Shown here: piece by piece, positions 1 to 64,000 of the stretch
How positions within the stretch are numbered: the stretch's first letter is position 1
How the letters are laid out: every line of letters begins with the position of its first letter
DNA from: Actinostola sp. cb2023
Lineage: Eukaryota > Cnidaria > Anthozoa > Actiniaria > Actinostolidae
Direction: 5' to 3'
DNA length: 64,000 bases
NCBI GenBank assembly: GCA_033675265.1
Contig: JAUJYZ010000126.1
Span: 1-64,000, forward strand
Made by a program: the position numbers and the translations under genes
Notes under the pieces: model-generated
Databases searched by the model: none
Seen by the model: the letters and a program-made list of their open reading frames with translations, nothing else
Told to the model about the DNA's origin: nothing

Positions 1-12
1 GCAATTTTCTGA

Positions 13-184
13 TGGACTTTTTTTGATATAAAGATTCTGACAAGGACTTTCTTTGGGATTGATGAAAATTATATCCTACCATTCTCGATTTTATGTGTAG
101 AGAAAATGGACTTTTTTAGGGTAACATTCTGGGCCGTTGGACTTTTTTTGGGTCTTGTTTTTGTGTAATGGACTTTTTGGGGGT
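13..184 (+). repeat. Degenerate ~31-bp repeat around TGGACTTTTTTTGGG
   Basis: A core like TGGACTTTTTTTGGG recurs at 13, 43, 107, 138 and 169, that is at spacings of about 30, 64, 31 and 31, so one unit is unrecognisable. It directly precedes the 25-bp array and may be an older tandem repeat. From 185 to 399 I see only unique sequence with some G runs. Confidence 0.6.
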
Positions 185-399
185 TTGGCCTCATTTGCAC
201 CTCCCCGTCACTGATACCCCTGAGTACCCCCGCTGGGGCTAAAACACCTGTTTAATTGATACGATTACCGAACACAGTTTATGCACCTATCATCAGTTAT
301 CCCCTGGGGGGAGACCCCGGGCAAGGGAGGGGACTTTGCAAAAGGGCCTGTCAAAGTTGTTCATTTCCCCCTGCTAGGTAGGGACATAGAACAAACAAA

Positions 400-3300
400 T
401 GCCCGTCCCAAATGTCACGTCCCCTCCCCGTCCCAAATGTCGTCCCCTCCCCCGTCCCAAATGTCCAGTCCCCCCTCCCTCCCCGTCCCAAATGTCCAGT
501 CCCCTCCCCGTCCCAAATGTCCAGTCCCCTCCCCGTCCCAAATGTCCAGTCCCCTCCCCGTCCCAAATGTCACGTCCCCTCCCCGTCCCAAATGTCCAGT
601 CCCCTCCCCGTCCCAAATGTCCAGTCCCCTCCCCGTCCCAAATGTCCAGTCCCCTCCCCGTCCCAAATGTCCAGTCCCCTCCCCGTCCCAAATGTCCAGT
701 CCCCTCCCCGTCCCAAATGTCCAGTCCCCTCCCCGTCCCAAATGTCCAGTCCCCTCCCCGTCCCAAATGTCACGTCCCCTCCCCGTCCCAAATGTCACGT
801 CCCCTCCCCGTCCCAAATGTCACGTCCCCTCCCCGTCCCAAATGTCACGTCCCCTCCCCGTCCCAAATGTCACGTCCCCTCCCCGTCCCAAATGTCACGT
901 CCCCTCCCCGTCCTAAATGTCCAGTCCCCTCCCCGTCCCAAATGTCCAGTCCCCTCCCCGTCCCAAATGTCACGTCCCCTCCCCGTCCCAAATGTCACGT
1001 CCCCTCCCCGTCCCAAATGTCCAGTCCCCTCCCCGTCCCAAATGTCCAGTCCCCTCCCCGTCCCAAATGTCCAGTCCCCTCCCCGTCCCAAATGTCCAGT
1101 CCCCTCCCCGTCCCAAATGTCCAGTCCCCTCCCCGTCCCAAATGTCCAGTCCCCTCCCCGTCCCAAATGTCCAGTCCCCTCCCCCCGTCCCAAATGTCCA
1201 GTCCCCTCCCCGTCCCAAATGTCCAGTCCCTCCCCGTCCCAAATGTCCAGTCCCCTCCCCGTCCCAAATGTCCAGTCCCCTCCCCGTCCCAAATTTCCAG
1301 TCCCCTCCCCGTCCCAAATGTCCAGTCCCCTCCCCGTCCCAAATGTCCAGTCCCCTCCCCGTCCCAAATGTCCAGTCCCCTCCCCGTCCCAAATGTCCAG
1401 TCCCCTCCCCGTCCCAAATGTCCAGTCCCCTCCCCGTCCCAAATGTCCAGTCCCCTCCCCGTCCCAAATGTCCAGTCCCCTCCCCGTCCCAAATGTCCAG
1501 TCCCCTCCCCGTCCCAAATGTCCAGTCCCCTCCCCGTCCCAAATGTCCAGTCCCCTCCCCGTCCCTAATGTCCAGTCCCCTCGCCGTCCCAAATGTCACG
1601 TCCCCTCCCCGTCCCAAATGTCACGTCCCCTCCCCGTCCCAAATGTCCAGTCCCCTCCCCGTCCCAAATGTCCAGTCCCCTCCCCGTCCCAAATGTCACG
1701 TCCCCTCCCCGTCCCAAATGTCCAGTCCACTCCCCGTCCCAAATGTCCAGTCCCCTCCCCGTCCCAAATGTCCAGTCCCCTCCCCAAATGTCCAGTCCCC
1801 TCCCCGTCCCTAATGTCCAGTCCCCTCCCCAAATGTCCAGTCCCCTCCGCGTCCCAAATGTCCAGTCCCCTCCCCGTCCCTAATGTCCAGTCTCCTCCCC
1901 GTCCCAAATGTGACGTCCCCTCCCCGTCCCAAATGTCACGTCCCCTCCCCGTCCCAAATGTCACGTCCCCTCCCCGTCCCAAATGTCACGTCCCCTCCCC
2001 GTCCCAAATGTCACGTCCCCTCCCCGTCCCAAATGTCACGTCCCCTCCCCGTCCCAAACGTCCAGTCCCCTCCCCGTCCCAAATGTCACGTCCCCTCCCC
2101 GTCCCAAATGTCCAGTCCCCTCCCCGTCCCAAATGTCCAGTCCCCTCCCCGTCCCTAATGTCCAGTCCCCTCCCCAAATGTCCAGTCCCCTCCGCGTCCC
2201 AAATGTCCAGTCCCCTCCCCGTCCCAAATGTCCAGTCCCCTCCCCTTCCCAAATGTCACGTCCCCTCCCCGTCCCAAATGTCACGTCCCCTCCCCGTCCC
2301 AAATGTCACGTCCCCTCCCCGTCCCAAATGTCACGTCCCCTCCCCGTCCCAAATGTCCAGTCCCCTCCCCGTCCCAAATGTCCAGTCCCCTCCCCGTCCC
2401 AAATGTCCAGTCCCCTCCCCGTCCCAAATGTCCAGTCCCCTCCCCGTCCCAAATGTCCAGTCCCCTCCCCGTCCCAAATGTCCAGTCCCCTCCCCGTCCC
2501 AAATGTCCAGTCCCCTCCCCGTCCCTAATGTCCAGTCCCCTCGCCGTCCCAAATGTCACGTCCCCTCCCCGTCCCAAATGTCACGTCCCCTCCCCGTCCC
2601 AAATGTCCAGTCCCCTCCCCGTCCCAAATGTCCAGTCCCCTCCCCGTCCCAAATGTCACGTCCCCTCCCCGTCCCAAATGTCCAGTCCACTCCCCGTCCC
2701 AAATGTCCAGTCCCCTCCCCGTCCCAAATGTCCAGTCCCCTCCCCAAATGTCCAGTCCCCTCCCCGTCCCTAATGTCCAGTCCCCTCCCCAAATGTCCAG
2801 TCCCCTCCGCGTCCCAAATGTCCAGTCCCCTCCCCGTCCCTAATGTCCAGTCTCCTCCCCGTCCCAAATGTGACGTCCCCTCCCCGTCCCAAATGTCACG
2901 TCCCCTCCCCGTCCCAAATGTCACGTCCCCTCCCCGTCCCAAATGTCACGTCCCCTCCCCGTCCCAAATGTCACGTCCCCTCCCCGTCCCAAATGTCACG
3001 TCCCCTCCCCGTCCCAAAATGTCACGTCCCCTCCCCGTCCCAAACGTCCAGTCCCCTCCCCGTCCCAAATGTCACGTCCCCTCCCCGTCCCAAATGTCCA
3101 GTCCCCTCCCCGTCCCAAATGTCCAGTCCCCTCCCCGTCCCTAATGTCCAGTCCCCTCCCCAAAAATGTCCAGTCCCCTCCGCGTCCCAAATGTCCAGTC
3201 CCCTCCCCGTCCCAAATGTCCAGTCCCCTCCCCTTCCCAAATGTCACGTCCCCTCCCCGTCCCAAATGTCACGTCCCCTCCCCGTCCCAAATGTCACGTC

Positions 3301-5055
3301 CCCTCCCCGTCCCAAATGTCACGTCCCCTCCCCGTCCCAAATGTCACGTCCCCTCCCCGTCCCAAATGTCACGTCCCCTCCCCGTCCCAAATGTCACGTC
3401 CCCTCCCCGTCCCAAATGTCACGTCCCCTCCCCGTCCCAAATGTCCAGTCCCCTCCCCGTCCCAAATGTCCAGTCCCCTCCCCGTCCCCCATGTCCAGTC
3501 CCCTCCCCAAATGTCCAGTCCCCTCCCCGTCCCTAATGTCCAGTCCCCTCCCCAAATGTCCAGTCCCCTCCGCGTCCCAAATGTCCAGTCCCCTCCCCGT
3601 CCCTAATGTCCAGTCTCCTCCCCGTCCCAAATGTCACGTCCCCTCCCCGTCCCAAATGTCACGTCCCCTCCCCGTCCCAAATGTCACGTCCCCTCCCCGT
3701 CCCAAATGTCACGTCCCCTCCCCGTCCCAAATGTCACGTCCCCTCCCCGTCCCAAATGTCCAGTCCCCTCCCCGTCCCAAATGTCCAGTCCCCTCTCCGT
3801 CCCAAATGTCACGTCCCCTCCCCGTCCCAAATGTCCAGTCCCCTCCCCGTCCCAAATGTCCAGTCCCCTCCCCGTCCCAAATGTCCAGTCCCCTCCCCGT
3901 CCCAAATGTCCAGTCCCCTCCCCGTCCCAAATGTCCAGTCCCCTCCCCGTCCCAAATGTCCAGTCCCCTCCCCGTCCCAAATGTCCAGTCCCCTCCCCGT
4001 CCCAAATGTCCAGTCCCCTCCCCGTCCCAAATGTCCAGTCCCCTCCCCGTCCCAAATGTCCAGTCCCCTCCCCCGTCCCAAATGTCCAGTCCCCTCCCCG
4101 TCCCAAATGTCCAGTCCCCTCCCCGTCCCAAATGTCCAGTCCCCTCCCCGTCCCTAATGTCCAGTCCCCTCCCCGTCCCAAATGTCCAGTCCCCTCCCCG
4201 TCCCAAATGTCACGTCCCCTCCCCGTCCCAAATGTCACGTCCCCTCCCCGTCCCAAATGTCACGTCCCCTCCCCGTCCCAAATGTCACGTCCCCTCCCCG
4301 TCCCAAATGTCACGTCCCCTCCCCGTCCCAAATGTCACGTCCCCTCCCCGTCCCAAATGTCACGTCCCCTCCCCGTCCCAAATGTCCAGTCCCCTCCCCG
4401 TCCCAAATGTCACGTCCCCTCCCAGTCCCAAATGTCCAGTCCCCTCCCCGTCCCAAATGTCACGTCCCCTCCTTTGTCCCAAATGTCCAGTCCAGTCCCC
4501 TCCTTTGTCCCAAATGTCCAGTCCAGTCCCCTCCCCGTCCCAAATGTCACGTCCCCTCCCCGTCCCAAATGTCACGTCCCCTCCCCGTCCCAAATGTCAC
4601 GTCCCCTCCCCGTCCCAAATGTCACGTCCCCTCCCCGTCCCAAATGTCACGTCCCCTCCCCGTCCCAAATGTCCAGTCCCCTCCCCGTCCCAAATGTCCA
4701 GTCCCCTCCCCGTCCCAAATGTCCAGTCCCCTCCCCGTCCCAAATGTCACGTCCCCTCCCCGTCCCAAATGTCACGTCCCCTCCCCGTCCCAAATGTCAC
4801 GTCCCCTCCCCGTCCCAAATGTCACGTCCCCTCCCCGTCCCAAATGTCCAGTCCCCTCCCCGTCCCAAATGTCCAGTCCCCTCCCCGTCCCAAATGTCCA
4901 GTCCCCTCCCCGTCCCAAATGTCCAGTCCCCTCCCCGTCCCAAATGTCCAGTCCCCTCCCCGTCCCAAATGTCAAGTCCCCTCCCCGTCCCAATGTTAAG
5001 TCCCCTCCCCGTCCCAATGTCAAGTCCCCTCGCTGTCCCAATGTTGAGTTCCCTG
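400..5055 (+). repeat. 25-bp C-rich satellite array (~4.6 kb)
   Basis: Roughly 185 near-identical copies of a 25-bp unit reading CCCCTCCCCGTCCCAAATGT followed by a 5-base box. The box is either CCAGT or CACGT, rarely TGACGT, and the two unit types occur in runs. Short units lacking the CGTCC part (15 bp) and a few with an extra C or A break the register. At 4465-4530 a CTTTGTCCC variant occurs. Both array edges are degenerate (CCAATGTTAAG near 4990). Because 25 is not a multiple of 3, all frames stay open for hundreds of codons on both strands; these are not genes. The opposite strand has G runs spaced as GGG-AC-GGGG-A-GGGG. Confidence 0.97.
1381..3020 (+). repeat. 960-bp higher-order repeat inside the 25-bp array
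   Basis: Sequence from about 1381 to 2060 is repeated base for base at +960 (2341-3020), including rare private variants: TCGCCGTCC at 1580/2540, AGTCCACTCC at 1725/2685, TCTCCTCC at 1891/2851 and TGACGTC at 1910/2870. A third, shorter match with the same markers lies at 3480-3640. This shows recent unequal exchange or amplification of blocks of about 38 units. Confidence 0.85.
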
Positions 5056-5094
5056 AATAGTATCAACTGTATACAAGCTAGATACATCATAGGC

Positions 5095-5720
5095 ATATAA
5101 GATAAGTTGTGATAATTACCGTCCATGCGATTGGGATACTATTACCTTTTGATGATAGGTATATGTAAGGCCTATGCGAAACGTCGAACCGAACCATGAA
5201 CTTAATTCAGTCGAACCTATTAATTTTGTGGATACACTGCATTAAACCTTTATTATTTTTATTATTATTATTAAATAGGCTGATGGATAGTAATAATATG
5301 ATGGTCCCGTGATTATAATTTGCTGAGAAGACTTATAATAGGATCGGCTCGACTTAAGTTTGACGTTTACATTAGGCCTAAGACATGTTGTGATGAATAT
5401 TGTCCATGCTATTTGAATAAGTACTATCACCTTTATACATGATATACATAAGAGAGGTTGTCATGAATACTGTCCATGCCATTGACCTTTGTCATGTTCA
5501 GCACTCAGCCTAACCTCCAAGACCATGGTGAATTAAAATGATTACTGACTACTACAACATAGACAATGACTATGATGACATTAGAGCAGACAACAACCAT
5601 GACAGAGACAGTTATACATACATGAGAACCTGAAATACAATATGTTACAATGACACATAGATGCTAATATGATGTTACAATGTGCACCACATGCATATCA
5701 CAACTATATAGCACCGCAAC
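5095..5720 (-). repeat. Inverted copies of the 17-kb minisatellite family
   Basis: Read on the minus strand, 5095-5165 and 5388-5475 match the 70-bp unit that is tandemly arrayed at 17226-17862 (GCATGGACAGTATTCATCAC and AAAGGTGATAGTACTTATTC boxes). The piece 5480-5720 resembles 16960-17210 in inverse order (GACATTAGAGCAGACAAC and similar boxes). So the two loci are related arms in opposite orientation about 11 kb apart. Confidence 0.7.
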
Positions 5721-5832
5721 TGTCTTAATTAAGTTAAAGAACTGTATTTATGTATGTCTTAATTATGTTAATTAAAGAACTGTATTTATGTATATAGACT
5801 TGGAGCTGAACTTTTGTTATTTTGGAAAAGTG

Positions 5833-5895
5833 GTAGCTTTGGAAAAGTGGTCGCTTTGGAGAGGTGGTCGCTTAGGAGAGTGGTCGCAACCAGAG
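5833..5895 (+). repeat. Relic of a GGTCGCTT-type inverted-repeat element
   Basis: Four imperfect copies of an ~18-bp unit like GGAAAAGTGGTCGCTTTGG. The same vocabulary (gaccacttttcc, ggtcgctta) appears at 14404-14760 and, more distantly, at 16519-16706, where pogo-like ends are visible. Confidence 0.45.
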
Positions 5896-6664
5896 GATCA
5901 ACTGCATAAGATAATATCAAAGACAATAGCAAAGTATTGAGCCTGAGTAGTGTGTTATCGTCTAAAATGATGGTTACACTTTTAGTATTATATTTATGGT
6001 ATTCTTGCAATTAGTGTAAAGAGCGATTTAATATTAGATTCATTAATAATTTATATTACTGTCATTCCCTGATTATAAATACTTGATATTTTAAAAATCA
6101 ATGTTCCCATGAATGCTTGTTGAACTGTTATTTCTTTATCATCTTAAAGATATTAGTTTAACTTTTAAAGTTTACTGTGATCATCAAATTACATGGACGT
6201 CAGTGTCCATAAGGTCCCTGGATGCAACATCTGCTTTAGAAAATCAGTTCCCTTTCACAATGATTTAAGTATTGAAACAGTCGAACATTACAAATTCACA
6301 GCAAGTTGCAATAACAATATAGAAGACATTCAAAGTTCTCCTGTGGGACAAGTCTCTGGATAAGTTTGTAAGAAATTAAGTGCTATGAAAGCTTGCTGAC
6401 TTCCCAGGAATCTTTCAAATAAGAAAAAGATAGACTCCTCTGAAGTGATAAGAGTTTGCAAAACAGATTGTATGGGTACTTTATTTTGTAGATTATACAT
6501 GTAGATTATCCAGACCATATAATAGTATTCATAGCCTGAGAAATGAAATAATAGTTGCTTGGCACATCGCGAAACATGGACACAATACGTTATTTAATAG
6601 AGACAGCAGAAGAATTCTACCGTCAAGTTACCTTAGCTTATTATAGTTCTACTGCTGCTATTGT

Positions 6665-6710
6665 TAGTCGTTATTTATTTGTTTATTTGTTTATTTATTT
6701 ATTTATTTTG
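6665..6710 (+). repeat. TTTA/TTTG microsatellite
   Basis: A run of TTTA and TTTG tetranucleotides, about ten units, without neighbours of note. Confidence 0.85.
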
Positions 6711-6844
6711 CTCTCTCTTTAGTCCAACTTGATTATTAGTAGACTTATTCATGTAAACAGCTCATGCGCACAATTGCCTTTTATTTTGCTCTCGCTCTAT
6801 TATGTCCGTTTTTCCTCGTGCTATGTATTTGCTTACGTGTATTT

Positions 6845-6960
6845 TTGGAATTACACTTGAAACATCTGTAACCCTGAAGATGAGCAAGTTGCTCGAAAGC
6901 TCGGTTAAAATAAAATACCACAGGTTGATGATACAAACTATTGATGAATAATAATAATAC
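6845..6960 (+). mobile_element. Possible retroelement 3' end
   Basis: Contains CCTGAAGATGAGC, a small stem GAGCAA/TTGCTC, then TCGAAAGCTCGGTTAAAATAA and an AATAATAATAA tract. Such a CTGAAGATG...CGAAA arrangement is familiar from the 3' ends of Penelope-like and some LINE elements. No coding part is seen, so the assignment is tentative. Confidence 0.3.
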
Positions 6961-6999
6961 TTTATACAAAATCATGAAAAGATCATGTCTAGATGTTGA

Positions 7000-9900
7000 A
7001 ACACTTTAGACTACTAGTAGCCAAATGGTTTGACTTGTAATGGAAAAACAAAAGATTAAATGACATAGAATAAGTTCCAAACAGTAGCATTGGCATTGCT
7101 CGAAATGTAGGTTCAACATTTGTGAATATATTGTTGTTGTATTCATTATTAGAAATGGAACTTATTGAACATATACATGTATATTGATGACTGGATGATA
7201 TAGTACCCAGTATTATTCTAGTAGTTTGAAAAGAATGCATCCAATATGTAAGACTAGTAAAAATACCTTCACAGGAATTCCAAAAATTAATTTCAGCTGC
7301 ATAAAGTGAAAAAGATGAGTGAGAGAACAACAAATGATCCAAACCACTTTCAATTGCCCATAGATAAACATGTTATGCCCATAGATACATTTTTTTGCCC
7401 AAGTGGTTGCTTTTGCGGTTGTGCTTTAAAGTTTAAAATATATAGCTGATTTTCTCAAAAAAGCAAAACTGAACGTTTTCTAATGGATTACAAAGACAGG
7501 ACGAATGGAACTCTTTGCCCTATTTTTTTCCTTTCACCCAAGAATGATCAGCCAAGAATATATGGGTTAGAATTTAGATTGATTGAAAGAAACTGGTGTT
7601 GACTTCCAAAAAAAAATACTTGTTTACAAAGAAAGGAAACTCTCTTCCATCAATGTATATTATTGATCAGGTATTGTTACAAGATGTTGAAACCTTTTAT
7701 CTTGAAACTGGAATGTGACTGCATTTCTCATTGTGTAATCCCAAAGAATATGGTGTGCTAAGAAAATCCATTTATATGACTTATGAAAGATGATGTCATT
7801 GAAGATTTTTACCAGATGGACAATCAAACAGCCATGGCAGTCCGCAGAAGTTAAGACAAACCACAACAAACACACAAAGCTTCTACTCCGATACAAAATT
7901 ACATACTCCAACAAAACCCACCAAACACTTCAGAACAAGCCAAACTCTTGAGCAACCACAGTGAAGGACATTCCTGATTCTAAAGAGATGTGACCATATA
8001 TTTTTAAAAGGCAAAATATTTCATTGTGTTCAATCCAGAAATGTGTATATTGTAGTAGTCCAGAATGTCATCAAAATATTCAACACTGGTATCTTTGTGC
8101 ATTTTGATTGGTCAGTATGAAACCATATGAACCATCAAACGAAATTTGATCACGTGAAATATGCCTTTTGAAGCTTCTTATTAAACTGACAGGTTGTTTC
8201 CCACAGCAGCTGTGTGACACTCTTATAACCCAGTCTTTCAGCAAGTGAGCAAATAGTGAGCACTATTGGTAGATACAATATCTGTAGTCCTTGTGTAGTA
8301 TCCATGCCGCTCCTGCAACACGCTCTGTATCATTCATCATTGTGGAATATTTAGCTCATTGGTGGATACTTCATCTGTGATCCTTGTATAGTGCCCATGC
8401 TGCTCCTGCAACAAGCTGTGTAACATCATCATTGTCATTGATGGAATATTTAGCACAATTGGTAGATAGGTGTTGATAGCATCAGTGTTCTTGGTCAAGT
8501 CTCCTGCTCTTACTCCTATTTCTTACAATGTTCATCATCGATACAGTGCTGTGTCATTGTCAGGTTCAAAATTTGTGAATATATTGTTGTTGTATTCATT
8601 CTTAGAAATGGAACTTATTGAACAGATACATACATGTATATTGATGACTTGAATGATATAGTACCCAGTATATTCTAATACTGTAATTTGAAAAGAATGC
8701 ATCCAATATGTAAGACTACAATAGTAAAAATACTTCCACAGGAAAATGGTAGTCTGAAATGTCAATTCCAAAAATTACTTTCAGCTGAAGTGAAAATGAT
8801 ACGAGTGAGAGAACAACAAAATGATCCAAACCACTTTAAATTGCCCATAGATAAACATGTTATGCCCATAGATACATTTTTTGGCTCAAGTGGTTGCTTT
8901 TTCGCTTGTGCTTTAAAGTTTAAAATATAGCTGATTTTCTCACAAAGCAAAACTGAAAGTTTTCTAATGGGTTACAAAGAAAGGGCGAGTTAAATTCTTT
9001 ACCCAATTTTTTTCCTTTCACCAAAGAATGATCAGCCAAGAAAATATTGGGTCAGAATTTAAATTGATTGACTTTCAAGAAAAATAATTGTTTACAAATT
9101 AAGAAAGGAAACTCTTTCATCAGTGTATATTATTGACCAGGCCCTGTTACAAGATGTTGAAACCTTTTATTACTCAGCATGGACAGACGCCGAGTCTTAA
9201 AATTGGCTTTTTTCCCGGCTGCAGGAAGCCCGTGAAGATCGCTCGGTTCGTTCTTGAAGAAAATAGACTATGTAGTTTGGAGGACTCGCCTGAATGATTA
9301 TAGTTTTGTGGTATATGGCCAACCAAGTGCTCAAAGTACTGTGTATACAATTTTTCAACAAATAGTAAATACTGTCTGAAATTTAGAAGTGTTTACTTCT
9401 GGGTTCTCCCAAAAGTTCCTTGCAATTTTGGGCTGTCAAGCAGCCAAGAGTCTTACTCCATCTTTATCCCATACTTTCACCATAAGTTTACTAGTATATT
9501 GTTCGTTTAATTACTGAGTTTGTAAAAACTACAGTTGATGTCATCATGTCGAGTTCTGGGCGATTCCAAATTCTGCATGCTCTATGGAGTCACGCAATGC
9601 GAGTCTGTACTCACGCCTAAAATCTAAGGATTTTATTTTATTTTACTGTTTATACCCATTCTGAGCTGGTATTGTTGACAGGAAATTCTGTTTTAAATTG
9701 TGCAAATATTTTTAGGTTTCACATTAGTATTAAAATAGGCTTAGCTTTATCAAGAGGCCTCAGTTCTTGTTCACTGTCTAACAGTATTTTGGTCACTTAA
9801 ATTTAGATTGATTGAAAGAAACTTCCAAGAAAAAATACTTGTTTACAAAGAAAGGAAACTCTCTTCCATCAGTGTATATTATTGATCTGGCCCTGTTACA

Positions 9901-10840
9901 AGATGTTGAAACCTTTTATCTTGAAACTGGAATGTGACTGCATTTTTCATTGTATAATCCCAAAGAATATGGTGTGCTCAGAAAATCCATTTATATGATT
10001 TATGAACGATGATGGTGTCATTTAAGCGTTTTTCCAGATGGATAATCAAACAGCCATGGCAGTCCACAGAAGTTAAGACAAACCACAACAAACACACAAA
10101 GCTTCTACACAGAGACAAAATTACATACTCCAAGAAAACCCACCAAACACTTCAGAACAAGCCAAACTGTTGAGCAACCACAGTGAAGGACATTCCTGAT
10201 TCTGAAGAGATAGATTATTTGTAGAGGTGCGAAAGGTGTTTTTGAGTGATCATATATTTTTAAAGGCAAAAAATGTCATTGTGTTCAATCCAGAAATGTG
10301 TATTGTAGTAGTCCAGACTGTCATCAAAATATTCAACATTGGCATCTTTGAGCATTTTGATTGGTCAGTTTGAAACCATATGGACCATCAAAAGAAATTC
10401 TGATCACGTGAAATATGCCTTTTGAAGTTTCTTATTAAACTGACAGGTTGTTTCCCACAGCAGCTGTGTGACAGTCTTATAACCCGGTCTTTCCGCAAGT
10501 GAGCAAATAGTGAGCACTATTGGTAGATACAATATCTGTAGTCCTTGTGTAGTGTCCATGCCGCTCCTGCAACACGCTCTGTATCATTCATCATTGTGGA
10601 ATATTTAGCTCATTGGTGGATACTTCATCTGTGATCCTTGTATAGTGCCCATGCTGCTCCTGCAACAAGCTGTGTAACATCATCATTGTCATTGATGGAA
10701 TATTTAGCACAATTGGTAGATAGGTGTTGATAGCATCAGTGTTCTTGGTCAAGTCTCCTGCTCTTACTCCTATTTCTTACAATGTTCATCATCGATACTG
10801 TGCTGTGTCATTGTCAGGTTCAAAATTTGTGAATATATTG
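7000..10840 (+). repeat. ~1.45-kb tandem repeat units
   Basis: The block at 7107-8560 starts again at 8560 (period about 1453 bp) with the boxes TTTGTGAATATATTGTTG, GGAACTTATTGAAC, AAGAATGCATCCAATATG and TTGCCCATAGATAAACATG in the same order. The second unit is interrupted at about 9166 by 630 bp of unrelated sequence. A third copy resumes at 9798, re-using about 140 bp already present before the interruption, and runs to 10840. No protein-coding signature is present. It behaves like a complex satellite or a tandemly duplicated non-autonomous element. Confidence 0.8.
9167..9797. other. 630-bp unrelated insert in the 1.45-kb repeat
   Basis: The repeat breaks after AAACCTTTTAT and resumes at AATTTAGATTGATTG, a position it had already passed, so the insert is bracketed by a duplicated ~140-bp piece. 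I find no terminal inverted repeats and no coding frame. Confidence 0.5.
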
Positions 10841-10859
10841 ATATATATATTTGTGAATA

Positions 10860-11375
10860 TATTTGAAGTTCCTTATTAAACTGACAGGTTGTTTCCCACA
10901 GCAGCTGTGTGACAGTCTTATAACCCGGTCTTTCAGCAAGTGAGCAAATAATGAGCACTATTCTATTAGTATGATACAATATCTGTAGTCCTTGTGTAGT
11001 GTACATGCCACTCCTGCAACACGCTCTGCAACATCATCAATGGTGGAATCTTTAGTACTATTGGTAGATATTTTTTCTGTGGTCGTTGTGTACTGTCCAT
11101 GGTACTCCTGCAACAAGCTCTGTGACATCATCATTAGTGCAATCTTTAGCACTATTGGTAGCTACTTTTTCTGTGGTCGTTGTGTACTGTCCATGGTACT
11201 CCTGCATCACTTTCTTCAAAATCATCATTGATGGAATGTTTAGCACTATTGGTAGATACTTCATGTGTGGTACTTGTGTAGCGTTCATGGTAGTCCTGCA
11301 ACAATTTCTGCAGCATCATCATTATTGGAATCGTTAGCATCGTTGGTACTTCATCTGTGGTTGTGTAGAACTTGT
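10860..11375 (+). repeat. ~80-bp minisatellite
   Basis: Five to six copies of a unit with the boxes GCACTATTGGTAGATAC, CTGTGGTCCTTGTGTAGTG, CATG-CTCCTGCAACAAGCTC and ACATCATCATTGATGGAAT. The same unit in two to three copies ends each 1.45-kb repeat (8255-8470, 10510-10720), so this is an expanded tail of that family. Overlapping frames on both strands are repeat by-products. Confidence 0.85.
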
Positions 11376-11485
11376 GATGTTTCATGTAGGGATAACCTTG
11401 ATCAACATTTCAAATACATTTCATATTTTTTTGCATTACATAACATTTTTCATTTCATAAACAACAATATATAAACAACATTGGT
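11376..11485. other. Short AT-rich spacer before the 4.5-kb element
   Basis: No repeats or coding potential seen. It ends at the TTAA (11486-11489) into which the following element is inserted. Confidence 0.5.
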
Positions 11486-12904
11486 TTAAGTGCAATTGAC
11501 GGAGAAAACCGGGCAGTCTCTAAAATGTAGGTTGTCCGATTCACTTTATATTTACACCATTTAATCCTCATCGGTAAATATTACGAACCGTGAAGTATGA
11601 CGAAAATCGGGCTTTTCGTTTCCGAGATGACCACCCCCCTCAGTTTTTGGCCTCTGAAGGCCGTAAAATTGACTTGATTCTGGACCAAAATTGAGAGGCT
11701 TAAACATTTACTTCGCGAAATAAATGAACTCTCCAAGTGCTTCTACATATTTTTGATGGTCGAAATAAGATATTCACGGCGACAGATTTTCATTTGGAAA
11801 AATCCGGACTTTTATGCAGGCCATTAAATATCGTTGATCGTCCAGTAACGAGCAGTATGGCAAATTTTGGTCAACTTTAAATGCCCGTTTCTCAAAAGTG
11901 CGGCAGTTTATTGAAGACTTACTCCGTTTCGTAGTTGTACACGTGTTTCGTGTTCGATTTAAGCAAACTCATGATTGGTATCTTTAATTGCGGAAACGCA
12001 GCGTGTGTTTGAAAGTTCGACTAAATTGCTTCTTTTCCACTAGCCGATTTCCCGCCAAAATTAGTAGTCTCGCCTCAAGTGAAGCCGTAAATGTCTCTGA
12101 GGCTATCGAGAAATAAGTCAGAAGATATTGTATCTCAGTTCTAGATTATTTTGTACATATAATCAGATTATTGGGTTCATAGGGCATCACTAATGAGGTG
12201 TTGACAACTTTTAGTGGAAGCCGAGACTGTACAATTTTGCCGCGAAATGTGATCGGTCCCGCTTAAGGAGTCACGCTAGGGAAAAATGGCAAAAATAATG
12301 TTAACAATAACGAAACAATATCAACTGTATCACGACAACTTCAACCTTGTTTTCAACAGCGCAGACATGTGACTGGTGTTCTTTGAAATTCGTTTATTCG
12401 CGAATAGAATACAAATGCCAGTGCATTCAAATTATTCTCATCAATAGATTGAAACCATTAATTACTTTTCATTCAATTGGCTTCGAAAACATGCGGTGAT
12501 TTCTCAATCTTAATTTGCATAAATTATTAGTGTGTCGCATTGTCTGTCGCCCTGTCTGTCGCAATACCAATTCCTTCCTCTGTTCATAGTCATTTTGAAC
12601 CCATCATGAGTGCGTCTATGAATTGTTCGTTTGGTTCAGAAAATGCAATATGTGGTTCGTTTGGTGGCAATTCTATAATTGTTCCATTGTTAAACTGTGA
12701 CGAAGACATGACTATTAGTCTGGGTATAAGTTGGAACCCGGGGTTGGAAACGAAGTCGCCGCACGCGCAGCGCAGCACATTGCAATCGACAGTTACAGAA
12801 AAAGAATCGATTCTCAAGGACATGGAGTCCTTGAAGAGAGTGATATTCGCCCGGATATTCGAGCAATGACAAGTGACTGGCCAGGTCGTAAGAGGAATAC
12901 CGGG

Positions 12905-12920
12905 AGGGGGGGGGGGGGGT
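12905..12920 (+). repeat. Poly-G tract
   Basis: A broken run of about fourteen G directly before TACTCCCGGAAATTTAGG. It marks the start of the direct repeat that follows. Confidence 0.8.
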
Positions 12921-12931
12921 ACTCCCGGAAA

Positions 12932-13091
12932 TTTAGGATAGGGGTGTGCCCCCGGGATGTCGAAACCTTGACCCTATTTAAGGATGAAGAATTGGAAAAT
13001 TCGTACCCTTTCCAAGGATTTGTCACTGAAATATAGACCCAATTTAAGGAAAAAGTTATAATAGTATTACTTTGGAAATCGCTAATATCAG
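12932..13091 (+). repeat. Direct repeat, copy 1 (partner at 14243-14401)
   Basis: Starts ATTTAGGATAGGGGTGTG and continues through GAAACC-TGACCCTAT, AAGGATGAAGAATTGG, CCTTTCCAAGGATTTGTC and ATATAGACCCAATTTAAGG. It matches 14243-14401 almost throughout. Both copies lie inside the 4.5-kb element and bracket the 487-bp CAGT element and two other inverted repeats. Confidence 0.85.
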
Positions 13092-13147
13092 GAACAATGA
13101 AGAAGACTGGTTTGGCCAGCCGAAATATCGTACATAATAAACATATA

Positions 13148-13634
13148 CAGTGAACTCTCTCCTAACGGACGCCTCAATAAGACGGACACCTCTCTATAAC
13201 GGACATCATTTGCTGGTCCCTGCCGAAAACCCGTTCTTTCACTGTATCTAAACCCTCTATAAGACGGATACCTCTCTAAGACGGACAACGGACACTTTTT
13301 AAATTAATTTTGGTCAGTAAAAATAGGTCGAAAAACTCCCTGTAAGACGGACACTAGCCAGATGTTTGATACTAAAGTCAATGATAGAAAATAAACAGAT
13401 CACGTATAGCGTGTCATACAGTAAATGTAAACTACTTTTAATAGAATTGCACACAAAATGTTCTTGTCCCATTAACTGCTTGAGTAAAAAATTGTCTGTC
13501 AGCTTTGACTTATACCTCTATGTGCGTTTTAGTTAATGGTGTTAAATTGCATAACTCTCCATAAGACGGACACCTCTCTAAGACAGACAGTTGGTGGTGG
13601 TCCCGAGGGTGTCCGTCTTAGAGAAAGTTCACTG
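13148..13634. mobile_element. 487-bp pogo/Tigger-like MITE with TA duplication
   Basis: Ends are CAGTGAACTCTCTCCTAACG and the reverse complement of CAGTGAACTTTCTCTAAGAC, flanked by TA on both sides (13146-13147, 13635-13636). CAGT termini, TA target and the AAGACGGACACCTCTCTAAG subterminal repeats are typical of short elements mobilised by pogo/Tigger transposases. No transposase frame is inside. Confidence 0.85.
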
Positions 13635-13782
13635 TAACTCTACAGTGTGTCAGCTGTTCTTAAATTTTTCATTGGTCAATATGCCTGATTGCAATAAGAT
13701 ACACTGGGCATTAGATTGGGTTCCCTGAGGTTACAAAGTTATCCATGTTACGCTCTCGCGCTCTCGCGCTCTCTTAGAGAAA

Positions 13783-13891
13783 AGGGCCCGGTTGTTTGAA
13801 GGGCGGTTAGTCTAAATCCTGGGTTAAAATCAATGGTGTTCTTAGGATTTAGTCGTCGATTAGCGCTAGTCGCCTTTCGAACACCGGGCTC
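13783..13891. mobile_element. 109-bp palindromic element
   Basis: AGGGCCCGGTTGTTTGAAGG at the left faces CCTTTCGAACACCGGGCT at the right, and the interior (TTAGTCTAAATCCTGGGTT / AGGATTTAGTCGTCGATTAG) is also partly self-complementary. A GCTCTCGC microsatellite lies just before it. Confidence 0.6.
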
Positions 13892-13978
13892 AGAGAGATA
13901 AAAATAATAACCTGTGGTAGCCAGAAAAAAAAATATATATATAAAAGTCGTATTTTATTATTTCATACACGGCAAGAG

Positions 13979-14242
13979 ACCACAATACTAAGAGCGAATT
14001 GCGCGGAATGATGTTTGGGATATGCTCGTGGCGCTAAATATATTATTTAGTAGTAACCGGAAGGTGAGCACACTTGAGGATTCTGTTGTGCTTGTGAATA
14101 CAATTGTGGTCGTGCGCGCGCTACTGACGCCACTCACGCCATCGTTCGAGCACGCACTGCAAAAACCGTGTTACTAAAAATAGATTTATCGGCACGAGCA
14201 TCGACCACACATCAGTACGAGATTCGCTCTCTTAGTATTACT
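13979..14242. mobile_element. ~264-bp inverted-repeat MITE
   Basis: AATACTAAGAGCGAATTGCG at the left pairs with ATTCGCTCTCTTAGTATTAC at the right. Further inward GATATGCTCGTGGCGCTAAAT pairs with TTTATCGGCACGAGCATCGA. It directly abuts the second copy of the 160-bp direct repeat. Confidence 0.6.
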
Positions 14243-14401
14243 AATTTAGGATAGGGGTGTGTTCTCGGGAAGTCGAAACCCTGACCCTATATAAGGATGA
14301 AGAATTGGAAAATTCATACCCTTTCCAAGGATTTGTCACTGAAATATAGACCCAATTTAAGGAAAAAGTTAATAGTATTCCTTTGGAAACTCGCTAATAT
14401 C
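14243..14401 (+). repeat. Direct repeat, copy 2 (partner at 12932-13091)
   Basis: Same order of boxes as copy 1, with small differences (TTCTCGGGAAGTCG instead of CCCCGGGATGTCG, TATATAAGG instead of TATTTAAGG). Confidence 0.85.
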
Positions 14402-14403
14402 TC

Positions 14404-14760
14404 AAAGTCTGTCGTTAAAAGCTGTCGTAAGCGGTCGCTCCCGTAAGCGAACGCAACCACTTTTGGTAACTGTACCAACTACGTGGTTCCTTTGTTTTTA
14501 AGCTCTCGTAAGCGACCATTCAGAATGTGATTCCCATTAGTCAACACTCAATAACTATAAGTCTTAGACTCAAAATACTGTTGTGTGAAACGTTGTTTGC
14601 AAGTGCGCATTATGAAAAGCTCTCGTAAGCGACCAGCCACTATTGTTTTAGTGCGTGGTCGCCTATGAGAGCCCATTCTCGTAAGCGACCAGCTCTAGTT
14701 ACGACCACTTTTCCGAATACGAGAGCTTCGACTGTAATCTCCCGTAAGCGGATAGTAAAC
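14404..14760. mobile_element. Degraded CAGT-ended element with CGTAAGCGACC repeats
   Basis: About six copies of CTCTCGTAAGCGACCA in both orientations. The right end reads GAGAGCTTCGACTG followed by TA (14735-14736), that is a CAGTCGAAGCTCTC terminus. The left end near 14407 is degenerate (GTCTGTCGTTAAAAGCTGTC). It resembles the pogo-type MITEs at 13148 and 16519 but is older. Confidence 0.5.
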
Positions 14761-15988
14761 GATATCATGGACACAATCACCTTAGGTTTAATTGTACGTT
14801 ATCTAGATATATAACAGTTTTAAAAGTTGAAAAACACAGCTAATTCTAACGTTACATTTTGATGTGTTTGATTTTTTATCTGTCGTCACCTATTTTATCT
14901 GTCAATACCTTTTTCAAAACAAAGCAATACTGTGTGTATTATTCTTGGTGGGTGTTTAATGGGGGTAAAATCATTAGAAGGTCTCGGTTAACACAAGGTT
15001 ACATTGAAGATTTCGATATGTATTCTATCCGCGAATAAACGAATTTCAAAGAACACCAGTCAAGTTTTCGTGATACAGTTGATATAAAATAAAACCCAAC
15101 CTCGCAGTTTCACCATATACTAATTAAATAAAGCACTTACAACGTGAATGTTTGCATTGTTTCGTTATTGTTAACATTATTTTTGCCATTTTTCCCTAGC
15201 GTGACTCCTTAAGCGGGACCGATCACATTTCGCGGCAAAATTGTACAGTCTCGGCTTCCACTAAAAGTTGTCAACACCTCATTAGTGATGCCCTATGAAC
15301 CCAATAATCTGATTATATGTACAAAATAATCTAGAACTGAGATACAATATCTTCTGACTTATTTCTCGATAGCCTCAGAGACATTTACGGCTTCACTTGA
15401 GGCGAGACTACTAATTTTGGCGGGAAATCGGCTAGTGGAAAAGAAGCAATTTAGTCGAACTTCAAACACACGCTGCGTTTCCGCAATTAAAGATACCAAT
15501 CATGAGTTTGCTTAAATCGAACACGAAACACGTGTACAACTACGAAACGGAGTAAGTCTTCAATAAACTGCCGCACTTTTGAGAAACGGGCATTTAAAGT
15601 TGACCAAAATTTGCCATACTGCTCGTTACTGGACGATCAACGATATTTAACGGCCTGCATAAAAGTCCGGATTTTTCCAAATGAAAATCTGTCGCCGTGA
15701 ATATCTTATTTTGACCATCAAAAATATGTAGAAGCAATTGGAGAGTTCATTTATTTCGCGAAGTAAATGTTTAAGCCTCTCAATTTTGGTCCAGAATCAA
15801 GTCAATTTTACGGCCTTCAGAGGCCAAAACCTGAGGGGGGTGGTCATCTCTGAAACGAAAAGCCCGATTTTCGTCATACTTCACGGTTCGTAATATTTAT
15901 CGATGAGGATTAAATGGTGTAAATATAAAGTGAATCGGACAACCCACATTTTAGAGACTGCCCGGTTTTCTCCGTCAATTGCACTTAA

Positions 15989-16515
15989 GATGATTACTTG
16001 TCATAAAGAAATATTAAATAACTAGCATTTGAAGCCAAAAGCCGAGTGCTGAACATTGTCTTCTATGCCAATTGCTTTCTTTACAATTTTGAAATTAGCT
16101 TTAATTTAATTATGTTTAAAGAATCAAAATATTTATTTAGATGTTTTACCATTAGAACTTCTCAAAAACATCCCCTCAATAATTTTCTGTGAGATTTAAC
16201 AAAGTCAATGTCTTATTTGATTAGAATTATAAGCTATGGACATAAGCATATGGTTTCAATTAAGTTCAATGCGGAAATAATTTGCAAGAGTGTGTTTTTC
16301 AAAGAGTATCAAAATTGTACAAGCCTGTAGGGCGAGTGCAAATCATTCCAAAATGAATGAGAAATTGTATGATTACCAATTAATAACATTCAGTGCAAAT
16401 TAAACTGAAATGTTCTTAGCCAATCAGAATTGACAATGGTTTTCGTGAATATTATTATAACAATTAAAATACAAAAGTAACTAATTTAATGGTATTAGGA
16501 AATATTATAATATTA
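15989..16515. other. AT-rich spacer, nothing recognised
   Basis: No repeat pair, no domain and no long frame seen between the end of the 4.5-kb element and the next MITE. Confidence 0.5.
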
Positions 16516-16518
16516 TTA

Positions 16519-16706
16519 CAGTCCGACCTCTATAAAGCTGATACTTATTAAGCGGCCACCCTCTATCAAGAGACCAGTTTTCAAAGTCCCGAATTGAATT
16601 TCACACATACAATCACTGCATTTGCTACCTCTATTAATTGGCCAACCTCTATTAAGCGGCCAGTTATCAAAGTCCCAATGGTGGCCACTTAATAGAGTTT
16701 GGACTG
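16519..16706. mobile_element. 188-bp pogo-like MITE with TA duplication
   Basis: CAGTCCGACCTCTATAAAGC at the left end and the reverse complement of CAGTCCAAACTCTATTAAGT at the right end, each flanked by TA. Internal copies of CCTCTATTAAGCGGCCA occur. It is too short to code for anything. Confidence 0.85.
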
Positions 16707-16712
16707 TATTAC

Positions 16713-16738
16713 CCAAATAATAATAATAATAATAATTC
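16713..16738 (+). repeat. TAA microsatellite
   Basis: Eight TAA units directly after the MITE. Confidence 0.85.
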
Positions 16739-16859
16739 ATTAAATATTATAATACAGTTCTTTACACATGTGATAGTAGTCATCTCAATACATACATTTG
16801 TACCTGTAGTGTCAAATATAAATGTAAGCACTCTGTTGTTATTATTGTTGTTGTTGTGT

Positions 16860-17225
16860 TGGTGATTGTCAATATTCTAATAGTTCAATCAAGTAGGTGT
16901 CGGTAGCATCAGTGTTCTTGGTCAAGTCTCCTGCTCGTACTTTAGGAGGGAGACATGGAGTACCGTTGAGTTTTTGTGCGATATTACGGATCCAATGAGA
17001 TCATAGTCATTGTCCCTGTAGTTGAAGTCAGTAATCATTGTAATTCACTATGTCTACACTGTGTCATTGTAAATATTGTTTCTGGTTCTCGTGTGTAACA
17101 GTGTGTGTCCTGGTGGTTGTCTGGTCTAATGTCATCATAGTCATTTTGTCTGTTTTAGTATTCAGTAATCATACTAATCGACTATGGTCTTGGAGGTTAG
17201 CCTGAGTGGTGATCATGACAAACGT
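16860..17225 (+). repeat. Dispersed repeat shared with 8.5 kb and 5.5 kb
   Basis: GTAGCATCAGTGTTCTTGGT and CAAGTCTCCTGCTC also occur at 8478 and 10730. The following part (AATGTCATCATAGTCATTTTG, CAGTAATCAT) matches 5500-5700 in inverse orientation. It connects the 1.45-kb repeat family with the 70-bp minisatellite. Confidence 0.65.
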
Positions 17226-17862
17226 CAATGGCATGGACAGTATTCATCACAACTTCTCTTATGCATATCATGTATAAAGGTGATAGTACTTTGTATTCAA
17301 ATAGCATGGACAGTATTCATCACAACTTCTCTTATGCATATCATGTATAAAGGTGATAGTACTTATTCAAATAGCATGGACAGTATTCATCACAACTTCT
17401 CTTATGCATATCATGTATAAAGGTGATAGTACTTATTCAAATAGCATGGACAGTATTCATCACAACTTCTCTTATGCATATCATGTATAAAGGTGATAGT
17501 ACTTATTCAAATAGCATGGACAGTATTCATCACAACTTCTCTTATGTATATCATGTATAAAGGTGATAGTACTTATTCAAATAGCATGGACAGTATTCAT
17601 CACAACTTCTCTTATACATATCATGTATAAAGGTGATAAGTGCTTATTCAAATAGCATGGACAGTATTCATCACAACTTCTCTTATGCATATTATGTATA
17701 AAGGTGATAGTACTTATTCAAATAGCATGGACAGTATTCATCACAACTTCTCTTATGTACATTGTATATCATGTATAAAGGTGATAGTACTTATTCCAAT
17801 AGCATGGACAGTATTCATCACAACTTCTCTTATGTATACCTATTATGTATAAAGGTGATATT
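17226..17862 (+). repeat. 70-bp minisatellite, nine copies
   Basis: Nine units of CAAATAGCATGGACAGTATT, CATCACAACTTCTCTTATGC and ATATCATGTATAAAGGTGAT, followed by AGTACTTATT. Single-base changes and two small insertions (for example at 17756-17770) distinguish them. Short frames reading MDSIHHNFSYAYHV are by-products. Confidence 0.95.
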
Positions 17863-18480
17863 ATTGTCTTATATATGCCTATCGATTCAGTTTTCTACTT
17901 TCAGTATTTAATTATATTATTGGTTGCATACTTTTGTCCCTGGGACAGACAATGATGCGATGCAATTGTATCTATAATTAAATAATAGCAAGAACTTAGC
18001 TAGTTTACTGAACTATAAGCAGATAATATGTGACTACTGTGAGTTGTTGTTACAACTACATTTGTACTTCAATGGGTTTTTTTACAGTAATATTCTCGAT
18101 CACTCCATCAGAGCTCAACCAATTCTAGTACATGGTGTTATTATTTTCCCTTAGAATTTACCGTACCCCTCCCCCTCGTTTTTTAACCAAATGTTATCAG
18201 CTTTTAGAATTTGGTTATAAAATAGAATTAAGACTTCGATAATATTTTAACAGTCCCATTTATAAACAGGATATCAGTCCTACGTTTTGAATTGCACATT
18301 AGCCCCGATTAGCCTGATATCAGTTTTACAGCCAAACAAAATTACTCGACATACAAACCGCGATACTCAGTTAACATTGATCCTAAAAATTCCATACCTG
18401 ATACCAGAGACGTTATTTACCATCAACTAGTCTTTACAGACATCGAATTGTCGATTGCTCAGGGTTTTTTACTGAATATC
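17863..18480. other. AT-rich spacer, nothing recognised
   Basis: Only a short GTCA microsatellite at its end (18490-18510). No domain or repeat pair seen. Confidence 0.5.
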
Positions 18481-18550
18481 TATCTGATCGTCTGTCAGTC
18501 AGTCAGTCAGTAGCCTGCACACGCCCACACGGGCCCCCACACGTTGTCAC

Positions 18551-18900
18551 GTCAAGAAAATTCCAACAATTTGGACCTGAAAAATGAATAAAAAGAAATA
18601 TTGTTCTTACAGTAGTATAGAGTGAACATAAGTCCTTGAGTTCTGTCATTTTGGCAGTATTTTGAATCTTTTTACCTTGCAAAACCACGTCAAACACAAC
18701 GTACGCATGTAGCTTTGAAGAACTCGACGCCATGTTCCAACAATTCGCCCCTGAAAAATGAATAAAAAGAAATATTGTTCTTACAGTAGTATAGAGCGAA
18801 CATAAGTCCTTGAGTTCTATCATTTTGGTCGTATTTTGAGTCTTTTTACCTTGCAAAACGAGGTCAAATATAACGCACATCTTCCAAGAACCTTCTTCTC
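18551..18900 (-). repeat. ~178-bp tandem duplication holding an exon-like piece
   Basis: On the minus strand two copies each carry a T-rich tract plus TTTCAG (acceptor-like), and a TTTTGCAAG|GTAAAAAG donor-like site. The clearest case is the 75-nt piece 18676-18750: it starts after TTCATTTTTCAG, contains ATGGCGTCGAGTTCTTC, stays open and ends before GTAAAAAG. The upper copy ends in the same donor (FDLVLQG before the splice in place of FDVVLQG). The frame also reads through the inter-copy part (18503-18880). The peptide is not one I recognise. It may be a duplicated first exon or an element that mimics one. Confidence 0.5.
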
Positions 18901-19143
18901 AACTTCTGTCACCTTTTCACCTCTCACCTTTCATCACGTGCAACAACTGCCGCAAGGGATCATGGTCAGTTTAATACACCACAGGAATCCCAACATTATT
19001 GGTTTATTTTCAGTACTATATTCATTCTCGTACTCAGACCCTTCGCAGCTTTCTAACGAAAAATCGAAGGCTCTGTAGCCTGCGAACAGGCAGTCCAACC
19101 ATTGTTTCTGAACCTACTTTATATAAATAAAAGGATATTTCTA

Positions 19144-19188
19144 TGCGCGCGTCTTTTTATGGGTTTCCTGTGGTAGACCGCGCGCGCA
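19144..19188. repeat. GC-rich hairpin around GGGTTTCCTGTGG
   Basis: TGCGCGCG-TCT on the left pairs with AGA-CCGCGCGCGCA on the right; the loop carries GGGTTTCCTGTGG (19161-19173). One of a series of hairpins with this loop motif in the window. Confidence 0.6.
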
Positions 19189-19197
19189 ATATGTATT

Positions 19198-19284
19198 ATG
19201 TTGGGCTCCCTGTGTACGTCCCGCAAGGCGCGCCCGCCAAGGGTGCCCGCAGAGAGGGACGTGCACAGGGATCCCAACATATAT
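19198..19284. repeat. Inverted repeat with two GGG-TCCCTGTG boxes
   Basis: TATGTTGGGCTCCCTGTGTA at the left and its imperfect reverse complement (GTGCACAGGGATCCCAACAT) at the right enclose a GC-rich loop. Both arms carry the recurring GGGNTNCCTGTG box. Confidence 0.65.
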
Positions 19285-19397
19285 CTTATTGTTTCATGTT
19301 ACGCTAATTACGCCAAATGCTTCTGCTTTGAACACATGTATCTATATATCACACTTGTAACCCTGTATTCCTTGTCTTCACTGTAATCAAGTCAGTA

Positions 19398-21937
19398 TAG
19401 GGGCCTCACTAGCGTATAGGGTCTCACTAGGGTATAGGGGCCTCACTCACTAGGGCATAGTCTCACTAGGGTATAGGATCTCACTAGGGTATAGGGTCTC
19501 TCTAGGTTATAGGGTCTCACTAGGGTATAGGGTCTCACTAGGGTATAGGGGTCTCACTAGGGTATAGGGGTCTCACTAGGGTATAGGGGTCTCACTAGGG
19601 TATAGGGGTCTCACTAGGGTATAGGGGCCTCACTCACTAGGGCATAGTCTCACTAGGGTATAGGATCTCACTAGGGTATAGGGTCTCTCTAGGTTATAGG
19701 GTCTCACTAGGGTATAGGGTCTCACTAGGGTATAGGGGTCTCACTAGGGTATAGGGGTCTCACTAGGGTATAGGGGTCTCACTAGGGTATAGGGGTCTCA
19801 CTAGGGTATGGGGGTCTCACTAGGGTATAGGGTCTCACTAGGGTATAGGATCTGACTAGGCTAGGGTATAGGTCTCACTAGGGAATAGGGGTCTCACTAG
19901 GGAAGAGGGGTCTCACTAGGGTATCGGGGTCTCACTAGGGTATAGGGTCTCACTAGGGTATAGGGTATAGGGGTCTCACTAGGGTATAGGGTATAGGGGT
20001 CTCACTAGGGTATAGGGTCTCACTAGGGTATAGGGTCTCACTAGGGTATAGGGTCTCACTAGGGTATAGGGTCTCACTAGGGTATAGGGTCTCACTAGGG
20101 TATAGGGTCTCACTAGGGTATACGGTCTCACTAGGGTATAGGGTCTCACTAGGGAAGAGGGGTCTCACTAGGGTATCGGGGTCTCACTAGGGTATAGGGT
20201 CTCACTAGGGTATAGGGTATAGGGGTCTCACTAGGGTATAGGGTATAGGGGTCTCACTAGGGTATAGGGTCTCACTAGGGTATAGGGTCTCACTAGGGTA
20301 TAGGGTCTCACTAGGGAATAGGGGTCTCACTAGGGTATAGGGTCTCACTAGGGAATAGGGGTCTCACTAGGGTATCGGGGTCTCACTAGGGTATAGGGTC
20401 TCACTAGGGTATAGGGTCTCACTAGGGTATAGGGTCTCACTAGGGTATAGGGGTCTCACTAGGGTATAGGGGTCTCACTAGGGTATAGGGGTCTCACTAG
20501 GGTATAGGGGTCTCATTAGGGTATATAGGGTATAGGGGTCTCACTAGGGTATAAGGGTCTCACTAGGGTATAGGAGTCTCACTCACTAGGGCATAGGGTC
20601 TCACTAGGGTATAGGATCTCACTAGGGTATAGGATCTCACTAGGCTAGGGTATAGGTCTCACTAGGGAATAGGGGTCTCACTAGGGTATAGGGTCTCACT
20701 AGGGTATAGGATCTCACTAGGGTATAGGGTCTCACTAGGGTATAGGATCTCACTAGGGTATAGGGTCTCACTAGGGTATAGGGTCTCACTAGGGTATAGG
20801 GTCTCACTAGGGTATAGGGTCTCACTAGGGTATAGGGGTCTCACTAGGGTATAGGGGTCTCACTAGGGTATAGGGGTCTCACTAGGGTATAGGGGTCTCA
20901 CTAGGGTATAGGGGTCTCACTAGGGTATAGGGGTCTCACACTAGGGTATAGGGTCTCACTAGGGTATAGGGTCTCACTAGGGTATAGGGGTCTCACTAGG
21001 GTATAGGGGTCTCACTAGGGTATAGGGGTCTCACTAGGGTATAGGGTCTCACTAGGGTATAGGGTCTCACTAGGGTATAGGGGTCTCACTAGGGTATAGG
21101 GGTCTCACTAGGGTATAGGGGTCTCACTAGGGTATAGGGGTCTCATTAGGGTATATAGGGTATAGGGGTCTCACTAGGGTATAAGGGTCTCACTAGGGTA
21201 TAGGAGTCTCACTCACTAGGGCATAGGGTCTCACTAGGGTATAGGATCTCACTAGGGTATAGGATCTCACTAGGCTAGGGTATAGGTCTCACTAGGGAAT
21301 AGGGGTCTCACTAGGGTATAGGGTCTCACTAGGGTATAGGATCTCACTAGGGTATAGGGTCTCACTAGGGTATAGGATCTCACTAGGGTATAGGGTCTCA
21401 CTAGGGTATAGGGTCTCACTAGGGTATAGGGTCTCACTAGGGTATAGGGTCTCACTAGGGTATAGGGGTCTCACTAGGGTATAGGGGTCTCACTAGGGTA
21501 TAGGGGTCTCACTAGGGTATAGGGGTCTCACTAGGGTATAGGGGTCTCACTAGGGTATAGGGGTCTCACTAGGGTATAGGGTCTCACTAGGGTATAGGGT
21601 CTCACTAGGGTATAGGGGTCTCACTAGGGTATAGGGGTCTCACTAGGGTATAGGGGTCTCACTAGGGTATAGGGTCTCACTAGGGTATAGGGGTCTCACT
21701 AGGGTATAGGGGTCTCACTAGGGTATAGGGGTCTCACTAGGGTATAGGGTATAGGGGTCTCACTAGGGTATAAGGGTCTCACTAGGGTATAGGGTATAGG
21801 GGTCTCACTAGGGTATAAGGGTCTCACTAGGGTATAGGAGTCTCACTAGGGTATAGGGGTCTCACAGGTGTAGGGGTCTCACTAGGGTATAGGGGTCTCA
21901 CTAGGGTATAGGGATCTCGCTAGGGTATAGGGTCAGG
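19398..21937 (+). repeat. 18/19-bp G-rich satellite (~2.5 kb)
   Basis: About 135 units of GGGTATAGGGTCTCACTA (18 bp) or the 19-bp form with GGGG. Longer blocks are duplicated: a ~186-bp block (19441 and 19627, marker CTCACTCACTAGGGCATAG) and a 630-bp block (20521-20960 repeated at 21151-21590, markers GGGTATATAGGG and ATAAGGGTCTC). Minus-strand frames reading YPSETL repeats result from the 18-bp period and are not genes. The plus strand has G runs with loops of 4 and 8 bases. The array stops about 160 bp before the WD40-SOCS gene. Confidence 0.97.
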
Positions 21938-22095
21938 GGTTCCTATCTAGCGCTAGGAACTCTGTCGCGCAAAAAAATTCGTCAACGTTGGGATTCCTGT
22001 GTAAGGCCTGGCTACTCATCACAAACATTCAATAATATTTTGTACAGTTCTAGTAATCAAACGTTCGATCCCGCGGGGTATTTTGAATCAGCTTT

Positions 22096-23457
22096 ATGGG
22101 TTGTCATTCATCAACCCAGAGGGTAGAAAGCACTGAAGAACTGTCGAGTTGGAGTCGAACTTCCTTCCCACGTCTCTCTCTTCGCTCTCACCGTCCTTTG
22201 GCTTTGGCTATAAATCGCCACCATCATCAACTGTACGATGTTGTCATTCAACTAAAGCACGAAGACAAGGACATTTATGCGTGTTGTTTTCCTAGCGATG
22301 ACGATGGGGTATTACTGTCCGCGTCAAAGGTCGAACAAACGACATTTCTAAGGCACACTCGTGACTTCTCATCTATTCGATTATGGGATTTAAATAGACG
22401 GCAAATAAACACGGGATTTTTGGCCGATTTCCCTCGATCGTGTCGCTCGTGTGACTTTTCACCCGACGGACAGCTAGTAGTTTGTGTCTTCAGCGAGGAT
22501 TCGTTAGCCTTGGTTCGTATGCGGTCATGGAAAACCACCAGTGCTGAAGTCATCCATATGAGACGCATATGGCGCAGTCGGGGCACACTGCTGTGTTGTG
22601 CTTTCTCTCCCGAAGGTCGATCTATCGTCGTCGTGTCTCGATTATCGGGCGACACCAATCATATTTGCATGATTGATGTGAACTCGAGGAAGATGACAAA
22701 AAAGATGAGCCCAACGCTTTCGTCCAAAATTCGTGGCTTTGTCAAATCTTGTATATTTTCGCCAGACGGTCTGTTCTTGTCCGTGTCTACATCCAGCGGA
22801 CAGCTGATATTGTTTGACATTCAAGATTTTCATATTCACGAGAGTTTAGATCTCGAGAGCCAAGACAGTACGCCGTGCCTGTGTGATCCTTTCCGCCAGT
22901 CATCTAGACGCTCTATCACACTATCCATGCAATGTTGGTACTTGTTTGATCCCCGCTATGGGCACAAGTATTTGGCGTCGTGTATTGAGGACGGCACTAT
23001 CCAAACATGGACCATGAATGCTCACGAGCCGGGCTTGACTTGTATTCAGAGTGTGAATATTTTGCAAACCCCTTGGCAGAAAGTTTGTTCAGCAGCATTT
23101 TCACCAGATGGCTATATCCTTGCTATTGGAACATCAGATTCCAAGATCTTGTGTCTCAACTCCGAGAGCCTTGATTTAATATTTACGTTAAATGCCCATT
23201 TGCAGCCAGATGGATTGAGAACGTGGTATCCAAACACTGAAGTATCGTGCCTGGCATTCACTCGCACATGCCAACAGCTTGCAGCAGGGTATAATGACGG
23301 GAGAATAAGGATATGGCAGCTACCCCCCATCATCAACCTGCAACATATCTGCAGGCTCGTCGTCATAAAATACATTCCTGCCAATGAAATCCCAAAGCTG
23401 CCCCTGCCACCTCATCTGTTACGATACCTCCTATATTCCCCATTGAAACATATCTAA
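22096..23457 (+). CDS. WD40-repeat protein with C-terminal SOCS box (WSB-like)
   Basis: A single 453-residue frame without introns. WD40-type blades are visible by their ends: SIRLWDL (~93-99), ICMIDV (~190-195), LILFDI (~237-242), TIQTWTM (~301-307), ILCLNS (~351-356) and RIRIWQL (~403-409), with CDFSPDG, CIFSPDG and AAFSPDG at strand starts. Residues ~413-449 form a SOCS box: a BC box (LQHICRLVV, Leu415 and Cys419) for Elongin B/C and a Cullin-5-type box with LPLP at 435-438. The order WD40 then SOCS box and the length fit WSB1/WSB2, which are about 400-420 residues; known members recruit substrates to an Elongin-Cullin ubiquitin ligase. The start is supported by an in-frame TGA at 22084. 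The N-terminus MGCHSS fits N-myristoylation (Gly2, Ser6) plus palmitoylation (Cys3), which I do not know from WSB proteins. Orthology to WSB1 or WSB2 is inferred; other WD40-SOCS proteins are possible. Confidence 0.9.
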   Translation: MGCHSSTQRVESTEELSSWSRTSFPRLSLRSHRPLALAINRHHHQLYDVVIQLKHEDKDIYACCFPSDDDGVLLSASKVEQTTFLRHTRDFSSIRLWDLNRRQINTGFLADFPRSCRSCDFSPDGQLVVCVFSEDSLALVRMRSWKTTSAEVIHMRRIWRSRGTLLCCAFSPEGRSIVVVSRLSGDTNHICMIDVNSRKMTKKMSPTLSSKIRGFVKSCIFSPDGLFLSVSTSSGQLILFDIQDFHIHESLDLESQDSTPCLCDPFRQSSRRSITLSMQCWYLFDPRYGHKYLASCIEDGTIQTWTMNAHEPGLTCIQSVNILQTPWQKVCSAAFSPDGYILAIGTSDSKILCLNSESLDLIFTLNAHLQPDGLRTWYPNTEVSCLAFTRTCQQLAAGYNDGRIRIWQLPPIINLQHICRLVVIKYIPANEIPKLPLPPHLLRYLLYSPLKHI

Positions 23458-23913
23458 GTGGCCTATATGTAGCCTTCGCCGTCTGTACAGTCAAAAGTAG
23501 CTGCCTGTCCTGCCTCAACTAAATTTAAAAATCTGCCGAGAACCTTTATATGGGGGGTCAACAAGCTAAAATGCTCGCGGCGATCATGGTTCTCTCCAGC
23601 ACTTACAGTGTAAGTAAATGAGATGCATGAACAGGAAGAAATGGGAGATTTACTGGAATGAATTGTTATTGTCATGTAAGGAAAGAACAATAATTCTGGG
23701 ATAAGTTGTGATCAGAATCATTACAAGAGGGTTGTGGTATCATCGTGTATGGGATAACCAACTACGTAATAGGCTTTGAACACACTCCGACTTACAATTT
23801 TTTGAGGATTTTGGTTCTCACATGGAAAAAAATTTAGTCAACACTCTATTCTGGCAAAGTGGGCACCAAACGATCACTTCAATGCCTAACCCTACCATTC
23901 CCCTATCCACTTA

Positions 23914-24002
23914 GCCTGATTTTTGAGACGGCTCATGTGTCATACGCTGTTGCTCCCTCCCCAACCTGTTAGTATGACACATAAGCCGTCTGAAAATCGG
24001 GC
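23914..24002. mobile_element. 89-bp foldback MITE with TA flanks
   Basis: GCCTGATTTTTGAGACGGCT and TCATGTGTCATAC at the left pair with GTATGACACAT-AGCCGTCT and GAAAATCGGGC at the right; TA lies on each side. Confidence 0.75.
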
Positions 24003-24526
24003 TACTTTCCACTGAGCCACAAAGGCAATTCAATTCGCTTGGTTGCAACCATTTTTTGTTATATTTAAATAATGTGTCATTAGCCCAAAAGTATTATAAT
24101 CTATCATAGAGCTACGAACAGGTACTTCTATGAATTTGAATAGTAATTCCCCGAGGGTTCCCGTACATATACATGACAATTTTTCCATATATTAGCATTC
24201 ACTACTTGAACTGACTCATCAAAACACAAACCACTGAGACACTGTGTAATTTATTGATGTGTGAATTAATAATGTAAATAAGATAATTATTGTAATTGAA
24301 TTACAGAAAATTTGGAGGACATTTTGTGCTTGGTACACAATGCATGATATATGAACAAATGAAAATCTATAATAATATATAATACAAATGACTGCACTAT
24401 ATAATGCACTATATAAGAACGACCATTATTATTATTAAGTGACTGCACTATATGTATTAAACACAAGAATCTTCATAAAAGTATTAAAATATTAGTGTCA
24501 AAATGTAAATAGGTTTCCTCAAGCAA

Positions 24527-24586
24527 CGTGTTGTTGCTTGGCAACCTATTGTTGCTTGGCAGCCTATTGTTGCTTGGCAACTATTT
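24527..24586 (+). repeat. Three ~19-bp copies of TTGTTGCTTGGCAACCTA
   Basis: TTGCTTGGCAACCTATTG is repeated three times with one A/G change. TTGC-TTG-GCAA is itself a small palindrome. Confidence 0.8.
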
Positions 24587-24803
24587 AATTAGCACATGTA
24601 CATGCAAGCTTATTACGAATCTGTGTGAATAAAGTGATGATAAATAATAGCTTTATTCCATCATTTTATCTGATTACAACGCCTCGTGTTTTACATGTAC
24701 TAAATAGAAAAGAAAGCAAACTGTAGCAACTGACAATATAAAGTAAGGAATTCTAGCACTGTAAGTATCCCCATTTGTATACAAATGTAATGTCCACGCA
24801 TTA

Positions 24804-25022
24804 CAGTGTGGACACTCAAACCGTGAACACTTCAAGTTTTTTTCGAACTTTTTTATCTAAACTTTCTATTGCCTCATAGCCTCTCAAATGGAGCATTGTA
24901 ATTGAGTTTAAATACACTTAGTGATCAAAATAAATCATTTTTCTGATCAATTTTCTCAATCGATGATTTATATATATGTGTTAGAAAAAACCTAAGTGTT
25001 CATGGTTTGAGTGTCCATACTG
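24804..25022. mobile_element. 219-bp CAGT-ended MITE with TA duplication
   Basis: CAGTGTGGACACTCAAACCG at the left, and GGTTTGAGTGTCCATACTG at the right, flanked by TA at 24802 and 25023. Inverted similarity extends about 40 bp (GTGAACACTT / AAGTGTTCATG). CAGT ends with TA target suggest pogo-type mobilisation. Confidence 0.8.
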
Positions 25023-25154
25023 TAATTAAGCAGCACACAATATATCCAACAACATTTGACAGATAATGGTAGAGAGTTTTAATGACTATAAAATACTTGT
25101 TATAATAATAATTGTATTACTAATCTATAATAATAATGCATAATTATATTAGTT

Positions 25155-25500
25155 TGCCAACTAGTTGACCAAGTCAGTTGACAATAGGCAACTTGCACTA
25201 AATAAATAATAAAATCGATCGTTTTCTAAGATTTTGTTTGGAAAAATGCATTGGATGACAAGAGCCACTCCATCCAATGCATTTTCCAAACAAAATCTTA
25301 GAAAACGATCAATGTTATTTTTAATGCCATTTCTCCTGTGTCAGACATTATGCCTTGAAACTTCGCCCTTTTACTAATTTCGAGCTGCTCTTCATTTCTG
25401 GAGTTCATTTTGACATTGCTGTTTGTTTTATGGGAGTTAGGGTCACGTGACCTCTTAGTGCAAGTCGCCTATTGGTCGTCTAACAGCTGACTATTGGTAG
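25155..25500. repeat. Outer inverted repeat around a hairpin
   Basis: AGTTGACAATAGGCAACTTGCACTA-like sequence at 25175-25200 faces TTAGTGCAAGTCGCCTATTGG at 25456-25477. The strong hairpin at 25218-25310 sits between them, so this looks like a degraded element with a younger one inside. Confidence 0.45.
25218..25310. repeat. Near-perfect 40-bp hairpin
   Basis: The left arm starts GATCGTTTTCTAAGATTTTG and ends GCATTGGATG; the right arm is its reverse complement apart from one A in an A5/A4 run. The loop is 12 bases (ACAAGAGCCACT). Transcription of either strand would give a long, near-perfect stem. Confidence 0.9.
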
Positions 25501-25603
25501 ACAGTTGGTAGCATGTTGGTACTGAAAACTTGGCTTGTTGGGAGACTAGTCGGTCAACAGACGTGTTGTCAGCCTTTCTTGGTACTTAATTCTCTACCAT
25601 TTA

Positions 25604-25720
25604 ACAATTAGACTACGAGTTCGAGTTTTCTATGAGTCAATAGTCAACGAGGCACGTAGCGTCAAGTTGACTATTTGACCTCATAGAAAACGAGAATGAG
25701 TAGTCTAATTGTTTTAGTAG
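25604..25720. repeat. ~115-bp imperfect hairpin
   Basis: ACAATTAGACTACGAGTTCG and TTTTCTATGAGTCAATAGTC pair with GTTGACTATTTGACCTCATAG and GAGTAGTCTAATTGT. Likely a foldback MITE. The following stretch (25721-26315) shows only a short TACTCACTA / TAGTGAGTA palindrome. Confidence 0.6.
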
Positions 25721-26315
25721 AAACCAAGCATACTACCTTCAAATTTATACCAATATTTATTGATTTTCGCTTTGTTTTTGTTCAAAACTCCGGCTTTTTC
25801 GCTACTCACTACATGTATCTATCACGCAATAGATAGTGAGTACGTTAGCCAATCAGATTGCAGGATACGTGATTGTATGCTAGTTGGTTTCTACTAATAC
25901 CTATTAGTTCTATGCTTGTTTTTGCTTCAGTAGAGAGTTTGAGAAATAAGGTAAAGTAAACTGAACAAAGTGGAAGTAGATGAAAAACAGCATAAAATGT
26001 GCACAACAGTACACAGAAATCAGAACTGGGTAGAGATCAGGGTATCGCTGAGGTGGTGTAACTGTGGTGGAGGCAATGTGAAGACATATGGCTCCTAACA
26101 TGGATATATGGAACTGTTGACATGAAAAACAGAGTATAATATGCATCAATCAGTCAGAACTTGCAGGATATAACTGCACAAAATAGTATGATTATTGGGT
26201 TGCAAAGAAATAATAGCTTTAGATAGTAGTTTTTATGTTTTTTCTTGGCCAAAGGGTCAATAAATGTCCCACTAGATGTCAGATTACATGTATATAAATA
26301 TGTAATTCATATATA

Positions 26316-26587
26316 GTCATTCTCAAAAAGGTTGTCCAGATGAAAAGACTACTGACAATACTACAATAAAGTCACATGATTCATTATGTATTCAATTTCT
26401 GTGTGGACTGCGTGCGGAACTGTGAGTTGATACCAGCGGCATTACATTCAGTTCTCTCAATGCCATGTACTTTTGCATCTCAAATTGAAATTCCATGCGA
26501 GGAAATTGATTACATACTAAATCACGTGACTTTATTGTAGTATTGTTAAGTAGTCTTTTCATCTGGACAACCTTTTTGAGAATGACT
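26316..26587. mobile_element. 272-bp MITE with ~65-bp inverted ends
   Basis: AGTCATTCTCAAAAAGGTTG, TCCAGATGAAAAGACTAC and CAATACTACAATAAAGTCAC at the left end are mirrored at the right. No clear target duplication was found. Confidence 0.85.
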
Positions 26588-26682
26588 GACAGTGTATTCA
26601 TGTGATTTTAGACATTTGTAATGCGTGTTGATCATTGAATGGAAACTGCGCACTATAAGCAATAAATTATTATTACATGCTA

Positions 26683-26803
26683 GAGTACAAACACTAAAAG
26701 CGTGCAACATAAATAGTTCTAAATTATGCTAATTCTATTGTTTAATCAGTGCTACTTAGTACTAAATAGTGCAAAGTATTGCACGCCTTTAGTGTTTGTA
26801 CTC
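26683..26803. mobile_element. GAGTAC MITE family, copy 1
   Basis: 121 bp with ends GAGTACAAACACTAAAAGCG and its near reverse complement, TA on both sides, and a palindromic centre (TAGTGCTA-type boxes). Related copies lie at 26907, 34781 and 59779. Confidence 0.85.
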
Positions 26804-26906
26804 TATAAGGTACATTCTTTTGTACAAGACGGGATCAGTTAGAACTAATATGGATATATTTATGTTATGTTAAAATTAATCTATATCATGAGCAATTTGA
26901 TAGTAA

Positions 26907-27050
26907 GAGTACAAATGGTGTAAATGGAATAAAAGCGTGCAACATAAATAGTGCTAAATTATGCTAATTCTATTGTTTAATTAGTGCTACTTAGCACTAA
27001 ATAGTGCAAAGTATTGCATTATATTATTATGCTTTTAGTGATTTGTACTC
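26907..27050. mobile_element. GAGTAC MITE family, copy 2
   Basis: Shares AAAAGCGTGCAACATAAATA and TGCTAATTCTATTGTTTAAT with copy 1, with insertions near both ends. Flanked by TA at the right. Confidence 0.8.
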
Positions 27051-27054
27051 TATC

Positions 27055-27600
27055 AATATAATAATCTTGTATTTTATTGTGTCCTACACACTATTTTCTT
27101 ACCAGTACTTTCATTTTGCTACATGACTTGGCCAACTGTAAAACATAGTAAGCAGCTGCATAGAACGTTAACATGACTGGGACATAGGACAGGACAAGTC
27201 CATCTTTCTCCAACAGTGGCCACATACTGGATTAAATCATTAATTAACTAGTTAATATTACTAGTTTAACTGCTGGTACCTATCAGTTAACATTACAGAG
27301 TACCAAGTGAATACAGCCACCTCGTTATTACTGCCAAAAATATAAGTTTTCCTGAACAACGACTCAGCCATATATTTTGTCGATGGCCATTATTATATTA
27401 TATGTTTTACCCACTGGTGGTCATATTAACGAGTTACACTGTAGACAATGGTGTCGATTGAGCAAATGATTTTAGCTGCTGAAGATATGAAAAATAAACA
27501 CTTGGAAACCATGAAGTGACAGTTGGAGAGTTGTCACTAGCTGGCTCATATTAGAGAAAATACGTTGCCCATAGTGTTGTTGTTTGTGTTTCTTAATAGT
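27055..27600. other. AT-rich spacer, nothing recognised
   Basis: No frames, repeats or domains that I can support. Confidence 0.5.
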
Positions 27601-27604
27601 GAAT

Positions 27605-27793
27605 TTAAGCAGCAGATGTTTTTGTCAACATGGACCTGATAAATAATGTTCAAAACGACCGTTGACGTCTGTGATGGCAATCTACGATGGCATTTCACCT
27701 TTTTTCATGTCGTAGATTGTCATCACAGACATCAACAGTCGTTTTGAACATTATTTATCAGTGTCCATGTTGACGAAAACGTCTGCTGCTTAA
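27605..27793. mobile_element. ~189-bp foldback element bounded by TTAA
   Basis: TTAA then GCAGCAGATGTTTTTGTCAA at the left, mirrored by TTGACGAAAACGTCTGCTGC then TTAA at the right. The arms run about 85 bp with few mismatches, including GATAAATAATGTTCAAAACG. TTAA at both ends recalls the 4.5-kb element. Confidence 0.85.
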
Positions 27794-29028
27794 GGTGATT
27801 CCCTTGAATTGCATTGCGCACGCTCTACTGCGCACGATTCTGAATAAAATTTTAGTTGACGAGCGCGCGCTAACTTACACCATCGAGCTCGCGCACATTG
27901 GAGACCATTGGAAATCGTTAAATATTTCAAGTGTAACTGAAGTTTTCTCAAAATAAATCGAAAACGAGCACGGTGACCCCCATTTTTTATTCAATAACTT
28001 TCATCACACTATAGTTCTCTAGTATATAGCAAAGTATTAAAAAAAGGTAGGATTTCAAACATTAAAAAAATTGAATGAAAGCATACGGAGTATCGATTTT
28101 TAGACCCTCTCGGTGGTTCGAACATCTGTGTTTTTTGTTCTATTTTTCGACAACTATTCTAAATTCGAGCATTTTCTTACTATCAGACGGTAGGCTAGAG
28201 ATACAAAAGCTATAGCAACCACTTTAGTTCATTATTAATAGTTTGTCTTTTAAGTTGTGGAAAATTATTTACCCGATCCCGATGTCACGCGAGACTCGAC
28301 TGAAAGACCTAAAATACCATAATTTCAAAGCAGTGTAGCGCAAAAATGAGCACGGTGACCCCCTGTTTTTAGTGCATTTTTTGAAACTCCATACCGTAAT
28401 GTATCACCATGCCAAGTTATAGAAAATTCTAGGATTTGCTTCTATTTCAANGATTTGATCGACACCAAATATTTGTTTTTCTGCTGTTAAACATGTTTTA
28501 TTTAATAAACATATTTTCAACGAAAGCCATATAATTAGTTTTTCTTGTTTTCTCAAGTTCAAGTTCTATCTAGATGTGATTTTGCTGTTTTGAAACTGAA
28601 AACTTGCAAGAATTGAGTTTTAAATACACCAAAAACTGGCGACGAATCGTCCACTTTTGTCGACAAATCACAATATAAACGAAGAGAACTAAATAATCTA
28701 ACTGCTCAGTTTTCTCAATCACATACTAACCGTTCTATGAATTCTATAGTTTGTCAAGTCAGTTAACGACTGAAAATACCAAGCAACGATAGCCGTATTT
28801 AATATAAACTTACTCACAAAACAGAGCGATTCTTGTAGCTACAATTACAAATTGACAAGCTGTTCGCCGGACAATATCTCTAGTAAAATATGTCAAAGAG
28901 AAAAAATATTGTCATATGTCTCAAAAACGTCCATCGTGTATACATTCTTGTCGAGAAAAACGCTGAAAAGATTTTAAAATACGACAAAAACTGTGGATAT
29001 TTGGCTACCTGACTTCGTGCTCATTCAT
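27794..29028. other. AT-rich DNA with two GAGCACGGTGACCCCC boxes
   Basis: The identical 16-mer GAGCACGGTGACCCCC occurs at 27967 and 28348 in the same orientation. The only ambiguous base of the window is at 28451. No coding sequence is recognised. Confidence 0.45.
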
Positions 29029-29253
29029 CTAGTTGTCAAATATTTCGGCAAAAAGTTGGCGATTCGTCTTCATTAGCTCAGCTTTTCTTCGTTTTTCGTA
29101 TTTACAGGATACACAAACTGATAAAGGAAGCCGTAAGAAGCATTCTTCTTTAATTTTCTGACAGAAAATAGCATTCTTCAAAACGTTTTTCCTGTCAAAA
29201 CACTTATTAAACGGCGATACGGCACAGATAAAAGTTGTCGAGTCGCTTGCCAT
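29029..29253 (-). CDS. Unrecognised 74-residue frame (doubtful)
   Basis: Begins MASDSTTFICAVSPFNKCFD, with ATG in the favourable context AAAATGG, and holds five further cysteines in addition to Cys10 and a basic C-terminal half (YEKRRKAELMKTNRQ). No family is recognised and the frame is short. A CAG|GTAGCC donor-like site lies just past the stop. It could be a first exon, an element-borne frame or chance. Confidence 0.2.
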   Translation of the reverse strand: MASDSTTFICAVSPFNKCFDRKNVLKNAIFCQKIKEECFLRLPLSVCVSCKYEKRRKAELMKTNRQLFAEIFDN

Positions 29254-29390
29254 TTTGATTTCTTTCGCGAGATTTGATTGGACGATGGGCGATTTCTGAT
29301 GCTTTTCAGGAGAATTGCAAATTTGATCAGTAGAATCTCGCGTAAATAAACGGTTTTTTCAAAAAGAAATCATTGTAGTTATTTTATAAA

Positions 29391-29575
29391 AGAAATATAA
29401 AACAGTTTTCCGTTTTATATACTCTGATCTAAACATTTGGGATGTTGGGAGAACACTTGAGAAGCTGGAAACCACTCCGCTTCGCGTCGTGGTTTCCTAC
29501 GCTTCTCTCGTGTTCTCCCAACATCCCGCGTGTTTAGATCAGAGTATATAAAACGGAAAACTGTTTTATATTTCT
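29391..29575. mobile_element. 185-bp foldback MITE, possible TAAA duplication
   Basis: AGAAATATAAAACAGTTTTC, CGTTTTATATACTCTGATCT and GGGATGTTGGGAGAACAC are mirrored at the right. TAAA lies directly outside both ends (29387-29390, 29576-29579). The tip is GC-rich (CCGCTTCGCGTCG). Confidence 0.85.
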
Positions 29576-29679
29576 TAAATGGTTTAAAGCTATACAGAGC
29601 TGTACATACATGTACATGTAGCATTTAAATGCTTTTGGTTGAGCAACAAGACTCGTACATTGTAAAACCGCTGGCCGAC

Positions 29680-30385
29680 ACATTGTCTAGACAGGGCATC
29701 TGATAGAGTGTGAGGGTGTGATTCCGCACTATTGGCCTAAAATCGCACCCAATCGCACTATTTTGGATTTTCTTGATTTCCCGCACTAAATTGTCATAGA
29801 AATCGGTAGATTTATATAATCTTTGATCAAAAATGAAATTTCTAGGGAAATATGTCAATTCTAAGTGGATTTGTTTGCTTTTTTGACAATATTTACTCTT
29901 CAATTTCTGACAATATTTACCCTTTATAAATGTTTTTATGTTAACCTTCTTTAAATAAAGTTCATTCATTCATTCATTCATTCAAAACACGGTATTCCAT
30001 TTGCTAATCTCACTATCGTAACGAAAATCAACAAGGCACTCTGCTGGTATTGCGCAGTCCTGCACTCTAGTTTTTAATCCCCACACGGCTAAACCACACA
30101 CACAAGAAACCCACAACGTCGTCCTCAGGGCCCTCTCTTCTCACTATTTTCAAAATGGTGGACAACCGTTCCGAATACCATGCAACTCGGATAAAATACA
30201 AATATGCTTAAATGAAATGTAACTGTGTATACATTATGAATATGCTCTAATTTACTTGTTTATTACTCAAAGTATTCAATAAACAATTTAGAGAGGATTA
30301 AAACAGGGTTTTTTAAATCGCACTTTCTCCCGTACTATTTTCGGGTTTTTTCGCACTCTCTCAGATGCCCTGTCTAGACAATGTC
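29680..30385. mobile_element. ~705-bp inverted-repeat element, copy A
   Basis: Ends ACATTGTCTAGACAGGGCAT and its reverse complement. Inside are GCGCAGTCCTGCACTCTAG, CACACGGCTAAACCACACAC and CAATAAACAATTTAGAGAGG, in the order found in the interrupted copy B. It serves as the empty-site reference for the insertions in copy B. Confidence 0.75.
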
Positions 30386-30569
30386 AATTACAAATCTCAT
30401 TACACATGTTAGAATAGATCAAACATGAGAAAGAGTGTTCCATCTGATATCAAAACACTGACAAGTGTATTAAAAACAACGAGGCACACATTTGCCGATC
30501 TCATTATCGTAACGAAAATCAACCAGGCACTCTGATAGCATTGCGCAGTCCTGGACTCTAGTTGTTAAT

Positions 30570-31470
30570 CAACCTCGTCCCCAGGGCCCTCTCTTCTCGC
30601 TTTCAAAATGGCGGACGCTCGAGAGAAGACCCTGGTGTAGGCTGAACTAAAACGCATTTTGATTGGATAACACAAAAAGCCATCTAATTGGTCCATATCG
30701 AAGGTTGCTAAATATAGCATAAATTAAAATTCGATTCGCATCGAGTGAATTTATAGTTTCAACGGATAGTTCTTTTCTGGTCCTAAATGTATCGAATTAG
30801 GAAGATCGAAGCCACTGCAAGCCGGATGTGTGAGTGTTATCGAAGCATTGAAATGTCTTTAGGAACATGAAAAAGTCCACCGATCGAGATCGTTTACCGT
30901 AAAGCAAGGTATCAATTTATACGAGCAAGCTAGACTACTGACGGCGACACGGCAAACTCGGCTGATATATTATTGTCGTTGTTTACATAATTTGCTAGTG
31001 CTCTTGAGATTTGCAGTATGTGACACGTCAATCCACGTCAACATGTTTTGTACTTTAGCCGTTAGAGATGAAAGGTGTTTGTATACAAATAGCGAATAAA
31101 CTGTCGATCTGACCTGTTCCGGTTGTAATGTGTTTCATTAATTACACTTCCGAACCCCTATTTTTCAAATGGCCAGAATTGCTCCAGGTGATTTTATTTA
31201 TTATTTGAGGCAAAACAATCGCAACATCAGAACGAACGTATTTTCTTCAGTAACTCTTCACAAGGAGGCCCTTTCGATTACTTTCGACTAGCCTCCGCAA
31301 CTCTATCAGACGGGTTTTCTGTGGCGCTGCATGCGGAGGCTAGAAAATGGCAGCCTGGGTACGAACCTCCAAGATTCTTGGAGACACGTGACCAGCCTAC
31401 ACCAGGGTCTTCTCTCGAGCGTCCGCCATTTTGAAAATAGCGAGAAGAGAGGGCCCTGGGGACGAGGTTG
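30570..31470. mobile_element. 901-bp CAACCTCG-ended element with 9-bp duplication
   Basis: Inverted ends of about 85 bp start CAACCTCGTCCCCAGGGCCC and include TTCAAAATGGCGGACGCTCG. The 9-bp GTTGTTAAT is duplicated at 30561-30569 and 31471-31479, and copy A shows the uninterrupted site. A second, partial copy lies at 47630-48098 on the other strand. The 9-bp duplication suggests a hAT- or Mutator-type mobiliser; no transposase is present. Confidence 0.9.
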
Positions 31471-31803
31471 GTTGTTAATCCCCACACAGCTAAACCACAC
31501 ACACAGGAAACCCACAACCTCATCCCCAGGGCCCTCTCTTCTCACTGTTTTCAAAATGGCAGACACTCGTTCCAAATAAAACCACGCAACTCGGATAAAA
31601 CCCTGAAAGCAAGGCTAGAAAGATGCCTAAATGAATTGTAAATGTGTATACAGCTATTTCAAAAAACGTTGTCCTCTGCTTCGTGCGTATTGCGCATTGC
31701 GTTTTGCATATGATTATTATTTATACTGAGAATCATTTTTCTACTCACTGAATGTCGACAAACCAAATAACTTTCCATCAAAGCCAATCACTATATAATA
31801 TAC

Positions 31804-32806
31804 GGGTGTTCGGAAAAACTAAGACCCTAAGATCCTAAGACCCTAAGAAATTATAAAATGTCCAAATCAGGCAAATCCAATGTTCTGTACTTTAATAAAA
31901 AAAGAAGAGAACAGAGGAAAGGCTGTGTTCGCACCACGTTTAGCTTCAAAATTCCATGAGTTTCTCTGCCGTCTTGAGCCGGTGATAGTTGGTTCGATGA
32001 TATCGAATAGGACTTAAAATATCCTGTCTTTTCGGCTTTCCATGAATAAAACCACCCCCAGAATAACAGTTTCTTACTTTGAGGAGTAAAATTCATGTGT
32101 CCAGTGGTTTTCCAGTGGCAGTTTTTCAAATCAGTTGGCAAGATAAGTTTTTACGGATAGTCAGTAGCCGCCATATTTAACACAGGTAACCCAAACATAA
32201 TTATGCCCTACCACAGGAAACCCATAGAGCCGGTCCTAATGGAAGGAAACAGCGTTCCTCCTTTAGACTTATCAACCAAATGAACCATACGCAGTTTAAA
32301 ACATCAAGAAGATGGATTTAATATGTAAATATGTCATTCAAGAATGAAATTAACTAAGGTTGGAAGAATAGTTCTTTGTATATCCCTGTGTGTATGGGTT
32401 ACCTGTGTCAAAGATGGCGGCTGCTATTAAAAAACATGACTTATCTTGACTGATTGATTTGAAAAACTGCCACTGGAAAACCACTGGATACGTGAATTTT
32501 ACTCCTCAAAGTAAGAAACTGTTTTACTTGGGGGTGGTTTTATTCATGGAAAGCCGAAAAGGTCGAAAAGACAGGATATTTTAAGTCCTATTCGGCATAT
32601 CATCGAGCCCGGCAATTTATCACTCAAACTTTTTTGAACAAGCTGAGCTGAACGTCACCCAATTAATATTAAAGTACAGAACATTGGATTTGCCTGATTT
32701 GGACATTTTATAATTTCTTAGGGTCTTAGGGTCTTAGGGTCTTAGGGTCTTAGGGTCTTAGGGTCTTAGGGTCTTAGTTTTGGGGGTCTTAGTTTTCCGA
32801 ACACCC
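31804..32806. mobile_element. 1003-bp Mutator-like foldback element, 10-bp duplication
   Basis: Ends GGGTGTTCGGAAAAACTAAG and the reverse complement, arms of about 400 bp (for example CAGGCAAATCCAATGTTCTG, AACCACTGG, GGCGGCTAC boxes) and a ~190-bp loop. The 10-bp TATAATATAC is duplicated at 31794-31803 and 32807-32816. Long inverted ends with 9-11 bp duplications fit Mutator-like non-autonomous elements. Confidence 0.88.
32717..32777 (+). repeat. TTAGGGTC octamer repeat
   Basis: Seven to eight TTAGGGTC units close to the right end of the foldback element; the left end has only three (31820-31850). It resembles telomeric TTAGGG but has an 8-bp period. Confidence 0.85.
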
Positions 32807-33149
32807 TATAATATACATACGGTGCCGGAATGACTGTTTTATATGTACCTAAGACACATTTCAATCTGTCGAATACACATTGCAATAGGCAAAGTGCAAT
32901 ACGCAATGTGCAATACGCACGAAACACAAGTCAACCTTTATTGAAATAGCTGTACATTCTGAATATGCTCTAATTGACTTGTTTACTACCCAAAGCATTC
33001 AATAAACAATTTAGAGAGGATTAAAAAAGGTTTTTAAAAATCACACTCTCTCCTGCACCATGTTCGTTTTTTTTCCCCACACTCTATCAGAGGCCCTGAT
33101 GTACATACAAAAAAATGTATACATGTACTGTACAGGCAAGGTCCATTTT

Positions 33150-33420
33150 CGTACCTCCATTATGTCAAACAGTCATGCCATACATTGCACGGCGGGCCCG
33201 CGCGCTTCGTAAAACAGCACGTTCGAGTGTAACCAGCCGCCATATTGGACGGGCGCATATTTTGGGAGTCTGGGAACGAATTTCACGAGTGCAAAACGAC
33301 TTCTCTTTCGGAGCCTCGTATGTCGATCGTGTTTTTCCGAATAACAATCGGAAGACAGGAAGAGACGAAGCCTTCCTTGATGTCCATTTTGGTACCAAAC
33401 TCGACGGGTAAATATTGAAA
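33150..33420. other. CpG-rich island-like patch
   Basis: A GC- and CpG-rich patch (GGCGGGCCCGCGCGC, GCCATATTGGACGGGCGC) in AT-rich surroundings, with a 98-codon frame ending at 33411 that has no recognisable domain. CGGCGGGCCCG at 33191 faces GGGCCCGCCG at 36527. It may be an element end, a promoter or a first exon; the sequence does not decide. Confidence 0.35.
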
Positions 33421-36400
33421 AGCGATTTTATATGATTGTCGTTTTGTCCTGGATTTTGAAAAACTGAAGATTTTGATTTGAAGGGCATATTTTGACCCTT
33501 GGTAAAGTTTTGCCGTGTTAATTATTTTGTAAATGAAATAAACACATTTTGAATCCTCGATAGTTGTTTGAAATTGTTATCGTTTTAGTTTTTTGAATTT
33601 AGTTTTTGATTTTCTGTCATGAGCGGTTGCTTTTGGTCAATTTTCACTACTTTAACTGTAAGTTTCAACGCTGCCGCGTTTACAAGTCGCCAAATTACGA
33701 AGAGATAAGGAGTCATCGCTAATGAAAAACACTGTAATGGAAAAGTCTATTAGGCAAGAAGTAGAAAACTAAGTAAACAAAAAGAGTTAGAAAGCAAATA
33801 ATGGTAAATGAGGGAGATCATTCATCTTTTTTTGTGGAACTGAGATGCATAAAAGAGCTAGTTATAGGTCTCATGTGCTGTTGGTTGTGACGCGCGAAAT
33901 CAGCTCAGCAAGGAAATTTAATTTCTGAATTAACATTTTTTTCCATTTCCCTCCTGTAACTTTACTTTAGCCATGCAGTTTAGGCCATGTTGTACCCCGA
34001 ACCACACCGAGGAAATGAATGTGTATTGATAAGGGTTATAATACTGATGAAAAACCTAAGCTTATCTTGTAAAGTAAAACTGTATACATGAATGTACTGT
34101 GTACAATTAAAAATTGAACTGTACTGAACAATGAATGTGTATATTCGATGTAAGTTTACTAGTATGTACCATATGCCTGTGACAAATTATATTTTTATTG
34201 ACATAAAAGTAATTATATTATATTGTCATTGCATGTATATAAATGAGATATTCAAAAATACAAATATGGTAGTCTGAAAACTTGATATGCTATAAACAGG
34301 CTGACATGACATAACTATTGTTTCACAGTGAAACTCTCTTCACCCCATGAACACTTCTACTGCATGTGAGACCAATACTTAGCCTGGTTTCGAACTAATA
34401 AATACCGTTTTAAATAATTCCACAGTGAAGTAAGGTAAAGTTTGATCTATTGGTGTCGACCAATAATTATTGGTTACAATTGCAACTGCAGAAATATCAA
34501 ATCAACTAGTATAAGTGTGACAAGTTTTCATCTAAATAATGGTGACAGTAACTAACAGATAAGTTATCTGATTAATTATATTTATTTATGTACTCCATTT
34601 ATGCTGTTATAATAATTAAATATAATTAATCCATATAAAATATCATTACATACAATACCTTGTGTACTATTTGCATAATATTTGCAGTTTAAATATAACA
34701 ATAATTGTTATGTTGTTGTAAATACCAATCATTGCAGTAGTCTATGGATTTACATTAGGACACAAAGTCCACAAACTTAAGAGTACAAACACTTATACCA
34801 TGCAACATAAATATAATAGTATTATTAGTACTAAATACTGATATTTATATCCTCGTTTAATTAGTGCTATTTAGAACAAAATATTGCATGCATATAGTGT
34901 TCGTACTCTATTATTATAAATAAATAAATTAAATAAATACTGTCCATGTCTTGTTTTAGGATTGTGTATTCTATAAATTTACTCATATGATAACACTATT
35001 TGAGGCCATTTTCAAATATTCTGATTATACCAGTTGGTCATTTTACCTTTCCCAAAATTTATTTACCTTTTAATCAGTACTGATTAGCAATTCATCTAAC
35101 TTGTTCAGTTGACTGTAAGCTAGAGTGTTAGTCCACAGACAGTGACATCAAATTCAAGATTCATTGCAGACATGCATGACGGCAACTTACAGTTACAGTC
35201 TATACAATAGCATTGACTTAAATATACATGACTGGGGTAAAAGAAGTATGTTATAGGAGTGTACGTGACACAAGCAAAGTATGACTAACTTATAATCATA
35301 AGTCTGTTGTTGCATGCTATATGTTTCACGTTGAAATGGAAGTATTCAAATACTATGGTAGTAACACTTGCTTGCCTCACAATGAGCCCTACACATAATG
35401 AAACTTGTCGTCACACTCTGAAATGTATTTAACTTTATTGAAAGTTGAGAATGTTTGTACATGTAAGTGCAGATGAATCACCTGAACTCAGAATTTGAAC
35501 ACCATAAACAAAGACTGAAGGGTACTGTAGTACCCAATAATTGTATTATAATTATTATTGTACTATTGCGTTCATTCCATCTGTGTGCATGTTACATGTA
35601 CCAAGTGTTTCCTCCCTAAAATGAGACGTTGCCATACTACTCTTCTACTCATTCCAACAATAAATGCCTAATTAGGGCATTATTGCTGTGCCTGCTAATC
35701 TTATAATTTTAATTTTAACCACCACTACTATTTAATAATAGTCAAGAACATAATGTTGAATGTTGTCGAAAACAACAAACAATAACATATATATCATCAC
35801 ATGTACCATCACTCAGTTGCAGAACATAGACTAATAATTTTTACTGAATTAATAAATTAATAAGCTTAAATGATTTTAAAATTATATAAGCTTATTTTCA
35901 AAGATCATACAAGTTTGTACACTCAAGTTCTTGACGTTAAGGACCTACAGTACAGTACCTAAAAGAAAAACAATACATAAAATTGTAGTTAAAACAATTA
36001 CTCATGTCGCTGCATATGAACTATAGAGATAAACAATGGTATTGTTACTGTACAGCATTATATATGTAGTGTCATTTCATTTGCTAGATTTACCGTGAAG
36101 AGCAAAATATATTTAACGATGAGTTAAATCTTACAACATGAAACCCCTAAAATTACTGTAGGGCACAAAGAAAGAGGAGATATTTCAGAGAAACTTACCG
36201 TCTATTAAATCGAGTGTTCTTCATGGAAGTACCGAAGTATATTTCACGATCGAATAGCAGAAGTCTGTTGCTTTTTCCTTAACAAAATACATCATGGAGG
36301 CCTATTTCTTTCCCAACCATATCCAACAACAAACTCAATTAACTGTTTCACCATTCTTCACCAAAGAAATATTTTACTCGTTCATTTTCCCGTCAATTTC
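33421..36400. other. 3-kb AT-rich stretch without genes
   Basis: Apart from the MITE at 34781 I see no repeats, domains or long frames. Confidence 0.5.
34781..34908. mobile_element. GAGTAC MITE family, copy 3
   Basis: GAGTACAAACACTTATACCA at the left and GTGTTCGTACTC at the right; shares GCAACATAAATA and GTTTAATTAGTGCTA with the 26.7-kb copies, with more changes. Confidence 0.75.
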
Positions 36401-37077
36401 GCTGAACAAAATGCTCTAAGACCTCACCACATGTTTATACACGACGCCATTTTGTTTACATTTATGCGCTAAACCGCTGGCCAATTTGTCTGGCGAACGT
36501 GACGTTTTTTCGAGGGTCTGGGCCCGCCGTGTTGTATGTCACACTCTACTAATCCTCCTGGCACTAAGGACGTTACTAATATAGGGAATGAGGAATGGGG
36601 AATGGGGAATGAAGAATGAGGAATGGGGAATGGGAGACTGGGGACGAGTGGTCAGCGGTAGTTGCCTTTAAAAGTGTCATGGCTGCTGTTACTGCTGTTA
36701 CGAAGTCCTTGTGGAGTATATTTCGTGAGAAATCGGTTTAAAAAAAATCGGTTAAAAATTCATGTCCAACTAGAATACAATGCATATATAATATTGTATT
36801 ATCTTCTATTAAATTGGGTTGTAGTTTTTTTTGTCGTTCCATTGCTTAGTTGGAGATCAATCACATTCAAGATCAAGAGAAGAGGGATTGTCAGTAAGTA
36901 TAACTTTCGCTCTGTATGCACCTATTAGACACAAAAGCCAATGACACTCACTTGGAAATATTAAACAAGTTTATTCAGAGTTAAACTTAAGCTAATAGTC
37001 TTCATACTGAATGTTCAGTTTTTCACTGAACTGTACAGTTATGTAAAGCTAGCACATACATGTATATACAGCTTATT

Positions 37078-37203
37078 AGATGTTTTCTCGGGTATTACCG
37101 GCTGATTTTTTACGAGTTGCGAAAGTATTTGTTGGAGTGTAGGGTGAGGAAAAATGCGAGCAACGAGTGAAATGTCAGCCCGTAATACCTGAGAAAACAT
37201 CTA
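37078..37203. mobile_element. 126-bp inverted-repeat element in the loop of the foldback
   Basis: TTAGATGTTTTCTCGGGTAT and TACCGGCTGA pair with TCAGCCCGTAATACC and TGAGAAAACATCTAA. Confidence 0.65.
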
Positions 37204-37652
37204 ATGAGGGATTTATTATATAACTGACGTAACTTTATCAGGATATTGTTTTTTGAGATTTTTGAGTTGTGAACAGGGCATTACGGATTTCTACAGGGCA
37301 TTAATGCCTCGTATCGGCCCTCAAAAATGACCAAATTTGGTAAAATTACATCAGATATATCAGTGTGAGTAGTAGATAAGCGTGAGCACTGTATATTTGA
37401 ATTGCAAATTTTAAATTTTAAAAACTCAAGATTGATCTCCAACTAAACAATGGAACGACAAAAAAAACTACAACCCAATTTAATAGAAGATAATACAATA
37501 TTATATATGCATTGTATTCTAGTTGGACATGAATTTTTAACCGATTTTTTTATGTTTCTCACGAAAAATATACTCCACAAGGACTTCGTAACAGCAGTAA
37601 CAGCAGCCATGACACTTTTAATGGCAACTACCGCTGACCACTCGTCCCCAGT

Positions 37653-38240
37653 CTATAATAATAATAATAATAATAATATAACTTTATTTAAACACGGTGG
37701 ACCCATCAGGATTTTACAAAGAAATATGATAAAATTGTAAATATCTATATACATAAACACTCTATCTATCTAATTATTATATATAAAAACTAATACTATA
37801 AATAAACAAAATAACCTGCTTTTCAGGAGTGCCGTGTATTTAGTGAACTAGTTAAAAAATCGTTTACAGCCAGCACGAAAACTACTAAGGGTTTGTGCTT
37901 GCCGTAATTCGTTTGGGAGGCCATTCCAAAGAACAGCCCCATTATAGCTAAAGCTATTTTTTCGATAATTAGTGCGAGGAAATGGTATAGTAAGTTTGCA
38001 CTCGGTGTCCCGCAATGAATAGCTTGTAACGCTGCTACGGTCTACAAATTTTGAGCGAAGATAATCCGGAGCAAGACCATTAAGTGATTTATAGACCATA
38101 ACAGCTTTTTGAATTTGGCGTTGGCAGTCCAGTTTTTTCCAACCGAGCAATTCAAATAGATCATCGGCATTAGTGTCATAGCTGGAGAAAGTTAAAACCC
38201 GAGCCGCACGATTTTGTAGCTTTTTCATTTCTTTTTTTTC
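37653..38240 (-). mobile_element. 5'-truncated LINE, C-terminal tail of the reverse transcriptase ORF
   Basis: The frame at 37848-38249 (minus) encodes about 126 element-derived residues. They carry the hallmarks of the region after the reverse transcriptase in Jockey/CR1/L2-type LINEs: KLQNRAARVLT, DLFELLGWKKLD, VYKSLNGLAPDYL, RTNYRKNSF and AVLWNGLPNELR. The catalytic part is missing. Downstream on the minus strand are a ~180-bp 3' end and a TAAATAAAGTT(ATT)n tail at 37655-37690. It lies inside the right arm of the foldback element and so inserted after it. The exact clade is inferred. Confidence 0.88.
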
Positions 38241-38294
38241 ATTCCCCATTCCTCATTCCTCATTCCCTATATTAGTAACGTCCTGGCACTAAGG

Positions 38295-39130
38295 TGTGGG
38301 ATTGCAGAAAGACTATGCAAATTTAGGAAATTGACACAACTTTGTTTGTTGTTTTCTAATAAATTGACTGAGCTTGCATAATTTTACCACAATCCCGCAA
38401 CTCACTCCCTCCTGGGTTGCTCAAGCCATCGTCATTTTATTCAGCAGCCAGTGTATATCGATCACTACTCAGCACAACAACATACATGTAACTATTATAT
38501 AACTATTATGCACTGGTTTCACTCGACATAATGATGACATGATATACAACCAAACTTACATTGTTGTATTGTGTGGGCCACTTGTGTTCTCCTGTTACCT
38601 TGTTGTAGATAAACAGAGTCTGTCCTGACTTACATTGGTACTCTGTCCATTCAGTATCCATTTGGGTGGACTGCATAGTGTTTAAATACTAGTTTAACGA
38701 AATGGACAATTACAACTTTTGCCTGACGATTGCAAACTTTATCCTTCTCGATCAGACAGACGTACAACAATCATCCACCAAACCTACCTTGACTACTTCT
38801 TCAGTATTGAAAACAAAGCCTGAGAAACGTTAAACTATACACGTAAGACCGTAGCAACTATGAATGATGTCAAAGGTGGGATAACAAGATATTTAGAGTG
38901 AGTAATCACTGACGCTCGAACTTCAAACTTCGTTCGACTCACAGAAAACAGCAGGCGTCACTGGACAGTGGACTGGAACGAGCCTCGTTTGGATGAAACG
39001 AAAATATGAAAAAAAATACTCATCAATTTTATATAAAACAACATCATTTGTGTTGATAATAAAGTTTTACATGAAACGAAAATGTAGGTTTTTCTTTATA
39101 ACGAAAGAAACTGATTGAAAACGGACTCTG
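38295..39130. other. AT-rich intergenic DNA
   Basis: A weak inverted pair (GTGGGATTGCAGAAAGACTATGC / GCATAATTTTACCACAATCCCGC, 38297-38396) is the only structure seen. Confidence 0.45.
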
Positions 39131-39137
39131 CCGAGTT

Positions 39138-39190
39138 TGTATCGTGAGTGAATAGCTTTGGGCTTCCTGTGGTTTATTGCCCGCGATACA
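39138..39190. repeat. Hairpin around GGGCTTCCTGTGG
   Basis: TGTATCG pairs with CGATACA; the enclosed sequence carries GGGCTTCCTGTGG at 39160-39172. Confidence 0.5.
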
Positions 39191-39448
39191 ATAGGTCAGT
39201 GTTGTCTACGACAAGATTTGTTGATATGAAAACCCTTTGAATGCTTTTGTTGGTGTCTACATAATACAGGTAATGTGTAGTAATGTGGTTGTGATTTATG
39301 TTGGAATCGATTCTTTGATTCAAACACTAAAACTAAAATCTGCTCGTGTCTCTGATTCATCGATCTGAGGGCTGTGTTTAATACCGGATGTGCATGTTAG
39401 GTTTAGGGTTTCTGCATGTATTTGACATTCATATGAATTGTGTTTCAG

Positions 39449-39804
39449 ATTGCGAGGAAACTATGGACTCTATAAACGTCAAGAGTAGTGATTATAACAG
39501 GGAGTTAATCAAAGTAGAAAGCCATCCTCAGAATGATGAGATCAATGTGAATGATGGCTCTGTAGATAACAATATCAACTGTGTTGGAGGGAAGCCATTC
39601 AAATGTTCCTCTTCCCGTGAGGAATTGCAGTCTGATGGCCTCGATTGCTGTGGAAATGTGGTGTCCATAAAAACAGAAACTGAATCTGACTGGGTTGAGA
39701 AACGTTGTAAATCAGGAGAATTGCTCTACCACTACAACAAAGTTAGTGGAGAAAAGCAATGGCCATCAGGTGGTGCTCACAGGGTATCTGATGTACATGT
39801 ACAT
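39449..39804 (+). CDS. Probable internal exon with a WW-like motif
   Basis: The frame is bounded by an acceptor (TTGTGTTTCAG, ending 39448) and a donor (ACAT|GTAAGTATG at 39805). Intron phase is 1 at the start and 0 at the end. Counting residues from the ATG at 39388, Trp102 and Trp125 are 22 residues apart with LYHYN between and WP at the end, a WW-domain-like pattern. Two psi-Lys-x-Glu motifs (IKVE, IKTE) are possible SUMO sites, and GGKPFKCSS resembles a finger linker. A start inside the exon (ATG at 39463) is also possible. The phase-0 end fits the phase-0 C2H2 exon at 45929, which suggests one gene with a 6.1-kb intron. That link is inference and no known family is named. Confidence 0.6.
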
Positions 39805-39837
39805 GTAAGTATGTTTTACATTTATAATAGCCATATA

Positions 39838-40042
39838 CATGTACATACACCTGTTTTCAAAAATGTTGCCCATTTACAAAATACAAAATAGTAAAATTTA
39901 GCAAAAAAGGAATTAATTGGAGAAACAAAAGAAATGCACACAAGCTGAACTCTGGCTTATTGTTTCTCTAATAAATTCCTTTTTACTATTTTACTATTTT
40001 GTATTTTGTAAATGGACAACGTTTTTGAAAACAGGTATGCGT
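39838..40042. mobile_element. ~200-bp MITE just behind the exon donor
   Basis: CCTGTTTTCAAAAATGTTGC and CCATTTACAAAATACAAAAT at the left pair with ATTTTGTATTTTGTAAATGG and TTTTTGAAAACAGG at the right. It starts about 35 bp after the donor at 39805. Confidence 0.85.
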
Positions 40043-40580
40043 ATACATGACAATCACAATAACAATAGTTTATTTAGTACCAGAATAATTAAATAATAAT
40101 TATAATTTATTTCTATAGTGTTATTTCCTAAGAGTCCAATAGCGCTGTAGAATTTTTATACATAGAAACAATACAAATATACTGTCAGCAGTGTGGCATA
40201 TGTTTGGTACAAGCTAACTGAAATAACCATGAGGGCTAAACTAGTCAGTTAGCTGTCTACAATAAGTTATACAATTATACGAGCAACATGTACATAATTA
40301 AACACATGTACATGTACACAGGGGGTCTGAGAGGGGGATACAAACATACATGTAGCAATAACAATATAATAGTAATTAAATTGACAGTACAGGCTTGTTG
40401 TAAATTGTACTTTGTTTTGCCATGTTTCTAATGTATATAGTTATAGTTACATGTACATTTATAAATACACTATATTTAAAAAGGAAACACTATATATTAT
40501 ATTTAGCGCCACAAGTTTATTAGTGTCTTAATTGATATTATGATGTGCTAATTCTCATCAAATAAAACCATTATTATTTA
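40043..40580. other. AT-rich putative intron sequence
   Basis: ACATGTACATGT-type runs are frequent. No coding sequence is seen. Confidence 0.45.
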
Positions 40581-40584
40581 TATA

Positions 40585-40660
40585 CCTATTCCAAAAATCG
40601 TTGTGTCCCCGAAAGCAACATGCAAGAAGCTGACGACTGCAAAGGGCATTGGGACTTTCT
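40585..40660 (+). repeat. Dispersed repeat, copy 1 of 3
   Basis: TATTCCAAAAATCGTTGTGT and GCAAGAAGCTGACGACTGCA are shared with 53868-53955 (same strand) and 41600-41670 (other strand). Confidence 0.65.
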
Positions 40661-40871
40661 CCTTATTCATTTATTTATCTATAGACATTTTAACAACATG
40701 CATTTTCAAATGGCCGAATAGTTCCAAATCATTGCTATTCAACGCTCGAAGGGATAACTTCTCAAGTACCACAGATAAATAAATTAACTAGGCTACCTAA
40801 CAGCAGTGAATGCTGACGGTGAATGCAATGTTTATAGTAGTTGTGGATAACTGTTGGTGCCGGAGAGCTTA

Positions 40872-41015
40872 GAGTGATTCCAATCAGAAACCTGGGCACT
40901 ACTAATTAGCTGTCAGTGTATATTAGATGCAAAGTAACAAAAGTCAACAAAAGAGTGAGTGTCTAATAGTGTGTATTGGTGTAGTTAGTAATGCCCAGGT
41001 TTATTGGAATCACTC
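40872..41015. mobile_element. 144-bp MITE with TA duplication
   Basis: GAGTGATTCCAATCAGAAAC and CTGGGCACTACTAA at the left pair with TTAGTAATGCCCAG and GTTTATTGGAATCACTC at the right, TA on each side. Confidence 0.85.
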
Positions 41016-41599
41016 TACTGTAGTTATGAAATGTTTTGTTTTATGTAAGTGACAAGTATGCAAATTATTAGGCAAGTCTACCTTTCTTTGTTTTGAATAG
41101 TATTTGTCTATTTGAAAAAGTGGATAGCTTATGAATAACTAATGTATTACTTATAAATTGAGATTTCAATGCGAATATTCACACTTGAAACTGACACACG
41201 GTCAGCCGGCACTAATCAGCTCAATTAATACGGTGATCTTCAACTACACAATTCCCACGAAAAGCACAAGATACGGTATCTGATGGGCTTACGAGTCAGG
41301 ATATACCACGGGCTAAAGAAACATACACATGTACAAATTAATTAGGGACACATATTTTGGGCACGACATTTACCGATCAGAAACGCGAAAACAACTCACT
41401 TCAGACTATAGCGTATGTAGGAGTTGGCGCGAAAAGCATGATGGTTCTTGAGAATTGCATGATGGTTCTTGAGAATTGCATGATGGTTATTGGAAACTGC
41501 ATGCCGGGTAAATATCGAGATTTTTTCTGCCTACGTGAATGAATTAGAATTGCTTCCTTGCTCGCTCGCTTCAGGCTCGCTCGCTGCGTCAGCAATTAG

Positions 41600-41670
41600 G
41601 AGATTCCCAAAATCCTTTGCGGTCGTCAGCTTCTTGCTTGTTGCTTTCGGCCCGGACAACGATATTTGGA
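41600..41670 (-). repeat. Dispersed repeat, copy 2 of 3
   Basis: On the minus strand TGTTCCAAATATCGTTGTCC and GCAAGAAGCTGACGACCGCA are followed by GGGAATCTCCTAATTGC, as at 53935. This copy stays open on the minus strand to a stop at 41526, whereas the others do not. Confidence 0.65.
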
Positions 41671-41683
41671 ACAGGTGTATATT

Positions 41684-41795
41684 ATTACAAGATCATGTAA
41701 AGATCTTAGATGATATCGCGCCATGATCATAAGTTCTTGCAGGATCCTGAAAGACTTAATTTTGGTACCCAAGATCTGTCATGATCTTGTCAACA
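41684..41795. repeat. GATC-rich inverted repeat
   Basis: ACAAGATCATGTAAAGATCTT at 41689 faces AGATCTGTCATGATCTTGT at 41770. CATGATCA and GGATCC palindromes lie between. Possibly a small foldback element. Confidence 0.5.
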
Positions 41796-41849
41796 TCTGA
41801 TACACGTAGTCTCTCTAATCTCCTTTGGGATCCCTGTGTTACAAAAGGG

Positions 41850-42337
41850 AAGATACACCACAGGGACCCCGTCATTAATTGACTTCACTGTGTTACAGTG
41901 TACCCCATGACACGTACATTACAGGCAACCCATCATTATTTGACTTTACTGAGTTACAGTGTACCTCATGACACACCACAGGGAACCCATCGTTATTTGA
42001 CTTTTCTGTGTAACAGTGTACCCCATGACACAGGAGGGAACCCATCATTATTTGACTTTACTGTGTTACAGTGTACCCCATGACACACCACAGGGCACCC
42101 ATCATTATTTAGCTTTACTGTGTTACAGTGTACCCCATGACACATCACAGGGAACCTATCATTATTTGAATTTACCGAGTTACAGTGTACCACATGACAC
42201 ACCAGAGGGAACCCATCATTATTTGACTTCACTGTCTTACAGTGTACCCCATGACACATCACAGGGAACCTATCATTATTTGACTTTACTGTGTTACAGT
42301 GTACCCCATGACACATCACAGGGAACCCATCATTATT
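41850..42337 (+). repeat. 57-bp minisatellite, first block (about 8 units)
   Basis: The unit consists of GAACCCATCATTATTTGACT, TTACTGTGTTACAGTGTACC and CCATGACACACCACAGG. As 57 is a multiple of 3, one frame per strand stays open with a 19-residue period (VPHDTSQGTHHYLTLLCYS on plus, MCHGVHCNTVKSNNDGFPV on minus). Not a gene in my judgement. Each unit contains the complement of GGGTTCCCTGTGG. Confidence 0.95.
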
Positions 42338-42745
42338 AGTCGGGCTTCCTGTGGAAGACCCGACTCTAGAAATGAGAAGCGTTCTTCGTCGACCCCAGAA
42401 AGCATATTGGGCTCTACAGCGCATGCGCCCTGTGTCGGCCGCTAAGATAATCACCGAAGGCTCAAACTACATGGCTTATCAAGACGAGACATCGCATGTC
42501 TTTCTTCAGAAACCTTGTCGAAGGAAGGTTAATATGTCATCTTGTTTAAGCTTATATTTGTATTTGGTATGGATATATTTATGGCACCAAATAAACTATT
42601 GTCATTTCTATGATTCGCTGAGTTTGTGAAATCGATTTTACAAAGAAAGCATGTTCTAACGAGTCATGCATAATCACCCAAGGCTCCGTAAACAATATGG
42701 TTTCTTCACAATGGTTACTAGTATGTCGTCTTGTTTTTTATTATT

Positions 42746-43759
42746 AGTCGGGCTTCCTGTGGAAGCCCCGACTCTAAAAATGCAGTTTGTTCGTCTTCTT
42801 AGGCTTCAAATCGACATGTCACATTACAGGCGTTCCTTGTTTGTTGGCGCGGGGATTGGGGCGAGAGGAATGGCTTCTTCAACACCATTCTCGTACCCAG
42901 AGCCCGCTCGTCATTTGGTTTGTCGCTGGCTCTGGGAAACCCTGTTGCTCGGTCGTCAAATTTTGACGACCAAGTCGTCAGAGCGCATGCTCATACTAAA
43001 GACCGCTGAGAGCGGGTACTGTGGAAGAGTCTACTGGCTACGTAGTATTTACGTTGGTTTGAATATTCAAACTAACAAGTACACAAGTTTGTACATTTAT
43101 CTTCGTGTAGCCGTTTTTTAAAATCCCTTCGACGTTCATCACCGGTTCTTCTCTGGCTCTGTTGCGGTAAAGGCTGGACGATAAATACATGTTCTAATAT
43201 AATCTTGCATGTGAACCTTCCTGTCTTCCGCTTTGTTATTGTTTCTCTTGAATTATAAAAATATTCCTTTGAATACTCAAAGCGAGTACGATCGATTGTG
43301 TCTGTAGCCGTTACTTTACTTTTATAATTTATGTATTGTTAGATCTCCCTTTACGAATTCAGATCAATTTATGTCTACACAGTCACTCTCATTTCCATAG
43401 CTTTATAATTCAATAACGGAATACCATTGTATGAAAATACAACCGTCGCTGTCATTCCTTTCGTTCGCCTTGCAAGTTTGAATCTTTGTTGATCTCATGA
43501 ACCAATCAAATACGATCAGTCATTGTTGATTTCATCAGCCAATGAAATTTGCTAAAATTTCAGGGATTCCCAGAGCCAGCGACAAACCAAATGACGAGCG
43601 GGCTCTGGGTACGAGAATGCTTCAACACGAGACATCAGTTGGCCTCTTTCTTCACAAACAAATCAGATTGCTCTGTTTTAATCGCACTGCGATATCTATA
43701 TTTAGTTCAAATAGGCTATATGAGTTAGAAGCCCCACTTCACGCTAGTAGAGCGTCTAG
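42746..43759 (+). mobile_element. Copy 2, nested inside copy 1
   Basis: Starts with the same hairpin, AGTCGGGCTTCC-TGT-GGAAGCCCCGACT, and ends ACGCTAGTAGAGCGTCTAG. Without the MITE inside it is about 270 bp. A third end, inverted, lies at 43928-43954. Confidence 0.75.
42886..43619. mobile_element. 734-bp MITE with 9-bp duplication, innermost insertion
   Basis: Ends CATTCTCGTACCCAGAGCCC with about 53 bp of inverted similarity (CTCGTCATTTGGTTTGTCGC). CTTCAACAC is duplicated at 42877-42885 and 43620-43628. Its interior has no transposase. Confidence 0.92.
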
Positions 43760-44157
43760 TTTTATATTAAGCTACGCAGGCTATTAAACGTCGAGCTAAA
43801 GCCGAAGGAGACATAAAGTCTGGCCAAGAAAGATTACAAAGCACAAACCAATCAGGGAAAGCACCGGAGGTCAAGGGGCCAAAATATAAGTATTTTCTCG
43901 TCTAAATCTAAATTTAGATTGAAACAGGACGCTCTAGTAGCGTGAAGTCGGGCTATTAACGTTTTAATGATATACTGTAAAGTTCGCAGTACTGAAAATG
44001 CAAGGAAAGCATGTTCTATCGAGCTCGAGTCATGCAACGACGAGCAACCAAAAACTGTTTCAATCGCACTGAAAATCGCACTATAAGATATCTATATTTA
44101 GTTCAAATAGGTTACATTTCATTTAGAAGCCCGACTTCACGCTAGAAGAGCGTCTAG

Positions 44158-45541
44158 TTTGACTTTACTGTGTTACAGTGTACCCCATGACACATCACAG
44201 GGAACCTATCATTATTTTGAATTTACTGAGTTTCAGTGTACCACATGACACACCACAGGGAACCCATCATTATTTAACTTCACTATCGTACAGTGTACCC
44301 CATGACACATCACAGGGAACCCATCATTATTTGACTTTACTGTGTTACAGTGTACCCCATGACACATCACAGGGAACCTATCATTATTTGAATTTACTGA
44401 GTTACAGTGTACCACATGACACACCAGAGGGAACCCATCATTATTTGACTTCACTGTCTTACAGTGTACCCCATGACACATCACAGGGAACCCATCATTA
44501 TTTGACTTTACTCTGTTACAGTGTACGCCATGACACATCAGAGGGAACCCATCATTAATTGACTTTACTGTGTTACAGTGTACCCCATGACACATCACAG
44601 GGAACCTATCATTATTTTGAATTTACTGAGTTACAGTGTACCACATGACACACCACAGGGAACCCATCATTATTTGAATTCACTGTCTTACAGTGTACCC
44701 CATGACACATCACAGGGAACCCATCATTATTTGACTTTACTGTGTTACAGTGTACCCCATGACACATCACAGGGAACCCATCATTATTTGACTTTACTGT
44801 GTTACAGTGTACCCCATGACACATCACAGGGAACCCATCATTATTTGACTTTACTGTGTTACAGTGTACCCCATGACACACCACAGGGAACCCATCATTA
44901 TTTGAATTTACTGTGTTACAGCTAGTGTACCACATGACACACCACAGGGAACCCATCATTATTTGACTTCACTGACTTACAGTGTACCCCATGACACACC
45001 ACAGGGAACCGATCATTATTTGAGTTTACTGAGTTACAGTGTACCAAATGACACACCACAGGGAACCCATCATTATTTGACTTCTGTCTCTTACAGTGTA
45101 CCCCATGACACATCACAGGGAACCCATCATTATTTGACTTTACTGTGTTACAGTGTACCACATGACACACCACATGGAACCCATCATTATTTGAGTTTAC
45201 TGTGTTACAGTGTATGCCATGACAAACCAGAGGGAACCCATCATTATTTGACTTTACTGTGTTACAGTGTACCACATGACACACCACAGGGAACCCATCA
45301 TTATTTGACTTACTGTCTTACAGTGTACCCCATGACATATCACAGGGAACCCATCATTATTTGAAATTACTCTGTTACAGTGTACCCCATGACACACCAC
45401 AGGGAACCCATCATTATTTGACTTTACTGTGTTACAGTGTACCCCATGACACACCACAGGGAACCCATCATTATTTGAATTTACTGTGTTACAGCTAGTG
45501 TACCACATGACACACCACAGGGAACCCATCATCATTTGACT
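44158..45541 (+). repeat. 57-bp minisatellite, second block (about 24 units)
   Basis: Continuation of the array after the insertion. Variants include CCATCATTATTTTGAATTT units and two units with an extra AGCT (CAGCTAGTGTACC at 44920 and 45490), which lie 570 bp apart and suggest duplication of a 10-unit block. Confidence 0.95.
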
Positions 45542-45928
45542 TATCCGGGTTTCATATCGTCAGATACTGGGTACGAATCCCTAAATTGTGATAATCAACA
45601 CATAGCCAGACAGAGTTTGGTGTTAATCGAGTCAATGTTGAATGACTTACGGCCATTCAAATATGCTAGAATTTACAAAGAAATGTATGGAGGAGCGGAC
45701 AGTTGAAGTAGCTCTCGAACACCGAAAAAACACGTCCGTCATTAACACTAGTCACGCATCATGGGGTCATAACTTCAATCAAGGCTGTCAAATTACTGTC
45801 TGTTTTTCTAAGAATAAACAAACACACTGAGTATTACAACGATGATCCCATCGTATTATTAATAACTGAACAATTGTGTTTTTTTATTAATATACATTGA
45901 TATACATTGTTCTTGTACTTCATTTCAG
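45542..45928. other. Intron 3' part before the finger exon
   Basis: The last ~150 bp (GGCTGTCAAATTACTGTCTG, TTTTTCTAA) resemble the region beyond the acceptor of the paralogue at 58161-58310, so the duplication included intron sequence. It ends TTGTACTTCATTTCAG. Confidence 0.6.
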
Positions 45929-47061
45929 GGTTCAATAAAATACAACATCATATTTGGTCAACCAATAATATACACAGATGATTATGGCTGTAGTAATGGC
46001 TGTTCTTCTATGTACATCAATACCGGTTTAACTGACAACATGGATGATGCAAGTCAACCACATCCAACAGTTGTAGGTGATAGTAGTCATAATTCAGTTA
46101 ATACAGTTGGGAATTCGTTGAAAAATGCTTCTGCTGTCCACGTGGATGAACGTTTATCAATGTTGAGTATTTTAGAGGAATTAGATTTACCCTCTGAAAA
46201 GGAATCAGTTGAAAACAGCACTCAAGCAACATATTCATCCACTGATAATGCTATTTCACATTCTCAAGAGATTGTGGAAAGTCACCTTCATGAAAATGGC
46301 AAACACACTGGAGAGAAGCCATTTGGATGTTCTTACTGTGTTAAAAAATTTAGTTTCAAAAGCCATCTCACTGCTCATCTCAGAATTCATACTGAGGAGA
46401 GAAGCCATTTGAATGTTCTTACTGTGATAAAAAGTTTGGCCACAAAAGCCATCACACTGCTCATCTCAGAATTCATACTGGAGAGAAGCCATTTGAATGT
46501 TCTTACTGTGATAAAAAGTTTGGCCTCAAAGGTTATCTCAAATCTCATCTCACAATTCATACTGGAGAGAAGCCATTTGGATGTTCTTACTGTGATAAAA
46601 AGTTTGGCCGCAAAAGCTTTCTCACTGCTCATCTCAGAATTCATACTGGAGAGAAGCTATTTGAATGTTCTTACTGTGATAAAAAGTTTGGCCAGAAAGG
46701 CGATCACACTGTTCATCTCAGAATTCATACTGGAGAGAAGCCATTTGAATGTTCTTACTGTGATAAAAAGTTTTGCCGCAAAAGCTTTCTCACTGCTCAT
46801 CTCAGAATTCATACTGGAGAGAAGCCATTTGAATGTTCTTACTGTGATAAAAAGTTTTGCCGCAAAAGCTTTCTCACTGTTCATCTCAGAATTCATACTG
46901 GAGAGAAGCCATTTGAATGTTCTTACTGTGATGAAAAGTTTTGCCGCAAAAGCCTTCTCACTGCTCATCTCAGAATTCATACTGGAGAGAAGCCATACAA
47001 ATGTATTTCTTATGCCAAGACATTTCGGCACCAAGCATCCATCACAAGGCATAGTTGCTGA
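45929..47061 (+). pseudogene. C2H2 zinc-finger exon with a 2-nt frameshift
   Basis: After the acceptor the frame reads GSIKYNIIFGQPIIYTDDYG, an acidic low-complexity stretch (LEELDLPSEKESVENS) and a first finger, CSYC...HLTAHLRIH. At about 46394 two extra bases (ACTGAGGAGAG where other linkers have ACTGGAGAG) shift the frame; the following seven canonical fingers and one degenerate finger (second Cys replaced by Tyr, last His lost) lie open in the +2-shifted frame and end at TGA 47059-47061. Without the shift the exon would give nine fingers with [15 protein letters not shown] linkers, a DNA-binding nuclear protein. The unshifted frame runs to 47083 as nonsense repeats ([14 protein letters not shown]). 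Recent pseudogene or sequence error; the rest is intact. Confidence 0.85.
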
Positions 47062-47630
47062 GCCATCAGGAGAGAATAAGTAATTATGTTCACAATAGAC
47101 CTTTAGTCCGTACTACACATTCATTCATTTCTTTTAATCAACGCATTGAGTAACAATAGTTACAACCATTCAATAAATGAACTAGAATAATATTTACAAA
47201 AGTACAAACAAACTATATACAGTAAATAAATAGATAATTATATAAATATTTTATTTATTTAAACGACAAGACATTTGTAATTCTTCCCCCTAGCTTGTCA
47301 ACGTTGGTCAATATTTTGATAGTTCACTGCTTCCCTGTGGCGGTACGAACGAACGCCTAACACTAAATAAACTGTTCTGGTGTCCCTAGAACCATCGTAT
47401 ATTGACCATTGTTTATAGCTATTGTATAGTAATGTATGGTAATGTGATTACGTGAAATGCAGGATCCCTGTGCTGTTGTCCAAGATGAAAAGGCAAGAAA
47501 TTCGGTTAAGAATCAATCAAAACACAGCACAATATAGTTTTCTCTCCTATCGATAATTCGTGTTTCTAAGTAATATTTGTCTAACATTTGTCTAAGTGCT
47601 TTGCCTCGATCCATTATAGAATACATTGCA
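47062..47630. other. 3' flank of the finger exon
   Basis: AT-rich, with an AATAAATG site at 47171. No further gene is seen. Confidence 0.45.
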
Positions 47631-48292
47631 AGCGAGGCGAGCGTGTGGCGATCGACGAAGTCACGAGTGGGCGCGAGTGTTTTTGAAACATTACTTTTCA
47701 CCTATAACTCACGACACAGACGTCAGTAGTCTTGCTCGTATAAATTCAATTGATACCTTGCTTTACAGTAAACAATCTCGATCGGTGGACTTTTTCATGT
47801 TCCTAAAGACATTTCAATGCTTCGATAACACTCACACATCACTTGCAGCGGCTTCGGTCTTCCTAATTCGAGACATTTGAGATCAGAGAAGAACTATTAG
47901 TTGAAACTATAAATTCACTCGGTCAGATTTGAATTTGAATTGATGCTATATTTAGCAACCTTCGATAAGGACCAACACAAGGCTTGTTGTGTTATCCAAT
48001 CAAAATGAGTTTTAGTTCAGCCGTCACCAGGGTCTTCTCTCGAGCGTCCGCCATTCATTCCTCGAGAAGAGAGGGCCCTGGGGACGAGGTTGCACCAGGG
48101 TCTTCTCTCTCGGGTGGAGGCTAAATGGGATACCTCAAAAGGACCTCATTAATATAAAACAATAGAACGATGCAGTAACACAATAGATTCGTTCTATTGT
48201 TTGGTCGGCCAAGGGTGGTTTGGGTTATGGAAACAAGCCTTTGCCGTACATTTTGAAAATAGCGAGAAGAGGGCCCTGGGGACGAGGTTGCA
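47630..48292 (-). mobile_element. Second, rearranged copy of the CAACCTCG element
   Basis: On the minus strand 47690-48098 follows the interior and end of the element at 30570-31470 (GAAATGTCTTTAGGAACATG, AAAAAGTCCACCGATCGAGA, GGTTGCTAAATATAGCAT). Further element ends are stacked at 48094-48116 and 48262-48292. Between them AAACAATAGAACGA / TCGTTCTATTGTTT (48156-48202) forms a hairpin. Confidence 0.75.
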
Positions 48293-48410
48293 TTCCTTTC
48301 CACCACAATGCAGTGCGCGCTTCGACTACAACAATGGATTGCTTTGTTCTAGCTATCCCAAAATGCAACGTTCTTATATATTCCTCCACCACAATGCACT
48401 TGAGTGCGCA
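48293..48410 (+). repeat. Isolated start of the 88-bp minisatellite
   Basis: About 1.3 units (CATTCCTTTCCACCACAATG, CAGTGCGCGCTTCGACTACA) directly after an element end, separated from the main array by 1.75 kb. Confidence 0.85.
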
Positions 48411-50160
48411 GCCGAAAATAGCACAAATTGACTTCTTCTAAGCTTCTTCTTTGCATTCGAGAACTTATTTTAAGCTGAAAAATTGTCCCTCGATCGTGAG
48501 ATCGTATTATTTTGGTACTATGATGAATCAGTACACTCTATTTGTTATGATTTTGACTGATTTTCATCAGCTGGTGTCGTTTTCCATATTAAGAAAACAC
48601 TCTATGTGTTGAAGTTTATTGTAAAGGATAGCTTAATTCTTCATTTTTTTGATGGACTTCTTAGAATCAGCTGTATGAAAACAGCATAAGTTTGATTCAC
48701 ATTGAGTTTTTATTCAGCATTGTGTTTGCGAATCGTTTATCTGAATTGGTGACGTGCCAAACTAAATTATAAGAAAACCTCTCTTAGTAGCTCACCCCCC
48801 AGCAATTTTCTTCCGTGATTTATTGCTTCACTCATGCTAGTTTCGTAAGGTCTTGTTTGTTGGAGTTGAAAAATTGTCCCTCTTGCTTTGCGGTGGATTT
48901 GAAGTGTCCAAGTATCACTCATTCACCCGACTTCTCCGTAGGAATGTTGCCTTGTTTTGGCGGATTTTGTTCCATTATACGGAAACAAATATCCACGGCA
49001 CCACAAAAGTAGGTGAACTATTGATTTCCTTTCAATGATTTTCTAAAACTTCATTCTAGAGACGTAGATCGCTCACTAAATCTTCCACAGCAGTGCACTT
49101 GGCAAAACAATAGCGATACTTCATGTTTACAAACATAATACCATGATCACCTCGGTTTTCATTGTTCCACGAGGGACATTTAACATCGAACATCCCTCGC
49201 GAAAGCTCTAAGTCAAGCATCGCTCATGCATAGTAATGAGGGAAATTTAGACTAAATATCCCTCATTACTATGCATGAGGATGCAAGTCAGTCTCTCATA
49301 TACACCAGGTGTACACACAATCATTGGGACCCAAGAGCAAACCGAATAGTACTTAATCGCTCCTCTACTTATGATGACTCGAGCATTCAAGACGTGTGGG
49401 ATGTGTGAAGCTCAAAATACAGTGGTATTTTGATATCCACAACATCGTTAACGCATGCGCAATAGAAGGAAATGCACAAAAGTCGAATTCAAAGGATATT
49501 TTATTATATTAGCTATTTCTGTTATTTGTTCACACAATGAAATATTATATTAGTTGGCACTTTCCTCTTTTTCTGTATGTGCTTTTTAGTGTTTTGAGGA
49601 ACCGTATTCTCCCTTACTTGCTCCACTTCGTCATCTCTCACAAAAGTAAACCGACCTTCCGCCATTTCTGATCTGTTTACCTTCAGGTACTCCTTACTAT
49701 AACTAATTTATACTCTTTTATTGTGTAAATGAAACAAAGATGTGCAACATGCATGAAGCATTCCCCAGAGTACAGTCTAATCAAGAAGTCTTTCACAAAA
49801 CACTATAATATATTCTCCTTTGCGCCGGTTAACTCAAGCCTGTATTTTTGTCCATTTCCTCGGTGATCATGGTATTACAAACTAATACCATGGCATCTTC
49901 GGGATATTAGTGATTAAATGTCCCTCGGGACTTCCACTAAACTTCCCTCGGCTTCGGGGACATTTAATCACTAATATTCCTCAGTGCCATGGTATTACTT
50001 ATAATTAACATTGTAAATGTGCCAACCATTTCCACAAAGACTTCTCACACGTTTTGTTTCAACAGCCAATCAATCTCTGGTTGGCACATGAATGACAAAA
50101 GCTGAAGTATCGATTATGCAAATAGATACTTTGAAATCTGAATCAAACGCATGCGCAGAC
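48411..50160. other. Spacer with two inverted repeats, no gene
   Basis: TCATGCATAGTAATGAGGGA at 49214 faces TCCCTCATTACTATGCATGA at 49258. A second pair, GATATTAGTGATTAAATGTC at 49904 and GACATTTAATCACTAATATT at 49959, lies inside CCATGGTATTAC-type ends (49870-49997). They share GGGACATTTAA vocabulary with 49175. No coding sequence is recognised. Confidence 0.6.
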
Positions 50161-50164
50161 AAAA

Positions 50165-52560
50165 TGTACACATGCTGTGCGCGCTTCGACTACAACAATG
50201 GATTGCTTTCTAGCTATCCCAAAATACGTTTTTATACATTCCTTCCCTCCACAATGCAGTGCGCGCTTCGATTACAATGGATTACTTTATTCTAGCTATC
50301 CCAAAATGCAACGTTCTTATACATTCCTTTCCACCACAATACAGTGCGCGCTTCGACTACAACAATGGATTGCTTTGATCTAGCTATCACAAAATGCAAC
50401 GTTCTTAAACATTCCTTTCCACCACAATGCAGTGCGCGCTTCAAATACAACAATGGATTGCTTTGTTCTAGCTATCCCAAAATGCAACGTTCTTATGTAT
50501 TCCTTTCCACCACAATACAGTGCGCGCTTCGATTACAAGGGATTACCTTGTTCTAGCTATCCCAAAATGCAACGTTCTTATACATTCCTTTCCACCACAA
50601 TGCAGTGCGCGCTTCGACTACAACAATGAATTGCTTTGTTCTAGCTATCCCAAAATGCAACGTTCTTATACATTCCTTTCCACCACAATGCAGTGCGCGC
50701 TTCGACTACAACAATGGATTGCTTTGTTCTAGCTATCCCAAAATGCAACGTTCTTATACATTCCTTTCCACCACAATGCAGTGTGCGCTTCGACTGCAAC
50801 AATATATTGCTTTGTTCTAGCTATCCCAAAATGCAACGTTGTTATACATTCCTTTCCACCACAATACAGTGCGCGCTTCGATTACAAGGGATTACCTTGT
50901 TCTAGCTATCCCAAAATGCAACGTTCTTATACATTCCTTTCCACCACAATGCAGTGCGCGCTTCCACTACAACAATGGATTGCTTTGATCTAGCTATCAC
51001 AAAATGCAACGTTCTTAAACATTCCTTTCCACCACAATGCAGTGCGCGCTTCAAATACAACAATGGATTGCTTTGTTCTAGCTATCCCAAAATGCAACGT
51101 TCTTATGTATTCCTTTCCACCACAATACAGTGCGCGCTTCGATTACAAGGGATTACTTTGTTCTAGCTATCCCAAAATGCAACGTTCTTATACATTCCTT
51201 TCCACCACAATGCAGTGCGCGCTTCGACTACAACAATGGAATTGCTTTGTTCTAGCTATCCCAAAATGCAACGTTCTTATACATTCCTTTCCACCACAAT
51301 GCAGTGCGCGCTTCGACTACAACAATGGATTGCTTTGTTCTAGCTATCCCAAAATGCAACGTTCTTATACATTCCTTTCCACCACAATGCAGTGTGCGCT
51401 TCGACTGCAACAATATATTGCTTTGTTCTAGCTATCCCAAAATGCAACGTTTGTTATACATTCCTTTCCACCACAATACAGTGCGCGCTTCGATTACAAG
51501 GGATTACTTTGTTCTAGCTATCCCAAAATGCAACGTTCTTATACATTCCTTTCCACCACAATGCAGTGCGCGCTTCCACTACAACAATGGATTGCTTTGT
51601 TCTAGCTATCCCAAAATACAACGTTCTTATGCATTCCTTTCCACCAAAATGCAGTGCGCGCTTCGACTATAACAATGGATTGCTTTCTAGCTATCCCAAA
51701 ATGCAACGTTCTTATACATTCCTTTCCACCACAATACAGTGCGCGCTTCGATTACAAGGGATTACTTTGTTCTAGCTATCCCAAAATGCAACGTTCTTAT
51801 ACATTTCTTTCCACCACAATGCAGTGCGCGCTTTCATTACAACAATGAATTGCTTTGTTCTAGCTATCCCAAAATGCAACGTTCTTATACATTCCTTTCC
51901 ACCACAATGCAGTGCGCGCTTCGACTACAACAATGGATTGCTTTGTTCTAGCTATCCCAAAATGCAACGCTCTTATACATTCCTTTCCACCACAATACAG
52001 TGCGCGCTTCGACTACAACAATGAATTGCTTTGTTCTAGCTATCCCAAAATGCAACGCTCTTATACATTCCTTTCCACCACAATACAGTGCGCGCTTCGA
52101 CTACAACAATGGATTGCTTTGTTCTAGCTATCCCAAAATGCAACGCTCTTATACATTCCTTTCCACCACAATACAGTGCGCGCTTCGATTACAACAATGA
52201 ATTGCTTTGTTCTAGCTATCCCAAAATGCAACGCTCTTATACATTCCTTTCCACCACAATACAGTGCGCGCTTCGATTATAACAATGAATTGCTTTGTTC
52301 TAGCTATCCCAAAATGCAACGTTCTAATACATTCCTTTCCACCACAATGCAGTGCGCGCTTCGATTATAACAATGAATTGCTTTGTTCTAGCTATCCCAA
52401 AATGCAACGTTCTAATACATTCCTTTCCACCACAATGCAGTGCGCGCTTCGATTATAAGAATGAATTGCTATGTTCTAGCTATCCCAAACGCAATGTTCT
52501 AATACATTCCTTTTCACCACAATGCAGTGCGCGCTAGATTATAATAATGAATTGCTTTGT
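50165..52560 (+). repeat. 88-bp minisatellite, main block (about 27 units)
   Basis: The unit is ATTCCTTTCCACCACAATGC, AGTGCGCGCTTCGACTACAA, CAATGGATTGCTTTGTTCTA and GCTATCCCAAAATGCAACGT, then TCTTATAC; many units are 85 bp, lacking a triplet. A block from 50344-50905 recurs at 50954 onward with the same private variants (GATCTAGCTATCACAAAATG). Frames of 60-130 codons recur in all registers and are by-products. Confidence 0.95.
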
Positions 52561-52567
52561 TCTATCA

Positions 52568-52860
52568 TATCAAGAAATCTGTGCTGTTTTCGTAGATCGG
52601 CTTACGGGGACTGGGCACGAATTAACCGGTCACCCTTTGTTAAGTTATTCCCAGTCTTTTTGGCCATGTTACAAAATGGCCGACAAAGTTTACATTCATT
52701 TACTCGAGTTGCTGTAAGTTTTGATGGATTTTTCGATAAAAATCGTACTTTTAAGCGAAAAATATTTACAGGGATTCCAAATATGGTAAGTACAATGCCC
52801 AAATATGGTAATAGGAAAGCTGGCCGATCAAACCACATTTTAATGGGGGATTTCTTGATA
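52568..52860. mobile_element. 293-bp insert in the 88-bp array with exon-like pieces
   Basis: Short inverted ends TATCAAGAAATC / GATTTCTTGATA. Inside on the plus strand are ATG (52666), an open 16-codon stretch and GTTGCT|GTAAGT, then TATTTACAG|, a 14-nt piece and |GTAAGT (52786). The splice-like signals may be chance or the mark of a captured gene start. Confidence 0.6.
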
Positions 52861-53462
52861 TGCTATCCCAAAATGCAATTAACGTTCTAATACATTCCTT
52901 TCCACCACAATGCAGTGCGCGCTTCGATTATAACATGAATTGCTTTGTTCTAGCTATCCCAAAATGCAACGTTCTAATACATTCCTTTCCACCACAATGC
53001 AGTGCGCGCTTCGATTATAACAATGAATTGCTTTGTTCTAGCTATCCCAAAATGCAACGTTCTAATACATTCCTTTCCACCACAATGCAGTGCGCGCTTC
53101 CACTACAACAATGGATTGCTTTGTTCTAGCTATCCCAAAATGCAACGTTCTTATTACATTCCTTTCCACCACAATGCAGTTCGCGCTTCGACTACAACAA
53201 TGGATTGCTTTGTTCTAGCTATCCCAAAATGCAACGTTCTTATACATTCCTTTCCACCACAATGCAGTGCACGCTTCGACTACAACAATGGATTGCTTTG
53301 TTCTAGCTATCCCAAAATGCAACGTTCTTATACATTCCTTTCCACCACAATGCAGTCCACGCTTCCACTACAACAATGGATTGCTTTGTTCTAGCTATCC
53401 CAAAATACTTTCTTATACATTCCTTTCCACCACAATGCAGTGCGCGCTTCGACTACAAAAGT
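52861..53462 (+). repeat. 88-bp minisatellite, last block (about 7 units)
   Basis: The array resumes with GCTATCCCAAAATGCAATTAACG after the insert and ends at TTCGACTACAAAAGTGCG. Confidence 0.95.
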
Positions 53463-53640
53463 GCGATCATCATTATTTAGTTCGCGGCTGAACCTCATGT
53501 AAGACGCGTGCGTTTCTAGCAACTATTTGTGTTTATAATTCTTTATTCTAACATTTCACGGTGAATTGTTTGCACTTGTAGCCTCAGCAAAGATTCACAA
53601 ACTTGGTGAGTAGGTATTTCTGTATTTCACAATCACATCA

Positions 53641-53880
53641 CCAATCCAGTAGCAGGCAGCACTCACTAAATTGTAGGTAGCCTAGTGATACAATTATATT
53701 TATTATACCCACCATGCAATCTGACATTACACCAATCCAGTAGCAGGCAGTACTCACTAAATTGTAGGTAGCCTAGTTTATACAACTATATTTATTATAC
53801 CCACCATGCAATCATATCACCAATCCAGTAGCAGGCAGTACTCACTAAATTGTAGGTAGCCTAGTGATACAACTATTCCA
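53641..53880 (+). repeat. ~90-bp tandem repeat, 2.7 units
   Basis: CCAATCCAGTAGCAGGCAG, CACTAAATTGTAGGTAGCC and TTTATTATACCCACCATGCA recur at 53641, 53733 and 53820. Confidence 0.9.
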
Positions 53881-54560
53881 AGTATCGTTGTCCCCGCAAG
53901 CAAGAAACTGACGACGTACGAAAAGGACTTTGCCGGGAATCTCCTAATTACTCGTGCCCAGGCCGAAGGAGTCTTAAATTGGAGATCGTCTTTTTTTTTG
54001 TCGGTCAGGTTATGAAATGGAAGGTGGAGACATGAAATCTCATCACAAGAGAGATTACAAATCACAAACCAATCCGGAGGCTCTGGAGGTCAAGCAGGGG
54101 CAAGTTCAGTTGTCAGTTGTCAGAATCTATCACGAAAATATATCTAGTTCTGAATGGCTTGAGTTTCCTTGCCAGGATTGTCCTTTTTCCAAAAAATACC
54201 TTTATAAAGTGGCTCAACTAGGAGACAAGAAGTCTGACAGCCAAACACTGAGTTGATAACTATAATCGTTCTCAGATCTAAACATAGAGAAATGTTTAAG
54301 CAGTGAATACACCTATCACTCAACAAGTGACCAAACACTGATTTGATCCGACTATAATCGTTATCTCAGATCTAAATATAGAGAAATGTTTTAAGCAGTG
54401 AATACACCTTTGATGACTAAGCACAATCTGCAATTGAGTGGGTCCGGCTGGGAATTGAACGAGATCACTAAAAGCTGATCTATGAGGTTTTATCGACAGT
54501 CGACCTCTTTCTTCACAAACCTTGTTAGAAGAAAGTTATGTCGTCTTGTGATCGTCAGAA
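53868..54560 (+). repeat. Composite of dispersed repeats seen at 40-44 kb
   Basis: 53868-53955 is copy 3 of the TTCCA-ATCGTTGT repeat. 54046-54100 (GAGATTACAAATCACAAACC) resembles 43829-43880. 54500-54545 (CTCTTTCTTCACAAACCTTG) resembles 42500-42545 and 43640. So parts of the nested 42-44 kb elements have a degraded relative here. Confidence 0.55.
54237..54415 (+). repeat. ~95-bp direct duplication
   Basis: ATCTAAACATAGAGAAATGT and AAGCAGTGAATACACCT occur twice with ACTATAATCGTT before each. Confidence 0.85.
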
Positions 54561-54699
54561 AAAAGGAAATTTGAAGGAAGTATGTCTAATACGCTTATCT
54601 CACATACAAATGCACACGCTGTTAGCGGTATATACAGTATACTTCTTTCATGCTACAATGCATCCCAGTGCTCAAACGCACCAGGGCACGAGTGAACGC

Positions 54700-56260
54700 T
54701 TATTAAATCGCCCATCATTCAGCAACGTGTCAATGATACGAGGTATACGCTGTGTTCTATACCAGATACGTGAAGATCAAATTACAAGAACATCGCCCAT
54801 CATTCAGCAACGTGTCAATGATACGAGGTATACGCTGTGTTCTATACCAGATACATGAAGATCAAATTACAAGAACATCGCCCGTCATTCAGCAACGTGT
54901 CAGTGATACGAGGTATACGCTGTGTTCTATACCAGATACGTGAATATCAAATTACAAGAACATCGCCCATCATTCAGCAACGTGTCAATGATACGAGGTA
55001 TACGCTACGTTCTATATACCGGCCATGCAGATACGTTAAGATCAAATTACAAGAACATCGCCCATCATTCAGCAACGTGTCAGTGATACGAGGTATACGC
55101 TACGTTCTATATACCGGCCATGCAGATACGTTAAGATCAAATTACAAGAACATCGCCCATCATTCAGCAACGTGTCAATGATACGAGGTATACGCTGTGT
55201 TCTATACGAAATACGAGAAGATCAAATTACAAGAACATCGTCCATCAATCAGCAACGTGTCAATGATACGAGGTATACACTGTGTTCTATACCAGATACG
55301 TGAAGATCAAATTACAAGAACATCGCCCATCATTCAGCAACGTGTCAATGATACGAGGTATACGCTGTGTTCTATACCAGATACGTGAAGATCAAATTAC
55401 AAGAACATCGCCCATCATTCAGCAACGTGTCAATGATACGAGGTATACGCTACGTTCTATATACCGGCCATGCAGATACGTTAAGATCAAATTACAAGAA
55501 CATCGCCCATCATTCAGCAACGTGTCAGTAATACGAGGTATACGCTGTGTTCTATACCAGATACGTGAATATCAAATTAAGAACATCGCCCATCATTCAG
55601 CAACGTGTCAATGATACGAGGTATACGCTGTGTTCTATACCAGATACGTGAAGATCAAATTACAAGAACATCGCCCATCATTCAGCAACGTGTCAATGAT
55701 ACGAGGTATACGCTGTGTTCTATACCAGATACGTGAAGATCAAATTACAAGAACATCGCCCGTCATTCAGCAACGTGTCAGTGATACGAGGTATACGCTG
55801 TGTTCTATACCAGATACGTGAATATCAAATTACAAGAACATCGCCCATCATTCAGCAACGTGTCAATGATACGAGGTATACGCTACGTTCTATATACCGG
55901 CCATGCAGATACGTTAAGATCAAATTACAAGAACATCGTCCATCAATCAGCAACGTGTCAATGATACGAGGTATACACTGTGTTCTATACCAGATACGTG
56001 AAGATCAAATTACAAGAACATCGCCCATCATTCAGCAACGTGTCAATGATACGAGGTATACGCTGTGTTCTATACCAGATACGTGAAGATCAAATTACAA
56101 GAACATCGCCCATCATTCAGCACCGTGTCAATGATACGAGGTATACACTGTGTTCTATACCAGATACGTGAAGATCAAATTACAAGAACATCGCCCATCA
56201 TTCAGCAACGTGTCAATGATACGAGGTCTAAACTGTGTTCTATACAAGATACCGCATAGT
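54700..56260 (+). repeat. 85-bp minisatellite (about 18 units)
   Basis: The unit is ACATCGCCCATCATTCAGCA, ACGTGTCAATGATACGAGGT, ATACGCTGTGTTCTATACCA and GATACGTGAAGATCAAATTA, then CAAGA. Some units carry a longer ACGTTCTATATACCGGCCAT form. Blocks of several units are duplicated: 54870-55045 recurs at 55750-55920. Confidence 0.95.
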
Positions 56261-57300
56261 TCCGAAAATAGCGACCCCCCGAAAGTAACAGTAAAAATAT
56301 ACACGGTTTGAGTTGTTTAGACACCGCTGTACTTCTTGATAAAAGACGCGTTTGCTCAGGCTTAGCCTCAATCCAGAAAATATCCCGTACAATTAAACAT
56401 GATATCTAGTGGTGAAAATGATACCACAAAATACGTACTGATAACTGTATTTCTATAACTATAATTCAGTTATTTTTTGCTGTTAAATACGTACTGCCCC
56501 CCTTGAATGTTGGGTTATGTACGGCCCTGGAAGATACAGCAAAATGGTATGTCCTTATGCAAAGTTGCAGACGCCGATATAACCCTCTCGAGCTCCGAAA
56601 TGAGTGTTATGAGACAAATAATCTAGCTAGTGCCACTTTGACAATAAGGTTTTACAACAATATCGGTATTTCATTTCTAGAACATATGGTTACATAAGAT
56701 AGATACATTCTATATTCTTGAACTTTGGAACTTCTTCCAATTTAGAATTGTGATCACCTTATTATGTTATCCAATTACACAAACAGTAACTAGCGATTAG
56801 TACACTTTGATAGACAGGAGTTGATGAACTCACTATTAAGAACTGCTATCTGATTGGTCAAAACATTCGTATCCAGTCTTCCAATGTATTTGCGGCACAG
56901 ACCGATCCATGTCAGAACTGTCAGAACGACATTCAAAGTTATTTGAAACTTTTCTATCAATTCTGACTGAGCAATTTTATATCTACAACAGGAGAGCTGA
57001 GTTTGTGTCGAGGAATTTACCAATCATACTGTTGCTATGGTGAAGAATGGGAAATGGATTGCGGATGGGGAGGCGCATGCTCTGATTGGTCAATAATTGC
57101 ATAATATGTCAATAATTGAAATCAAAACAATAACAAACGCCCGCAAAGCATGTCGGTCGACAGAGAGTCTTTAATATAGGTCAAGTTTTAAGGTATTTCA
57201 TACAGAAGTGTCGTGTATTCAAACAATCACGATCCTAGCCTCCGTGACCTGACTAAATAGCACGCGCAACATAAAACACAGGAAGCCCAATATTAGTGTT
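56261..57300. other. Spacer, nothing recognised
   Basis: No domains or repeat pairs. CACAGGAAGCCC at 57277 is a reverse copy of the GGGCTTCCTGTG box, close to the end of the finger exon. Confidence 0.45.
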
Positions 57301-57305
57301 ACTGG

Positions 57306-58160
57306 CTACTCGCAGTACTCGCCTAATGGCTCGCAGCAACTATGCCTTGTGAAGGATTGTTTGTGCCGAAATATCTTGTAACAAGAAAGACATTTGTATG
57401 GCTTCTCTCCAGTGTGAATTCTGAGATGAATGGTAAGATTGCCTTTACGGAAAAACTTTTTATCACAGTAAGAACACTGAAATAGCTTCTTTCCAGTATG
57501 AATTCTGAGATGCATTGTAAGATTGCTTTTCTGGCCAAACTTTTTATCACAGTAAGAACATTCAAATGGCTTCTCTCCAGTATGACTTTGTAAATGCCTT
57601 GTAAGGGACATTTTGTAACGAAATGTCTTGTCACAAAAAATACATTTGTATGGCCTCACACCAGTATGAATTCTGAGATGAGTTGTGAGAATGTGTTTCC
57701 GGCCATACTTTTTACCACAGTAAGAACATTCAAATGGCTTCTTTCCGGTGTGTTTGCCATTTCCATGAAGGTGACTTTCCACACTCTCTTGAGAATGTGA
57801 ATTAACATCATCGGTGGTTGAATCTGTTGCTTGAGTGCTGTTTTCAACTGATTCCTTTTCAGAGGGTAAATATAATTCCTCTAAAATACTCAACATTAAT
57901 GAATGTTCATCCATGTGGACAGCAGAAGCATTTTTCAACGAATTCCTATCAACTGCATTAACTGAATTATGACCACTATCACCTACAACTGTTGGATGTG
58001 GTTGACTTGCATCATCCATGTTGTTGTCAGTTAAACCTGTATCGATGTACATAGAAGTACATCCATTACTACAGCCATAATCATCTGTCTGTGTTGCAAT
58101 ACTACAGAGTTCCTTGTATATTATTGGTTGACCAAATATGATGTTGTCTTCTACTGAACC
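57306..58160 (-). CDS. C2H2 zinc-finger exon, intact paralogue
   Basis: On the minus strand an acceptor (GTACTTCATTTCAG) precedes the exon at 58160. The frame gives about 284 residues. The first part (GSVEDNIIFGQPIIYKELCS) is followed by an acidic region with LEELYLPSEKESVENS. Then come four canonical C2H2 fingers (linkers [32 protein letters not shown]) and a fifth that ends HSCC instead of H-x3-H. It is collinear with the exon at 45929 but has four finger units fewer and an in-frame 9-residue insertion (KELCSIATQ). In-frame differences suggest the sequence was under coding constraint. Probable role: sequence-specific DNA binding in the nucleus. The 5' exon is not found up to 64000. Confidence 0.88.
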   Translation of the reverse strand, partial: GSVEDNIIFGQPIIYKELCSIATQTDDYGCSNGCTSMYIDTGLTDNNMDDASQPHPTVVGDSGHNSVNAVDRNSLKNASAVHMDEHSLMLSILEELYLPSEKESVENSTQATDSTTDDVNSHSQESVESHLHGNGKHTGKKPFECSYCGKKYGRKHILTTHLRIHTGVRPYKCIFCDKTFRYKMSLTRHLQSHTGEKPFECSYCDKKFGQKSNLTMHLRIHTGKKLFQCSYCDKKFFRKGNLTIHLRIHTGEKPYKCLSCYKIFRHKQSFTRHSCCEPLGEYCE

Positions 58161-58320
58161 CTGAAATGAAGTACAAGAACAATATATCAATGTATATCAA
58201 TATAAAAAAACAGACTCACTTTACATACTCTTTGTAATATACAGGGTTTTTGTTAAGTTTTACTGATTAGAAAAACAGACACAAATTTAACAGCCTCGAT
58301 TGTGAGTGAAAAGTCGTTAG
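58161..58320 (-). other. Duplicated intron flank of the finger exon
   Basis: Minus-strand TTGATATACATTGATATA and GTGTCTGTTTTTCTAA match the intron before 45929. Confidence 0.6.
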
Positions 58321-59560
58321 TACTGACTATCTCGTTAGTGAGTGTAGTCATGTAAAAAAAAAAATTGTTTATCGTGTCAATCAATGTAGCATTACTTACT
58401 GCTAATTGGGGACACGAGTCTCACACTCACTTCTTACTACATTCTATACTAGTCATTTCTGGTAGAAAGTGAAGTGTGCGAGTTGTGCACTGCCGTACAT
58501 GTAGCTTTCAATGCATACATGTGGCTCTGTTTCTTGTCAGCGAGGCGCATTTAGTTGTAAAATAAAATAATAAAATGCAGTATAATAATAATAATAACTT
58601 TATCACTGTGTCATGTGTTCTAGCTTACAAGAAACTAATTCGAGACACCTATCATATCAAACTTATGTCCTGCATCATTGAACATTTGCTCCTGTTGGGA
58701 TCCAGTATCACGCGGACAACGTTTTTTGTCAATGCTTTGTTTACTAATGCACGTGAGGCCCGATTGATCCAGCAATTTGTTCACTATGACCGCTAAATAA
58801 AGCAGATTCGTACGTGACTGGTTTATCATTTCTGAATTCATATTTTTCCTTTGACAATGTGTAAATCAGGTAGCTAAAATATAAGAGAGGATGGAAAAGC
58901 TGCATATGTTTCCTCAACGGGAAAATATATCACAAATTCGAACTTACTTATTGATCTCGTGCGTGTAAATATTGGAAATTGCCTTCAAAAAACGTCCTTG
59001 CCGAGCCATAATTTATTTGCGAATTCGCAGGCCTATGTAGCTTCTACATACAGACCGAGATATACAGAGCACCAATATGATGTTCACAATTACCAAACAA
59101 AGAGTTTTAGATTTCATTTTGCCACCGCTTAATTAAGTTTAATATACATGTATTTTATATCAAAATGCGCGTACAATTACAGAGCATTAGAATCCGGCGG
59201 TAGGTTTTTGATTGACACAATTCCCAAAGAATTCAGAGGGATTTTGTGTGCAGCGTATGTCACGCTCTCCTATATCTCTTCAGAGATTTCAGTTCGATTG
59301 ACTTTGAAGAAACGGAAAATGCCACCTTCAAACCTCTTTATTTGTGCTTGAATTGCCAGCTTATTCATTCCTTACATATTCGTCTTTGATATTCCGTTGG
59401 TAGGTTTTTGATTTGTATTTTAACAATGCAGTAAAAAGCAAAAATGTATCAAAATCATGCTGTTTTTCGCCTAAACAAGACTCGCCTCATCTGCATATGT
59501 GAAACAATGACCTTTTGTATAACATAAGTTTGATATGTATACCCACTAAAATCCCCTCCC
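58321..59560. other. AT-rich spacer with a possible LINE tail
   Basis: At 58578-58605 (TAATAATAATAACTTTAT) a tail like that of the 37.6-kb LINE occurs on the minus strand, but no reverse transcriptase residues are seen next to it. Otherwise nothing recognised. Confidence 0.35.
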
Positions 59561-59562
59561 CC

Positions 59563-59692
59563 TCCCATATCTCTACTGATTCTCATTCCCACCCTTGTCC
59601 CATTGTTCCCATCCCACATCTCCATTGATTCCCATTCCCGTCCCGGTCACATTGTTTCATTCCATGTCTCTATTAATTCTCATTCCCACCCG
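59563..59692 (+). repeat. ~45-50 bp minisatellite, about 3 units
   Basis: CATATCTCTACTGATTCTCA, TTCCCACCCTTGTCCCATTG and later variants (ACATCTCCATTGATTCCCA; ATGTCTCTATTAATTCTCA) form three units. Confidence 0.8.
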
Positions 59693-59778
59693 AGTTTCTA
59701 TATCATTAAAATGGTGTATTGTGTTGCTTAATACAAATGCTAACACGTCTATAATAATCTGGTCATTGACATGTACCA

Positions 59779-59839
59779 GCACTAAAAGCATGCAATACTT
59801 TGCACTATTTATGTTGCACGCTTGTAATAGTTTGTACTC
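59779..59839. mobile_element. GAGTAC MITE family, truncated copy 4
   Basis: GCACTAAAAGCATGCAATAC, TTTGCACTATTTATGTTGCA and TTTGTACTC match one end and subterminal boxes of the family; the other end is missing. Confidence 0.65.
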
Positions 59840-60017
59840 TACTGATATGCAGTAATTAATACAAATATGGATTCAATGCAATAGAGAATTGTGTTTGGTG
59901 TATATTATATACAATGTTACTGGCCAGATATCAGGAAAGATGTCGAAGCCTCATAGCACACTTGTAGAAGATAAAAGTACACCAGGATGGAACGTATAAT
60001 TTGATTCAGTAGTTGCC

Positions 60018-60357
60018 TCAATGCCAAAGGCATGGGCCGGATTGGTTTGACGAAGACCAACGAGCTCGATCAGGTAGATAGGTCAGCGTCTCTGTATCTG
60101 GGATACTGTGTCTTTCAAAGCATTCAAGTACATGCTGTCTCCTTCGGTCAACTCTGATCAACTGTAGAACAGATAGAAGTACTGGACGCGACTGAGCACA
60201 CATCTTCCCCTTGAAATGTCACTAAATTGTTCGTGACCTTGATGAATGCTTCCAGCAATGAATAAAGTTGCATCATGGATTTGTAGAAAACGAACACTTT
60301 CCTGGCTTGAATCAGCGAAAAATAAACGATACTCCAGCCAGTATATCGATTGAACAT
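60018..60357 (-). other. Possible coding remnant, two overlapping frames
   Basis: On the minus strand a frame with LIQARKVFVFYKSMMQLYSL and AFIKVTNNLVTFQG overlaps a second one (MCAQSRPVLLSVLQLIRVDR). The residue mix is protein-like, but no family is recognised. A frameshifted relic or chance are both possible. Confidence 0.2.
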
Positions 60358-60442
60358 GTTGTGTGTGCGCTGATCAAAAGTACCGTGGGCTCACAAAAAT
60401 CATCTCCACAAACCCACAAACTCTGTGAAATCTTGTCGAGAC

Positions 60443-61872
60443 AAGGGAGCACGGCGGAAACTGGGCTGCCTGTGGTGAGGACGCGTTTTGCATTTGATCA
60501 TGCGCGCGCGGGCTCATCAGTAAATTGGGATTCCTGTGGTTCACGCTGACGTTTTGCGGTTATTCACAATATGATAGCGCGGCTCATAAACAAAGAAAAC
60601 GTATAGTATCGTCAGTAATAAAATGACGGGGAGTGAAACTAAGATCATGTGATCGATTCTCAGCCATTCAGAGAAGAGAATCATGGAAATCCTTTGTAAC
60701 ATGCTCGTAACGTTACTTTTGGTCAGCAGTTAATCGATGACAGCTATCAAAGCATTACTCTCCCTCCCCTCCCTTGAGAGTCTTTTCAGCAAAACATTTA
60801 ACATTTCTGAAATAAATTTTCCGTACGCGACATCAGTTTCCCTTTTGATTTTGCGTTTGTTTTGAATCATGAAATGTACTTTCATCAGTTACAGCCAAGG
60901 GTACAGCATTGTCATTTGAGAAAGAAAGGAGTAGGAAAAGCATTTTTATTAATGCAAATCTAGCCTGCGTTACATCCGAATTGGCAAATCATAAACGAGA
61001 AAACTGGAGAAAAAGGTCGAAAGTGTTTCCTAACAGCATCAACTGGACTTGCATGCGGCGACCCACATCGAAGGACGGTGTCACACTTTACAAAACAAAA
61101 AGAAAAAAACAGTGCAATTAAATACATGAAGGATACTTGAGCTTCACTACGAGGCGTCCAAAGATATTCACTTTCGCTGGACTGAGACCTAGTTTATTAC
61201 AATGAAAAGCGTACACATACGTACGTTTCGTCTACAGACGTGATGTTTTCGCAGGAAAATGCAAACAAGGATCGTATTAAGTCTGTAAAACAGCAAGACA
61301 AGTCCTTTATGCTTTAGTACTCTTCCCGGTACTTTTGTGGGCAAGCACAATCGATCAACAACAACTCAGTATTTTTCTGAGTCTTTTTACACTTGATGAA
61401 ACAACAAACTCATTTCGTAAGCCGGTAAGTCATTTTTTCGCCTCTACGCTAAACTGAACATACAAACAAATGATAAAAGTCAAGAAAAAAATATGCAGAA
61501 AATTGTATTTACAGACCTTGGTACACATTTCGTCGTCGCATCGTCGGCCTCCATGTTTTTCTCCCTACGAAACTGTTCGTAAAACCGTCGGCCTCCATGT
61601 TTTTCTCTGTACGAAACTCGGGCTGTTCCTAGCAACGGCGATGTTCCTAGCATTCTGACGCGGATTGTCGAAAGGGTCTTACAAGTTTCACTCCCCGTCA
61701 CTTTATTTAGGCAGCCATATTTATTCAGTATTGATGAGCCCGCGCGATCTTATTGTGGAAAACCGCAAAAACGTCAGCATTAGCCACAGGGATCCCATAC
61801 TGATGAGCCTGCGCGCAAAAACCTCTAAGCGCGTCATCACCACAGGCAGCCCAGTTTCTGCCGTGCTCCCTT
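60443..61872. mobile_element. 1.4-kb element with ~155-bp inverted ends
   Basis: CAAGGGAGCACGGCGGAAAC at the left is mirrored by GTTTCTGCCGTGCTCCCTTG at the right. Each arm carries two boxes of the GGGNTNCCTGTGG type (60463, 60527 and, inverted, 61784, 61840) and a GCGCGCGGGCTCATCA stretch. The interior has a 70-codon lysine-rich frame (60909-61121) without a recognised domain. Confidence 0.75.
61540..61622 (+). repeat. ~46-bp direct duplication
   Basis: CGTCGGCCTCCATGTTTTTC is present at 61541 and 61587, each followed by TACGAAACT. Confidence 0.85.
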
Positions 61873-61883
61873 GGTCGGAGTCG

Positions 61884-62743
61884 GGGTTGTAATACGTATT
61901 CCATATATGGTACGAGCGTATAGCGGCCCCTAACAAGCGAATAGAAGCACTTAAAGTGCCTATGAAACGAAAAAACAGACCCCGTTTTTATTTGCTACTA
62001 CGAAAGTTTACTATTTGCTTGTTTACATGGCGTTAATAAAAAGTGAATTGAGCTACGGGAACATTTTTTATTTCGCGCACGAAGTTGGCCATTTTGGGTT
62101 TCAAAATGCGACAATTCCCGCTCGATCAAACTATAGAAATGTGACGTCATAAGTTGTGCAAACAAAGGCATACACAACTTATGACATCACCGAGCCATTG
62201 TCAAGGGCCCAGTCTCTTGTCACACATTTTGGTTGAAAATGATAATTTTCGAACCGCAAAAAGAAAATGTTCGCACGCTCAAAGTTGATGTTTAAATACA
62301 GCAAATGTTCAGAGAAAGACCAAACAACAATAATGTACAATAAAACAAGGATCTACATTTTCGCTTCATAGGCACTTTAACAAGCGAATGGCGGACCCTT
62401 TTTTTATTTCGTAGGATTGGACTTAGAATTTTTTTTCATCCGATTATTAAAAACTTCTTAATCTTTTAAAACTTTATATCAAATCTGAAACTCGAATCAT
62501 CAAATTAATCACTTCATAGTCTGCCCCATCCCTAAACCCAACCCTCCGCTTTAACGCACTTGACCACGAGGGATTACGCTGACAAACTCTGCATTTTTTC
62601 TAGCTTTTGAAAATATTTTGCATTGCAAATACCTATTAACCAAATTGGGGCCGCTATTCGCTTGTTAGGGGCCGCTATACGCTTGTTAGGGGCCACTATT
62701 CGCTTGCACGCTTTTACCATATATGGAATACGTATTACAACCC
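61884..62743. mobile_element. 860-bp element with nested TTAA MITE
   Basis: GGGTTGTAATACGTATTCCA and TATATGGTA at the left are mirrored at the right. A 22-bp unit, AGCGGCCCCTAACAAGCGAA, is present once in the left arm and about three times in the right arm. Confidence 0.8.
61955..62376. mobile_element. 422-bp MITE with TTAA duplication
   Basis: Ends AGTGCCTATGAAACGAAAA and the reverse complement TTTTCGCTTCATAGGCACT, flanked by TTAA at 61951-61954 and 62377-62380. It is inserted into the left arm of the 860-bp element. It has no coding content. Confidence 0.88.
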
Positions 62744-62799
62744 ATCTGCTTGGTCGAGACTCTCGTTTCATCCACATAAGTGCCCAGATCCCACACGAC

Positions 62800-62880
62800 C
62801 ACACATGACACAGGAACTCCGTCAAGATTAGTTTCGCTGCTCGCCTGACGGCTCGCAGCAATAAGCTCTTTCACGTTTTT
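62800..62880 (-). repeat. Fragment ending in a GAGTTCCTGTGT box
   Basis: On the minus strand GCTTATTGCTGCGAGCCGTC resembles the stop region of the finger exon at 57320 (GTTGCTGCGAGCCATTAGG), followed by GACGGAGTTCCTGTGT. It could be a relic of a finger-gene 3' end or of an element. The stretch to 63310 shows nothing else. Confidence 0.3.
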
Positions 62881-63310
62881 TATTTCACAGAGCCAGCACG
62901 CAATTGAAACAGATTTTCTTTCAAACTTTTTCCTTGTTTTTTGGATGTTTTTTTTACTTTGTTATTGTAAAAAAACAAATTTCAGATGTTTTTTTTCGTT
63001 GTCTGTACTCTTATTGACACACACTTGACATCATAAAATGTCCAAAACTTGGCAATCACTCGCCACGCTCCTGATTCCACTTGACTACTCTTGAGTTTTG
63101 TTTCAAGCGCATGCTTGCTCTGTACGCGAGCGATTCGTCATACTGTGTGTCTGTACTTTTATTGACAACAGCTGAGAGCCAATCAGATTGCGAGATTATG
63201 CTCTGTTAATGTAAAATACGCAGTTGATTCGTAAGGTAAACTAAATATTTTATATAGTTGAAGTCTGAATTACTGTAACACAGTTATATTGCTGGATAGC
63301 AGAAATTGTA

Positions 63311-63632
63311 AGTTATCTAACTGTGTAAAATATTGTAAGTGAGAAATAGGAATAATGATATCTGACTGAGTACAGTGTGTTTGGGTGTGGTAGATAAGTG
63401 TGTGTCAACAATGCTAAAGTTATCTAACTCTGTAAAAATATTGTAAGTGGGAAATAGGAATAATGATATCTGATTGAGTACAGTGTGTTTGGGTGTGGTA
63501 GATAAGTGTGTGTCAACAATGCTAAAGTTATCTAACTGTGTAAAATATTGTAAGTGGGAAATAGGAATAATGATATCTGACTGAGTACAGTGTGTTTGGG
63601 TGTGGTAGATAAATGTGTATCAACAATGCTAA
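63311..63632 (+). repeat. 107-bp tandem repeat, three units
   Basis: AGTTATCTAACTGTGTAAAA, GGAATAATGATATCTGACTG and AGTACAGTGTGTTTGGGTGT recur at 63311, 63418 and 63526 with single-base changes. Confidence 0.95.
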
Positions 63633-64000
63633 AAGAGGTGGAGACTGAATGGTAAAAGAAAATAAGAAACTGATCTAAAATATAATCTGGTTCTAATGGA
63701 ACTGAAGTCTTAATAGGATTGACTTAGCTTATCAATAAATGAGAGGAATGTAGTTGTTTTATATATATTTTTATATTTTATTAAATATAATTTGTAAATT
63801 ATATATTAAATGTGATTGTTATTATTATTATGGCAAATCCACAAGTACATTTTGTACATCAAATAAAGATGAGTGTTTACTGTACTAACAAACTCACTAT
63901 ATAACGACGGGAAACTCAATTGTCAGCATTCAGCATTTTGCCTCTACTGAGTGAGGAATGCTTATAATGTATCTTATTACTCGGACCCTTCCGAAGGTAG
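63633..64000. other. AT-rich window end, nothing recognised
   Basis: No frames or repeats that I can support. Confidence 0.5.

What the first reader, a model, noticed from the sequence alone, without database searches (positions are those of the whole stretch)
18979..61852. Recurring hairpin-associated motif GGGNTTCCTGTGG
The 13-mer GGG(C/T/A)TTCCTGTGG, or a one-base variant, occurs at about 15 dispersed sites on both strands: 18979, 19161, 19203, 19264, 21990, 32211, 39160, 41827, 42342, 42750, 57277, 60463, 60527, 61784, 61840. It is also in every unit of the 57-bp minisatellite. Neighbouring sequences differ, but in several cases the motif is the loop or inner stem of a hairpin with a different stem (AGTCGGG/CCCGACT, TGTATCG/CGATACA, TGCGCGCG/CGCGCGCA). 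A conserved core in changing stems is unlike ordinary transposon copies. It could be a shared transposase or replication-initiation site used by several element families, or a structured RNA or protein-binding site.
Basis: partly seen in the sequence, partly recalled or inferred. Interest (0 to 1): 0.75.

Follow-up and report, generated by a model that had tools for sequence, protein, structure and literature searches.

The report
Shared ends of many jumping elements
A 12-letter DNA word that recurs across a sea-anemone-like genome is, where its surroundings could be resolved, most often the end signal or an inner repeat of small jumping elements that are otherwise unrelated and seem to be moved by one shared kind of enzyme.

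Summary
The motif is real and very abundant: 21,300 exact GGGNTTCCTGTGG in the 424-Mb host genome against 18 for the reversed control. The host is a sea-anemone-like cnidarian. The true unit is TTGGGNTNCCTGTG, reverse CACAGGNANCCCAA. It is the terminus of inverted-repeat DNA transposons: alignments between copies stop most often exactly at its last base, and the 8 end pairs that match beyond the motif all have 7-bp target duplications, in five families alike only in this motif. In family A a second copy sits 63-84 bp inside 20 of 25 ends. Stems across the motif are not commoner than at random positions, though commoner than with re-paired flanks; the AGTCGGG/CCCGACT hairpin belongs to a SINE-like family. 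Many contexts stay unassigned. Verdict: an unusually large and diverse variant of a known kind.

The parts
18979..18991 (-). Motif copy (CACAGGAATCCC on +) in a repeat related to L044 and L046; in those two the motif is followed by GTATTAC
19086..19291 (+). Partial family-A element: end at 19086 (mutated), subterminal motifs 19161 (+), 19203 (+), 19264 (-)
21990..22002 (+). Motif GGGATTCCTGTGT, context not assigned
31416..31569 (.). Palindrome, 55-bp arms 91% complementary, 44-nt loop holding one motif (31502-31513, -)
31804..32806 (.). 1,003-bp foldback element, ends GGGTGTTCGGAA, exact 10-bp target duplication TATAATATAC, motifs near the inner ends of its arms (32181, 32212, 32396)
39160..39172 (+). 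Exact motif, context not assigned
41855..42337 (-). 57-bp minisatellite, 8.4 units, 3 with the exact 12-mer
42337..42367 (-). 3' hairpin of SINE-like family B, motif inside the stem
42745..42775 (-). 3' hairpin of a second family-B copy, followed by TAATAATAA
44158..45542 (-). 57-bp minisatellite, 24.1 units, 16 with the exact 12-mer GGGTTCCCTGTG
57276..57288 (-). Motif copy GGGCTTCCTGTGT beside a GCTGCGAGC-type sequence
60442..61873 (.). Inverted-repeat element about 1.43 kb, ends CAAGGGAGCACGGC; motif about 21 and 85 bp inside the left arm and in the right arm (60463, 60527, 61785, 61841); target duplication unclear

Best explanation
The motif, read as CACAGGNANCCCAA, is the outermost sequence of several families of non-autonomous inverted-repeat DNA transposons (MITEs and foldback-like elements) and, in family A, also a repeated subterminal site. 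A shared transposase is inferred to bind it, cut at the C of CACAGG and insert the element into a palindromic target, preferentially GTYNRAC, which is duplicated as 7 bp (rarely 8). Shown: the end position, the 7-bp duplications, the unrelated interiors, the subterminal array of family A, the target preference and the copy number. Inferred: binding by a transposase, and that it is a P-superfamily (Galileo-like, THAP) transposase. Motif copies with no recognisable second end would be subterminal copies, decayed ends and captured or tandemly amplified pieces; this too is inferred. I put about 0.9 on 'terminal and subterminal site of 7-bp-duplication transposons' and about 0.6 on the P superfamily.
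For: Alignments between copies that span the motif end at its last base in 514 of 2,937 cases; next commonest 249 at the following base; family A contributes much. Of 107 outward pairs of exact motifs, the 8 that match beyond the motif all have a 7-bp duplication (6 exact, 2 with 6 of 7); no pair matches fully at 5, 6 or 8-12 bp; 5 families (L052 and L054 may be one duplicated locus). With up to 2 mismatches in the motif: 11 rows, about 9 loci, against 3 in a shifted control, of 483 pairs. CACAGGNAGCCCAAGC: 7,272 copies, control 0; of 31 neighbours under 3 kb among the first 100 places 23 face outward and all 23 share the same variable bases, 2 of the other 8 do. Family-A end: 1,995 exact copies; 6 of 11 candidate pairs share exactly 7 bp. 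Target GTYNRAC over 65 distinct flanks, some being two ends of one element (G at 1 p 3e-6, C at 7 p 1e-6, T at 2 p 0.006, A at 6 p 0.04), against Galileo GTANTAC/GTATTAC, 7 or 8 bp (PMC4168063 abstract and passages). First inner motif at 63-84 bp in 20 of 25 family-A ends against the Galileo THAP footprint +63 to +80 (PMC3688188 section 12). GGGxT fits part of the THAP consensus TXXGGGX(A/T) quoted in PMC3464256. 35 P-transposase RNaseH matches, open frames up to 846 aa, none in 14 control genomes.
Against: No transposase was found between two motif ends. The one subtype whose places could be compared with P-transposase places (CACAGGGAGCCCAAGCTA, 960 copies, first 100 listed) lies within 5 kb of 1 of the 10 P matches on the contigs covered (a weak one on C5) and shows no outward pair under 3 kb. 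T at -3, asked by the THAP consensus, is not enriched (24 of 86). 38 of 211 sites matched nothing else in the sample, and only a minority have a paired end. Four of the five families with duplications have only the terminal motif. 5 of 11 family-A pairs lack an exact 7-bp duplication (one has 6 bp; two reuse an end with a better partner; one has inverted flanks). The window foldback 31804-32806 carries the motif but has a 10-bp duplication, and a SINE-like family carries it in its 3' hairpin.
Confidence: 0.68

Rival explanations
1. The same terminal and subterminal site, but of another or an undescribed transposase superfamily that also makes 7-bp duplications (Dada and some hAT-like groups were considered from memory).
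For: No transposase tied to the ends; hAT domain PF05699 could not be searched; ends CACAGG resemble hAT CAGG ends recalled from memory.
Against: Length 7 with one 8-bp case, the GTYNRAC palindrome, long foldback arms and inner sites at about 70 bp all agree with Galileo (PMC4168063, PMC3688188); P-type transposases with long open frames are present.
Confidence: 0.25
2. A host DNA-binding protein site (transcription factor or genome-architecture protein) that mobile elements picked up and spread.
For: The motif is sharply bounded, occurs in elements with different duplications (7 bp, 10 bp) and in a SINE-like family, and 38 of 211 sites had no match in the sample.
Against: It is exactly the cut end of several families, with the duplication starting at the next base, which a host site would not explain.
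Confidence: 0.05
3. A structured RNA: the motif is a loop or stem that is cleaved or bound as RNA.
For: Family B: 16 aligned copies end in a hairpin with the motif in the stem; two pairs change on both sides. Stems exceed the re-paired-flank control (17 against 10.3).
Against: Covariation in B is not clearly beyond shuffles (47 of 500 reach the score); no Rfam match in the window at gathering scores; stems across the motif are not commoner than at random positions.
Confidence: 0.02

Closest known systems
Galileo (P superfamily, Drosophila)
   Same: 7-bp (rarely 8-bp) target duplications, palindromic GT...AC target, long foldback inverted repeats, inner transposase sites at about 70 bp and in tandem repeats (PMC4168063 abstract and passages; PMC3688188 abstract, passages, section 12)
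   Different: Here the terminal and the inner motif are the same 12-mer, several families share it, copy number is in the thousands, and no transposase has been tied to it
P-element MITEs of Anopheles gambiae
   Same: Several MITE families of different interior related to P subfamilies (PMC1562414 abstract and passages)
   Different: 8-bp duplications, P ends of 27-31 bp, 5-310 copies per family; here 12-16 shared end bases and far more copies
Pdre2 / zebrafish THAP9
   Same: P-type element with short ends starting CA and subterminal repeats (PMC10983969 passages)
   Different: End CATACCTGTCAAC, 8-bp duplication
CMITEs of Acropora corals
   Same: Cnidarian MITEs, some in tandem arrays (PMC2872659 abstract and passages)
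   Different: TTAA duplications, piggyBac-like; conserved interior and variable ends, the reverse of this case

Membership tests
P superfamily (Galileo-like) | P-type transposase (THAP, RNaseH, GTP-binding insertion) encoded between the ends | tested here: inconclusive
P superfamily (Galileo-like) | 7- or 8-bp target duplication | tested here: met
   one 8-bp case L089/L090 read by eye
P superfamily (Galileo-like) | Palindromic target GTANTAC | tested here: met
   GTYNRAC over 65 flanks; position 3 differs (C or T, not A)
P superfamily (Galileo-like) | Inner THAP sites near +63 to +80 and in repeats of the arms | tested here: inconclusive
   position agrees in family A (20 of 25 ends); four of the five families have only the terminal motif; binding not testable
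P superfamily (Galileo-like) | Site fits TXXGGGX(A/T) | tested here: inconclusive
   with an open middle, T at the fifth base in 89 of 92 sites; T at -3 in only 24 of 86
hAT superfamily | 8-bp target duplication | tested here: not met
   0 of 8 at 8 bp; one 8-bp pair (L089/L090) seen; hAT transposase search did not complete
SINE (family B only) | 3' hairpin and short repeated tail | tested here: met
   hairpin in the 16 aligned copies (a few are shifted by an insertion or deletion), TAATAA after it in 8 of 16, long TAA array in L091; a LINE 3' end would look the same
SINE (family B only) | Pol III head and target duplications | not tested
   shared upstream sequence varies from about 25 to 600 bp between copies; no head was looked for

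The most novel reading that the evidence does not exclude
One 12-bp code, CACAGGNANCCC, is used across classes of mobile DNA in this animal: as cut end of 7-bp-duplication transposons, as inner site of a 10-bp-duplication foldback element and as part of a SINE-like 3' hairpin, because one host or transposase DNA-binding protein acts on all of them or because ends are repeatedly captured and reused as new element ends.
Probability: 0.12. Interest if true: 0.75.

Novelty: new variant of a known kind. Interest (0 to 1): 0.42.

Why it matters
If the ends are moved by one P-type transposase, this genome shows how little sequence (12-16 bp plus a target preference) is needed to recruit unrelated DNA into a MITE swarm of many thousand copies, with near-identical arms (99.2% over 494 bp in L023) that suggest recent movement or arm conversion. 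It would extend Galileo-style rules from flies to a cnidarian and give a test bed for how inner sites and satellites arise from transposon ends.

Tried and rejected
Rejected: general hairpin association (with the reservation that re-paired flanks give fewer stems); Rfam RNA; chance; an ETS-type reading of CACAGGAAG (the middle bases vary); the 5.1-kb family-A pair on C28 as autonomous element (1 kb of its middle has no frame over 109 aa; its flanks agree over 6 bp only; the rest of it was not read); CACAGGGAGCCCAAGCTA as the end of the autonomous element (first 100 of 960 places). A regular-expression search for THAP domains in the loci then fetched found nothing. Protein-family scans of 17 frames from the loci and window gave no P transposase. 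The L070 region holds two head-to-head repeats of about 930 bp that begin at the motif; no convincing target duplication was found.

Not answered: hAT PF05699, PF21789, a genome count of family B, and pattern CACAGGTAGCCCAAGCTG.
Full report
What was checked. The whole genome, 424 Mb in 1,594 contigs, has 21,300 exact 13-mers against 18 for the reversed pattern. A protein of the window (22096-23454, WD40 repeats with a SOCS box) is 77% identical to Nematostella vectensis over its length, 80% to Exaiptasia over 69%, and 85-87% to three unnamed entries, so the host is probably an anemone-like hexacorallian.

What the unit is. With the middle left open, GGGNNNCCTGTG has T at the fifth base in 89 of 92 sites, and a spacer of 3 between GGG and CCTGTGG occurs in 65 cases against 0-3 for each other spacer from 0 to 6. 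From the window and the loci then at hand (20 pieces of 10 kb, 40 smaller pieces, 8 loci, one of which repeats part of L026; minisatellite units and sites near piece ends or N left out) I took 219 sites of GGGNTNCCTGTG. They fall into 86 contexts with dissimilar flanks. Outside the fixed letters, information is confined to positions -2 to +14: TT before GGG, then after CCTGTG G (57 of 86), T (49), A (43); the rest is at background. This is not one repeat family.

It is a transposon end. Alignments between copies that span the motif stop at its last base in 514 of 2,937 cases, more than at any other place printed (family A contributes much). Among 107 outward pairs of exact motifs, 8 have inverted repeats that match beyond the motif, and all 8 are flanked by a 7-bp direct repeat (6 exact, 2 with 6 of 7); no pair matches fully at 5, 6 or 8-12 bp. 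They are family A (L018, L052, L054, L055), L017, L023, L026 and L064, alike in CACAGGNAGCCCAA and little more; L052 and L054 may be one duplicated locus. Arms reach 494 bp at 99.2% identity (L023). Allowing mismatches gave 11 rows, about 9 loci, against 3 in a shifted control. Genome-wide, CACAGGNAGCCCAAGC occurs 7,272 times (control 0). Among its first 100 places 31 neighbours lie within 3 kb; 23 face outward and all 23 carry the same variable bases, whereas 2 of the other 8 do.

Target. The 21-bp end of family A occurs 1,995 times. Of the 100 places listed I kept 67 after dropping repeats of two satellite arrays. Of 11 candidate pairs, 6 share exactly 7 bp, one 6 bp, four none, two of these four reusing an end that has a better partner. 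One failing pair, C28:72711/73124, has inverted flanks. Over 65 distinct flanks the duplicated 7-mer prefers GTYNRAC (the flanks are not all independent, since some are two ends of one element). One pair read by eye (L089/L090) has 8 bp.

Inner copies. In 25 family-A ends, the first inner motif starts 63-84 bp inside in 20, further in in 4 and is absent in 1; in most ends with three motifs the next follow after 38-44 and then 30-31 bp. The other four families have only the terminal motif inside the element. Part of the units of the window's 57-bp minisatellite carry the motif, and family-A ends form 88- and 119-bp arrays elsewhere.

Comparison. Galileo, P superfamily, has 7-bp, rarely 8-bp duplications with consensus GTATTAC or GTANTAC (PMC4168063, abstract and passages) and a THAP footprint at +63 to +80 with further sites in arm repeats (PMC3688188, abstract, passages and section 12). 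The quoted THAP consensus TXXGGGX(A/T) (PMC3464256, one passage) fits GGGNT but not the -3 T. The genome has 35 matches to the P-transposase RNaseH domain PF21787, best E 8.8e-25, eight of them in open frames of 532-846 aa without a stop, and none in 14 control genomes. I could not read their flanks. Membership is thus likely but untested at its defining point.

What does not fit yet. A 1,003-bp foldback element of the window (31804-32806) has an exact 10-bp duplication and carries the motif near the inner ends of its arms. Family B, 16 aligned copies including window 42342 and 42750, ends in a hairpin AGTCGGG-CTTCC-ACA-GGAAG-CCCGACT, followed by TAATAA in 8 of 16 and by a long TAA array in L091, a SINE- or LINE-like 3' end; its stem shows two pairs with changes on both sides, not clearly beyond shuffles. 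The first 100 of 960 places of CACAGGGAGCCCAAGCTA show no outward pair under 3 kb. Thirty-eight of 211 sites had no other match in the sample. Whether these share the motif by descent from transposon ends or for another reason is open.

Hairpins. A perfect stem of 7 bp or more across the motif is found at 17 of 88 de-duplicated sites against 15.6% of random positions and 10.3 expected with re-paired flanks. Two long stems exist (window 31502, L016), too few for a rule.

Print. Paper searches for P elements, MITEs or THAP transposases in cnidarians or anemones listed no title or abstract start that mentions such a motif; apart from the papers cited, whose passages I saw, the texts were not read, and Repbase was not available.

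Noticed in passing
window 31804-32806: Foldback element whose arms hold CTAAGACC tandem repeats near their outer ends, with an exact 10-bp duplication TATAATATAC; superfamily not determined.
   Followed up: partly
window 402-5041: 25-bp tandem array of about 186 units that is open over long stretches in several frames.
   Followed up: no
window 19395-21932: 19-bp tandem array GTATAGGGGTCTCACTAGG, about 136 units.
   Followed up: no
window 46010-47083 and 57306-58190: Two related frames with 84-bp repeat units that read like C2H2 zinc fingers (not scanned against Pfam).
   Followed up: no
window 22096-23457: Frame with WD40 repeats and a SOCS box, 77% to Nematostella.
   Followed up: partly
G000:C30:530235-532924 and C62:165741-166750: Family-A transposon ends amplified as 88- and 119-bp arrays.
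   Followed up: no
L098, G000:C28:72711-73153: Family-A copies whose flanks are inverted repeats of each other instead of direct duplications, as if the palindrome had grown outward.
   Followed up: no
L023 4397-4413: An element inserted with its duplication GTGTTAC overlapping the GTG end of another motif copy, i.e. into or beside an older end.
   Followed up: no
L019 1409-4651 (-): One frame with a protein kinase domain followed by a DEAD-box helicase.
   Followed up: no
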